This document shows positions 1 through 64,000 of a stretch of DNA of 64,000 bases, one piece after another (positions within the stretch are counted from its first letter, which is position 1; every line of letters starts with the position of its first letter). The translations under genes were made by a program, and so were the position numbers. This DNA comes from Begonia masoniana (Eukaryota > Streptophyta > Magnoliopsida > Cucurbitales > Begoniaceae). The notes beneath the pieces were generated by a model that saw nothing but the letters and a program-made list of their open reading frames with translations, had not been told where the DNA came from and ran no database searches. The stretch spans positions 36,545,599 through 36,609,598 of the forward strand of contig CM039516.1 of assembly GCA_022432975.1 (NCBI GenBank), given 5' to 3'.

Positions 1-840
1 CCAGTACAAAGGAGATCTACATCTTCGTCCATACAAAGCTTCATACGGTGCCATTCCTATTGTTGCTTGAAAACTGTTATTATAAGAAAATTCCACCAAT
101 GGCAGATACTTGCACCAAGAACCTTGAAAATCCAAAACACATGCCCGAAGCATATCCTCTAACGTTTGAATGGTTCTTTCCGATTTTCCATCTGTTTGAG
201 GGTGAAAGGCTGTACTGAAGTTTAGCTGTGTGCCCATGGCTTTATGTAAACTCTTCCAAAATTTGGATGTGAATCTAGAGTCTCGGTCCGAAACTATAGT
301 AGCTAGAACTCCATGCAGTCGCACAACCTCCTGCACATACAATTCAGCTAACTGATCCATAGAGTAAGTCACCTTGATGGGTAAGAAATGGGCTGATTTG
401 GTTAATCGATCGATTATCGTCCAGATTGCATCATGTCCTTTTGCTGTTCTGGGTAATCCTACAACAAAGTCCATGGTTATCTGCTCCCATTTCCATTCAG
501 GGAGTGGTAATGGCTGCAACATTCCTGCAGGCCTCTGATGTTCAGCCTTAACCTGCTGGCAGATCAAACACAATCCTACATGTTCAGCAACGCTCCGCTT
601 CATACCTGGCCACCAATAAGTCTGCTTAAGGTCTCTGTACATCTTCGTACTACCAGGATGAACGGAGAATCTAGAAGAATGAGCTTCAGAAAGGATTTCA
701 TCGTGAAGTTCTTTATTGGCTGGCACAAAATATCTATTCCTGAACTTAAGTATTCCATCATCGGTATAATTGAAGTCCAAATTGTCGGTAGACTCCATGC
801 TCGACTTGAACTTTATACACTCCTCATCAATGTTCTGGGT
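1..840 (-). pseudogene. GYP1 integrase, partial
   Basis: Minus-strand translation gives the zinc-binding HHCC region near 580-680, then the integrase core with a [16 protein letters not shown] segment near 280-300 and the YNNSFQATIGMAPYEALYG segment near 30-100. The frame differs from the upstream RNase H frame, so a frameshift lies near 830-845. The C-terminus lies outside the window. The role would be strand transfer of element cDNA into the host genome; this copy cannot make a full polyprotein. Confidence 0.85.
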
Positions 841-3800
841 TTCTTTTTATCCTTTCTAGAATAGTAGGTTTCAAAGAGATGGCAGAAAGCATAGCTGCTA
901 CATTGGACACAGTTTCTAGGTTAAACTTATGAAATTCAGACTCTAAGGCCACCGCCATATCCAGAGTCAAAGCTGAGGCTGACGGTATTACTCTACTTAA
1001 TGCATCAGCCACCACATTGGCCTTACCAGGGTGGTATTTAATCTCAAAATTGTAGTCTTTAACAAACTCCAACCATCTACGTTGCCTCATATTTAATTCC
1101 TTCTGCGTGAAAATATACTTCAGACTTTTATGATCCGAAAATATTTCGCAAGGCTGTCCATAAAAGTAGTGCCTCCAAATCTTAAGTGCAAATACTACAG
1201 CAGCTAATTCTAAATCATGGGTAGGGTAATTCTTCTCATGAGTTTTCAACTGTCTAGAGGCATAAGCTATGACCTTACCATCTTGCATTAACACACATCC
1301 AAGACCAACCTTGGAAGCATCATAGTAAATACTAAGTTTACCATTCACAGCTGGAAGGGTTAAAATTGGAGCATTGGTTAGTTTCTGTTTTAAGGTCATG
1401 AAACTATGTTCACATTCATCGGTCCATATATACTTCACATTTTTCCTGGTTAACTTAGTAAGGGGTGTAGCAATCTTTGAAAATCCTTCAATGAACTTTC
1501 TGTAATACCCTGCTAGTCCAATAAAACTTCAAATATCAGTAGCACTCTTCGGTTGGGGCCACTCCTTAACTGCTTGAACTTTTGCTGGATCAACAGATAT
1601 GCCGTCCCCAGAGATGACATGTCCTAAAAAGTGAACTTGGTCCAACCAGAACTCACACTTAGAAAACTTGGCATAAAGTTGGTGCTGCCTTAGTAATCCT
1701 AATACCAAGCTTAAATGCCTTGCATGCTCATTCTTAGTTCTAGAATAGATCAGAATGTCGTCTATGAATACTATGACAAACTTGTCCAAATACTCATGAA
1801 ACACCCTATTCATGAGATCCATGAAGGCTGCTGGTGCATTTGTCAAACCAAAAGACATAACCAAAAATTCGTAATGTCCATATCTCGTACGAAAGGCAGT
1901 CTTTGGTATATCCTCAGACTTAACCTTCAATTGGTAGTACCCTGATCTTAAGTCAATCTTAGAGAAAACTCGTGCACCTTGAAGTTGGTCAAACAAATCA
2001 TCGATCCTAGGCAATGGGTACTTATTTTTGACTGTTAACTTATTCAATTCTCTATAGTCAATGCACATACGCATTGATCCATCCTTCTTTTTAACAAATA
2101 GAACTGGTGCACCCCACGGTGAATAACTTGGCCATATGAATCCTTTTTCCAACAGTTCCTCTAACTGTTTCTTTAATTCCTTGAGTTCCGTTGGTGCCAA
2201 TCTGTATGGATTCTTAGATATAGGTTCAGCACCAGGATAGACATCCACCACAAATTCGATCTCTCTATCAGGTGGTAAACCAGGCAGGTCATCAAGGAAA
2301 ACTTCAGGGAAATCTTGAGCTATTGGAACCTTTTGGAGAATCGGTTCTCCTACCAGCTTTGTGTCTAATACGCTGGCCAGAAAGCATGAATACTCACTAC
2401 ACGGAAAAGGTTTAGCGCCGACAGAGGATAAAACAGACATTCTTCTGTCTCTCCTTGAGGCTTGAAAGGTGTGTTTCGAACCACCAGGGGGTTGGAAACT
2501 AACTATTCCAGTTCTACAGTCTATTGTGGCATAGTGCTTAAACAGCCAATCCATTCCTAAGATTACATCAAATCCCATGATCTCTAAAATAATGAGATCA
2601 GCAAGTAGGTTCTTATCTCCTACTGTCACTACACTATTAAGCAGCACACGGCTAGAGCGCATGCGTTCGCCAGAAGGTAAAGCAACATTGAACATATGCT
2701 CAGAAAGTGAAGACTCGACGTCTAATTTATCAGCAAAGGCAGACGCTATGAAGGAATGTGTTGCACTTGAATCTATTAAAGTAAAAGCAGGCATAAAATT
2801 GACTAGTATGGTACCTGACACAACAGTAGGCTGATCTTCATCACCCGTTTCTACCATGGAGAATATTCTTGGCTTAACATTCACAGGGCCATTCTTCAGA
2901 GCTGGACAATCCCTATTCATGTGGCCAACTTTATTACAATTATAACAGCGAAGTACTCTGGGCTTTGGGCAATCCTTAAGCAGATGCCCGGTCTCCTCAC
3001 AGTTGAAACACTTCCCCGCGGTAATTCTACACTCTCCCGGGTGAAATCTTGAACACTTTGGGCATTGAGGGAACTTCCTAGTATCTGGTGTCTTCTTCTC
3101 CTTCCCTTGACCGCCCTGGCCCTCACCGGGCCTCTTCGTTCCCTTGTGATGGTGTGGCTGGGTGAACTTTCGTGGAGCCACACTAAACCCAGCACACTTC
3201 ATCTCTGCCTCTTCCACTTCTAATGCTGTGGACACTACTTCACTGTAGGACGATCCTCTTATACCCGAGAACTTGACTCCTCTATAAATCTCAGGTTTCA
3301 GCCCATGCACAAATTGGAACACCTTATCCTCATCCCTGCGTGCGAGGTGTCCGGCAAACCTTGATAGGGATTCAAACTGTCTGCTGTATTCAGCTACGGT
3401 CCCTGTCTGTTTCAAGTTCATGAACTCCAACTTCTTTGTGGTCTGTACAGTACTGTTAAAATACTTCTCATAGAAAATTTCCTTAAATTGCGTCCAAGTC
3501 ATCGCAAGAACATCATGGGTGGTCTCCATCGTCTCCCACCAGAGTTGAGCATCACCGGCAAAGTGGAAGGTTGCCAAAATGACCTTTTCTCCATCTCCCA
3601 CATTTGCACACCTAAACATGCTTTCTATCTTTTTCAACCATTCCTCGGCCACAATTGGATTAGCTGACTTTCCATCAAAAGTGGGTGGTCGCAACCTCCT
3701 AAACCTCTCTCCTGCCTGTTCATTATTGGAACCCGAGTTGGCACTCCCTTGTACCTCTCGGTTCAGTAGAAGTCCTAACTGATCGGACTGCTGGCGCATC

Positions 3801-3952
3801 ATATCAGATTGCTGACGTACCAAGTCTGTCAGCTGCCTGATCACACCAGAATTCTCAGTACTTTCCGGGTTTGGCGTCTCCCTCTGTACTCTTGGTCTCC
3901 CTGGTCGTCTGGACATTTTACTATATTCCTGTAAAAGGTTAACTATTCTCAT
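827..3952 (-). pseudogene. GYP1 gag-protease-RT-RNase H polyprotein, interrupted
   Basis: One long minus-strand frame starts with Met at 3952 and holds, in order, a retrotransposon gag domain (about residues 85-250), two CCHC zinc knuckles (about 313-347), an aspartic protease, a reverse transcriptase with the catalytic [10 protein letters not shown] segment (about 730), and RNase H. An in-frame TGA at 1529-1531, just before the conserved [11 protein letters not shown] segment, stops it; the same frame then continues open to 827. The protease motif reads DSSAT, whereas GYP3 has DSGAT, so the catalytic triad glycine is lost. These enzymes normally act in a cytoplasmic virus-like particle. The frame shifts near 835 before integrase. 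Confidence 0.92.
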
Positions 3953-4055
3953 AAATATCTAATAACTAAAACTAACATAAACACTTACGGTTGTTGGAGT
4001 ACTTTCATGCAACGATCGGCTCTGTTGAGTAATTCTTTGAACGGTTTAACCAAAT

Positions 4056-4068
4056 GGCTCTGATACCA
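4056..4068 (-). other. Primer-binding site of GYP1
   Basis: On the minus strand the leader next to the 5' LTR reads TGGTATCAGAGCC, matching the 3' end of plant initiator-Met tRNA. It lies three bases inside the LTR boundary at 4072 and fixes the element's orientation. Confidence 0.9.
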
Positions 4069-4485
4069 ACTTGTAACGCCCCGAGTTATCTAAACCCGGT
4101 TTGCTACTCAACACACTGAACTGAACCATGACGACTTGATACTAAATTTAAAAATATTTCACTCGACAGTCAAAATTTGACATTTTCTAAAACTCGATGT
4201 ATTTTAAAACTTGCAGCGGAAATCAATCGAACATCAATGAAGTTAAATAATCTGTGAAAACATTTTAAAATAATTGTTGGGAGTGTTAAGAATAATGGGC
4301 CAAAAATATAAAGCTTTAAAAATGTGGAATACCCATGAAATTGCAGAAGTCAAACACATCTGCCGACGACAAAGTCAACACAAGGAGCAGAAATAGAAAA
4401 TAGGAGGCCTCTACCGATGACAAAAGACAAAACTTCGGTTATATCAACCGGTCACAAAACGACAAACACTACCTACATCTTCTGA

Positions 4486-4816
4486 TGACGTCAGCCGGAA
4501 GATATACAAACAGGACAACTCTCGGTAGACTGCATCTACCGATAGCTAGGCGACAAAACTTGCTACTTACATCTACCGATGACGTCAGCCGGGGGATTTC
4601 TTCCTCCAGCATCTGCCGATCGCTAGACGACAACTCGCAACTTATATCTACCGATGACGTCAGCCGGATGACTCCTTCATCCAACATCTGCCGATCGCTA
4701 GACGACAAAACTTACCACTTTCATCTACCGATGACGTCAGCCGGATGACTCCTTCATCCAACATCTGCCGATCGCTAGACGACATAACTTACCACTTTCA
4801 TCTAACGATGACGTCA
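4486..4816 (-). promoter_or_regulatory. Tandem TGACGTCA array in the GYP1 LTR
   Basis: Five exact TGACGTCA palindromes start at 4486, 4580, 4655, 4732 and 4809, inside imperfect repeats of about 77 bp that also carry CGCTAGACGACA. TGACGTCA is a known plant bZIP (TGA/CRE-type) binding core. In element sense the array is 3' of the intron-like module. Enhancer function is inferred, not shown. Confidence 0.7.
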
Positions 4817-5223
4817 GCCGGATGACTCCTTCATCCAACATCTGCCGATAGACTTCAGAACAGCAATTCTGCTGTATTCCAAGAAAGCTCTGACTATCAA
4901 AGGATTTAAGCATTTTACTAAGACCAATCAGAGACAGATCAAATCATTGCATCACTCAAATCCAGTAGAAAACAGTATTTTCAAAACCCAACAGAACACT
5001 AATATCAAAGATTCCCAGAATGTATTCAAAGTTTTGAAAACATTACTATAATAAAATTTTCAGAAAAGGGAACATCTATACTGAACTAGTTACTCCCAAC
5101 TCAACACCTGCAGCCATGGATTAAACCGCCTCAACAGATGGCCAAACCGATGCCTGAAAATGCTCCTCCAACCAGCCTGGTCCTCTTATCGGTCGGTAAA
5201 CACACCTTCAGTAACTTCTTCAC

Positions 5224-5715
5224 CTACATCACAAACTCATCTATTAGCCTAATGCTAAGCAAGTAGAGCAATGAATGAAATGAATTAATGAAACAAAAAT
5301 TTCCCTAAACATGCATTCTCAACTTTCTCATCTCAGTTGTATTCAAATTTGTTCTCTGTGGATCCCTCTGTACGATGGGAAAGTGGATCAGTCATTCCCC
5401 AAAGCATACATCCTCTGATCTCAATTAAGGGGCGGATTAATTCCCTTAACAGTTAACTGGTCTGATCCCCCTGTAGGATTGGGAAGTGGATCACTTTTCC
5501 CAAAACCTCAATCCTCTGTTCTCAATTAAGGGGCGGATTAATCCCCCTTAACAGTTGTTCTGATCATCCTGCTCACATTTACCATGCGTTTCATGTAAAT
5601 TCATTTTCGTAATCTTTCAAAACATGATGCATGTCAACTGGTAATAAACATACAAACATACATAAATCCTACTGTTTGTGATGTAGGCCCGAAGGCACAA
5701 ACAAACTCTACTTAC
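5224..5715 (-). other. Intron-like module in the GYP1 LTR
   Basis: In element sense a CAG|GTAAGT donor (first intron base 5715) is followed by box A (5674-5687). About 450 nt later comes box B (5223-5236), whose GATGTAG end forms the acceptor AG at 5224. Boxes A and B are perfect reverse complements over 14 bases (GTTTGTGATGTAGG). The same layout recurs in the other Ty3-type LTRs of this window. Confidence 0.6.
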
Positions 5716-6253
5716 CTGGCTCCCTGGAAATCGCTCGGCTAAATGCTACTTCAGAAGCTCGCTCACCTAAAATCATAATAGTACATATATCAAACTTTCA
5801 CTAAACTTCACAGAATCAATATAGGAGTTTGAGGAACCAAATTTGAAACCCCACAACTCGGGTATTCTCAATAGTCGCTCAGCCCGAACCTACTCTAAAT
5901 CACAACATTCCTCGAAACTCCTCACATTGTACTCCCTCAGCTATCTCACTACTAAAATCGCAAGAAAACAAGGAGGGCTTACCTAGGTTGAAGGAGAATC
6001 GGGCAGGAGAATCGCCTAGAGATTTCTGTCGTTCGAGCTGAAGACCGAAAGGGAAAGAAAATGAGTAGTGGTGGCGGCTACTCTAAACTTTTTGCCTTAA
6101 ATACCTTATCCACTTTCAAATTTGCCAATTACCCTTATGCCCTTACTTACTCATTCTTCAACCTAACCTACATTATACTAAAATTTCATTCATCGATTAT
6201 ACTTAATAGATTTATCTGTTATTTTAAATTTTTAATTAAAGTCGGGTGTTACA

Positions 6254-7350
6254 CATAGCGATCGACACCTTGGTGATTTCCAGCGAACAAAAAGTCAAAA
6301 AACGTCCCTTTTGTTGTTTTTAACCACCAATCACCAAAATAACAATATAAAACTTAAATTTACTCTAATGAACAAGATATAACTCATGGATTCGAGTTTC
6401 CAAATTCGTATCTAAATCCACCAAAATCTCAAACTTTATACTAAAAAACCTGAGAAGAGAAACTTACAAACTTTCGAATCTCCTTTACGAAAGGTGTTTC
6501 TTGAAGCCTCGTGAACACTTTTCCAATCTTAGAACGCAACGATTTCACTATTGTAATGAACCACTTTCTCTCCCCCCTCTTTTCCTTTGGCGGTCGTGAG
6601 AAAAATGAAGGAATAAGGTTTTAAAATCATATTTGTTAAAATATTTCTTTTTAATAAATAATTAATACATAAAATATAAATTAATATATTTTATATATTC
6701 AGTAAAGTCCACTTGTCCAACAATCCGAACATTATTGAAATTCTCACTCAAGGTAAATTTAAAATTACCAAATATTAATTTCTCAATCTTTAACCATACG
6801 GTAATTTATCAATTTATTGATTTTGACCAATTGACCTTTAAAATTCAGCGTGACAACAACACGACAAAATAGGTCAACTCTTGACACATTGACTGTCAAC
6901 AACACAAAAGGTCGATACGTGAAATTTAATTATTACAAAAATACTTGTTTTTACAAGAGTTCCCTTAAATGAAAATATTTCGTACATAAAAATACACCAT
7001 GACTTTTTAGATTGTTTAAACTAGATAAGGCAACAATCCAAGATTCAAGAGCACAAATTGGCAGGAGGTATTTTATTTTATTATTTCTACATTCGATTTA
7101 CATGATTAATTTTGAATATAAAGACTGTTGTTTTGAATATAAAGCATGTTTATATCGTACGAAGATTATCTACATCTATCACTTCTCTCTATGTTTTTGA
7201 AATATCTTTCATTCTTTTCCACACAGTAATATCTGAAAGTAGAGGAGAAATGACCTCATATGGTATGAAAGCTGCCAAGTTTTGTTTTTGACAGAAAATC
7301 CATGACTTCTTTTAAATTACTTATTTCGTGAATCTTGGACAATACATTAG
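6254..7350. other. AT-rich spacer without recognised genes
   Basis: Non-coding DNA between the GYP1 LTR and the duplicated segment. The first five bases (CATAG, 6254-6258) would be the GYP1 target duplication, but the partner copy is outside the window. The short open frames near 7012-7200 have no recognisable motif. The 6254-6600 part may be the remnant of an older element; I cannot assign it. Confidence 0.5.
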
Positions 7351-7627
7351 TAGCAGAATTCAACCTTCATCATGGGACCTGAAGGTTCAGCTGAAATTAC
7401 AAGGTCCCACAAGATAGAATGCCAACGATCTTGAAGTTCTCGATCTGAAAAATTCGGAGACAATCACACTGTAGCTTTAGCAAGTGATTCTAATGAAGCT
7501 CCTGTATGCTAAGTAAGAACCGTGAAAAGGCAACAAAAAACCACCTAAATTCTACATTCTCGGAAGCATATAAATAAAAAAAAAAACTAGATAAGAACTC
7601 AAATGAATTCAATTAGTTATAACATTC

Positions 7628-7948
7628 TGTTGGAATGAGGAAGAGGGATTTTAGGAGAAAGGAAGTAGGAGGAGGAAAAAATACAATTAGAGAGCAAACT
7701 AGATTGTAGAATTCACTTCTTCTCAAAGACCTCATATAAATAGATCTTATTTATAGGACTATTTGGTACATGTTCAAAGACAGAACATGAACCTCCTAAT
7801 TAATGCAATACATGCATTAATGTATCTATTCAAATGAATCACAACTTCCTAGATACACTTTCACAAATACATTGACTTAAACAATGAACCTTATTAAAAA
7901 CATACATGAACTAAATATATTAAATAGAATTAAGCTATAATTTCAACA
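7628..7948 (-). repeat. 3' LTR of COP-A
   Basis: 321 bp, with TGTTG and CAACA ends, near-identical to 12058-12378. The polypurine tract lies beside it at 7949-7963 (AAGCTTAAGGGAGGA on the minus strand). Confidence 0.95.
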
Positions 7949-7963
7949 TCCTCCCTTAAGCTT
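7949..7963 (-). other. Polypurine tract of COP-A
   Basis: The minus strand reads AAGCTTAAGGGAGGA directly before the 3' LTR. This is the expected plus-strand priming site. Confidence 0.8.
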
Positions 7964-7984
7964 AATTCCTTACAACTCCGAGCA

Positions 7985-8360
7985 TCATCTTAGCTTGCTG
8001 AAAGTGTCATATTTGAGAGGCTTCGTGAAAATATCTGCAACTTGATCATTGGACTTCACATACTTCACTTGCACTTCAGACTTTGTAATGCAATCACGAA
8101 GAAAATGATACCTCGTATTTATATGCTTGCTCTTATCATGAAACACAGGATTCTTTGCCAATGCAATAGCTGACTTGTTGTCAACAAAAATTTCTATAGG
8201 TTCTTCTTGTGGCATTTGTAGTTCTTTCAACAATCTACTCAGCCATATAGCATGGCATACACAAGAAGTAGCTGCAACATATTCAGCTTCACAGGTGGAT
8301 AGAGTCACAATTTGTTGTTTCTTCGAACTCCATGTAAAAGCAGTAGTACCATGTAGAAAA
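7985..8360 (-). pseudogene. COP-A RNase H
   Basis: The minus-strand frame reads LSTCEAEYVAATS, then VDNKSAIALAKNPVFH, then NDQVADIFTKPL, the classic copia RNase H ending. It is out of frame with the RT segment to its right; the shift lies near 8330-8360. RNase H would remove the RNA strand during cDNA synthesis. Confidence 0.9.
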
Positions 8361-9270
8361 CAAAACCTGTTGTGCTCTTTCGATCATCTATATCTCCACC
8401 CCAATCACTATCGCTATATCCCACAAGCTTAAATTCATTAGAAAATGAATAAAGCATGCCAAAATTAATTGTACCTTTGATATAACGAAGAATCCGTTTA
8501 GCTGCCTGAAAATGTGTCACAGTTGGTGACTCCGTAAATCGACTGACCAGTTCAACTCCAAAAAGAATATCTGGTCTTGTGCAAGTTAAATACCTCAAAC
8601 TTCCAACCAGGCTTTTGAAAGTTGTAGAGTCAACTTTCTCTCCTTCCTCATTTTTCGATAATTTTACTCCACATGCCACAGGAGTATTCACAGGCCGACA
8701 ATTCTCCATCTTGAATTTCTTTAGAATTTCTCTTCCATAACCTTCTTGTGATGCAAAAATTCCATCATCTCTTTGATCGATCTCTATGCCAAGATAATAG
8801 GACATTAGACCAATATCTGTCATCTCAAACTCCTTGGTCATTGCTTGCTTGAATTCTTCATACATAGTTGAATTTGTCCCCGTAAAAATCAAATCATCAA
8901 CATACAAGCAAACAAATAAGACATCTCCATTTTCACGCACCTTAGCATAGAGAGAGTGTTCATATGGGCATTTGATAAACCCATTCTCGAGGAAGTACTT
9001 ATCGATTCGACTATTCCAAGCTCTTGGAGCTTGCTTCAGGCCATAGAGTGCTTTCTTCAACTTCAATACCTTATCTTCGTTACCCTTTACAATGTATCCT
9101 TGAGGTTGTTCGACATAAACATCCTCTTCAAGAACTCCATTCAAGAATGCTGATTTGACATCCATTTGATGAATCTTCCATCTATTTTGTGCAGCTAGAG
9201 AGATAACCAATCGAATAGTTTCTAACCTGGCAACAGGAGCAAATACTTCTCCATGGTCAATACCCGGTCA
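8305..9270 (-). pseudogene. COP-A reverse transcriptase
   Basis: Minus-strand frame with the copia RT signature MDVKSAFLNG, then YGLKQAPRAW, and the catalytic CLYVDDLIFTG segment. It is separated from the preceding frame by an in-frame TGA at 9268-9270 and from RNase H by a frameshift. Between the stop and the first Met at 9210 the RT sequence is recognisable without a break. It would copy element RNA into cDNA in the particle. Confidence 0.93.
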
Positions 9271-9978
9271 TTGACTATATCCTTTCGCCACTAACCTGGC
9301 TTTGTATTTCTCCACTTTTCCTTTTGCATTCTTCTTTTCTTTGAAGATCCACTTAACACCAATAGGCTTTTGACCTTTCGGAATAGTTGTTAACTCCCTT
9401 GTCTTGTTCTTTTCAATTGAGGCAATCTCGTCATCCATGGCAATCCTCCAATTTTCATCTTTCACAGCTTCTTCAAATACTATGGGCTCACAATCAACAA
9501 AATGACAAAAAAGAGTTAGATCTTCACTTAAATTTTGTGTTACCTCATAAAGATCTTCAAGACTTCTCATACGAGGCTCTCTTTCACTTGAGCTTCCACT
9601 TGAAGAAGATGAAGGTGTATTTAATATTGTTGGTAATCTTGGAGGTGTAATGGGCTCTTGAACTTCGTTTCTTTGTTCCTCATCAAATAAAGGAAAGAAT
9701 TCGTACATTTTCTTGTCTTCGTCATTCCAATTCCAAAAATCTTCTTCATTAAACTCCACATCTCTACTAACAAATTTCTTCCCAATAATTGGATCATAAA
9801 GCTTGTAGCCTTTTGAGTATTGATCATAACCGACAAAAATGTACTTCTTACTTTTATCATCAAGCTTTGATCTTTGTTGATCTGGGACATGTATATAGCC
9901 AATGCTACCAAACACTCTTAAATGAGAAGCACTTGGTTTTCTTCCACTCCATGCTTCTTGAGGTGTTTTGTTCCACAA
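9268..9978 (-). pseudogene. COP-A integrase C-terminus to RT N-terminus
   Basis: Same minus-strand frame as the segments on either side. It contains the integrase tail (TPQEAWSGRKPSASHLRVFG and FVGYDQYSKGYKLYDP), a serine-rich linker, and the start of RT (KWIFKEKKNAKGKVEKYKAR). It is bounded by in-frame stops at 10033-10035 (TAA) and 9268-9270 (TGA), each replacing a codon inside a conserved stretch. Confidence 0.9.
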
Positions 9979-10032
9979 GCTTCTTGTCGGACACCTATTT
10001 GATAGGTAAACAGCACAATTAACAGCTTCTGC

Positions 10033-11463
10033 TTAGAATTTTTTCGGCATCATTTTAGTTTTTAGCATACTTCGTGCCATGTTGAGAATGGTTCGATTCT
10101 TCCTTTCAACAACACCGTTTTGTTGAGGAGACCTTGGAACGGTAAGGAATCTTTGGATGCCCTGTGCTTCACAAAACTCTTTAAACTCATTAGAAATGAA
10201 CTCACCTCCATTATCAGATCTCAAAGCTTTGATGGAACGTCCACTTTGTCTTTCCACATACGCTTTGAATTTTTTAAACACTTCAAAAACTTGAGATTTC
10301 TCCTTCAAAAAATAGACCCAAGTTTTTCTACTAAAATCATCAATGAAGAGAATAAAATATCGATTTTTACCGAATGACAAAGGCTTAATCGGTCCGCATA
10401 CATCTGCATGAATAAGTTGAAGTGGTTTACTTGCTCTTGATGTCGACTCCTTAGGAAAACTCTTTCGAAATTGTTTCCCAGCAAGACACCCTTCACATAA
10501 CTGGGCTGGTTGATCTATAGATGGCAAACCCGTCAACATCCTTTTCTGGCCCAATAACTTCAAACCACCAAAGTTAAGATGGCCAAGTCTCAAATGCCAA
10601 AGCCATGAGATGTCTTTTGTACAAGTCTTCAAACATCGAGCAACATCGGCTTGAATATCTAGCATGAACATTCTATTTTTAGTCATTGGTACCTTCGCGA
10701 TCACATTTCTTCTATCATCTTGAAGTAGGAGAGTACAATCCTTCATGTGAACTTCATAGTTTTTCTCCAAGAGTTGCCATAAACTCAATATGTTGCTCTT
10801 CATACTTGGAACATAGTAGACATTGTTAATGAGTTTATGATCACCATTCTTCATACGAATTATAATCGTACCTTTTCCTTCAATTTGAACTTTGGAGTCA
10901 TCTCCAAATGTGACTAATCCAGTCACTGAGTTGTCGATCTCTTTGAATTTGCTTTTGTCACCACACATGTGATTGCTTGCAGCATTGTCAAGATACCACA
11001 TATTGCTCTTGCTTCCTTCTCCCTCTTTGTAAGCAAGAAACAAATTTTCTTCTACCTCTTCGTTTTGAGCATAATTTGCTATTTTTTTGATATTTTTGGG
11101 ACTCCAACAATCGCGAGCAAAATGTCCGTGCTTTTGGAAATTGTAGCATTGAACACTTGATTTATCATTTCTCTTTGAGTTGCTTCCTCTATTGTTCTCT
11201 TGACTCTTCTCTCTATTGTCAAAATTTTGCCATCCTCGACCTCTTCCTCCACCTCGTCCACGTCCCCGTCCTTGTCCTCTTCCTTGTTGACTTCTCCCAC
11301 GTTCATTCTCCTTTTCATTCACGGAGAGTTTGGTGGCCAAAACTCGCTCGATTGGCTCCTCTTTCTTCTTGTTGATTCTCTTTTCATGAGCTTGTAAAGA
11401 ACCCATGAGTTGGTCAACCGTTATGGTAGCTAAATCCTTGGACTCCTCGATAGCTACAACCAC
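10033..11463 (-). pseudogene. COP-A gag C-terminus, protease and integrase
   Basis: The minus-strand frame opens with the gag segment AIEESKDLATITVDQLMGS, then an Arg/Gly-rich stretch, and a zinc knuckle reading CYNFQKHGHFARDC in which the second Cys is Phe. The protease region reads WYLDNAASNHMCG, where the usual D-S/T-G is altered. The integrase follows with HLRLGH and CEGC zinc ligands and core residues in HADVCGP, SDNGGEF and VVERKN. The TAA at 10033-10035 ends it. The upstream part of gag is separated by telomere repeats. Confidence 0.92.
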
Positions 11464-11472
11464 GTAATCAAA

Positions 11473-11516
11473 ACCCTAAACCCTAAACCCTAAACCCTAA
11501 ACCCTAAACCCTAAAC
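11473..11516. repeat. Telomere-type repeat inserted in COP-A gag
   Basis: Six perfect CCCTAAA units (11474-11515) lie inside the gag coding region, between the codons for the ILRSL segment and for FDYV. The insertion of about 44 bp brings an in-frame TAG at 11511-11513 and shifts the frame. The unit is the canonical plant telomere repeat. Confidence 0.95.
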
Positions 11517-12020
11517 CTTTGAATACAATGAGCGAAGAATCTTTTCATTGATGCGAACATCTTCTATTCTTTCTCCATATCTCTTCATTTGGTTTATGAT
11601 CGCCAAAACCCTCGAAAAAAAATCCGCTATGGACTCGGATTCCTGCATTCGTAACACTTCAAATTCTCCTCGTAAGATTTGAAGACGTACCTTTTTAACC
11701 TTATCAACTCCTTGATAAGAATTTTGTAGAATTTCCCATGCTTGCTTGACGGTGATCGCATTTGAAACTCTCTCAAATGTAACTTCATCTAGACATTGAT
11801 GAATAAGGGTGAGAGCTTGTTGGTCTCTCTTACGCAATTTTTGTAGCGTCTCCCTTTGATTAGGCGTCATGGAAGAATCATCACGAGGCTCCTCGTAGCC
11901 TCTATCAACAATCTCCCATACGTCTTGCGATCCAAGCAAAGCTTTCATACGAATGCACCAATTCTCGTAATTATCTTTTGTAAGTTGAGGGAAATGGAAA
12001 GGAAATGTAGAATTCGACAT
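11511..12020 (-). pseudogene. COP-A gag N-terminal part
   Basis: Met at 12020 starts a 169-residue frame of the UBN2/copia gag type: [20 protein letters not shown] near the start, then [30 protein letters not shown], and [14 protein letters not shown]. Gag forms the particle shell. The frame stops inside the telomere-type insertion. The start lies 38 bp from the LTR boundary, just past the primer site, which is normal for copia. Confidence 0.93.
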
Positions 12021-12042
12021 TTCTACAAGATCTAAAATCCGT

Positions 12043-12054
12043 GCTCTGATACCA
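12043..12054 (-). other. Primer-binding site of COP-A
   Basis: The minus strand reads TGGTATCAGAGC, complementary to the initiator-Met tRNA 3' end, three bases inside the 5' LTR. Confidence 0.9.
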
Positions 12055-12057
12055 ATT

Positions 12058-12378
12058 TGTTGGAATGAGGAAGAGGGATTTTAGGAGAAAGGAAGTAGGA
12101 GGAGGAAAAAATACAACTAGAGAGCAAACTAGATTGTAGAATTCACTTCTTCTCAAAGACCTCATATGCATAGATCCTATTTATAGGACTATTTGGTACA
12201 TGTTCAAAGACAGAACATGAACCTCCTAATTAATGCAATACATGCATTAATGTATATATTCAAATGAATCACAACTTCCTAGATACACTTTCACAAATAC
12301 ATTGACTTAAACAATAAACCTTATTAAAAACATACATGAACCAAATATATTAAATAGAATTAAGCTATAATTTCAACA
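12058..12378 (-). repeat. 5' LTR of COP-A
   Basis: 321 bp, TG...CA ends, the partner of 7628-7948. A possible TATA region (TATAAATAGGATC on the minus strand) is around 12173-12187. Confidence 0.95.
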
Positions 12379-12383
12379 CATTC

Positions 12384-12698
12384 TTCAAGAGAATATCTTC
12401 TTCAAGAATCCAAGAATAAATAGGTGGAACTAATGACATGCACACATCCATGGGCTTAAGTTCAACTGTCCAAAAAGACTAAGAATAGGATATGAGCTGA
12501 AACTATGAGAGAAAATGATTAAAACAAATTTCGAACAAAATTTAATTATAAATGTTGTGCTTAGCTTCAATATAAATTTTGATATCGAGAAATTGGGAAA
12601 GATTAGGTTTTACGATACAACGGGTGCCAACTACAATGCATGAAACTGCAGCTATTCGAAAGGCTGCCTCATTGAAGATCACAAGGCTATAGTGCCAT
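12384..12698. other. AT-rich spacer
   Basis: Non-coding sequence between COP-A and the hAT-like element; nothing recognised. Confidence 0.5.
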
Positions 12699-14246
12699 TA
12701 GAGATGGCAAGTGAGCAGGCTTGCTTGCCAACACGACTGCTCAGCCCATAACTGTAGTGGGCTGAACTTAATTCGACTAACTACAATGATGAGCCAGGCT
12801 TGGCTCGGTCTACGGACCGAGCCAAGCAAGTGATTCCAAGCTTGCGAGCTTCAGCTCACAAGTCATTTGAGCCCACCAGCCATCACCCCAATTTTATCCC
12901 GCATCTAAAAATATATTACAAAATAGGCGTATTGATTCAGCCCGCTAATTGGCCCCAATGACAATTTTACAAGAGTGGAAATTTACACAAAAACTATTCC
13001 GCTACCCCACTATTTATAGAAAAAATGAAGGTGCCACACCTTCATTTTTTGATGTGGGACTTGTACAATGGGCATCCTTCTAGTGGCTGGCTCCACATCT
13101 TTCTCCCACTCAAAATCTAATTATTTAATGATTTAACTTTAATACAACTCACAGAAAAACTCCATAGTCCAGCGATTCCAAGAACAGTGTAGGAATTTTT
13201 TGAAATTATAAGGTCACAAGAGAGAGATTAAGATTTCACCTTTTTTTTTTTTGTTTTTTCATGCTATCTCTCCAGAAATAAAATAATAAGAAAATGACAT
13301 TAATTCCCTCTTAATTATTAGAGAAAATAAGTGGAATTTGATTGATTTTAGAAAGTATAGTTAAATTAATATTCATTAATTTTTTATAGTTTTTGTAAAA
13401 TACAGAAGTCAATTAATATAATAGATAATAAAAGAGTAGAGAAGCATGATTTCATCTCCTTAGTGGGTACTCTATAAAACATTATTTCAGTTAAATATAG
13501 TCAAAACAATAATATTTCGTGTTTTCCTATAAGACTTGTACAACCATGTTATGCTTTTGAGTTGCATAAAAGCTTGAACTACTAAGCTAAAATCAATATA
13601 ATTTTATTTATAGTGTTATACTAAATATATTGTACTTTTTAATAAATTAAATTATGAGACTTAGAGATTGGGTTTCTTATTGATGGCCATGTAATTAATA
13701 AATTATTCATTCCATTAGAGTATGATGCACTTATTTTAGAGTTTTATTTAGAACCTGATAAGTTAATGAAAAGGCTAGTCTTAAGAAGGTAAGATCAGAC
13801 TTGTAATTAGATTACACAATTGAAGTTCTACATTAAAAGTTGTAATAGTTTTGAAATATGGGTACTTGATATTTTCTTTTTCTATCTTTGCATACGCCTA
13901 CGTATTGGTTTTAAACTTTAGGTTTAATTCAAGTTGATTGGTATAGTTCATTGGGTCCCTCCCTCCCTCCCTCCCTCTCCCCATCCATCTCCACAATCAA
14001 TACTATTATTTTATTTCTTAAGGGGTGTTAAATAGGTGGATTGACTAGACTCGTTAGACTCGGCTAGTTAAGTTCATTGAGTCGGCTTGACTCGACTAGT
14101 TAAGCTCGTGGCTCGTAGCTCGTGGGCCGGCTAGGGCTCGCCAAACTTGTTAGGCTCGTCTCATTAGACTCGGTAGGTTCAGTGAGCTAGACTTTTTCAG
14201 TTTTGGTTCGACTCGACCGACTCGACCGACTCGCTTGTCATCTCTA
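12699..14246. mobile_element. Non-autonomous hAT-like DNA transposon (1548 bp)
   Basis: The ends read TAGAGATGGCAAGTGAGC and, inverted, a matching GACTCGCTTGTCATCTCTA, a common plant hAT terminal type. Flanking 8-mers are AGTGCCAT (12691-12698) and GGTGCCAT (14247-14254), seven of eight matching, the duplication size expected of hAT. Subterminal regions carry GACTCG/GGCTCG-like repeats (12720-12860 and 14035-14235). No transposase coding sequence is present. It would be moved in trans. Confidence 0.8.
13951..13982. repeat. CCCT microsatellite
   Basis: A run of CCCT units inside the hAT-like element. Confidence 0.8.
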
Positions 14247-14254
14247 GGTGCCAT

Positions 14255-14886
14255 CAATGTCAACGCATTGAAGATCATAAGGCTAGAAGATTTTTGAGGA
14301 TACTTGCGACATATAAGAGTGTTAAAAGTGTATTGATGTAAGAACAATTATCGGTATCGAGTTATGTGATTGATTGAATTTCTTATATACATGATGTAAA
14401 CAATATCAAGGTAGACACGAGTCTTATTTAGTTTTACATTTCATGGTTTTCAAAATCTATTTTAAGATAGTTCTCAAATACTTATGATATGTCATGTCAT
14501 ATAACATGTATATTTTTATTGTATGCGTATACTTTTTTTGCATTTTTTTGTCCATGCATCTTATAATTATTGTACTTATCAAGCGCCTGTACTAACTTCA
14601 CTTAAATTGAGTAATGGTCCATATTTGTTATCAATATATTAACATTCAAATATATTATTCCACATTACACAAGCATGTTATGTGGCAACTTATGATGTTG
14701 TATCTCTAAGTGAAATTCGTTAAACTTGATCACTGTTTGTTGTTGCATATCACGATCATCTAAAGATCAACTTTTCTCTATTATGCCTATGGCACGGATG
14801 CTAAGGCTTTGTGAAAGATTTTTTTTTTTCATTTATTATTGCATTGATATTATGCTAATGAAAAACTATTTTATTAAATACGACAA
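14255..14886. other. AT-rich spacer
   Basis: No gene-like feature seen. It ends in GACAA (14882-14886), the left copy of the target duplication of the solo LTR that follows. Confidence 0.6.
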
Positions 14887-16593
14887 TGTAACACCCCGGA
14901 ATTCCATAAACGTGAGTTGCCCTTAGATTAGATTATATTGTGGAAACTTAACATAGATCCTAGAAGCACTTAAATTAGAAGCAGGAATTAGAGGGAAAAA
15001 CTATAGAGATGAAGAGGTTTAGGGTATTATTAGTGAGAATAAATGTAAAGGCAAAGAAAAGAAGTAGATGAGGGCATAAGAAGGGAACTTCCACGTTGGA
15101 TTAGTGTGAAGTAAGGAGGGGGTAGCTTTTATAATTTTCTTAAAAATTGTGATGAAAGTTTGAATGAAAGAAAGTGGATTATTAAAAGGTGTTAGGTGAA
15201 GGGTAATTAGGCAAAAACTTGTCTTCTTCTTCCATCGTGAACCCTAAGTCCTCTATTGTTGAAGTTTCAAGCTCCATTTGGTGAAGAAAGTAGCAAGTTT
15301 AGTGGGTCAAATTGATGGGTTTTAAGTTGCATGCAATTCTTTGGGAGTTTTTAGTGTTTTGCTGGTGTTTTAGTGAGGTTTGGTAAGGGTTTGGAAACCC
15401 TAATGGTGAAGCTCCAAATTTTCTTTTCCTTGGCTGTATTTTCTTGTCATTTTGATGATTTAAACCTTAGATAGGTTGGTTTAAGTTGTTTATAGGGATA
15501 GATTAGAGTTAGAGGTGAAATTGGTGAAAAATCGGTTTTGGTACATTATGTTGCCGGTTCTGTTTTTGTAGAATTAGATTGGCCATGTTGTGTGGTTGGT
15601 AAATTGGGTTGATTCAATGGATAGTAGACATGTAGAGGTTTACGGAATGAGTTGGATCGTTTAAATCCGATGAAAAATGAGTAAGTTATGGCCGATTGAA
15701 GTTTAGATATTGAAAATGAGGAAAAATCGGGATTTTTAGTTTAGTTGTGTTAAAGTTAGTTGTTTGTAGTAAGAGTTAGATTAAATATCCTTTAGAATTG
15801 ATTTATAATGCCTAAGTGAATTCTATATATATGTTAGGTTGACGAATGAGCATTTGGACTAATCGAGCGAGCAATTAAGAGTACGTACGAAGAATTCAGA
15901 TAAGTAGTGGTTAATTTTGATTGTGCCTTCAGGCCTACACCATGGAACGGTAGAGATTTGTTTGATTGTTTGGTTGTTTTGTTTGGTTTTGTGGTTAAGC
16001 ATTTATATGACATGCATCATTGTTTTCAAACTACGAAAAACGAGTTTTGAGCATAGTTTTAATGTGTGAGCTTGAAACGTAAAAAGATAAGAAAATAATG
16101 CAACGTGGTTTCGAGTAGAGTCGCCTCGTCGGGGAATAGTGCTAGAGTAGCACCTCGAGAGGGTCTCTATGAGATATGCATTGCTGAAGATATGTAATGT
16201 GTTGAGAATATGAACGCCTCATCGGGAAGTAGTGCTAGTGTAGCACCTCGAGAGGGTTCTATGATCGATGTGGGAGGAGATCGTGTATGGCTGTCCAATG
16301 GATGGGGACCGGATGTGTGTTGTCCGATCTTGCTTTGCTAGGTCAAGGTGTGGCCGTCCAGTGAGCGGGGCTCGGATGTGTGCCTACTTGATCCACACGG
16401 AAAAGTGAAAGATTAACGAAACGAGAACAACAAAGCGAGTAGAAACTGTATGCGTTAGGGGTTGTGTATGCATTGTGTTTTGTTTACATTCATTATTCCC
16501 TACTTGCTATGTAACGACCCTTTTTCCCAGCAAGATATTGTCCGCTCTGGGGATCGAGCCGCAGCCTAATATCCTCCCCTCATGGCTTTGTTT

Positions 16594-16680
16594 GGCGAGG
16601 ACTTCACAGTCGGTCACCCAACCTGGTACTATTCTCGCCAAAGCACTTTTAACTTCGGAGTTCTTATGGGATCCGTTGTC
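16594..16680 (-). other. 5S rRNA-derived segment, left LTR 1
   Basis: The minus strand matches the plant 5S body from GATCCCAT through AACTCCGAAGTTAA to the GGTTGGGTGACC region. Cassandra LTRs carry such segments, which include the RNA polymerase III internal promoter. It is not a functional rRNA gene. Confidence 0.85.
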
Positions 16681-17040
16681 AATTGTGCTCTAAAACGCGT
16701 CTTACTATTTTGGGAAGGTGTATTTACATATGTTTCATTTCCACATACTTCCCCAAGCGATGTGGGATTGTGACGACCCCCACATTACTACCTACCCCCT
16801 TCACCGGCCTTTTTCCAGCGCGGACGCACCGCCATCCGGGTCTAGATCCAGTATACGGGCCAGTCGTGCACATATGGGTCATCACAATCACCCCCCTCGG
16901 GGGCCCAACGTCCTCGTTGGCCACATTTCCGGTTGGGTATAGGCTCTGATACCATTTGTAACGACCTTTTTTCCCAGCAAGATATTGTCCGCTCTGGGGA
17001 TTGGGCCGCAGCCCAATATCCTCCCCTCACGGCTTTGTTT

Positions 17041-17127
17041 GGCGAGGACTACCCAGTCGGTCACCCAACCTGGTACTACTCTCGCCGAAGTACTTTTAAC
17101 TTCGGAGTTCTTATGGGATCCGTTGTC
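17041..17127 (-). other. 5S rRNA-derived segment, left LTR 2
   Basis: Same 5S-like block as in LTR 1, with AGTTAAAAGTACTTCGGCGAG and GGTTGGGTGACC on the minus strand. Confidence 0.85.
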
Positions 17128-17475
17128 AATTGTGCTCCAAAACGCATCTTACTATTTTGGGAGGATCTCTTTACATATGTTTCATTTCCATATATTTCCC
17201 CAAGCGATGTGGGATTGCATTACGACTTACCCTTTTCACCGGCCTTTTTCCCCTGCGGACGCACATCCATCCAGGTCCGGATCCAGTATACGGGCCAGTC
17301 GCGCACATATAGGTCATCACAATCACCCCCCCTCGGGGCGCAAAGTCCTCATTGACCACATTTCTGGTTGGGTACAGGCTCTGATACCATTTGTAACGAC
17401 CCCTTTTCCCAGCAAGATAATGTCCGCTCTGTGGATTGGGCCGCAGCCCAATATCCTCCCCTCACGGCTTTGTTT

Positions 17476-17562
17476 GGCGAGGACTTCCCAGTCGGTCACC
17501 TAACCTGGTAATACTCTTGCTGAAGCACTTTTAACTTCAGAGTTCTTATGGGATCCGTTGTC
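17476..17562 (-). other. 5S rRNA-derived segment, left LTR 3
   Basis: Same 5S-like block, slightly more decayed (GGTTAGGTGACC in the box C region). Confidence 0.83.
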
Positions 17563-18420
17563 AATCGTGCTCCAAAACGCGTCTTACTATTTTGGGAGGG
17601 TTTCTTTACATATGTTTCATTTCCACATACTTCCCCAAGCGATGTGAGATTGTGACGACCCCCACATTACGACCTACCCCCTTCACCGGCCTATTTCCCG
17701 CCGCCATCCAGGTCCAGATCCAGTATACGGGCCAGTCGTGCACATATGGGTCATTACAATCACCCCCCCGGGGGCCCAACGTCCTTGTTGGTCACATTTC
17801 CGGTTGGGTACAGGCTCTGATACCATAACTGTGACGACCCCCGACCCGTTCGGGGCCGAGGAGCCGTCACTCCGGAACATTCAAAACAGGGACCTTTTTT
17901 TCTTGTAAACAAACCAACCCTTAAAACTTTACACAGAGAGAAAACATTTCTCTGAATTTAAATGCAAACGGGAAACAGTTAAAATTGGACAGCAAAATGA
18001 AAAACAGAGGACATCAGTAAGACTGGAACACTTAAAAATTTGGACATAAACTTTTCCTAGACGAATGCGGGGAGACAGGGAGAATCGTAAACGGGAAGAC
18101 AAAAGTGGATGATGAAAATAAACAGGTGGAAATGGACGACTGACATGCAGTGAAGACCTAATAAAATGGGAAACAGAAATTGGATGTCATGCCGGAAGAA
18201 GGGCTACAGTGAATGACAAGATCGGGTGATCTAGGGCAGAAGAAGTAAATAAACTGAGGCAGAAGAAGTAGGCAGATGACGTCAGGCGGAAGATGTAAAT
18301 AAACTGGGCGGGCGATATAGACAAGCAGTAGATGTGAATAAGACAAAAGTGAACAGTAAACAGCGGCAGATGTGAATAAGACAAAAGTGAACAGCAAATA
18401 GCGGCAGATATGATTTTAAA

Positions 18421-18560
18421 AGGCAGTGGTGGATGTAATTTTAAAAGCAGCGGTGGATGTGATTTAAAAAGGGCAGCGGTGGATGTAATTTTAAAAGCAG
18501 CGGTGGATGTGATTTTAAAGGGCAGCGGTGGATGTAATTTTAAAAGCAGCGATGGATGTG
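18421..18560. repeat. 24-bp tandem repeat, left arm
   Basis: About seven copies of a 20-24-bp unit containing CAGCGGTGGATGT followed by ATTTTAAA. Inverted counterpart at about 18955-19135. Confidence 0.85.
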
Positions 18561-18954
18561 ATTTTAAACGTTGTATTGAATCTTTCGATGTATTTAAAAC
18601 CTCTGTATTTGACAGTTGAATTTATGCTTTGAAGTATTCTGGAATTGTTTGAAATATTTTCTCTTTTAGGGTGTACACAGATTATCTCCGATTTTAGAGC
18701 CATCCATGCAGTATGGTTTCTTAAACCTCGGTTGTGTTTTCTGATATGTCTAAAATCATGTTTTGAATCGGTTTTTGAAGTTTGAAGCTTTTATACTTTT
18801 TGTTTTCACGTTTTCTGTTTTTATGTATTCCTGTTAAAGGTCGTAATTTTTGCCTTTAAACTCTACTTCCACCAATTCACATCCACCGCTGATGACGTCA
18901 TCTGTTTTACATCGCCCGATGACGTCATCTGTTTTACATTTACCGCTGCCTTTG

Positions 18955-19135
18955 AAATCACATCCACCGCTGCCCTTTAAAATCACATCCACCGCTGCTT
19001 TTGAAATCACATCCACCACTGCCCTTTAAAATCACATCCACCGCTGCTTTTAAAATTACATCCACCGCTGCCCTTTTTAAATCACATCCACCGCTGCTTT
19101 TTAAAATTACATCCACCGCTGCCTTTTAAAATTAT
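18955..19135. repeat. 24-bp tandem repeat, right arm
   Basis: About eight copies of ACATCCACCGCTG with ATTTTAAA-like spacers, inverted relative to 18421-18560. Confidence 0.85.
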
Positions 19136-19973
19136 ATATGCCGCTGTTTACTGTTCACTTTTGTCTTATTCACATCTGCTGCTGTTTACTGTTCACTTTT
19201 GTCTTATTCACATCTACCGCTAGTCTATATCGCCCGCCTAGTTTATTTACATCTTCCGCCTGACGTCATCTGCCTACTTCTTCTGCCTCAGTTTATTTAC
19301 TTCTTCTGCCCTAGATCATTTGATCCTGTCATTCACTGTAGCCCTTCTTCCGGCATGACATCCAGTTTCTGTTTCCCATTTTATTTGGTCTTCACTGCAT
19401 GTCAGTCGTCCATTTCCGCCTATTTATTTTCATCGTCCACTTCTGTCTTCCCGTTTACGATTCTCCCTGTCTCCCCGCATTCGTCTAGGGAAAGTTTACA
19501 TCTAAATTTTTAAGTGTTCCAATCTTACTTATTTCCTCTGTTGTTCATTATGCTGTCCAATTTTAACTGTTTCCCGTTTTGCTTTTAAATTCAGAGAAAT
19601 GTTTTCTCTCTGTGTAAAGTTTTCAGGGTTGGTTTGTTTACAAAAAAAAAATGGTCCCCGTTTTAAATGTCCCGGAGTGACGGCTCCTCGGCCCCGAACG
19701 GGTCGGGGGTCATCACAGTTATGGTATCAGAGCCTGTACCCAACCGGAAATGCCGAGGGGGGATGATTGTGATGACCCATATGTGCACGATTGGCCCGTA
19801 TACTGGATCCGGACCCAGATGGCGGTGCGTCCGCTCGGGAAAAAGGCAGGTGAAGGGGGTAGGTCGTAATGTGGGGGTCGTCACAATCCCACAACGCTTG
19901 GGGAAGTATGTGGAAATGAAACATATGTAAAGAGACCCTCCCAAAATAGTAAGACGCGTTTTGGAGCACGATT

Positions 19974-20060
19974 GACAATGGATCCCATAAGAACTCCAAA
20001 GTTAAAAGTGCTTCGGCAAGAGTAGTACCAGGTTGGATGATCGACTGGGAAGTCCTCGCC
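19974..20060 (+). other. 5S rRNA-derived segment, right LTR 1
   Basis: Plus-strand 5S-like block with GATCCCATAAGAACTCC, AGTTAAAAGTGCTTCGGC and GACTGGGAAGTCCTC. The box C region is changed (GGTTGGATGATC). Confidence 0.84.
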
Positions 20061-20421
20061 AAACAAAGCCGTGAGGGGAGGATAGTGGGTTGCGGCCCAA
20101 TCCCCAGAGCGGAAAATATCTTGCTGGGAAAAGGGGTCGTTAGAAATGGTATCAGAGCCTGTACCGAACCAGAAATGTGGCCAACGAGGACGTTGGGGGG
20201 GGGGGGGGGGTGATTGTGATAACCCATATGTGCACGACTGGCTTGTATACTAGATCCAGACCCGGATGACAGTGCGTCCGCATGGGAAAAAGGCCGGTGA
20301 AGGGGGTAGGTCGTAATGTGGGGGTTCGTCACAATCCCACATCGCTTGGGAAAGTATGTGGAAATGAAACATATGTAAATAGATCTTTCCAAAATAGTAA
20401 GATGCGTTTTGGAGCACAATT

Positions 20422-20508
20422 GACAACGGATCTCATAAGAACTCCAAAGTTAAAAGTGCTTCGGCGAGAGTAGTACCAGGTTGGGTGACCGACTGGGAAG
20501 TTCTCACC
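20422..20508 (+). other. 5S rRNA-derived segment, right LTR 2
   Basis: Plus-strand 5S-like block with AGTTAAAAGTGCTTCGGCGA and GGTTGGGTGACCGACTGGGA, closer to real 5S than its neighbour. Confidence 0.85.
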
Positions 20509-21530
20509 AAACAAAGCCGTGAGGGGAGGATATTGGGCTGCGGCCTAATCCCCAGAGCGGACAATATCTTGCTGGAAAAATGGGTCGTTACATGCTAAGC
20601 ATTAGACTTACGTTTGTGTTCTATGGTGTAGGTGAGTACGTGCTCTCAGGTGAGCTATATGAGGGAGGCCAGGAGTAGGACGCAGTCGGAGACGCATGCG
20701 GTATGCCGGTGCATGCAGTGTTGAGGCGTCTTGACCATGACGCAGCTGAGAGGAGTGTTAAATGGGGTATTTTGATGGAGATTTAGAATTGTACATAAGT
20801 TAGGAAACTTGAAACTCTTTTGTTATGTATTTGAGACGTATTTTATAAAATGTATATTTTCAAGATTTTTGTTTTAGAAAAATTAAACGTTATGCTACTC
20901 AGTTTTTCATAAAAGGATCGATGTTGGTTTTCATCAATTTTTACGTTTCTGCTGACATTTTAGAGTCGAGTTTCCGGGATTTTCACGTGTCAAGAAGTTA
21001 AAAATGTTGGGAAGGTTTTAGGTGAATTAGAAGTGTGAGAATTGAAGAAAAATTGAAAAATGGTGGAAGTGGGTCGAAATGGTGCACTGGTGGCTGAGGT
21101 TGGTGCGCAGGGCTACTGGTGGGCTCGTGCAACAGGCGCGCGGTGCGTGCGCAGCGCCTAGCACCGATCGATTGGCAAAATTGGTGCAAAATTGGTCGGC
21201 AACCCGAGAGGGTGCAAGCGCTGATCAATCGGCACCAAGCGCGCAGGACGCGCTGCTTGGGCAGCGCGCGCACCGAGTGCGTGCACGCAGTGCCCATGGT
21301 GGGCCATTTTGATTTTTTTCAAATTTTTTCTTTTTCCAATATGTTTTAACGCGGCATTTTCTGACACGTTTTATACTTATTTTACTAACGGTTTCCACAC
21401 GTTTTCGAATTTTCGAAAAACTCAAAAATCGAGTCAAAAGTTTATTGAAAATCTTTTTAATCGCAGTTTAATGGTTTGTATGAGTGAGCAAAGTAGCGAC
21501 TCGAGCTCGAGTGGGTTCGGGGGCGTTACA

Positions 21531-22660
21531 GACAATATAGTGATGGTTGCACTACATGGCCCTACAGATGGTTTGTTGATTCTGATTTCCCAATTTGAAT
21601 TTATCTTATCCATAAATACTTATTTTTAAAACATTGGTTATGAAGTTGAAATTATTATTGAGTACAGTCAGTTCACCACAATATATTTAGATTAGATTGG
21701 AGGAAAAGTGAGTCCGACATCATTACTCAACATTTAATTCTTATTTTGAGTATTTCGAGTATTTCTTTTTGGTAAGAAACTATAGTATTTTTCATTTCAA
21801 TTTGGTTTATCTGTATAACTCTTAGTGTTACACTTTTATCAAAGACTATTTTAATTTTGATTTATTATTATGTTATATAGATGTTGCTGTTGGATTGACG
21901 TGTAAAGCCCAAAGTTTTTGAGTATTGGCTTCTCTGATGTATTAGTTTTTTTTTTTTAAGTCTTCTATTAGGAGTCGCAATATCTACCTAAGGTTAGACA
22001 ATCTGATCTTGTCGAAGGTCACTCGTTCCCATTTTGTTGCAATATCTTTTTGGGCTGTGATAGGAAGTGCGTTGGTTGGTCACTTCATATTTTTCAGGAT
22101 GTACAGTAGGAAGACCTTCTGGTGTATAACAGTTGACGTGATGACAAAAATGTTAAATGTTAAATTGTTTAAAATAATTTTAATTAAATAAGCTGACTAT
22201 CCTGAGTTTTTCAGACAAATTAGAGCTCAAACATACTCCTGTTAGTAAAGTCATCATTGGCGTTTTAAAAAAAAAACGTTTGTTAGTTAGACAACACCTA
22301 GATGTTTCCATGAAATTGAAAACATGCAGCTGACGCAATTTATGTCGGAGCATTATCGAACATAATGTTGTGACAATTTTGTGTTTTTCCAGGGTTTGCC
22401 ATGAATATGATGTGTTTCGCCGCCTAGGCATCTGAAGTCAAGACGTTGAGGCGGCGTTCAAGGTGGACATGTGCCTGCTTGTTATGACATTTTATGCCGT
22501 GGCATTTTCTAAGGTATGTTTGGGCACTATAACGTTGAGGCTTCTTGATCGGGCAAAACAATTTCAGCCCATTAGAAACCTTAGTTGTCTTGAGAATTTT
22601 AGAATGGTAGTCATGATGATGTTAGGATAAGCACTAAATTTGATATTCATACTAGACTTT
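21531..22660. other. Spacer between the solo LTR and the SIRE-like element
   Basis: Begins with the right copy of the GACAA duplication. AT-rich; no gene seen. The outer border of the SIRE-like 3' LTR lies somewhere in 22400-22800 and I cannot place it. Confidence 0.5.
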
Positions 22661-22663
22661 TTG

Positions 22664-22711
22664 ATTATTGGATTTTGGTAGTAGTGATATACTTCTACCA
22701 AATCCAATAAT
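22664..22711. other. Small inverted repeat
   Basis: TTATTGGATTTTGGTAG is followed after about 13 bases by CTACCAAATCCAATAA, an almost perfect hairpin of 16-17 bp. Confidence 0.75.
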
Positions 22712-22797
22712 GATGAATCTTTAAACGCAGAACCGGTGTCGGATGATGCAACTTTAAAATGTTGAACCGGCATCGGATGAGAAGTTGTAGATGTCTT

Positions 22798-23104
22798 CCG
22801 CCTTTGTCGTTTAGTGAGCGTAGGATATCTTATTGATGTCTTCTGCCCTTGTCGTCTAGCGAACGTAGGATGTCTTCTTGAAGTATTCCGCCCTTGTCGT
22901 CTAGCGAACGTAGGATGTCTTCTTGAGGTCATCCGCCTTTGTCGTCTAGCGAACGTAGGATGTCTTCTTGAAGTCTTCCGCCCTTGTCGTCTAGCGAACA
23001 TAGGATGTCTTCTTGAAGTCATCCGCCTTTGTCGTCTAGTGAGCGGTGGATATCTTCATTTTATCTCATCCGCCTTTGTCGTTTAGTGGGCGGTGGATAT
23101 CTTC
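22798..23104. repeat. 45-bp tandem repeat in the SIRE-like LTR
   Basis: About seven units of 45-47 bp with the core CCGCCCTTGTCGTCTAGCGA, then TAGGATGTCTTC. The core resembles the CGCTAGACGACA motif of the GYP1 LTR (reverse complement). Units are directly adjacent, with no spacers. Confidence 0.9.
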
Positions 23105-23313
23105 ATTTAACTCTGTTAAAAAACTATGCAGCCCTGGACACTTAATCATATGCATTAGATAACTATAATACCCTTTCCAAGGGCATTTCCAATAGATTAA
23201 ACTCAAATGCATAATTCATTATTCTCATTTAATAAACATAATCAAATTATATTACAAGCATATAAACACATCATCAAAAATATATTTAGACTTAAACACT
23301 AATTAAGTCAACA

Positions 23314-23345
23314 ATCTCCTCCTTTTTGATGATGACAACCTATAA
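23314..23345 (-). other. Polypurine tract region of the SIRE-like element
   Basis: The minus strand reads ATCATCAAAAAGGAGGAG just before the LTR start TGTTGACTTAATTAG at 23313. This is the conserved 3' signature of SIRE/Maximus elements. Confidence 0.8.
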
Positions 23346-23744
23346 ATTTGATTAAATATAACTCCCCCTTAGGAAATGCATATATTCCAAAAACAAACAC
23401 AGAGCATATCAGAGTTTAAAAAACAGTCAAAAATATGCATACACAAATCATAGTAACTAATTTCACCGATCAAATATATTCTCCCCCATTGACATTATCA
23501 AAAACAAACAAACACAAAGACAGCAGAAGCAATGCAGTCACCACATGGGATAGAAACATAAGAGAAATGTCATTAGAATATCAATAAAAATGTTTACAAA
23601 TAAAATCTGCTACTTAAAGAAAACTAAAAAATGAGTCTAGAAAGCTTGGCTAATCCAAGCGGGCACTTCAAGATCTGAACGAAAAATAAGTATCCACAAG
23701 GGCGCGAAGTGAAGCAATAGTGGGAGGAAGTGGTGCTTGATAGA
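23346..23744. other. Non-coding 3' region of the SIRE-like element
   Basis: AT-rich sequence between the extra ORF and the polypurine tract; nothing else seen. Confidence 0.55.
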
Positions 23745-24821
23745 TCACGATATCCTGGCATGGAGAAGGCTCTGGCTGAGGAGCATCAGATGGAGAGGTC
23801 CTTGATAGACCACCAAATCAAAGCAGGGAGCAGAAATGGCAGAGATTTCGGGAAACATTATCATGTCCAGACAAGAGGGATGTGCTACAGATGGAGAAGC
23901 AGTAAGAGAGGCATCCAGAGGACTTGAGGACTCGAAAGGGGGCTCTCGGGCAGAAATAGCAGCAGAAGGAGAGAATGTCAGCGTAGCTTCCTGAAGATCT
24001 AAGGGCAGGAGCCGAGCATCTTCACCTGCCTCTGGACGGATGATCGGAGGGAGGAAGTCTTCAGAACAAGCCTCTGTGACACAGACTAAATTGGATGGTT
24101 CAGTTTCAGGTTCGGGATGCAGATTGTCAACAAAGGATCTGAGCAACTCAAGTTCCTTGGCAACAATGCGGCGATGACCATCCATTTTTGTTGCCAGCAA
24201 CCCAAGACCAATATCCATAGCAATGCTTATGTTCTTTTGAGTCTGGTCAAGCTTGGCGTCTAGAGATTTCTCAAGCTGACAGAGGGCGGACCCTAGACTG
24301 TCAATAGAGGCCTTTAAATCATTGTATTGAGCCTCACTCACGAAAATCTCCGCTGATAAGTCAGAGGAGTGGCAGGAGTAACTGATGGAATTGGTGAGGA
24401 AACGTGGACAAGTGGAGCTGTTAGTAGTGGAGGAGGTTGGTTGGACTGGAGGAGGAGGTGGTAGTAAGGGAGGAGGTGGTTGGACTGGTGGAGGAAGTTG
24501 GACTGGAGGAGGGGTTTTGGACTGGAGGAGGAAGGGGGACTGGAGGAGGCAGAGAAGGTACCAAAAGAGTAGGGAAGGAGATGGCTGAGGAACTGAGATG
24601 GCCTCAAAAAGATGGGCTGGAGAGGATGGAGCAGAGAGTCTTGGCACTGGTGGAGGAAGGTGGGAGCGTGAGACCAGAGATTGAGGAGGGGAAATATCAA
24701 ATGCAGGTATCTCTGAGTCACCACCTCCTTCTTGCATTGATGACTCTTCATCCAAAATCAGTTTCATTTTTCCTTTTCTGACGGCTGCAACCTTAGCAGC
24801 CCTTTGCTTGGACTGATCCAA
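23745..24821 (-). pseudogene. C-terminal part of the SIRE-like extra ORF (proline-rich and coiled coil)
   Basis: A 358-residue minus-strand frame. It starts basic (MDQSKQRAAKVAAVRKGKMK), then has an acidic stretch, a long Ser/Pro-rich section with PPPPLLPPPPP (about residues 95-145), and a probable coiled coil around residues 165-240. No enzyme motif is visible. The frame is probably not a gene start: the solo LTR at 24825 cuts it, and matching upstream coding sequence resumes at 26880. Function unknown; such ORFs follow pol in SIRE/Maximus elements. Confidence 0.6.
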
Positions 24822-25337
24822 AACTGTAACGCCGCCGAACCCACCCTAGTTCGGTGCGCTACTTGCTAACCAATCCCACATTAAAACATAATTTATAAGC
24901 CTAGACTCGTTAATTTCCCTTAATCCTAACCGCTAGCACCACAACATCTTTCCCGAAAATTTCGGCAAAATAACGCCTGAAATTGCGCCTAAAAATGCTA
25001 GGTACCTGCAACCGAATAAATCCCAACCAACCAGATCCCGAAATACTTACTTAACTAACCAGCAACCAGCATACGAAATCTCCAAATAACAATAAGAGGA
25101 ACCTAAAATGCGAACATCTGAAAAAATCCACAATATAGGCGATACATCACCCGTAAATAGGACTAAATACAACATTTCCCAAAAGAGTTAAAAAAAAACT
25201 GATACAATCCAATCCAACACATTTCCCCGAAGATCTGGTCGAGACGCCCGACAACTGCTGCACCGGCGTGCTCCATGTGCACCGACTGCCACCTAGTCCC
25301 GGCTTCATCATCTAGCTCACCTGATCTTGTTTTCCAC

Positions 25338-25847
25338 CTACACCACAGAACACACACCACACACACGTAGCTTAAGCTTAGCAGTAATGAATAACGATAT
25401 AAACATTCACAACGCACACCCACTCACACAATACTCAAGCAATAACCAACAAACAATAACACCGACAACCAAGCAGTCACTCACACAATACTCAAACACC
25501 AAACACCAAACAATAACAAACTTCTAACACAGTTTGCCTGCACCGAAGTGCCATGTTTTGCCGGAGCACCGAAGTGCCAGTTTGCCGTGACCGAAGTGCC
25601 ATATTGCCGTGCACCGAAAGTGCCATATTGCCGTGCACCGAAGTGCCATATTTTTCACACACACACGACAAACCCAACAACAACAACAGCAAGGCCAAAC
25701 CAACACAACAGCAAGGCCGAACCACACCACAACTCAATACAAAACACAACAATAACACAACACTACACGAAGGAGAGCAGTAAAAAAATAAACACTACCG
25801 TTCTGTGGTGTAGGCCCGAAGGCGAAAGGATAACACCCAATACTTAC
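25338..25847 (-). other. Intron-like module in the 24825 LTR
   Basis: In LTR sense the donor is AGG|GTAAGT (first intron base 25847), box A is at 25800-25814, box B at 25337-25351, and the acceptor AG ends at 25338. The boxes are perfect complements over 15 bases (GTTCTGTGGTGTAGG). Confidence 0.6.
25545..25655. repeat. Short tandem repeat in the 24825 LTR
   Basis: Four or five copies of a 20-26-bp unit with GCACCGAAGTGCCATATTGC. A related repeat is in the 47913 LTR (48690-48790). Confidence 0.85.
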
Positions 25848-26484
25848 CCTGAACGCTCGGCTTCTGCTTGCACACTTCTACCGGTCAAATCCACTCGTCC
25901 GACGACCTAAAATAACAAAACTTAGCTTGATAAACCATCAATAAAATCTACAACTTCTAAACTAAACACTAACCAACACTAAACACATTTCATATTAAAA
26001 CCCAAAAACCCGATTTTTGTACAATTTTGACCGTCAAACTTCAAACGGTCATAACTCTCTCATTTTTAAACAGAATTCGACATGCCACCCCAATTTCGGA
26101 AACCTCTACACGTCTACTATACATTGAAACACTCAAAACAATTAAACAAACACCCTAGCCAACTCGAAATCCAGCAAACAGAATCGGCTCACTTGATGCC
26201 TAAAAAATCGATTTGTGCATTTCAATTCCAAATCACAATCTAATCACTCCAACACCTAACCTAACCTATGAAGGACTAAATAACTAAAAGAGGAAGAGAA
26301 AATCCCCAGAAGAAACCAAATTTTCGGACTCCTCCTTTAGAACCCTCACCAAAACCTCCTAAAACACCCTACAAACACTTCTAAGCTTTATCCCATAGTA
26401 CATAACCAAAACCCATGAGAAAATTACCTTGGATTGCCTTGAGAAAATGAAGAACTAAGGAGGGAAATTGTCGGCTATGGAGGA

Positions 26485-26512
26485 AAGAGAGAGAGAGAGA
26501 GAGAGAGAGAGT
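26485..26512. repeat. GA microsatellite
   Basis: About 13 GA units within the solo LTR. Confidence 0.9.
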
Positions 26513-26879
26513 TGATGGAGTGGAGAAGAAGACCACTTTGTCTTCGTTTTAAACCTAACTTTTCTTTCTTTTTTTTTCATTTAATTACCATGTAAATTAC
26601 CAATTAACCCTCACTTTTCCCCCACCACCCTAGCAGCCAACGATTCATCTAAAACCCTCCACTTCTTCCTTTCAATTTACTACATTTTGATTGGTTAGTT
26701 GCATTTGACTTTTCAAACCAAAGTTCTCCACCAATCACAAATTGGTTTGACATGTCAAACTCTCCACTTCTCATTACTCTTCTAATACCCTTCTATGTAC
26801 ACTAATCTTAAATAATTGAACCCTCATGCTTGACCTAGACTAGGGTCACACACGTTCTGGGAAAATTCTTGGTGTTACA

Positions 26880-28161
26880 AAAATAAAATTCCCTTGACGG
26901 GTTCTCTTAATTCTCATCCTTGTCAAAGTGGATTTAGAGTAGTAACTGGATGATTTGAGACAGGAAGGATCCTCATCCTCGGGAAATTCAACCTCGGACA
27001 TCTGAAAAATCTTCATGAGAAGGAGGTTATAGGGAAAAGATGTAGGCCCTGAAGAAACACACTGAATCATCCTTCTCAGAAATAATGTATCCTATTTCAC
27101 ACCGTGGTCTTTTGATAGAGGGCAAAAAGAACAACAAATTCCATGCTGCTAATATCATCATAATGACCACCCTTAGGAATAACGTTATAACTGATCATCT
27201 GATGGAGAAGTCAAGCTCTAATGGTTAAATGTTTGCTCTTTAAGGAATTGGGAATGTTGTTCGGGTCTAGGGCAATTTCTTTCAAAAATTGTTTTCCCTC
27301 GGGAGTTCCAAGAAATGGGGGTTCTAGCCCTGTTGAATAGATTTTGGGATGTTGATCTAGATGAGGACTCCCCAGAAACTTACTTAGAGATTGGGAGGTA
27401 AGAACTATGTGTTTTTCATACACATAGCTCGAGATGGTTGATTGGTCCAGAAGGATAACTAAGATTGACATAGAACATTTTAATGGCAGTGGGGTAAAAG
27501 AAGGATTCAACTTCAAACAACCCTATTAAACCAATGTCTGTCAAGGGAGCTACTAAATTTAAACCTACTAACTCGTCTGGAACAATACCACGACTTGGAA
27601 TCAACTTCTTATCTTTAAAGTACTCGTGATACTGGCTTTAGCAGTCTGATTGAGGAAATAGAACGACGGCCAACTATTGCACGAGGAATCACCGAAGTTG
27701 GACGAGCAGAGACTTTGGCTTTCTTCTTGGTCGGTTCGGAAACTCCACGAGATGATGAAACCAGATGATCCATTGGAAAGATAAGATCGAGAGAGAGAGG
27801 ATGGTAGGGCTGGGTTTTCAGAAAGAGTGCGAAAGATGAAGCGTCTTGGTGAAGAAATAAAAATTTAAAAGAAATAAGCACCGCCCGACGTGATGAAGTC
27901 ACACGTGTAAATAGAACGACAGCCAACTATTTGCACGAGGAATCACCGAAGTTGGACGAGCAGAGACTTTGGCCTTCTTCTTGGTCGGTTCAGAAACTCC
28001 ACGAGATGATAAACCAGATGATCCATTGGAAAGATAAGATCGAGAGAGATAGGATTGGTAGGGCTGGGGTTTTCAGAAAGAGTTCGAAAGATGAAGCGTC
28101 TTGGTGAAGAAATAAAAATTTAAAAGAAATAAAGCACCGCCCGACGTGATGAAGTCACACG
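26880..28161 (-). pseudogene. N-terminal part of the SIRE-like extra ORF region
   Basis: Minus-strand translation shows a basic segment (PTKKKAKVSARP near 27740) and then a region with VPDELVGLNLVAPLTDIGL, followed by MISYNVIPKGGHYDDISSME near 27140-27200. The last stretch resembles the plant transposon-protein domain found in some SIRE-type elements (LLPKGGHxD motif); this is recognition by eye. Stops and frameshifts break it repeatedly. The segment next to 26880 (about 26885-27070) continues in the proline-rich ORF beyond the solo LTR. Confidence 0.55.
27653..28161. repeat. Tandem duplication of about 253 bp
   Basis: 27653-27906 and 27907-28161 are direct neighbours with near-identical sequence (for example GCACGAGGAATCACCGAAGT in both). 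They differ by small indels. The unit includes the start of the extra ORF. Confidence 0.92.
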
Positions 28162-28379
28162 GTAACACTGATATCGTCCGATAGATGACACGTGTCAGCA
28201 GATTAGAAAATACATCATCCGATGCATAGACATCATCCGGTCAGTGGAGGATACATATCATCCGGTTATCTATATGCACCGATTTCATCAATAAATCAGA
28301 TCACTCTTTCACAGGAAGACATTCCAACAGAAGAGAGCTTAGCAATTCTCAAACCGAATGAGACCTAACCTTATTCTTA

Positions 28380-31300
28380 TATTATTGAAGGTCTTTTCAT
28401 AAAACGGTTTGTAAATATGTCGGCCAATTGATCTACAGAATTTACAAACTCCAAGGAGATATCACCTCTTAGAACATGCTCTCTTATGAAGTGATATCTG
28501 ACATCAATATGTTTTGTTCTAGAATGCTGAATAGGATTTTAGAAATGTTGATAGCACTGGTGTTATCACACCGAATAGGAATCCTATCATAAAACAGATT
28601 ATAATCTTTCAAAGTCTGTTCATCCAAAGCATTTGTGCACAACAACTGCCTGCAGCATGTATTTACCTCTCAGCAGTTGACAATGCAACAGAATTCTGTT
28701 TCTTAGAATACCAGGAGACTAAAGATTCACCTAAGAACTGATAGGTGCCACTAGTGCTTTTCCTATCAACTAGACTACCTGCATAATCAAAATTTGAATA
28801 TCCAATCAGATCAAAGAGGTGCCCTTCGGATACCATAATCCTAGGTCAGGTGTCCCACTTAAATATTTGAAAAATCCTTTTAACAGCATTAAGTGAGATC
28901 CTTAGGAGCACTTGAAAATCTAGCACAAAGACAAACACTAAAGAGTATATCTGGCCTATTTGCAGTCAGATATAACATGAACCATCATACCAACGATATT
29001 TTTAAATATCAACACTTATTTCCTTTTCAATCGTTATCCAATTTAGTTGTGGTACTCATAGGAGTCTTGGAAGACTTGACAGATTCTAAACCAAATTTCT
29101 TTAGAAGTTCATTGATGTAGTTTCTTGACAGAAGAAAATTCCATCAGAAGATTTGACAATCTGGAAAAATAAGAAGAATTTTAACTCCCCCATCATACTC
29201 ATCTCAAAGTCACGTGAATGAGGGAAATTCTTACACATGTGGCTTAGTTGACCAAAACATGTCAGCGACATAAATTTGAACTAAAAGAATGTCAGGCTAC
29301 TTGTGCAGTTAAAAGAGTTGAATATGTATTTCCCTTTTGAAATCTTTCTCAAGAGGAAATTCTCAATCTATATACCAAGCTCTGGCGTCTGCTTGAGACA
29401 TAGAGAGCTTTCCTTAATTTGTAGATATGGACGGGTTATCAAAACGGGCTTCAAAACTACGGGTTCTCAACAAAATTCTCATATGTAACAAGTTAAGAAT
29501 GCACTCTTAATCAATTGAAAGAGTGTGAAGTTCTTGTAGATCGGGACAGGCTACAGGCGCATCATACCTAATTGACTCTAATATAGCTACAGGGGCAAAA
29601 AGATTTCAAAATCATACCTTCTCTTGAGAGATCCTTAGCAACTAGTCAGTCTTGTTTCTAACCACAATCCCATTTTCATCTCAACTTATTACTTGAAAAC
29701 GACATTTAGTTCAATGATGGATGATCTTAGGACACATGGACAAGTTCTCATAACCTGCTCCTTTCAAATTGATTTAGCTCTATTGCATCAGATAAAATCC
29801 AATTTTCATCGACCACTCCCGTCATCGTTAACTGAGTTAGGGGCTCTACTTGAGAGATAAATGCTACATTTGGCACGGAGATTCCTAAGGAGGATTTAGT
29901 CTTCTGCTCCTAAAGAAGGGATCACCTAAAAGTTCATCGATGGGATGGTCTTTGGACATACTTCCACTCTCTAGAAGAGCAGCGATTTCATCCTTAACAG
30001 GAATAGTACTCAAGAGAAGTAGAGAGGGTTTGCTAAAGATTTTTATACTTTGCAAGGGAGAACTAGGCTTTCTAAGAAAAGAGAGGTCAGTTGTCATCAA
30101 AGAAATCCTCATCCACATGATTGTGGGTGAAGGGACTCATCAAAGTTGACGTGAGGATTATTCTACAGATAGAGTTCTCCTATGAAATAGTCTAAGCTTT
30201 ACTGGAAACGAGTTAACCAGGAAAAATTCCCAAGATCAGATTGGAAGAATGGTCTAAGTTATCCTGAGTGTTGAGAATAAAAGCATAACCAAAGGTCTAA
30301 AGTATTTACAGAAGGAGTTTTTCCATTCCAGCGCTAATATGGGAGTTTTCTCAAGACTAGGTCGATGAGCCGATGAGCACATAGTATCTGTAGAGACAGC
30401 TTCAGCCCAGAAGTATTTAGGAAGAGAATTCTCATTGGAGCATAGTCCAGAGCTCGCTCTTGGAGAGACATATTTTTCTCCAACAAACACCATTTTGTGA
30501 GGAGTTCTAGTGGGAAGAGAAGTTACTCAATTACATGTTTGAGACCAGAGTTTCAAATTTTTGCATTTTCCAAATTATCCACATGACCATACGAATGCGA
30601 CAAGGTGAGCCCCTTTTCATTTAAAGTCTTTTCCTAACGTTAGAAAAGGTATCAAATAGGCTCATCTTAGATTCAGAAAATATACCAGGGATCTGGAGAA
30701 GTATCTATAATAACAAGGCATAGAATTTGCCTTCCTAAGTGGCTATATTGGAAGGACGAAGAGGTCATGTGAAGGAGCTTGGAGAGGCTTTGAAGAGAAA
30801 TTGCATCGTAGATTGCCAGGAAGGAATTTGATCTGTGAAGACCATTTGGCAGGCTTCACAGACCTTATCATTACAAATGCGATCTTAGGGATCCCTCTAA
30901 CTAAATTCTTTAGTAATCTAGCTAGGATCCATCCTACGTGTCCTAATCTCCTATGATAAGTCAGCAGTCATTAGAAGATCACAGCAAAGCATTTTTCTAT
31001 AAGAAAATTCAATTGATCTAATCAAATAATACAGCACATGTCTTTTCTATATCCTTAACACAGTATAGAACAGAGGGGAAGATTATCTTTAATATGCAGA
31101 ATTTGATTTAAAATCATATCATAACCTTTGTCACAAATGATTATGCCTTAGAAGTGTGTTTAACACATCAACTAGTAAAACATTTATATAAAGATTGATA
31201 GGTGTTACTATGTTGCCAATGCCAACAATTTTGCCTTTTGGTTTCCCAAAATAACAATTCCTTTCCTTCTGTTGACAACAACAAACTTAGATGCATCTCC

Positions 31301-31480
31301 ATCATGTGCCCTGAACAGCCATGTCCAGGTTGTACCATTATTCTAAATAGAGATGCATAATCCTACAAAATAGAAATCAGGTTGTCTTCTTAGGACCCAA
31401 TCTTTTTGGGTCTAGCGTTAGGTCTGGTTCTTTAGGCACCCAGTGTAATTTACAACCAGCTTTCTTATTGTTTGTTTTTG
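28380..31480 (-). pseudogene. SIRE-like pol remnant (integrase to RNase H)
   Basis: Very decayed minus-strand coding sequence. Near 28390-28720 the translation recalls the copia RNase H of the SIRE group (a HIDIRYHFI-like stretch, then VDQLADIF near 28400-28440). RT-like stretches follow to about 29500, and integrase-like segments occur near 30250-30500 and 30800-30960. Many frame breaks and short deletions prevent an exact model; no catalytic set is intact. Confidence 0.6.
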
Positions 31481-32600
31481 AAGGGACACAAAGGATTCGT
31501 CATACATCATACATGCATGACAAACAGGGATTTAACCAAAAAAAGTTTTTATACCTTCTTTTTATACTCCATATTATCCAATGACTGTCTATCAAAAAGT
31601 CATTCTTTGATCACTAATCAGCTTATTAGTTATTTAATACTATAGGTACATTTCGAACACGGAGTATTCAAAATTTCATTTTTCTTTTTCAGTTCAGTGA
31701 TCTCCTTTTCAGCAAGTCCACTTCTTTAGCATGTTTTTCTAATAGACTGCATTTTCTTTTTCAACAAGTTATATTTAGTGCTTACGCATACCAAATTGCT
31801 TAACCAGGGTCATTAAAGATCAATCGATCCACCATCTCTATTGATCCCTCACTATCACTCAAAGTACTAGAGGATAAAGAACAACCTTATCTTAGTGGTG
31901 CATGAAGAACAGGTTGGCTACTTCTCATTTTTGAAGAAGAGGAGTCGCGTGCGCTGTCATCCCAAGTGGCCTTCATAGCACTTCTTAAATTCTGGGATAT
32001 TCGTGGCCTGTGGACAATTGCTCATGTGGCCAGGCTTGCCGCACCCAAAACAGGTAATCTCCTTGTCTTTAGGAAGTTTTTCATTCCTTGGAAAACTTTC
32101 CCTTGCAGCTCTTCTATTTTGCGGAGAAACTGCTGAATCTCCTATGAATGAGAGAAATGTCCTATCATCTTATTCTACTTCTTCCCAGATGCTTAATTTT
32201 TGCTTGAAGAGGCTTTCAGCGCAATATCTCTTTTATTTATCTCTTTTCTTTGAGATCTTCCTTATCATGGCCCTCCTGATTTTATCGCATGGGGAGGGTC
32301 ATCTAGAGAGCTAATGAGTATTCAGGCTTTGAGCACATTTAGATCCCGAGCCTCAGGTATTGCTGTCACCTTTACTTGCAGGCTCTAGGTAGGCATTCTT
32401 AAAATTTTTCTACCTGTTATTTCACCTGAATAAATCTTACCAAGAGCGTAAGGCCATTAGTGATATTAGTTTAAATCGAGGTGAACATAGAACAATTGGT
32501 TTCTTGTTTTTCCAGAGGAAAACAGTTCATATTCATGAACTAACACGCTCATTACTCTCCTTTACTTGGTAGTTCCCGCATGTGTGACTTCTAATAGTGC

Positions 32601-32601
<1 letters not shown>
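31481..32601 (-). pseudogene. SIRE-like gag remnant with a zinc knuckle
   Basis: Near 32005-32060 the minus strand encodes CFGCGKPGHMSNC, a zinc knuckle lacking one residue of the normal CX2CX4HX4C spacing. The rest is frame-broken. The region ends at a poly-A run at 32602, where the sequence changes to a Ty3-type LTR. Confidence 0.5.

Positions 32602-32654
<53 letters not shown>
32602..32654. repeat. Poly-A run of 53 bases
   Basis: Uninterrupted A homopolymer at the junction between the SIRE-like remnant and an LTR fragment. It is not followed by a recognisable retroposon body and may be an assembly artefact. Confidence 0.9.
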
Positions 32655-32656
<2 letters not shown>

Positions 32657-33356
32657 GTGAAATTGAAGGCCGTTTAGTACAAGTAAGTAAACGGTTTCCG
32701 ATTTACGAACGTACCGTTTTGATAATCCCAAACAATAAGAATGACTTATTGGTGAATAATACATTTGGAGCAAGCCGAATCGTTAGGAGGTTAACGAAAC
32801 AAGGACGACACAGGAAATAAAGCTAAGGTCATTTTGGTTAATTTTTTCAAACCAAAGTATATTAATCCAAACTTTTTTCTTCTTCTCCCTCCTTCTCCTC
32901 CTTCTCTGTTTCAACGAAAACGACAGAAGTGATTTTCCTCTCTGCCGCGACGATTCCATCAACCCGAGAACTCCCGAGTCTTCCTCCGATCGGCCCATTT
33001 TGCTTTCGTATTTTCTTCCTACTCTCGTAACCCATAGGTATGAATCTATGGTTTTCGACGATTGGTTTTCAAGTTTCGGGTCGTTTTAAAGTTAGGGTTT
33101 GCCGGTTAGAGTTTCGTCGAAAAATGCAATTAAGGGTTCGAAATCTATAGATTTACCGTGATTAGTATATTCAAGACGTAATTGGGACGTTATTGGACGA
33201 AAACTAGATATTTGTGAAAAGGTTCGATTTTTGTGAATTTCGAGATTTAGAAAAACTCGTAATTGTATTTGAGTTGCCCGCGGGGATTGGCTCGATAATA
33301 TCTCTCATGAATTGGATTAACGCTTTAGGAAATCTCCTTAGTTTAAGGGTTTGTAA
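32655..33356 (+). repeat. Ty3-type LTR fragment, plus orientation
   Basis: Aligned by eye with 57135-57840 of the solo LTR at 56952: shared stretches include GACTTATTGGTGAATAA, the pyrimidine-rich TTCTCTG/ACGAAAACG region, and ATGAATTGGATTAA near the end. It starts directly at the poly-A run and ends in the N gap. Confidence 0.85.
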
Positions 33357-33456
33357 NNNNNNNNNNNNNNNNNNNNNNNNNNNNNNNNNNNNNNNNNNNN
33401 NNNNNNNNNNNNNNNNNNNNNNNNNNNNNNNNNNNNNNNNNNNNNNNNNNNNNNNN
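33357..33456. other. Assembly gap (100 N)
   Basis: Exactly 100 N, a conventional placeholder length. Confidence 0.99.
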
Positions 33457-34100
33457 TACGTTGCTTTGCTATAAACTATATAACGCGATTTCTTTACTTT
33501 CTTACCTATAAACTTTATACCGATGGGGCCATTAAACTATATACCGAAGGTTCCTTCTTTCTTTGCTTTACTTAAAACGTCGTGCGGAAATTCGTTTTCA
33601 ATGACTTTAAAAACACTGATGGCTGAACAGTTAATCACGGAAAGTAACAAACCACATACATATCAACACATACAACAAACCTAAACAGCTAACATAACTA
33701 CCCAACCTAAACACATAAAACAAGAGCCCTCAAGGATCCTGATACACGAACGAGGTATGTGTATACCTTTCGGTCAAACAAGTCACGAGAACTTACCTCC
33801 GTGCACGCGCAATCCAAGGCTTCGTCCACGAGGCACTGTTTACTAAGGCAATTTACACAGAATTGACGGTAAAACGCGTTTGAGTTAAGAAACGTCCAAA
33901 TTGTCAAAAAACCTTAACTAAAGAAATGCCTTGAAGTTCTATCCAATTTTATCGAGCTTATTGAGTTGTAAACAATTCACGCCCTGCACCTAAATCTCAT
34001 TTACCCGCTTTTCGAAAAGCCTAAATTCTCTCGATTTTTAAACTTTTTTCCGAATTGATCAAACTTCGTCCAATAAAGATGGAAGTGAGGGAGCTGAATC
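33457..34100 (-). repeat. Ty3-type LTR fragment, minus orientation
   Basis: The reverse complement matches the same LTR family as 32655-33356: ATTGGACGAA near 34070 and GGTAAGTTCTCGTGACTT at about 33785-33796, equal to 57936 onward of the solo LTR. A consensus donor GTAAGT lies at 33791-33796. The right border, near 34090-34120, is approximate. Confidence 0.8.
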
Positions 34101-34304
34101 AAATAAAGTCATATCAGGTACCTCTCTCTGTGGTTTGTGCTGCTTATTACACTCCTCGATACAGGGCACAACTCGTTTATATAACCTGTTTGTATGCAAA
34201 CATAACATAGGACCCTTACCAGCTGAAAGGTCATATAGGTTGGGTTGCCATCAGGGAAGTCCCTACATTCAGAACAGATTGTTAAGGGTGACGTCGGTCC
34301 TTCG

Positions 34305-35421
34305 TAAGGGTGGGCAGGAACAGCAACCGTCCAAATCAACAACAGCATCGGGACCGGGAACAGGACGGAAAGGCGGGTTCGGTCCGGGTACGGTCCATTT
34401 ATATGGGACCGCGGTCCGGTCCTCGGTCCAAAAGAATAGGAACCGAGGGTTTCGGTCACGTCCACGGTTCCGGCGCAACCCTAAGCCCGAAGAACCACCG
34501 GACCGGACCGAAGCTAAAACATTAAACCACTAAACAGACCTCTCGTATCCGTCTCCAGTCTCACGAGGTCTCCCCCGACCTAGCGGAAGCGCTCTGCTCT
34601 CTGCTCTATGCTCGAACTCGAAACCGGAACTGCGATACCACTCTACCAGTCCGAAGGCGAAGATTTAACGTCGAAGTGTGGGTGAGAACGGCGAAGTGCG
34701 AAGTGAACGAAGTCAGAACGGCGAAGTGCCGAACGGCGAGTTTTCGCCCCCAGGTTATGGCTCCGACAAATCACTTACAGGTAGTAGGTCGTTCTTCCTT
34801 ACTCTCCTTAAATTAATGCTCTTTGGGCATAATTGTTTAGATTTTCTGTATTATTTGTAGATCTGGTAACTTCGATCTAATTGAAAGAGATTGACTTGCT
34901 CATCTCATCTAATTTCCTCTCCATCTTTCCAAACTGCGATTTACAGGTCCATTTGAGTGATTCAGTATTCCATTATCACACTTTTTGAGGAAATTTTTAG
35001 ACTAAATCTATCCTCCAATCTTCATCTTCTCCTACTTTTGAACACAGTTTTCAACTCTTTAATCTACTTTAACAATGAAGCTACTCTCTGTGGATTCTTT
35101 TTACCGAGAAGTTACTGAACTCATGATTCTCTTCCTGAACAGTGAGTTCTAAGTTGGAAAGTAACTTTTCACAACTCTTTTTACAGCAAACACTAAACTT
35201 TGTTTGTAATTGTTTCTGTGAATTGAATCTGTCAATCTGTAAATTGCTTTGGTCCGGAACCGGGACCGGACCGGAACCGGACCGGAATTTCAGGTGCGGT
35301 CCAGGTTCGGGCTCGGGACCGGACCGGGCCAGTCCAGGTTCCGGGATGAAAATCCCGAAACCGTTTGGGCCGGTTCTGTCCGAGCTCGGGACCGGACCGA
35401 ACCGGCCCGTGCCCACCCCTA
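34305..35421. mobile_element. Non-autonomous hAT-like element inside GYP2 (1117 bp)
   Basis: Ends TAAGGGTGGGCA and TGCCCACCCCTA are inverted repeats of the plant hAT type. The flanking 8-mers GTCCTTCG (34297-34304) and GTCCTTAG (35422-35429) match at seven of eight positions. Subterminal regions are dense in GGACCG/CGGTCC motifs (34350-34460 and 35250-35405). There is no transposase. Confidence 0.85.
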
Positions 35422-37045
35422 GTCCTTAGGGGATAAGAATCTCTATGCGGAATTAATTGTCATTAACATAAAAGGGTATGAAGTGATATTAGGAATGGAT
35501 TGGTTATTTAGACATCATGCCACGATAAGTTGTAGATCCGGAATAGTTGATTTTAGACCCCCAAATGGTAATCATTATTCCTTCCAAGCTATTCCTAAAA
35601 TAAGTAAGATACCAATTATATCCTCACTAGAAATATACCGAATGCTGAGATGTGGTTGTGAGAGCTACCTGGCTAGTGTTATAGATGATTGGGTGAAGAA
35701 TAAAACTGAGCTACTGGACATTCCTATAGTCCGGGAGTTTCCCGAGGCATTCTTAGATGACTTACCGGGTATACCACCTGATAGAGAAATAGAGTTTGTA
35801 ATTGATACATACCCTGAGGCATCACCTGTATCTAAGAACCCTTACCATATGGCACCTGTTGAGTTGAAAGAATTGAAGGTTCAACTGCAGGAATTGGTTG
35901 ACAAGGGATTTATTCGCCCCAGCAGTTCTCCTTGGGGTGCACCAGTCTTATTTGTAAGGAAGAAGGATGGTTCTCTTAGAATGTGCATAGACTACAGGGA
36001 ACTAAATAAGTTGACAATCAAGAATAGGTACCCCTTACCTAGGATTGACGATTTGTTTGACCAATTGCAAGGAGCTAAGGTATTTTCAAAGATAGATTTA
36101 CGTTCGGGTTATTACCAACTGAAGGTTAAAGAAGGAGATATACCAAAGACAGCCTTCAGAACCCGCTATGGACATTATGAATTCTTAGTCATGTCGTTTG
36201 GATTGACAAACGCCCCTGCAGCCTTCATGGATTTAATGAACCGTGTGTTTCGCGAGTATTTAGATAAGTTTGTGATTGTATTCATAGATGATATCTTGAT
36301 ATATTCCCGAACTGTGGCTGACCATGAAGAACATTTGAAAGTAGTTTTGACGACATTGAAGGAGCATCAACTTTACGCCAAACTGTCTAAGTGTGAGTTT
36401 TGGTTAGATAAGGTTAATTTCCTTGGCCATGTAGTTTCTGCTAATGGCATATCTGTGGACCCGACCAAAATTCAGGCAGTAAAGGATTGGCCTCAACCTA
36501 AGAATGCCAGCGAAGTCCGCAGCTTCCTTGGATTGGCAGGCTATTACAGGAAGTTCATCAAGGGATTTTCCATGATAGCTAAACCCCTGACAGGTTTGAC
36601 AAAGAAGGACATTAAGTATTCTTGGACTGAAGCCTGTGAAGACAGCTTCCAGACGTTAAAACTGAAGTTAACAACAGCCCCTGTATTGACCCTCCCAACC
36701 GAAGAAGGAAAATTTATTGTTTACTGTGATGCATCTAAAGTCGGTTTAGGTTGTGTTCTGATGCAAGAGGGTAAAGTTATAGCGTATGCTTCTAGGCAGC
36801 TAAAGAGTTACGAGCAAAATTACCCCACTCACGATCTAGAATTAGCTGCCGTTGTTTTTGCCTTGAAGATTTGGAGGCACTATTTATATGGACAGCAATG
36901 TGAGGTGTTTTCTGACCATTAAAGTCTAAAGTACCTCTTCACACAGAAAGAATTGAACATGAGACAGAGACGTTGGTTGGAGTATGTCAAGGATTACGAT
37001 TTTGAGATCAAGTATCACCCCGGGAAGGCTAACTCTGTAGCTGAT
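35422..37045 (+). pseudogene. GYP2 protease-end, RT and RNase H
   Basis: An open plus-strand frame enters after the hAT-like element and reads the protease tail ([18 protein letters not shown]), the RT ([19 protein letters not shown], then [10 protein letters not shown] near 36280-36310) and RNase H ([15 protein letters not shown], then [20 protein letters not shown]). A TAA at 36920-36922 follows FSDH and stops the frame inside RNase H. Homologous sequence continues after it to about 37045, where a one-base change shifts the frame (near 37045-37052). Confidence 0.92.
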
Positions 37046-38615
37046 GCTGTTGAGTAGGATGTCAACAACAATGCAGCCCGTGGTTTCAACCATGTCTATA
37101 CCCTTAAGAACAGAAGTTCAGAAATTCGACTTGGAGATAGTTCCAGAGTTATCAGTTTTGCTCGCTGAGTTAACTATTCAACCAACAATTTTGGAAAAGA
37201 TCAAGGATGCACAACAGAAGGATTCAGTGGGAAATATCAACATGATGGATAAGTTGAAGGACACCACCTCCGAGTTCAGTCTCTCAAAGGATGGGATCCT
37301 GAGGTTTAGAAATCGGTGGTGCATTCCTAATGATGCGGGTTTGCGTAAGTTGATCTTAGCTGAGGCGCACTCCTCTTCCTTTTCTGTACATCCTGGTTGC
37401 ACCAAGATGTACCAAGACCTGAAGTTACAGTACTGGTGGCCTAATCTAAAAAGGGATGTTGCTAAGTATGTAGAGTCCTGTTTAGTATGCCAACAAGTCA
37501 AGGCCGAGCACCAGCGTCCAAGAGGTACTCTTCAGCCGTTGCCTATTCCCGAGTGGAAGTGGGAACACATAGCTATGGATTTCGTTGTAGGACTACCTAA
37601 GACGACAAAAGGACATGACTGTATTTGGGTTGTGGTGGATAGACTGACGAAATCAGCCCAATTCTTACCTGTAAGGACCACCTATACGACGGACCAATTT
37701 GCTGATCTTTATGTTCAGGAAATTATTAGGTTGCATGGGATCCCGGTATCTATTGTTTCTGACCGTGACCCCAGGTTCACCTCTCGATTCTGGAAAAGTT
37801 TGCAAGGTACATTAGGTACAAAGTTATCTTTCAGCACAGCTTTTCACCCACAGACCGATGGCCAATCAGAAAGGACGATTCAAATACTCGAAGATATGTT
37901 GAGAGCATGTGTACTTGACTTTCAGACAACTTGGAGTAGACATTTACCGCTAGTTGAATTCTCCTACAATAACAGTTATCAGTCCACCATCGGTATGGCA
38001 CCATATGAAGCTCTGTATGGTAGGAAATGTAGGTCACCTCTTTATTGGGACGAGGTTGGTGAAACAAAACTTCTTGGACTCGATATTCTGCAGCAAATGT
38101 CAGATAAGATTGCAACTATTCGGAAAAGAATGATGACTGCACAAAGCCGGCAGAAGTGTTATGCAGATCGAAGGAGAAGGGAACTCGAGTTTGCAGTAGG
38201 AGATGAAGTATTCTTAAAGGTGTCACCATTTAAAGGAGTCTTAAGATTTGGCAAGAAGGGAAAACTTAATCCGAGATTTATTGGACCCTTCCCTGTCTTG
38301 GCAAAAGTTGGAAGTACAGCTTACAGACTGCAACTGCCTCCATCATTGGATAAAGTTCATAATGTCTTCCATGTGTCAATGTTAAGGAAGTGTATGCGTG
38401 ATCCGATGCAGGTCATCCAGCCATCGGATATTGGTTTAGAGCCGACACTGGAGTATGAAGAGAAACCAATACAGATTTTGGAATATGCAGTCAAGACTCT
38501 GAGAAACAAAGAGATTCCTTTGGTGAAAGTTTTATGGACAAATCACGGCATTGAAGAAGCCACATGGGAAAGACAGCAGGAGATGTTGGACAAATATCCT
38601 AAGTTATTTGCTTGA
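37044..38615 (+). pseudogene. GYP2 integrase with chromodomain-like end, open frame
   Basis: 523 residues without a stop. The zinc-binding region has the HSSSFSVHPG and CLVCQQ ligands (about residues 110-155). The catalytic core has acidic residues in MDFVVGLP and SDRDPRFTS, and the Glu in SERTIQILED. The C-terminus has VFHVSMLRKC and a chromodomain-like tail (about residues 470-523, IPLVKVLWTNHGIEEATWE). It is the best preserved pol part in the window. The Met at 37044 is not a natural start; it lies just before the frameshift. The chromodomain is known in chromoviruses to guide insertion into heterochromatin. Confidence 0.93.
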
Positions 38616-38641
38616 GCAATTTTCGAGGACGAAAATTTTGT

Positions 38642-38656
38642 TTAAGGAGGGGTGGA
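38642..38656 (+). other. Polypurine tract of GYP2
   Basis: TTAAGGAGGGGTGGA directly before the 3' LTR, starting 27 bases after the stop codon of the integrase. Confidence 0.88.
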
Positions 38657-39346
38657 TGTAACACCCGACATTTCGGCCAGGTGATTTTCTGACCATTTTC
38701 ATTGTCACCCTCTTATTTAACCTTTATGATTTAAAATTTAATGTTAAGACAAATTATTACAAGTTAAGTAAAACTAGGTTGGGTGGCAGTTTTGTAAATT
38801 AAAATCGATGGATTTAGTATAAATAGGAAATGGAAACCTTAAATCTCATTTATTGCCACTGTAGCCGACATTCCCTCTCGGCGATTTCTTCTCTTCCAAG
38901 TTCTTGCTCTCGGCTACCATAACTTTCCTCTCCCGACGACCGGTTTCGAGCTTGCTTTTCTCTGCAAATCCACACCCGAGGTATGAAATGGACAATGTAG
39001 TCATTCATTAGTAAATAGAGCTCTGTTTTCAGCTCGGCACTGAGTTCGGATTTTAGCAGTGGCCGAGCAGGTTGTGATTTTCTTAATCTGAGAGTAGAAA
39101 TGTCATCCCGAATCGATTCTGAGTATTTAAGTAACCAACTCGGATTTAATCAATGGTAAAACCTGTCCACCTAGTTTCGGATTTCAGACTGCAGTGTGTC
39201 AAACAGAGGAATCGGAATGACTTTAGCTATTAGATCCTAGGATGGTTTATGATTAGGACTACTAGGACTTTGTTTTAACTACTGTAATGTACATGTTTTA
39301 GGTGAAGAAGTTAAAGAAAGGAAGTTCGGATTGCTAAGGAATCCAG

Positions 39347-40048
39347 GTAAGTGAATGTGTTAAGATTTCTGGCCACTAGGGCCCTACACCGCAAGGGTAT
39401 TAGGAAATCACTGAAATGTTAACTTGTTGACTATGATTTGTTATTTCCACGACATGAAGAAGTTGTGTAAGTAAATGTAAAGTTACAGGATGTTCTACTT
39501 GTCCTTATGGTATGACTTTTCTCTGTGAACCTCATGTCTATGCATTATGCCCACGTTTATGATTAAGTAGAGAACATGAAAAGTAAATGTAACCATAATT
39601 AAGTGCAGAACGGGGAAAAGACTATGCTATGTATGACTCGCGAATTCTCCCACTGGTGGAGGCCGAGTAATGATATGTATGACTCGCGAAATCTCCCACT
39701 GGTGGAGGCCGAGTAATGATATGTATGACTCGCGAAATCTCCCACTGGTGGAGGCCGAGTAATGATATGTATGGCTCGCGAATTTTCCCACTGGGGAGGC
39801 CGAGTGATGTATCATGGTTGCCGCGATAGGCAAATAATTATGCATGACTGCCGCGATAGGCAAATGACTATGTACCCCTGTCTTCCTCCCTCGTTCCCTG
39901 CCTTAATACATGTTATGTAAATGATAAAGATGAACATGAATGAAGAATGGTTTACGAATTATGTCTCTTTAAATTGTATATTCATGTATATCTGTCAGCA
40001 TGCATTCCTTACTAAGCATTAGACTTATAGTTAAACCTTATGGTGTAG
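39347..40048 (+). other. Intron-like module in the GYP2 LTR
   Basis: Donor CCAG|GTAAGT at 39347, box A CCTACACCGCAAGG (39383-39396), box B CCTTATGGTGTAGG (40036-40049), and acceptor TGTAG ending at 40048. The boxes pair over 14 bases with one G-U and one mismatch. Confidence 0.58.
39635..39820. repeat. Tandem repeat of about 52 bp in the GYP2 LTR
   Basis: Four units with GACTCGCGAAATCTCCCACT followed by GGTGGAGGCCGAGTAATGAT. It lies between boxes A and B, inside the putative intron. Confidence 0.88.
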
Positions 40049-40539
40049 GTGAAGAAGGTTCAGGTGAGGATGTTATGTGCAAAGAGGACGCTTAAGGCTG
40101 GTTGCTGGTGGATGCTCAAGGTGACAGTGCGGGGCTGGAGAGGCGATTTATGACCCCTGGTTTAAACTCTCATGTTACAGTAAGTTAAAGGATATGGTAG
40201 ATTAAGTAGGATGAGATTATTTTAAAACGTTGAGTTTGAAACCGTCTAGTGGATCACTTAGTCAGGGAATGGTTATATAGATTTATGAATGATCTGTTGC
40301 GTAAGTCTTCAGCTACTATCATTGGTATACGATGTGTTTTCTTTCTTCCATTGAAAGGAGTCCTTTGTGTTTTAGTGTGCTCTACCGTAAGACGGAAGCT
40401 GGATGAGGCAATCTTCCTGCTGACAGTCATCGTGCAAATGCCATGTTAAGTTTGAATGGTGTTAGGTCCTTCCGTCTGACAGTCCGCAATGCCGGAAGAT
40501 AAATTGTTTGATGGTTTAGTCTTCCGGATGACGTCACCG

Positions 40540-41150
40540 GAGATGAAGAAAATGTGTTTTGTCGATTAGCGACCGGATGATGTTTTAATTTAGCACGCGA
40601 GACCCACGTGTTCACCGGAAGATGAAGAAATGTGTTTTGTCGATTAGCGACGGATGATGTTTTAATTTAGCACGCGAGACCCACGTGTTCACCGGAAGAT
40701 GAAGAAAATGTGTTTTGTCGATTAGCGACCGGATGATGTTTTAATTTAGCACGCGAGAGAAAAACGTTGTTAACGGAAGAAGAGAAAAATGGTTTGAATT
40801 TAGCACTGAGACCCGTGTCACCGGAAGATGAAAATGTGTTTTGTCGATTAGCGACCGGATGATGTTTTAATTTAGCACGCGAGACTCACGTGTTCACCGG
40901 AAGATGAAAAATGTGTTTTTGTCGATTAGCGACCGGATGATGTTTTAATTTAGTACGCGAGACTCACGTGTTCACCGGAAGATGAAGAAAATGTGTTTTG
41001 TCGATTAGCGACCGGATGATGTTTTAATTTAGCACGTGAGACCCACGTGTTCACCGGAAGATGAAGAAAATGTGTTTTGTCGATTAGCGACCGGATGATG
41101 ATGTTTTAATTTAGCACGCGAGACCCACGTGTCCACCGGAAGATGTCTCC
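40540..41150. promoter_or_regulatory. G-box tandem array in the GYP2 LTR
   Basis: About eight units of roughly 79 bp, each with ACCGGAAGATGAAGA, TGTTTTGTCGATTAGCGACC and TTTAATTTAGCACG. Most carry the G-box palindrome CACGTG next to the repeat start. A TGACGTCA lies at 40529-40536, just before the array. CACGTG is a known bZIP/bHLH core. In LTR sense the array lies after the intron-like module. Confidence 0.75.
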
Positions 41151-41550
41151 TTTTAGGTGACGTTAAGCGAGTCACGCGTAATGCACGTGATGACCGGACG
41201 ACTAAATTTCTGAGGGCTGTCAACGCATGCAACCCATGCAAACCCGAGTGGTATTATGTTAAGAGGATTGAGGATACCTCCTCTTTTCCCGAAATTGTCA
41301 AGAAACCAATGACCGAGTCTAGTCGCTCGACTCTGTGAAAGTTTGAGCCGACGAGGCGTGGGAAGTCGGGCACGAGAGGGTACGTTTTCCTTAATGGTTC
41401 TGCGTCTCTATTACCAGTTTAAAAAAAATATATATGTATAATGTGGAAGTTTGTTGTGAGATAGTAAGTGAATGTAATAATAGTAAAAGTCAGGCAAACG
41501 GTTAATGAAAGTATATGAGTACGTGACGTCTCCTGGCCGGGGTCGTTACA

Positions 41551-42500
41551 TCACAACTCATTTAAACGGTGACACCTTAAGGAAAACTTCATTACCAACA
41601 TCAAATTCTAATTTTCTTCATCTTTTGTCTACATAGCTTTTCTGCCGGCTTTGAGCTGTTAAGATTCTTTGTCGGATGAGAGCAATCTTCTCCACTGTCT
41701 GTTGCACAATGTCAGGACCAATCAACTGTGCTTCTCCAACTTCATCCCAATACAATGGAGATCTGCACTTCCATCCATACAATGCCTCGTATGGTGCCAT
41801 GCCTATTGTTGCCTGAAAACTGTTATTATAAGAGAACTCAACCAATGGTAAATACTTACTCCAAGAACCTTGAAATTCCAGCACACAAGCCTGAAGCATA
41901 TCCTCCAACGTTTGGATAGTTCTCTCAGATTGTCCATCGGTTTGAGGATGAAAGGCTGTGCTAAAACTAAGCTGTGTCCCCATAGCCTTGTGCAAACTTT
42001 TCCAAAACTTAGATGTAAATCTGGAGTCTCGGTCTGAAACTATGGTGCTTGGAACACCATGCAGTCTAACAACTTCGTGCACATACAACTCAGCCAATTG
42101 GAGTATGTTATCTTCATTGGCAGAAAGTGAGCTGATTTGGTTAAACGATCAACTACTACCCAAATTGCATCGTGACCATTTACTGTTCTAGGTAACCCTA
42201 TAACAAAATCCATAGTTATTTGTTCCCATTTCCATTCGGGAACTGGTAAAGGTTGTAATGTCCCAGCAGGCCTCTGATGTTCAGCTTTAACTTGCTGGCA
42301 GACCAGACACGACTCCACATGCTCCTCCACACTTCTCTTCATACCTGGGCCACCAATAATGTTGCTTGAGATTTCTGTACATTTTCGTACCTCCAGGATG
42401 AACGGAAAGTCTGGAGGAATGTGCCTCAGATAGGATTTCCCTTCTAAGTTCAGTATCAGCCGGAACAAACCATCTACTTCGAAACTTAAGAATTCCATCA
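41551..42500 (-). pseudogene. GYP3 integrase, truncated and frameshifted
   Basis: The zinc-binding part ([20 protein letters not shown], near 42280-42350) and the core ([20 protein letters not shown], near 42160-42220) lie in one frame. A second frame covers [15 protein letters not shown] to the AQSRQKSYVDKR segment, ending in a stop at 41618-41620. Frameshifts are near 42345 and 42105. The truncation at 41551 coincides with the GYP2 LTR end. Confidence 0.9.
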
Positions 42501-45058
42501 GCTGAGCAGTTGAAATCCGACTTATCAGTAGAATCTATGCACAACTTATACTTATTACATCCAGCGTCATTCATTTGAACTTCCTTTATTTTCTCCAAAA
42601 TAGTTGGCCTCAAAGATATGGCCGAAAGCGTGGCTGACACACTAGACACAGCTTCCAGGTTAAATCTTTGGAATTCTGTCTCTAAAGCTATTGGTATTTC
42701 TAGAATCAATGCAGAGACTGAAGGAGTCACTCTACTCAAAGCATCAGCCACTACATTCACCTTCCCAGGGTGGTACTTAATCTCAAAATCATAATCTTTA
42801 ACGAACTCTAACCACCTACGTTGCCTCATATTCAATTCCTTTTGCGTGAAAATGTATTTCAGACTTTTATGATCCGAAAATATCTCACAGGTTTGTCCAT
42901 ACAGGTAGTGCCTCCAAATCTTTAATGCAAAAACCACAGCAGCTAATTCTAAGTCATGTGTAGGGTAATTCTTTTCGTGTACTTTTAACTGCCTAGAAGC
43001 ATAAGCTATAACCTTTCCATCTTGCATTAACACACATCCAAGACCAATCTTGGAAGCATCACAGTAAATGCTAAACTTTCCACTCTCATCGGGTAGGGTC
43101 AATATAGGGGCATTGGTCAGTTTCTTTTTTAAGGTCTGGAAACTGGACTCACACTCCTCTGTCCAAGCATACTTGATATTTTTCCTAGTTAACTGAGTGA
43201 GGGGTGTTGCAATCTTTGAGAATCCTTCAATAAATTTTCTGTAATATCCTGCTAACCCGAGGAAACTTCGAATATCTGCAGCATTCTTCGGTTGGGGCCA
43301 CTCCTTAACTGCTTGAACCTTGGCTGGATCGACAGATATCCCATCACCAAAGATCACATGACCAAGAAAGTGAACTCTGTCCAACCAAAACTCACACTTG
43401 GAAAACTTAGCATAAAGTTGGTGCTGTCTAAGTACTCCTAACACCAAACTCAAATGCCTTGCATGCTTATCCTTAGTTCTAGAATAGATCAGAATGTCGT
43501 CTATGAATACTATGACAAACTTGTCCAAATACTTGTGAAACACCCTATTTATGAGATCCATGAAGGTTGCTGGTGCATTTGTCAAACCAAAAGACATAAC
43601 TAAAAACTCATAATGTCCGTATCTTGTGCGAAAGGCAGTCTTTGGGATATCTTCAGATTTAACCTTCAACTGGTAATAACCGAACCTAAGGTCAATCTTG
43701 GAGAAAACTCTTGCACCCCTAAGCTGGTCAAACAAGTCATCAATTCTCGGCAAAGGGTATTTGTTTTTGACAGTTAACTTATTCAATTCTCTATAGTCTA
43801 TGCACATACGCATTGATCCATCCTTCTTTTTGACAAAAAGGACAGGTGCACCCCATGGTGAAAAGCTAGGGCGTATGAACCCCTTCTCCAACAAATCCTC
43901 TAACTGTTTCTTTAATTCCTTAAGTTCAGTTGGAGCTAATCTATATGGATTCTTAGACACAGGCTCGGCTCCGGGGTAAATATCTACAACAAATTCAATT
44001 TCCCTATCTGGTGGCAAACCAGGAAGGTCATCTAGGAATACTTCTAGAAAATCTTGGACAACTAAAACATTTTTGGGGCTTGATTTTCCTACTGTTTGTG
44101 TGTCTAAAGCACTGGCCAAAAAGCACAAATACTCTCTGCAAGGGGAGGGTCTTGTGTTAATAGAGGTCATCACAGACATTTCCTTACCTTTCTTTGAGGC
44201 TTGAAAGGTGTGTTTCAAACTACCAGGGGGTTGGAAGCTAACTATTCCAGTCCTACAATCTATTGTGGCATGATGCTTAAACAGCCAGTCCATTCCTAGG
44301 ATTACATCAAATCCTAATATATCCATAATTATAAGGTCAGCAGGTAAGCTTACATTCCCTACTAATACTTCACTGCCAAGCATCACTCGGTTAGAGTGCA
44401 TGCGTTCACCAGAAGACAATGTAACATTAAACACATGCATGGAAGGGGTAAACTGTACGTCTAACTTAACAGCAAAAGCAGAAGCTATAAATGAATGTGT
44501 GGCACCAGAATCTATTAAAGTAAAAGCAGGCACAGAGTTGATCAATATAGTACCTGACACCACAGCAGGCTGTTCCTCACCCGACTCCGTCATGGAGAAT
44601 ATTCTTGGCTTGATCATAGTAGGGCCACTCTTAGGAACCGGACAATCTCTGCTAATGTGGCCGACCTTGTTACAATTGTAACATCTGGTGATTCTAGGCT
44701 TCGAGCACTCTTTGAACGTGTGTCCAACCTCCTCACAGTTGAAACACTTTCCAAGGCCCAGTCTGCATTCCCTCGGATGGTTCTTCAAAGATTTGGGACA
44801 CTGGGGAAATTTTCTGACATTCTGTACCTTTCCCCCTATTCCTTGGCTATTTTGGCCTTCACTTGGCCTCTTCGTTCCTCTCTGTTGGTGTGGTTGGTTA
44901 AACCTTTGTGGGACCTCCTTTGGTCTAGCACACTTTCCTTCAGCTTCTTCCACTTCCAGGGCAGTGGACACAACCTCACTGAAGGTCAAGCCCTTGATTC
45001 CACAGAATTTAACCCCTCGGTAAATTTCTGGCTTCAGTCCATGCATAAATTTAAACAC
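42346..45058 (-). pseudogene. GYP3 gag C-terminus, protease, RT, RNase H: long open frame
   Basis: A minus-strand frame of over 900 codons. It holds the gag end ([16 protein letters not shown]), two CCHC knuckles ([14 protein letters not shown] and [14 protein letters not shown], about residues 110-150), a protease with DSGATHSF intact (about residue 190), RT with [10 protein letters not shown] (about residue 525), RNase H and the integrase N-terminus. The Met at 45058 is internal to gag. The upstream stop is a TAG at 45113-45115. It leaves the correct frame near 42345. It is the most complete gag-pol in the window. Confidence 0.94.
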
Positions 45059-45112
45059 CTTATCCTCATTCTTGTGAGTAAAATGCCCAGCAAACCTAGA
45101 CAGGGACTCGAA

Positions 45113-45679
45113 CTATCTACTATACTCGGCCACAAACCCTGTCTGCTTCAAGTTCAGGAACTCCAACTTCTTCGCGGTCTGGACAGTACTGTTAAAATAC
45201 TTCCCATAGAAAATGTCCTTGAATTGTGACCAAGGCATCGTCAAAACATCTGTGGTGGTCTTAATTGTTTCCCACCAGAGTTGAGCTTCACCAGCTAAAT
45301 GAAAGGTTGCCAACGTGACTTTTTCTCCTTCTCCAATGTTGGCACACCTAAACATGCTTTCAATCTTTCTAAGCCACCCTTCAGCCACAGCAGGATCAGA
45401 TGACTGACCATCAAACGCGGGTGGTCTTAGTCTCCAGAATCTATCCCCGGAATGCTCATTGCTAGAACCCGAGTTGGCACTTCCTTGAACCTCTCGGTTC
45501 AGCAATACTCCTAGCTGATCGGATTGATGGCGCATTAATTCTACCTGCTGTCGCACTAGATCTGTCAACTGTCCGATTACACTAGAATCTTCTGTGCTTC
45601 CCGGAGTTGGTGTCTCTCTCTGCACTCTTGGCCTTCCCGGTCGTCTGGACATTTTTGCTATATTCCTGTACAGGGTCAA
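45113..45679 (-). pseudogene. GYP3 gag N-terminal part
   Basis: Met at 45679 opens 188 residues: a basic start ([19 protein letters not shown] from residue 10), then GGxLR-type gag features (RLRPPAFDGQSSDPAVAEGW, LATFHLAGEAQLWWE, and KKLEFLNLKQTGFVAEYSR). It ends at an in-frame TAG at 45113-45115; the frame then continues in the segment to 42346 with no shift. Confidence 0.92.
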
Positions 45680-45792
45680 CTATTTTTATAATATCTAATA
45701 ACTGTACTTAACATAAACACTTACAGTTTTTGGAGTACTTCAATGCAATGATTGGCACTGATGAGTGATCTTTTGAACGGTTTAACTGAATG

Positions 45793-45804
45793 TCTCTGAT
45801 ACCA
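45793..45804 (-). other. Primer-binding site of GYP3
   Basis: The minus strand reads TGGTATCAGAGA, four bases inside the 5' LTR, again the initiator-Met type, with one change at its end. Confidence 0.87.
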
Positions 45805-45808
45805 TACT

Positions 45809-47873
45809 GTAACGCCCTGAGTTATCTAAACCCGGTTCGTCACACCATACCCGTACATGACTAAAATTTCAACCGTATTTATTTATTTATTTTGAAAAAC
45901 TTGACATAAGCGGAATCTTCAAAACAATAATATTTGAAACTTGCAGCGGAAATCATTTAAGTAAAATGGAGTCCAACAAAACTATTGTACAAGGCTTGAA
46001 TACTCAGTTAGAGTTTTTGGGAATAATCGACAAAAGGAATAAAGGATTAAATCACAGAACACTTTATAGGTTTCAAAAGTCAAACGCATCGCCCGCTGGA
46101 CAAAGTCAACAAAAGGGGCTGAAACAGAAAATAGAAGACATCATCCGGTGGCAAAACGACAAAATACGCTCTACACCTTCCGGTGACGTCAGCCGGATGA
46201 TCGACGCTATACAGCATCCACCGGTGGCTAGACGACAAAACACTTCTTACATCTTCCGGTAGATTATCATACGACATTCACCGGTCACAAAACGACAAAA
46301 CATTTCCTACAACTTCCAGTGGATTAACACACGACATCCACGGTCACTAAACGACAAAACATTTCCTACATCTTCCGGTGGATTAACACACGACATCTAC
46401 CGGTCACTAAACGACAAATTTCGTTCTATATCATCCGATGGCTTCCACTAAAGACATCTTCCGATAGACAACAGAACAACAACTCAACCTATAGAAAAGA
46501 ATTTACTCACTTCACTAAAACCATTCGAAAATATTTCAAACCATCACATTACTAAAGTTCCAGTGGGTGCCAACATTAAATCCCAACAGAATACTATTAA
46601 CAGGAAAATCTCAAAATTGTATTCAAAACATTGAAATCACTTCTGTAATGAAAATTCAACATACTTAAATTGAAATACTGTCAACTAAACTTTCACACCA
46701 TCAGACAACAATTAACCCTCCTCATCAGTTTACCAGGCCGAGGCATGAATGTACTCCTCCAACCACATCTAATCATCTGTGCAATCAGGAAATTCACCTG
46801 CAGTATCCTCAACACCTACATCACAAAACTCATCTATTAGCCTAATGCTAAGTAAGTAAAGCTGTAATGAAATGAAACACTGAAATATATATAAATTCCT
46901 AATCATGCAATTTCTACTTTCTCAACTTAGTTGTTCATGTTTCGTTTCTGTTCAGATCCCCCTGTGAAATTGGAAGCTGGATCAACTCTCCCAAAGTATA
47001 TACATCCACTGGCTCATTAAAGGGCGGATAAATTCCCTTAACAGCAAATCTGATTCACATGTTCAGATCCCCCTGTTAAATTGGAAGTTGGATCAACTCT
47101 CCCAAAGTATAAATATCCACTGTCTCATTAAGGGGCGGATTACTTCCCTTAACAGTGAAACTGATTCACACAGCTGTTTCAATATGTTCAATCCTCACTA
47201 TGCCAACATGCATTCAAATTCATTTTCGTATACTTTTTTAAAAATATATGATGCATGACATACCAACACATTCCAGCATACAAACCCTAATGTTTTGTGA
47301 TGTAGGCCCAAAGGCACAAGCAAACTTTACTTACCTGGTCTCCTGGAAAAACTTGGTTGCAAGCTACTTCGGGTATTACTCAAACCTAAAACCATAGACA
47401 AAGCATACATTATATTCCCTTTAATCTTCATTCTAAACCACTAGAAATCTAAGGGAAACTGTTTTGGGAACTCTAGTCATTGTGCATTCCCGATTTCAAC
47501 TTAAACCGAAACCACCACTCGCTTACCGCCTTCTCAAAACCTCATTTATCATCCCTCCTACCAGCAATAGATACAATGTAACAAGAAATAGAAGCAAAAC
47601 TCATCAAGTTCGGAGGAAATCGCTGGAGCAAGTCGAAGGGGTCTCCTATCGCGCTCTGCTAAGCTGAGGAGCTGAAAATGGAGAGGGAATGAAGTAAACA
47701 GTGGCGGCTACTTCATTAATAGTTTCCTTAAATACGTTATCCACCTTTAAATTTCTAATTACCCTTATGCCCTTGCCTAGTCATCCACTAAACCTACATT
47801 TAATATTGCCATATAAATTGTTCCACTAGTTTAAAAGAAATAGAGAAACGGTTTGATAGAACCAAGTATTACA
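45809..47873 (-). repeat. 5' LTR of GYP3 (2065 bp)
   Basis: Bounded by a TGTAACGCCC end at 45809 and TGTAATACTTGG (minus-strand start at 47873). It shares layout and sequence with the GYP1 LTR: the CATCTTCCGG/GACGACAAAAC repeats (46100-46460) with TGACGTCA at 46184-46191, two copies of the CAGATCCCCCTGT/AAGG-GCGGAT repeat (46950-47155), and the intron-like module. The last bases at the right end are less certain. Confidence 0.87.
46816..47334 (-). other. Intron-like module in the GYP3 LTR
   Basis: In LTR sense: donor CCAG|GTAAGT (first intron base 47334), box A at 47292-47306, box B at 46815-46829, acceptor ending at 46816. The boxes are perfect complements over 15 bases (GTTTTGTGATGTAGG). 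Confidence 0.62.
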
Positions 47874-47912
47874 CCTTTGAACGACTTGACCATTTATGCT
47901 CTGATACAATCT
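47874..47912 (-). other. Leader and primer site of a further Ty3 element
   Basis: CTTTGAACGACTTGACCATT and the TTGTATCAGAGC-like site (minus strand) match the leader next to the GYP1 primer site. They lead into the LTR at 47913. Only about 39 bp of the internal part remain before the GYP3 LTR begins. Confidence 0.8.
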
Positions 47913-48548
47913 TGTAACACCCCCGAACCTACCCTGACTCGGAGCGCTACTTGGCTCACTTTAACCCTCTATAAATTAAATAAAATCGAACATCGCAAAA
48001 TTTAAAACTAAATCTCTCAAAGCTCTCTTACGTCATACCTAGCTGCCTAGACTCACTAATTTCTCTTAATCCTAACCGTTAAGCACCACGGCGTCCTTCC
48101 CGAAAATTTCGGCAAAGTAACGCCTAAAAATGGCGCCTCCAAAATGCTAGGTACCTGCAAAGAAATAAATCCCAACCAATCCAGAATACTCCTCATCAAC
48201 TTATCCAGCATATGAAATCACCAAATAGTAGTAAAGAGGGAAACTAAAATACTAACATCCCTAAGTGAAGAAAGTCCACAGTACAAGGCGACACGTCACC
48301 CTTAACTAAGACTATATACAACAACGACAAATAGCTATACCGTAACTCTCAAAACATCAACCAAAAAGAAAGTTTCGCATTCTCATCATTTCTACAAACA
48401 GACATTTACGACAAACTACCAAAAGACAAGCCCCCATTCCCCCAAAGACCATGGTCGAGGCGCCCCGACAACTGCCCGCACCGGCATACAGCGTACATCA
48501 ACGACTTCGTCCCAATCCTAGCTTTCCTCATAGCTCTAACCTGTACTC

Positions 48549-49126
48549 CTGTCGACCACAGAACACACACACACACGTAAGCTTAAGCTTAGCAAGTAGG
48601 GGATAACAAATACAATTTAAAAACCAAGCACTATGCACAACAACACATTACGGCCAAACAATGCAACACAACACCACAATGCAACTCAACAACTCGACTC
48701 ATAGTTGCCCGCACCCCAAAGGTGCCTTACACATTGCCCGCACCGAAGTGCCTTACACATTGTCCGCACCGAAGTGCCTTACTCTTTAACAAACTATCGT
48801 TAACCCTCACAACGACAAACACACAACGACAAACACACAACGACAAACACACAACGACAAACCCACAACGACAAACACACAACGACAAACACACAACGAC
48901 AAACTCACAACGACAAACACACAACGACAAACATGTAGCAATACGTATCTAGCGTGCTCTACATCATGATGCATGCTTCAAATAAATGAATTGCCACACC
49001 ACACACCCCACAACTCAACGCCAAGCACAACGATAACACAACACTACACGAAGAAAAGCAATAACAAATAAACCTACCGTTCTATGGTGTAGGCCCGAAG
49101 GCGAAAGAACATTACCCACTACTTAC
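48549..49126 (-). other. Intron-like module in the 47913 LTR
   Basis: Donor ACAG|GTAAGT (first intron base 49126), box A at 49079-49093 (GTTCTATGGTGTAGG on the plus strand). Box B is decayed (48555-48564) but still pairs over ten bases with one G-U. An AG acceptor ends at 48549. Confidence 0.5.
48812..48931. repeat. 14-bp tandem repeat
   Basis: About eight copies of ACAACGACAAACAC, two of them with one base changed, inside the 47913 LTR. Confidence 0.93.
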
Positions 49127-50220
49127 CTGTCATCCTAGCTCGCTGAGGATACTCGGTTACCTCTCTTCCTACGGCTCGACCTACGACAAATATTCAAACT
49201 TTATTAAAAACAAGACTACATTAACCAATGACTCTCAAACTACTATTTCTAGCCTAACCCAACGAAAACCTAACTAAACGGGTCACTAATTTGGGTTCGG
49301 TAAAAACCGACCCAAAACTTCGAACACGCGTAACTTTTGCGTCTGTTATCAGAATCGAACGATTCTAGCGGCCATGTACTCCTCTAATAACCTATTTTAA
49401 CTTGCCAAAAGAAATTTTAAAACAAACGACTGTAGCTAGTTCAAAATCAGCAAAACCCGAACTGCCCTATAACCGGAAAATTTCCCCATTTCGATTTTCC
49501 ATCAATTTTGGCCTAATTCCTCACCAATCGACCACCCACACCCTCAATTAGCATAAACAATCAAAATCTCGAGACTACACTTTACCAAACTCGAAATGCC
49601 CAAATCGGGCTTCTTTGAATTTCGCCCAAACGAAGCTCATCACGGCCAGGCGATGAAAGCCGGACCAAGGGTCTGCAAACCCACGCCGGAAACAACCACA
49701 AACCGCCGGTGATCAGAGCTCAAACTCGCTCCACACCCTCGGCGTTGAATAGAGCAAAAACAAGGCAAAAATGGCTTACCCGTCGGACTTGTGCGCAGAG
49801 ACCGGCCGGAGTCTGCTCGTCGCCGTCGTCTAGCCAGAAAACCACAAAAATCGGCTGTGAACGGCCGTCGATCGCTCGCCCTAACCTCTCCCCTTCGCTA
49901 CCCTGCCTTCGGCGTTCGTGAACGACAGAATGGCTTCGGCCATTCTGTCATTTTAATATATTTTTTTTAAAATAATAATAATAATAATAAAACTAACCAT
50001 TAATTAATCCTCATTTATAGTTTTGCCCTCCCGTGTTTTCGACCATTTCAAATTTCGTTAAATCTCGTTCTGAATTATAACCTCCAGCTTAATTTCATTG
50101 GGAATACCCGAACCTAAATTAAGAAACCATTTACTTTTCTTTTAAATTAATTAAAATAACCCACTTTATTATTCTTTTATTTTCTCTCCATTTTCCCTTA
50201 AAAAAAACCCGGGTGTTACA

Positions 50221-53200
50221 ATTCCACAACTGGGCATTGTATTCCAAAAATTGTGTGTTCATCCTAGACCAAGTTATGATATACGCCAATCATGTTCTAT
50301 CTACGCCTCACGCTACTGTAGTTATCATAGAAACTTGCCTCAAATGGCATCCATTCCATATCCTCAGCCAAGAAATCAAATTCTAAAAAAATTTCATCAT
50401 CTTCTCAAAATGAAATATTCCAAAACCTATCCTGCGCTCTTGAGACATATCAAAGACATTTACATCTCTAGCCATCACTTAAAGTCATTTCCTATGAGCT
50501 GATAAATCTACTTCATCCTCACACATTAGCAAATTCAAACGTTTAAATAAACACATGCAATAAGTCTTAGGGTCTTGTACCACTTCCTTTTTAGGCTAAT
50601 TCGGTGGCCAACTCCCAAAGATAAAATTTAACCAATAGACACTCTCTCTTTTGACACTTTGATAACACATGAAATCACATAAGGTATTGGGACAAACGTA
50701 GCTATGCATATAATACTAAAAGTATCTTAAATACTATTACACTATTTATCTTAGTGATATCACTTTTAAGATGTTAAACTTGGCTCTAATACCTAAGTTT
50801 CAATCACGACCAGAAAGTCAGCCCTCGATAGAAACGAGAGACAATCTGACCCTCAAGAAAATCAAATAACCTAATCCTCAATTGAGTACACTTGTAGCGG
50901 AAGTCCTTATAGTCAAAGATAGATATAAAGACAGGACCTAAAAGCATTAGGATAAAACCTGGTCCAATAAAAACTTCACAAATAGCATAATAGTGGATGT
51001 TTTAATGGCTGTGCATAAAATTAAGCACCAGGATACTAAATTCAAGGTCTGAAGAAATAAATAAAAATAAAAGTAATGTCTCACCAAAGAATGCTCTCAA
51101 AGTGAAAAAACAAAACTAAAGAAATGTCGAATTAGTCCAACATTGGTAGCTCCTAATCTCTCTAACTATAACCTGAATGAGAGAGTAATTTGGGGTGAAT
51201 TGACTAAACTTAATAAACAATCTAAGTGTTATACCTGGTATTTTAAAAATAAAAGAGTGCATGAATTGAGAAAATCCAAGTCAAAAATAGGGATAAATGT
51301 TATCTGAAAACAGATTGCGAAGAACCATCAGTAGGTCAAAGTAACAGAATAGTATACTATAATGTTGTCAATAATAAAATATGACACTACTTTTCAATGT
51401 AAAAACAATAGTGAAAAAGCGTCATTCAAGGACTTTGAGCACCCAATGCCGTAAGTATAAAACAACTTTGATCAGGTTTCAGAATTTACATAGAGATACA
51501 CAATATAGTTAGTTGTCTGATGTGCCTAGGATTAGGGTTCAAGCACTCAACAAATGCAACACAAAAACTAAGCACAAATGCTCCTCGGATTTACACCAAA
51601 TCTTGTGGCCGAAGGAGACTTCAAAACAAAAGAATATATTCTTCAATTTAAGTCCAAATAAACTGAAAATTTAACACAACCTTGCCACAAATATGTTTAA
51701 CAAGCTCCTAAAATTTCAGCCTCAAACTCGTTTTGGTTCAAAAGTAACGCACGAAACAAAATTGTAAAAACTGCGCGGTTTGATTCTGCATAGACCCGAG
51801 AATAGGGTATCTTCAATAGAGTATATCTCTGGCTATGAAACTCCAAAGAACATTTAACACAAACTACCTGAGGGTGTAGATAGAGATCCTGAAAATTTCA
51901 GAACAAATGATGAATGAACGAGTGAGTTGTGGCAAGACAACCGTTGTTGGTCTGAGATGGTGGCAGATCTGCACCACCAGCAAAGTCACCTCCACAAGTG
52001 AAGGAAAACTCCAACAAGGCAGCAGGTTTTCCACTCTTTCTTATGGATCCAACCCCTGGTTTGGCTGGAGAAAGAAGGTGTTACTAAGAGTCACCAAGTA
52101 ACCTTAAACTTTATAAACAATTTATAGTGACCAAAGCCCGGATATGACACACCGAGAAGATGAAACTTTTGATCCAAAGATCACCAATTTTGTCAATAGC
52201 AAAATTCAAGTTTTCATTCAATATTCAATTGCTATTACAATCTAGAAATGATGCTTAAATATGGCCCCAAATGAGCAGCTAGGGTTCAACTCAAAAGGGA
52301 TGAAGAAAGCTCTAGAAGGGATGGAGGTGCTTGGCCCTCATTGGTCGAGTACAATGTACCCTCTCCTCCTCTTTCCCACAACCATGATGTCTATTTCACC
52401 CCTCAAATGTTGCCCTAATACTACTTAAAATATCCAGCCATGCATGCATGAAAAGAAATAAAACTAAGTGTTTGTGCAAGAAATTAAAAAGCACTCCTCG
52501 GTTATATTAGTTGTTTTAAAGGAGGACAAACTCCTTCATTTAAGGTGACCGAGTGCATGCTCCAAGCTATTGCTTGGTAGGGGGCTTTCCACTTCTATGA
52601 GGCTTGGATTCTCCTTTTAGTCCTTAGCTAAGTGAACCACCTATACAAAGAGTAGACATGTTCAGTATAAAAGGGTTTGTGGTTAAGCCCTCAACTTGGA
52701 GTTGAGCCAAGGGTCCCCATGGCATATCATTGTCCGAGTACTTTATTTGTAGATCAAACAAGCACATTCTCAAACGATTGAATGTGTCTAGTAAAATAGT
52801 GACCTCACTTTGGCCCATCAATCCATGTGCACATGATTGATATGATCATCAATGAAAATAAATATAATGCACAAAATAAAGGTGCAGGTAAGATCTCTAC
52901 CTCACCGATGTACCATACTATTATGATGATCAAAATCAAATATCCAAGAAAGTAGTCAATACCTATTACAAGACACTTTTCAATAGGTTTTCGAAATTCT
53001 CAAAATAACTGTTGAGTCCAATAACCCGACCAACTTGGAGATTAGTTGGGCTAATCTCATAAATGGGTTTAAAAAAGGCCTTACGCCCAAGAGCATTACA
53101 TATCCAGTTTTGTTGAAAAACTCGATCTTGCCTGATTTTCATAATACCATACGATGTTATACCCTATTGAGAATAATATTACATCCTTTTCATGCATAAA

Positions 53201-53618
53201 TCATTAATTCTAAATCTTTATATCATAATTTATTTATTTTATAAGTATTTTAAATATCAGAAAAATGGCCTAAAACTTAATTACCATTAAGGTTCCTCCA
53301 ATTTTCAACGCCCTTAGTTGTTGAACTAATTTTCAAATATTTATATTACATATTTGCAAAAGAATTTATTAATTAAATTCATCAATTTTTAATTCAAAAA
53401 TCTGACTTTCCTATGTTTTTATTCGCATTGATTATACAAAATAACATCTAAGATAATTAACAACATTTTGTGCAAAAATTAGATTCATAATCTATAAAAT
53501 CTTTAACTTTCTATATTAAATTCAAATTTTCTCTAAAACTAGGAATGTTACAAATTTAAGGGGTCCATAATACCTTTGAGGTTTACTGATTTCCTTAGCA
53601 ACATATGCCTCAACAACG
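50221..53618. other. Gene-poor region, possibly an ancient LTR
   Basis: No convincing coding sequence. A primer-site-like stretch (TGGCTCTAATACCTAAG near 50782-50798) is followed by TCACGACCAGAAAGTCAGCC, and the far end has GGAATGTTACA near 53551. Together these hint at an old minus-strand LTR of about 2.75 kb (about 50797-53551). The match is weak. Confidence 0.35.
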
Positions 53619-53853
53619 TTAAGAACCCAGGGAGATTGGAAACTCGAGTCGGTCGATATGCAGATGAGGAAGAAGATGATGAGAATGGCAGTGTGGAGAG
53701 AAAAGAGAGATTGTCAAGAAAATGATTTCTTCTTGTATTGATCACTGTCAACTGATGTTTTACATATATCCTGTATAAAGTGAAATGATGAGAAATAGTA
53801 ACTAAACAATACAAACTGAACTACACCTCAACCATAAACAGTAGATAGATTAG
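53619..53853 (-). repeat. 3' LTR of COP-B
   Basis: About 235 bp, homologous to 60532-60777 over its length. Ends are degenerate (TTAAG / TTAGC). The polypurine tract TTGAGGGGAGAGG (minus strand, near 53854-53867) adjoins it. Confidence 0.85.
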
Positions 53854-53854
53854 C

Positions 53855-53867
53855 CTCTCCCCTCAAG
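53855..53867 (-). other. Polypurine tract of COP-B
   Basis: The minus strand reads TTGAGGGGAGAGG directly before the 3' LTR. Confidence 0.78.
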
Positions 53868-53937
53868 ATCAAGACCAGAGGCCGAAAATCTTGGATATAA
53901 AAAGCTGAAACTTGGAAGGAGGAAGGGGCTTTGTTAA

Positions 53938-54310
53938 TTAATTGGCTAGTTGGTTGTCAGATGGTGTAAATTGGACATGTAGCAATTTTTTTTGTACTTT
54001 CTCCCAAACAAAATGATAATCAATCTCGACATGCTTAGATTTTGAGTGAAATATTGGATTAGGAGCCAAGTACGTGACACTCAAATTGTCACAGAGAATG
54101 AGAGGTACCGATGGGGATGTAATATCCAACTCACTTAATAAAGATTGGAGCCAAATTACCTCAGCGGCGCCGTTTGCTACACTACAGTATTTTAATTCTG
54201 TGCTTGAATGTGAGATCACTTTTTGTTTGGCCAAAGACCATGAAATTAAATTTGTGCCCATAAAAATGTAGAATCCATCTATACTCTTTCGATTATCTGG
54301 ACAAGAATCC
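53938..54310 (-). pseudogene. COP-B RNase H
   Basis: The minus-strand frame reads NLISWSLAKQKVISHSSTEL, VIWLQSLLSELDI, LILCDNLSVTYLAPNPIFHS, and HVEIDYHFVWEKV. This is a standard copia RNase H, with the frame ending early. A break separates it from RT near 54290-54315. Confidence 0.88.
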
Positions 54311-55344
54311 TAATCAGCATCTGTATAACAAGTCAAATTGCAACTATCAGAGGGCAAAAAAGAGATAACTATAGACGAAGTTCCTTGAAGATATCTAAAA
54401 ATTAGCTTGACAGCTTGCCAGTGAATATCTAATGGCGCATGCATAAACTGAGAAACTTTGTTGACAACAAAGGCAATATCTGGTCTAGTCAAACAAAAGT
54501 ATTGTAACCCACCTACAATGCTTCGATAGAGATAGCCATCACGTAAGGGTGTACCATATTTTTGTGATAATACAGGTCCGGCGGCCATTGGAGGAGGGCC
54601 TAGTTTGCATGATTTTATATTTGCCCTGTGAAGTAAGTCTGATATGTATCTGGATCGTGAGAAGCTCATACCTATGGGAGTACAAGTAACTGAAATTCTT
54701 AAGAAGAATGATAGTGGTCCAAGGTCACTGACTTTAAATTGAGAGTGTAGGTAATTGAGTAGCTGATCGATGTGAACATGTGAGTTGCCTGTCAGGATGA
54801 TCTCATCGACATAAACTAGCATAATCATGATGAAGGAGCTCGTATGATAGAAAAATAAGGAAGAATCAGATTTGGAAGCAGAAAAATCCCATGATATGAG
54901 AGCATTATAGAGCTTGGTATACCATGCTTGAGGAGATTGCTTCAAACCGTATAGAGTCTTACGTAGGAGATAGACAGCCGATGGATGAGCTGGACTTAGA
55001 AAACCAGGAGGTTGCTAAATAAAAACTGTCTCAGTTAACTCCCCATGTAGAAAGGCGTTGCTTATGTCAAGTTGTTGGATATTCCAACCATAAGAGATGG
55101 CTAAGGGTAGAGTTGTGTGAATCGAGGTTGGTTTGACAACCAGACTAAAAGTCTCTTCATAATCTATCTCTTCTATCTGATTATACCCTTTAGCTACTAA
55201 CCAAGCCTTATACCTGCTAACTGTACCATCAGAGTTGAGTTTGACCTTGAAACCCCATTTATAGCCAATAAATTTTGCTCCCAGAGGAAGATGAACTAAA
55301 GTACAAGTGTGTGTTTCATGGAGCGCTGATATTTCTTCTTGCAT
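54310..55344 (-). pseudogene. COP-B reverse transcriptase
   Basis: Two segments. 55015-55344 has the RT start (GAKFIGYKWGFKVKLNSDGT, RYKAWLVAKGYNQ, and LDISNAFLHGEL). 54310-54945 has SPQAWYTKL, the catalytic MLVYVDEIILTG segment (the usual YVDD reads YVDE) and LGPLSFFLRISVT. A stop near 55015-55017 lies between them. The D-to-E change in the catalytic pair would be expected to reduce activity. Confidence 0.9.
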
Positions 55345-56690
55345 AGCAGTTAACCATTGTGGGTGTTTTGAGGCTTGGAGGAAAGTTTTGGGCTCAATAA
55401 AACTTGAACAGAAACGGCCTTGGATCAGAAGATACCATCTTTGGCTCGAGTTCTCAGGGGGTGTTCATTTATTGGAGGTTGTCGCATGGCAGTGACTGGT
55501 AAGGTCACTTGAAGAGTAGGAGGGGTTGTGGTTGTGAACGGATATGTGTATTTACTTGAGAAGGCCTTGGTTGAGCTGTGAAGAAAGATGAAGGAGAAAA
55601 AGAGGGAATGAATAGGGAAAATGGGGGTTGTGATAAGCTGGATTTGGAAGAGGGAGAAAAAAGGAAGTTGGACTCTATGAAAGTGATGTGCCAAGAAATA
55701 TAGATTTTTTGGAGTGAGGGTCTAAACAGACGTAACCATTATGATGGTAGCTGGGTCCTAGATAGACGCAAGAAAGGGAACGAGGCTAAAACTTATGTTT
55801 GTTGAACGGTCGAAGTAAATGAAAACACGGACAACCAAACACAAGGAGCGATGATATTCAAGAGTAGACTGGAAAATACATTCAAAAGATAAATTGTGTG
55901 CTAGAATAGGTTTAGGTAATAAATTGATTAGGGTAGTGGCTGTTGCAACGGTATAAAGCAAGAAATGTTGATGAACTGAAGAATGAAATAATAGTGCAAG
56001 TCCAGTCTCAATAACATAAAGATTTTTTCTTTCAACATGACCATTTTGAATTGGAGTATATGGACATGATATACGATTATGAATTCTAAGAGATTGAAAC
56101 AAAAGAGATAGAGATTGGAATTCTCCGCCCCCATCAGAGTGAACAATTTTGATGTTAATTCCAAATTGAGGGAGACAAATTTATGAAAATGAATAAAAGT
56201 TTGGTAAACTTCACTTTTTAATTATAATGGAAATAACCAAGTGAACCGAGTACAATCATCCACAAAAAGAATAAAATAACGTGCACTAGTAATAGAATTT
56301 ACAGGAACGTCACTATGTACAATATCAAAAGGGAAATTTGCATGTGAACTTGAAGTTTGAAAAGGTAAACGATGAGCTTTACTCATCGAACATGAAACTC
56401 AGAATTGGTGACATATGTGAATGTGACGGTGGAAGATTACACGATTGTAAGACACACTGCAAAATAGGAGACGATGGATGTCCTAATCGGTAATGCCAAA
56501 ACATGGAAAGGTTACTGGCCGAAGGAGGGCACTGAGCATGTAGAGCCCGAACTAGATAAGAAGATGGAACGTGGTAGAGCCCATTAGTGAGGGAACCCCA
56601 TAACAGAATCTGGTGAGATTGTTGATCCTTGACACAGAAAAAAATTAGGTGAAATTTGACATACACATAATTGCCTTTGCACAATTTTTA
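55345..56690 (-). pseudogene. COP-B integrase and GAG-pre-integrase region, decayed
   Basis: The GAG-pre-integrase part reads FWHYRLGHPSSPILQCVL near 56440-56520 (the zinc-binding H ligands). The core is seen near 55980-56100 (ISCPYTPIQNGHVERKN). The frame breaks several times, with stops near 56165 and 56379. The C-terminal linker (55345-55760) is Thr/Pro-rich and without motifs. Confidence 0.8.
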
Positions 56691-56951
56691 AACACTAATC
56701 AGATTATGAGATATAAAAGGAGAGTGGTAGACATTATTAGTTCTAGAGGTCGAGAAGTAGCTGGAATAATGACAGAATCAATATGAGAGATTGGAAGTAA
56801 ATTACTGTCGACAGTGGCAATTTGTGATGTTCCAGTTTAGGGCTAAGGATGATGGAGGAAAAATGCATGAGGTGTGAGGTGGCGGGTGGCACTGGAATCC
56901 ATCAGGCACGGAGCGACAGAGTGATTTGGGTCAGTGTTGGAAGAATCTCGG
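56691..56951 (-). pseudogene. COP-B protease fragment
   Basis: The minus strand encodes CLMDSSATRHLTP near 56870-56910, the copia protease active-site region with the triad glycine replaced by serine. It is cut directly upstream by the solo LTR. The left copy of the solo LTR target duplication, CTCGG, is at 56947-56951. Confidence 0.7.
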
Positions 56952-57935
56952 TATAATACCCAGCTTACGATATATTAATATTATATTATATGATGGCATT
57001 TTTGTAAATATATCAAATCATGTCTGTTTTACAAAAAGAAGGCGTTATTAGAATCCTAACGATTGATAGGAATTTTAAGAAATTTACGAGAATTTTTGGA
57101 GTAATAACGCTATATTTCGAGTAATTACGTTTCTCGTAATATAAAAGATGTTTTAGTAAAATAGTAAACGAGGTCCGATTTGCGAACGGATAGTTTTAAT
57201 AAATCTCAAATAATAAGTTGGACTTATTGGTGAATAAGGAGATTTGGAGAAACCGAATAGTTAGCCAATTAATGAAACGAAGGACGAAACAAATAGAAAA
57301 TCAAAAGAAGGGCAAAATGGTAATTTGCCAAACCAAAATTATAAAATATTAGAAATCCCTTTTCTCCCTCATTTCTTCTTCTCTATTTTCACGAAAACGC
57401 CAGAGGCGATTTCTCTTCTCTGCCATTCGACCGATTCCTCCACGCCGAACTCCGATTCGTCCTCTGATCGTCTCGTTGTCTCCGTGTTTTCTCCTCCTCT
57501 TGCAACCCTAGGTATGAATCTATGATTCTAGAGCGTTAGTTTTCAATTTTGAGCCGATTTAATGTTAGGGTTTCGTTAGGGTTTAGGTTAAAAATGCGAT
57601 TTGGGTTTAAAAATCAATAGGTTATCGTAGTTTATGAATGTATAGAACTCATTGAGCGTTATTGGACGAAACTAGATTAATTTGTGGAAAATATTAAAAT
57701 TCGAGAAATTTCAAGATTTAAGGAAACTTCGTAATTTGAGATTTGAGTTGCCGAGCGTGTATTGCTCGATGAAATAGCTCAATGAATTGGATTAAAGCTT
57801 TAGGAAATTCCTTTAGTCAAGGTTTCGTTAAATTTGGATGTTTAGTAGCTTAAACTTGTTTTAATGACAAATGTCCGTGTTTTGTCTCAGGCGAACGACT
57901 CTCGTGGACAGAGCTCAAAGTTCAGCGCGCTCAAG

Positions 57936-58502
57936 GTAAGTTCTCGTGACTTACTCTGGCCGATTGGCCTACACCGTACATCAATGTCACGTCGAGAATC
58001 TTGGAGAACTGTTTGTTAATATGCGTTGGTTGGGTAGATAGGTTTAGTTGTTTTATAGCTTATGCATTATAATCTTGATGGTACGCATGATGGTTGTTTA
58101 TTTTGTGTTTATAAACTGTTCATGCATCTCGTATTTAAAATAGCATGAAAAACGGATTTCTGCACGGTTAAAAAAAATGAAATGAACTAATGAAAAGAAA
58201 ATACGTAATCTATTATCTGTTATCTGGTCATGGGAGGTGGGGCTCAGGCATGGCTGTACGGGTTGTAAGCATGCACCCCCCCCCCTAAACGTGGAAAGTG
58301 TTGTCCAACCGCTGGAATAGCACTCTCCATTTAGTTGGCTGAGACCTCAGTGAAATCTCTGTTATCTGTATCGGAATGATCTGTCATGTTAAGTAATCTG
58401 TATCTGTAATCTGCATGATTTCTGAAATTCATACGCACAGCACGCATCTGCATTTACAAAACTTGCTGAGTCTTTAGCTCATAATGTGTCTGTATGGTGT
58501 AG
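57936..58502 (+). other. Intron-like module in the 56952 LTR
   Basis: Donor CAAG|GTAAGT at 57936, box A CCTACACCGTAC (57968-57979), box B GTATGGTGTAGG (58492-58503), acceptor TGTAG ending at 58502. The boxes pair over 12 bases with one G-U. Confidence 0.6.
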
Positions 58503-59057
58503 GTGACATTAAGGCAGGTGAGGACGACGTTCCTCCTCCTGACGTATGATGCAGTTGATGGAGAATGGCCCGTGGGAGTGTGCTGAGCAGTAGGTGCGTT
58601 TTGACCCATGGGGATGTATGTACGTATTTTGAGAGTACTGGGTTAATATTGGGCAAAATATGTGTAAAGTTAGAACATAGTAGGATGCTTAGGATCTGGC
58701 TAGATGTTAGGTTCATGTTTTGAGGTTTTAAACGTTCTTAAAAACCTGTTTTATAAACTGTGTTTTTATAGTGTGTTCATTGGAACTGCTTGGAATTTAA
58801 AACAGGAGGATTTGTTCGATTTTTAAACGTATCCACACAGTTCGTTTTTATGAAAGTTTAACGTGCGTTTAGTTCGTTTAATTGGGAGGAATAGAATGTT
58901 GGTGTTTGCTCTCTGGAACTTCGAATTCCAGAGAGCACTTGTATAAAAAAAAAAGAGAGAGAAGAAAGAAAAGTTGAGAGAAAAGAATGAAGGAATGTGG
59001 AAGGCGACTGATCGCCATTGTGAGGGGCGACCAATCGCTCTTCCATGCCTTGTGTTC

Positions 59058-59203
59058 GGCGATCGATCTCCTGCATTTTGGAGATCGATCGCCCCTCACT
59101 TGGTTACACATTGGCGATCGATCTCCTGCAATTTTGGAGATCGATCACCCCTCCCATTTAGCAACTCGGCGATCGATTCTCCTGAATTTGGAGATCGATC
59201 GCC
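59058..59203. repeat. Three consecutive GATCGATC hairpins
   Basis: Hairpins at 59058-59093, 59113-59149 and 59168-59203, each formed by GGCGATCGATCTCC and GGAGATCGATCGCC around a 7-9-base loop. The first is a perfect 14-bp stem; the other two have one change each. Confidence 0.93.
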
Positions 59204-59429
59204 CCTCTCTGTTGGTCGCGGCTTTGACCCTTCTGGCCTTCCCCTTTAATTGTTTTGTTTTAATTAATTTTAAGTGTTTTATTAATTGTTTTAAATTGTT
59301 TAAGTTTATAAATGGTTTAAAACGTAGAATTCAATTCTGATTCCGGTTTAAATTCCGCTAGAGTTTATTTAAAGTATAAGGATAAAAAAATTATGTATGG
59401 GAAATGGGTACAGTATTAGGGTCGCTACA

Positions 59430-60531
59430 CTCGGTGGTGGAGAGTTGAGTATAATCGCCGGTGGTGAAGAAAGGAGATTAAGCGTAAAGGGCTTGAGACT
59501 GTATTTCAGACGATCTGTGGAGTAGGGGTTGAGGATGGGTTGGGTGGTAGAATAAAAAGGGGGTTGGGTTGGGTTGGGTTACAAGTCTGTTGGGCCAGAT
59601 GAGCTGCTGGAGATGTGAAGTGACGTGGGTTATAAATTTGTTGGGCCAGGACAGTGGGTCTGTGCACAGTATTAAGCCTTTGATAACATGTCAGTGCAGA
59701 ATGACCTATTTTTTGGCATATATGGCACCGGGCTTTGAACTGTTTGTTCGGCTTAGGTCCACACCAGTGGTAGGATCCTTGGGTGTTCTGGTGAAAACCA
59801 GACGGTGGTGGCCGAGAGTTCCATTCTGGGCAAGAAGGAAGAAAGTTTGCAGCGTTCACTTCTATTTGGCTCGGCGAACGGAGAAGAACAGTAGAATTTT
59901 GTTTTTTCAGTGGCGGTTGGTTTGGCCAATTTGTATAGAAACACGAAATTGTCATACTCGCTTCCAAGTCCGCCTAAAAAGTATATCACCCGATCCCGGT
60001 AAGACACTTGCTCTCCAATTTCTGCCATTGTATCATATAAATTTGTAACTTTCTGGATATACGTTGTAGCTGAAAAACCCTCTTTTGAAACAAAGTCTAA
60101 CTGGCTTTGCAGTTCTGTGATTCTCGCCAGCGAGGAAGAAGCAAGATACGAGCTAGAGCGCCCCAGGCTTCACTTGTTGTGTTGAAGGACACGATTTGTG
60201 GGAGCAAATCTTCAGAGATAGATGCGAAATCCAACTCAGAACAAGCGAATTATACCTCTCCTAGGTACTAAAATCTAGATTAAACTGAGACGAGGGTGAG
60301 TCGAGGAACTGGGGAGGTGAGGAAAAAGAACCGTCTAGAAGTTTGTTGATGTCATTCGCAGTAGCGACATGGAGAAGCTGGGCTTTCCAGATGAGATAGT
60401 TGTTGTTTTTGAGTTTGATGGTTATGTTGATTTGCAGAGGGAAATGGAGGTAACGAGAAGAAGAGAAGTGCTGAAGGGAAAGAGAGAATAGTGGAGCTGG
60501 AAGATGGCATCTATTTGGCTCTGATACCACA
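59430..60531 (-). pseudogene. COP-B gag
   Basis: The minus-strand start near 60505 reads MASSSSTI-like and NITIKLKNNNYLIWKAQLLH (the copia gag start), with a frame break near 60261. A later part (59506-60028) has YFLGGLGSEYDNFV and the zinc knuckle CHICQKIGHSALTC (CX2CX4HX4C intact). It is then rich in Pro/Gln up to the solo LTR. Several frameshifts separate the parts. Confidence 0.85.
60517..60529 (-). other. Primer-binding site of COP-B
   Basis: The minus strand reads TGGTATCAGAGCC, two bases from the 5' LTR. Confidence 0.9.
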
Positions 60532-60777
60532 TTAAGAACCCAGTGAGATTGGAAACTCGAGTCGGTCGATATGCAAATGAGGAAGAAGACGATGAGAATG
60601 ACAGTGAGGAGAGAGAAGAGAGAGAGAGAGAGAGATTGTCAAGAAAATGATTTATTCTTGTATTGAACTGTCAACTGATGTTTTAAATATATCCTGTAAA
60701 AAATGAAATGATGAGAAAGAGTACTAAACATTACAAACTAAACTACAATTCAACCATAAATAGTAGATACATTAACA
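60532..60777 (-). repeat. 5' LTR of COP-B
   Basis: About 246 bp, starting TGTTAATGTATC on the minus strand at 60777. Differs from the 3' LTR by many substitutions and a longer GA run (60615-60633), so the insertion is older than COP-A. Confidence 0.87.
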
Positions 60778-61413
60778 AAAAACACATATATTGTTGATTC
60801 GTTAAAATTATAATTTGAATAAAAAATTCACATTATAATCAGAATCTCAAATGTTTCAAAATTAGTGATGTAATTGCTTTCCCTCCATGAGATTCTTTGA
60901 TTCTCCACTCCACCTTGACCAAAATTCATTTTTCTAAGCCAAACAGAATAAAAAATTAGATTATTGGTGTTTCGGTCAAGATACAATGTAAAGAAACTTG
61001 ATCATCAACTTACCTTTGATTTTCAAACTATTTGTCACTCTTAGAATGTTGACTTATGACCAAAATTGCAATAAAATTGTTTTTTTGGCATTCCTCCTCT
61101 TTCTATGTTAGTTGTTTCTCTTTGGGATGGTGAGTAAAATTTTTAGTTTTTGGTTGCATTTAGATTAATTGTGTACTTTAAAATCCTTGCCATCAAAACT
61201 AAACTCACACCACAAATGTTGATGAAAAATTAATTATGTTTAAGACAAGAAATAAATCAACATGTTACTTTTTCACACATATGATTTTAAATGTTTCATT
61301 TTACAGAAATTATTTGTTCCTCCACACAGAGTATAAGTCTGACTCGATTACTGGTCAAGTGTTATACATTGAATTATTCGAGTTTGACCTATTCTAAAGG
61401 AACTAATATCTAA
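60778..61413. other. AT-rich spacer
   Basis: Nothing recognised. TCTAA at 61409-61413 is the left target duplication of the following Cassandra. Confidence 0.55.
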
Positions 61414-61498
61414 TGTAACGACCCCTCATCCCAGCAAGATATTGTCCGCCTCCGGGGATTGGGCCGCAGCCCAATATCCTCCCCTCACGGCTTTGTTT

Positions 61499-61587
61499 GG
61501 CGAGAGCACTTCCCGGAAGGTCACCCAACCTGGAATTACTCTCGCCGGAGTACGCTTAACTTCGGAGTTCTTATGGGATCCGTTGTC
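61499..61587 (-). other. 5S rRNA-derived segment, Cassandra left LTR
   Basis: The minus strand keeps GATCCCATAAGAACTCCGAA, AGTTAAGCGTACTCCGGCGA and GGTTGGGTGACCTTCCGGGA, close to plant 5S box A, intermediate element and box C. RNA polymerase III activity is plausible, not shown. Confidence 0.88.
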
Positions 61588-61955
61588 AATTGTGCTCCAA
61601 AACGCGTCTTACTATCTTGGGAGGGATCTCTTACATATGTTCATTTCCACATACTTCCCCAAGCGCTGTGGATTGTGACGACCCCCTCTTTACGACCTGT
61701 CACCTTCCGGCTCGCCCGCGCGGACGGACCGCCATCCTGGTTCCGGTTCGTGCAGCCATCGTACCAATACAGATTCAGGACTTACAGATTCGGGTCATCA
61801 CAATCACCCCCCTTGGGGGCCCACGTCCTCGTTGGCCACAATTCCGGTTGGGTACAGGCTTTGATACCATTTGTAACGACCCCCTCATCCCAGCAAAATA
61901 TTGTCCACTCCGGGGATTGGGCCGCAGCCCAATATCCTCCCTCACGGCTTTGTTT

Positions 61956-62044
61956 GGCGAAAGCACTTCCCGGAAGGTCACCCAACCTGGAATTACTCTC
62001 GCCGGAGTACGCTTAACTTCGGAGTTCTTATGGGATCCGTTGTC
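61956..62044 (-). other. 5S rRNA-derived segment, Cassandra right LTR
   Basis: Same block as in the left LTR, with AGTTAAGCGTACTCCGGCGA intact. Confidence 0.88.
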
Positions 62045-62264
62045 AATTGTGCTCCAAAACGCGTCTTACTATCTTGGGAGGGATCTCTTACATATGTTTC
62101 ATTTCCACATACTTCCCCAAGCGCTGTGGGATTGTGTACGACCCCCTCTTTACGACCTGTCACCTTCCGGCTCGTCCCCGCCGCGGCGTACCGCCATCTG
62201 GGTTACGGTGCGTTTGCATCCATCGTACAGTACAGATTCAGGATAAAGATTCGGGTTCATCACA

Positions 62265-62655
62265 TCTAACTGTTAGAATTGATGTGTGTTAATCAAATCC
62301 AAAAATCCAAAGACAGTATTAATCAAGTTAGAACCATAAAGATAAATAGTTGTCGATAATGTCCATGAATCCATTATTACCTTAATTATTAGTGTACGTA
62401 AATGGTTGACCGTGTTTTGCTGTGATAGAAAAACATGGTGTATATATTAGTTGCATTGTATAAAGGGTATATATATATAATTATATATATATATTATATA
62501 TATATATATCTATAATAGTCATATGATAGATAGTTTTTCAGTTTATTATAAAAGGGCTGGTATTTATTTTTTTGGGATATACTTGAAGGATGCATTCGCT
62601 TGATGCTTTGAGTGTTCACATATCAAAAGCAACAAAGAGGCTATCCTCAGCACCT
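62265..62655. other. AT-rich spacer with a TA microsatellite
   Basis: An AT repeat (about 62468-62510) with no coding potential. Confidence 0.7.
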
Positions 62656-62798
62656 TGTAACAACCCAAGAATTTTCTTTAATTACGTAGCTCTTAGATAG
62701 ATGTTTGATGGAGGTAATGTCATGGTAGGTGATAATCATACGTATTAAAAAGAAAGGAAAGTGTAATTAGAGAGGGATGTGATGAGAAAATGCTAAAA
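62656..62798 (+). repeat. LTR start fragment at the second gap
   Basis: TGTAACAACCCAAGAATTTT looks like the beginning of a further LTR, cut by the N gap. Confidence 0.45.
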
Positions 62799-62898
62799 NN
62801 NNNNNNNNNNNNNNNNNNNNNNNNNNNNNNNNNNNNNNNNNNNNNNNNNNNNNNNNNNNNNNNNNNNNNNNNNNNNNNNNNNNNNNNNNNNNNNNNNN
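62799..62898. other. Assembly gap (100 N)
   Basis: Exactly 100 N. Confidence 0.99.
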
Positions 62899-63073
62899 GT
62901 GATCATTACCTTACAAAGCTCTCCAAGATAAGTAAAAATGCCGATATATCCTCCTAGAGATCTAACGATTAGTGAAAACTGGATGTGAGATTTACCTGGC
63001 TAGTGTATGGATGTTCGGATGAAGGATAGAGTAGAAATTACAGGATATTCTAGTCCGAGAGTTGCCCTTGAGG

Positions 63074-63075
<2 letters not shown>
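62899..63075 (+). pseudogene. Ty3 pol fragment (protease-RT linker)
   Basis: Matches about 35600-35760 of GYP2 with many indels: TACCTGGCTAGTGT, ATTCTAGTCCGAGAGTT and GAGGCATT are recognisable. It is truncated by the gap and by a poly-T run. Confidence 0.75.

Positions 63076-63119
<44 letters not shown>
63076..63119. repeat. Poly-T run of 44 bases
   Basis: Uninterrupted T homopolymer joining a Ty3 pol fragment to a copia-flank copy. Confidence 0.9.
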
Positions 63120-63121
<2 letters not shown>

Positions 63122-64000
63122 CAGAATCAACCTTCTCAGGGGACATGAAGGTTCAGCTGAAATTACAAGGGGTCCCACAAGATAAGAATCAAACGATCTT
63201 GAGTTTCCGATGAAAAATCGGAGGACAATCACACTGTAGCTTTAGCAGTGATTCGAATGGAACGTCCTGGAGCTAAGGTCAGAACCGTGTAAGAAAGGCA
63301 ACAAAAAAACCACCTAAATTCTACATTCTCGAAGCATATAAATAAAAAAAAAAAAACTAGATAAGAACTCAAATGAATTCAATTAGTTATAACATTCTGT
63401 TGGAATGAGGAAGAGGGATTTTAGGAGAAAGGAAGTAGGAGGAGGAAAAATACAATTAGAGAGCAAACTAGATTGTAGAATTTCACTTCTTCTCAAAGAC
63501 CTCATATAATAGTCTTATGTATGGACTATTTGGTACATTGTCCAAAAGACAGAACTGAACCTCCCTAATTAATGCAATACATGCATTAATGTGACTTTCA
63601 ATGAATCAACAACTTCTGAGATACACCTTTCACATAATACTTGACTTAAACAATGAACCTTATTAAAAACATACATGAACTAAATATATTAAAATAGAAT
63701 TAAGCTATAATTTCAACATCCTCCCTTAAGCTTCATTCCTTACAAACTACGAGAATGAAGCCTTAGGCTTGTGAAAGTGCAATTGAGAGGCTGGTGAAAA
63801 TATCTGCAACTTGATCATTGGACTTCACATACTTCACTTGCACTTCAGACTTTGTAATGCAATCACGAAGAAAATGATACCTGTCTGTATATGATGGCTC
63901 TTATCATGAAACAAGGATCTTTGCCAATGGCACAATAGATGACTGTTGTCAACAAAAATTCTCGTAGGTTCTTCTTGTGGCATTTGTAGTTCTTTCAACA
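63120..64000 (-). repeat. Noisy copy of 7351-8232 with a COP-A-type 3' LTR
   Basis: Same order as at 7351: flanking DNA, LTR (about 63399-63718), polypurine tract and RNase H end. The RNase H frame is broken by many one-base indels. The LTR lacks several bases (for example in the CATATAATAGTCTTATG region). It runs off the right window edge. Confidence 0.88.

Follow-up and report, generated by a model that had tools for sequence, protein, structure and literature searches.

How one retrotransposon transcript can serve as both mRNA and genome has been termed a major question (PMC3735527; this and the other sources are cited from excerpts). According to a 2025 review, introns are generally absent from plant LTR elements, and Ogre and EVADE stand out as exceptions (PMC12786077). 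BARE1, a Ty1/copia element of barley, translates one pool of RNA, which is spliced, and packages another, which is not; the excerpt mentions no stem closing its intron (PMC3735527). For Arabidopsis EVD (EVADE, Ty1/copia), partial splicing (shGAG) divides Gag mRNA from full-length RNA (PMC8892269), and some, but not all, transcripts of Ogre, a Ty3 element of legumes, lose their intron by splicing (PMC6317226). Conserved long-range helices in human introns (PCCRs) are depleted at active and enriched at inactive splice sites (PMC8052449).

Here we describe an intron-like module inside the LTRs of Ty3-type elements in a 64,000-nt window, the whole stretch of Begonia masoniana DNA analysed. The module resembles BARE1 in the proposed division of spliced mRNA from unspliced packaged RNA, and EVD in that partial splicing would set Gag mRNA against full-length RNA. 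However, the 104-nt intron of BARE1 is located where gag ends and not in the LTR, while the EVD intron lies in the GAG-POL region and is coupled to early cleavage and polyadenylation. With Ogre it shares a Ty3 element that carries an intron. As in the human PCCRs, long-range intronic helices lie near splice sites, but PCCRs belong to host genes and not to a repeated mobile-element module. In HTLV and foamy viruses the major splice donor lies in R of the LTR, and these viruses likewise combine an LTR-encoded splice signal with a need to retain unspliced RNA; their acceptor, however, is outside the 5' LTR, whereas the LTRs described here enclose both predicted splice sites. The surveyed literature, again as excerpts, describes no intron that is wholly inside an LTR and stem-gated.

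An intron-like module in seven LTRs

The module is found in all seven Ty3-type LTRs of the window and spans 492-702 nt. Six of these LTRs begin with TGTAACACC or TATAATACCC, the start of GYP3 being absent. The GYP1 5' LTR (4072..6253, minus strand, 2182 bp) has the ends TGTAACACCC..GGCGTTACA, followed by a PBS-like TGGTATCAGAGCC. LTRs 24825 (24825..26879, 2055 bp) and 47913 (47913..50220, 2308 bp) are also on the minus strand, while LTR 14887 (14887..21530, plus strand) is interrupted by a nested insertion of 5S-rRNA-like repeats (16510..20592, plus strand) with a 5-bp TSD, TGCTA. An own coding region was identified for three of the seven LTRs and none for the other four. A domain scan revealed the Ty3-type pol order, RT-RNaseH-integrase, in GYP2 and GYP3, and in GYP1 covered gag, protease, RT and RNaseH pieces only. 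The GYP2 integrase matched the Ty3 polyprotein 7q5b at 1e-62, and a Chromo match at GYP2 residues 489-521 (E 0.017) fell under the curated cut-off. We tentatively place these elements in the Tekay/Del clade of Ty3 chromoviruses, the clade name being that of the sequence-only reading.

The donor of the predicted intron 2 is GTAAGT in 6/7 LTRs, box A starts 28-36 nt after the donor in all seven, and box B, 450-670 nt from box A, lies at the acceptor and contains the 3' splice site (TGTAG/G in six LTRs, with the slash at the boundary; AG in all seven). The branch-point consensus CTNAY was found by eye upstream of the AG in every LTR except 24825. These are features of a U2-type spliceosomal intron. 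In GYP1 (minus strand) the predicted exon 2 occupies 5716..5766 (TTTTAG/G ... CCAG/GTAAGT; 21% U vs 37% and 31% in the adjoining introns) and intron 2 occupies 5224..5715 (492 nt, from the donor GTAAGT at 5715 to the final intron base at 5224). Box A, CCTACATCACAAAC, is at 5674..5687, a branch-point-like hairpin termed P3 (CTTAG..CTAAT) at 5243..5259, and box B with its acceptor TGTAG/G at 5223..5236, paired 14/14 with box A. The corresponding intron 2, box A, P3 hairpin and box B on the minus strand are 46816..47334 (519 nt), 47292..47306, 46836..46852 and 46815..46829 (15/15 paired) in GYP3; 25338..25847 (510 nt), 25800..25814, 25366..25381 (CTAAG..CTACG, the weakest P3 case) and 25337..25351 (15/15 paired) in 24825; and 48549..49126 (578 nt), 49079..49093, 48577..48592 and 48548..48564 (ten pairs kept, register shifted) in 47913. 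On the plus strand they are 15900..20631 (644 nt, nested insertion excluded), 15934..15948, 20595..20611 and 20618..20632 (15 pairs including one G-U) in 14887; 39347..40048 (702 nt), 39383..39397, 40012..40028 and 40036..40049 (one G-U, one mismatch) in the GYP2 3' LTR, which runs from 38657; and 57936..58502 (567 nt), 57968..57979, 58466..58482 (CTGAG..CTCAT) and 58492..58503 (12 pairs including one G-U) in 56952.

Both boxes were therefore found where the sequence-only reading had placed them in the seven LTRs. The splice-site types it had assigned, a CAG/GTAAGT donor and a TGTAG/G acceptor, apply to most; the exceptions are the mutated donor of 14887 (CAG/ATAAGT), the acceptor of 47913, now CGACAG/G, and 24825, which reads CAGG/GTAAGT. 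Putative acceptors also precede gag on the minus strand of GYP1 (CCTTTTACAG/ at 3929..3938) and GYP3 (CCCTGTACAG/ at 45666..45675), with 12 nt to the gag start codon in the former (ATG at 3916) and 13 nt in the latter (ATG at 45652).

Pairwise identity among the seven LTRs is 39-66%. Only four 110-column blocks of their alignment passed the conservation threshold, namely the exon 2 start, the donor with box A, the hairpin with box B and the acceptor, and exon 3. Neither the boxes nor the rest of the module matched Rfam at the gathering score in a search of the whole window; the seven matches were all 5S rRNA, five in the insertion nested in 14887 and two near 61500-62060.

The closing helix is conserved by compensatory change

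Pairing holds in 98 of the 105 base-pair cells across the seven helices. A tree-aware null, which placed the same numbers of changes randomly on the LTR tree, reached the observed pairing in 0/2000 trials. None of 500 column shuffles reached the observed level of pairing, of doubly changed cells or of covariation score; 32/500 reached the five doubly changed pairs and 247/500 the number of pair types. Slid registers pair just 32-47%. When boxes were swapped between LTRs, two of 5040 permutations matched the native arrangement, which was itself one of the two; eight reached it without the first eight pairs, and 57 reached it in a first try on whole border pieces. Sequence shuffles reached the helix in 0/300 cases for five LTRs, 12/300 for 47913 and 7/300 for GYP2. 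Scanning the whole window (63 donors) for a donor, helix and AG/G gave four matches, all within these LTRs, and one match across six shuffled windows; the scan misses 14887 (dead donor, insertion) and the weak helices of GYP2 and 47913. G-U pairs occupy four cells of the seven helices and an A-C combination occupies one, and G-U tolerance by itself is weak evidence for an RNA stem. The 47913 acceptor has lost base pairs yet kept its AG, so the splice site does not strictly require the helix.

We compared two further hairpins. Both testable pairs of P1 (GCC-UUCG-GGC) are invariant in the seven LTRs and its remaining pair would overlap box A by one base, so P1 is unsupported as a covarying element. 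Covariation of P3 is modest, with 14/500 on three measures and 373/500 and 223/500 on the other two in the seven LTRs, and 185/20000 in the genome set.

A genome search found 340 further donor and box-A sites, versus 5 in a reversed control. The fetched set comprised the 100 listed of these 340 matches, on contigs C1-C4, and all 100 loci have an altered sixth base in box A, which means that decayed copies are over-represented. A 3' block, defined blind to box A, is present in 53 of the 100; by this strict rule the other 47 have none, though the helix can be seen in a few (L096, L097, L134). Merging identical variants of the seven window and 53 genome modules left 46 distinct A/B pairs, and their native pairing exceeded all 20,000 permutations; pair 6 was excluded from this test since the search pattern had selected on it. 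Pairs 8, 9, 11 and 13 show nearly zero excess over independence. The GYP1-family boxes are identical in 8/8 fetched copies and so add no covariation information. The sequence-only reading had described the arms as changing together like an RNA stem, and had set excess covariation in a larger LTR set as a check; the stem reading is well supported by the seven helices and the genome set.

Scans of IMG/VR recognised no plant relatives. As a control, 12 donor+GGCCTACACC matches there, some of the same sequence, were inspected for an exact 11-nt complement of box A within 1500 nt downstream, and none (0/12) had one. A bacterial assembly contains one LTR contig of plant-like type (L006); this contig is missing its 5' side, and its best helix is weak.

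Exon and intron composition fits real splice sites

Base composition shifts abruptly where splice sites are predicted. U makes up 19.6% of exon 2, compared to 37.0 and 34.2% of the adjoining introns, and exon 2 is lower in all seven LTRs. In the genome modules, exon 2 is lower in U than intron 2 in 43/44 and lower than the upstream flank in 44/44, after exclusion of the 9/53 modules without 300 nt upstream. At the acceptor U falls, climbing back approximately 120 nt further on. The module thus follows the plant rule of a U-rich intron between U-poor exons (PMC3735527).

Exons 1 and 2 together hold 4 ATGs vs 13.9 expected from composition (exon 1 being marked in 4/7 LTRs), intron 1 holds 57 vs 59.9 (the last 200 nt in GYP3 and 14887), and intron 2 holds 129 vs 87.4. 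Exon 3 is ATG-rich (31 vs 16.6), so removing introns 1 and 2 alone leaves the leader uncleared. A conserved small ORF in exon 3, considered by eye only, is unsupported. A genome search for the GYP1 exon 2-exon 3 junction, at up to two mismatches, gave 8 matches vs 8 in the control, none of them a spliced copy, and five of the 8 are exon-2 starts of a GYP2-like family.

Models for the role of the helix

Judged from these sequences, the module is most likely a real spliceosomal intron in the LTR with a conserved long-range helix. This combination of stem and intron, already suggested by the sequence-only reading, is well supported by the covariation, the genome set and the composition. We propose, with a probability of roughly 0.55, a leader in the order exon 1 - intron 1 - exon 2 (approximately 50 nt) - intron 2 - exon 3, in which intron 2 is closed by the box A/box B helix with the acceptor held in box B, splicing is partial and two RNA pools result. 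Burial of the 3' splice site in the helix would make splicing slow or partial, and the branch point may be sequestered by P3. Unspliced RNA would persist as the template for reverse transcription, which must retain the intron because the intron is present in all LTRs seen here. Spliced RNA, its leader partly cleared of upstream AUGs, could be translated as the gag message, possibly once an additional splicing step has used the acceptor immediately upstream of the gag ATG. The stem would in this way separate genomic from messenger RNA.

The earlier suggestion that the stem hides the acceptor is consistent with predicted folding in five LTRs and with the analogy to human helices. The acceptor is fully paired in these 5/7 folds, and blocking box A leaves it 0.40-0.61 unpaired in four of the five, while the 56952 acceptor remains closed even without box A. 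For GYP2 and 47913 the predicted pairing fails. Structure within the intron bodies is unremarkable (per-LTR mean z, -0.58 to 0.17). Tandem hairpins as a folded intron core were rejected, since the bodies are no more stable than shuffles.

There is a modest chance that the helix instead promotes splicing by looping out 450-670 nt and joining the donor to the branch point or acceptor. In 7/7 LTRs box A neighbours the donor and box B covers the acceptor, which would suit this role, and helices that bridge donor and acceptor in a similar way are known in yeast introns. However, the helix covers the AG and the first exon base, so unwinding would be required, and human conserved helices over splice sites have been characterised as generally obstructive (PMC8052449).

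We consider it unlikely that the helix is mainly a signal of unspliced RNA, for packaging, dimerisation or nuclear export, and spans the intron by chance. Such a signal would explain why the helix exists in unspliced RNA only and why box A and TGTAG/G are constrained beyond the needs of splicing, but not why the helix ends on the acceptor, and the unremarkable folding of the intron bodies also argues against it. Equally doubtful, if not slightly more so, is a switch between TGTAG/G and a conserved AG/GT 15 or 18 nt downstream. The genome modules have AG/GTGA or AG/GTRAG at +15 in 24/53 and at +18 in 15/53, and AGGT at about +10..+24 in 45/53 vs 0-14 in 15 background windows; however, this second site appears by eye more donor-like than acceptor-like and falls within a U-poor stretch. 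Finally, it is very improbable that the arms have no RNA role and are inverted repeats left by an ancient DNA insertion, or co-changing inverted binding sites of one protein: inverted arms 450-670 bp apart resemble terminal inverted repeats, but a dead insertion would not keep them matched through repeated changes, they change together and do not drift independently as expected of DNA transposon TIRs or an introner, they sit at composition-supported splice sites, and swapped boxes match each other less well than native pairs do.

Extending the partial-splicing model beyond these seven LTRs is more tentative. Possibly, a large plant chromovirus lineage carries a leader with an LTR-internal intron whose 3' splice site is covered by a long-range RNA stem. 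That stem would work as a valve between an AUG-cleared gag mRNA, without the primer site, and an unspliced replication template, and compensatory change would have preserved this valve among families with little other similarity in their LTRs. If true, a conserved, structure-gated LTR intron in an abundant element would provide a general and testable answer to the mRNA/genome question, and LTRs would spread regulated splice sites through the genome.

The LTRs and the boxes at their intron borders

The window (C15:36545599-36609598 of the 795 Mb genome searched) is transposon-rich, and Ty3-type pol domains were found in three of its elements. These putatively belong to the Tekay/Del clade, the name given in the sequence-only reading; the chromodomain match is weak. 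The seven LTRs named in that reading (GYP1, GYP2, GYP3, and 14887, 24825, 47913 and 56952, labelled by their start positions) are real, with a TGTAACACC or TATAATACCC start in six and a GGYGTTACA end in five. GYP1 and GYP3 are 5' LTRs, each followed by a primer-site-like TGGTATCAGAG, and GYP2 is a 3' LTR. For alignment, covariation, composition and folding, the set was cut at 47800 (GYP3 start), 41550 (GYP2 end) and 59500 (56952 end), borders that are provisional.

Within the seven LTRs, box A starts 28-36 nt past the donor of the second predicted intron (492-702 nt long), and box B, its reverse complement, contains the acceptor. The pairing claimed for the two boxes was recovered in each case: 14/14 in GYP1, 15/15 in GYP3 and in 24825, 15 pairs including one G-U in 14887, 12 including one G-U in 56952, one G-U and one mismatch in GYP2, and ten retained pairs, in a shifted register, in 47913. 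The GTAAGT-type donor had been ascribed to all seven, but is mutated to ATAAGT in 14887; likewise the TGTAG|G acceptor is CGACAG|G in 47913. The first donor base is A rather than G in intron 2 of 14887 (15900) and, by eye, in intron 1 of GYP3 (near 47600). An inverted fragment of a 56952-like LTR (33581-34076) borders an N gap of 100 bases; it has a donor (33796) and a diverged stretch resembling box A, and its box B would be expected inside the gap or past it.

The helix is conserved

The two boxes change together, as had been proposed: 98 of 105 cells are paired on the aligned borders and five pairs have changed on both sides, and the helix is thereby conserved. In 500 column shuffles neither the observed pairing nor the covariation score nor the count of 11 doubly changed cells was ever reached; five doubly changed pairs were reached in 32/500 and the number of pair types in 247/500. 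Sliding the partner register lowered pairing to 32-47%. Relatedness was modelled by placing each column's own parsimony change count randomly on an LTR tree built without the boxes; neither the pairing (null mean 81.5, maximum 91, observed 98) nor the doubly changed cells (mean 2.1, observed 11) were reached in any of 2000 runs.

When both border pieces were shuffled with dinucleotides preserved, the helix was reached in 0/300 for five LTRs, 12/300 for 47913 and 7/300 for GYP2. The window has 63 GTRAGT donors on its two strands; scanned for a helix to AG|G, they gave four matches, all in these LTRs, and the same scan of six shuffled windows gave one. When boxes were swapped between families, 2 of 5040 permutations equalled the native pairing, native itself included, and 8 of 5040 did so with the first eight pairs ignored; an initial version on whole border pieces ranked the native arrangement 57th of 5040.

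With 201 bases of GYP1 as the query, 40 genome matches at 99-100% were scored, from 3205 candidates, and the boxes were unchanged in all eight GYP1 copies fetched. A search for AGGTAAGT-N12-34-GGCCTAC with C, G or T as the next base matched the genome 340 times, against 5 in the reversed control. Among these 340, the 100 listed were all fetched; a 3' block defined without box A (CTNAG..CTNA, then at least 6/8 of TGTAGGTG with AG) was present in 53 and absent from 47. Together with the seven window modules, these 53 gave 46 distinct A/B variants, and the pairing extends to this larger set: 291.5/414 natively, against a mean of 253.7 (s.d. 5.9, maximum 279.5) in permutations that ignore relatedness, 0/20,000 of which reached the native value. 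The excess sits in pairs 7, 10, 12, 14 and 15, with almost none in pairs 8, 9, 11 and 13 of the 46 variants. Pair 6 was excluded and decayed copies are over-represented in the sample, because the search pattern required a changed sixth base.

A CTNAG..CTN'A hairpin lies directly upstream of box B and, by eye, holds a branch-point-like CTNAY in six of the seven LTRs, CTNAY being the branch-point consensus. N and N' change together (T-A, A-T, G-C). Shuffles reached the observed values in 14/500 on three measures and in many more on two others, and 18 of 26 distinct forms are paired against 13.4 expected (reached in 185/20,000), so that covariation support is modest. A further hairpin, GCC-UUCG-GGC or a related form, precedes box A; its two testable pairs do not vary among the seven LTRs, and it is therefore uninformative on covariation. 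Tandem and inverted repeats of ~440 bp with 5S rRNA matches, seven in all, occur at 16510-20592 and 61414-62264; the former lie within an insertion with a 5-bp TSD, TGCTA, that splits the branch-point hairpin region of 14887.

Composition of the putative leader

Base composition points to the module being an intron, one that would be spliced out of a leader of three predicted exons. Exon 2 contains 19.6% U, against 37.0 and 34.2% in the flanking introns, and is lower in all seven LTRs; in the genome set, 44 of the 53 modules extend far enough upstream for the comparison, and exon 2 is below intron 2 in 43 of these and below the upstream side in all 44. In 10-nt bins, U drops on entry into exon 2, rises past the donor, drops at the acceptor and rises ~120 nt later. 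ATGs are scarce in exons 1 and 2 (4 vs 13.9 expected, with exon 1 counted in four LTRs), about as expected in intron 1 (57 vs 59.9), in excess in intron 2 (129 vs 87.4) and abundant in exon 3 (31 vs 16.6). From the putative start site of GYP1 to the end of its LTR there are 47 ATGs, none of them in exon 1, in exon 2 or in the 18 nt with which exon 3 begins.

A further acceptor lies 12-13 nt before the gag ATG in GYP1 and GYP3, and one was seen by eye 4 nt before the likely gag ATG of contig NZ_VCHY01000050.1. This contig is filed under the bacterium Labilibacter sediminis; it carries a plant-like LTR end, a primer site and gag/pol-like reading frames, and therefore looks like contamination.

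A genome search for a spliced copy of GYP1 gave 8 matches vs 8 in the control, five of the eight matches being unspliced exon-2 starts of another family. The lack of such a copy agrees with the need for an unspliced template, but it equally offers no direct support for the predicted splicing.

TGACGTCA motifs, presumably bZIP-like, were seen by eye 3' of exon 3 in GYP1 (repeated; 4500-4800), GYP3 (46180-46220) and GYP2 (40520-40540). The 120-nt window of lowest folding z-score lies ~410-575 nt past the acceptor in four of the seven LTRs (GYP1, GYP2, GYP3 and 56952; z -2.3 to -7.0), and these windows (e.g. 58992-59231 in 56952, 4634-4813 in GYP1) sit in tandem arrays.

Acceptor masking and its alternatives

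Predicted ensembles show the final six bases of the intron fully paired in five of the seven LTRs; when box A is blocked during folding, these bases become 0.40-0.61 open in four of those five. The block leaves them closed in 56952 (0.02) and opens them no more in GYP2 and 47913, whose values are 0.36 and 0.73 even with box A available. Because predicted folds pair the acceptor and blocking box A opens it in four LTRs, we favour a model in which the helix would mask the acceptor and keep part of the RNA unspliced.

Human helices over splice sites are described as generally obstructive (PMC8052449), and we consider it unlikely that the helix bridges the splice sites and promotes splicing. Improbable, too, is a role as a packaging or export signal. 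AG|GTGA or AG|GTRAG, a putative second splice-like signal, is kept 3' of the acceptor at +15 in 24/53 and at +18 in 15/53 genome modules (40062-40067 in GYP2, for example); this conservation speaks for a helix that governs the choice between TGTAG|G and the AG|GT 15 or 18 nt downstream, to which we give slightly longer odds still.

In the accessible text of the open-licence literature, which excludes most subscription papers, neither an intron wholly within an LTR nor a stem over its acceptor is described for Ogre, BARE, EVD, or sunflower Tyran and Varan; this is no proof of absence. Tekay elements are absent from the highly expressed set of sunflower (PMC7730604), perhaps one of the reasons for junctions inside LTRs having been overlooked. 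The plant elements EVD (PMC8892269) and BARE (PMC3735527) are described as dividing their RNA by splicing. In the acceptor-masking model, the conserved helix and the intron-like base composition are shown, and we infer splicing, its partial nature and its use: the helix would let these Begonia elements partition their RNA in a like manner.
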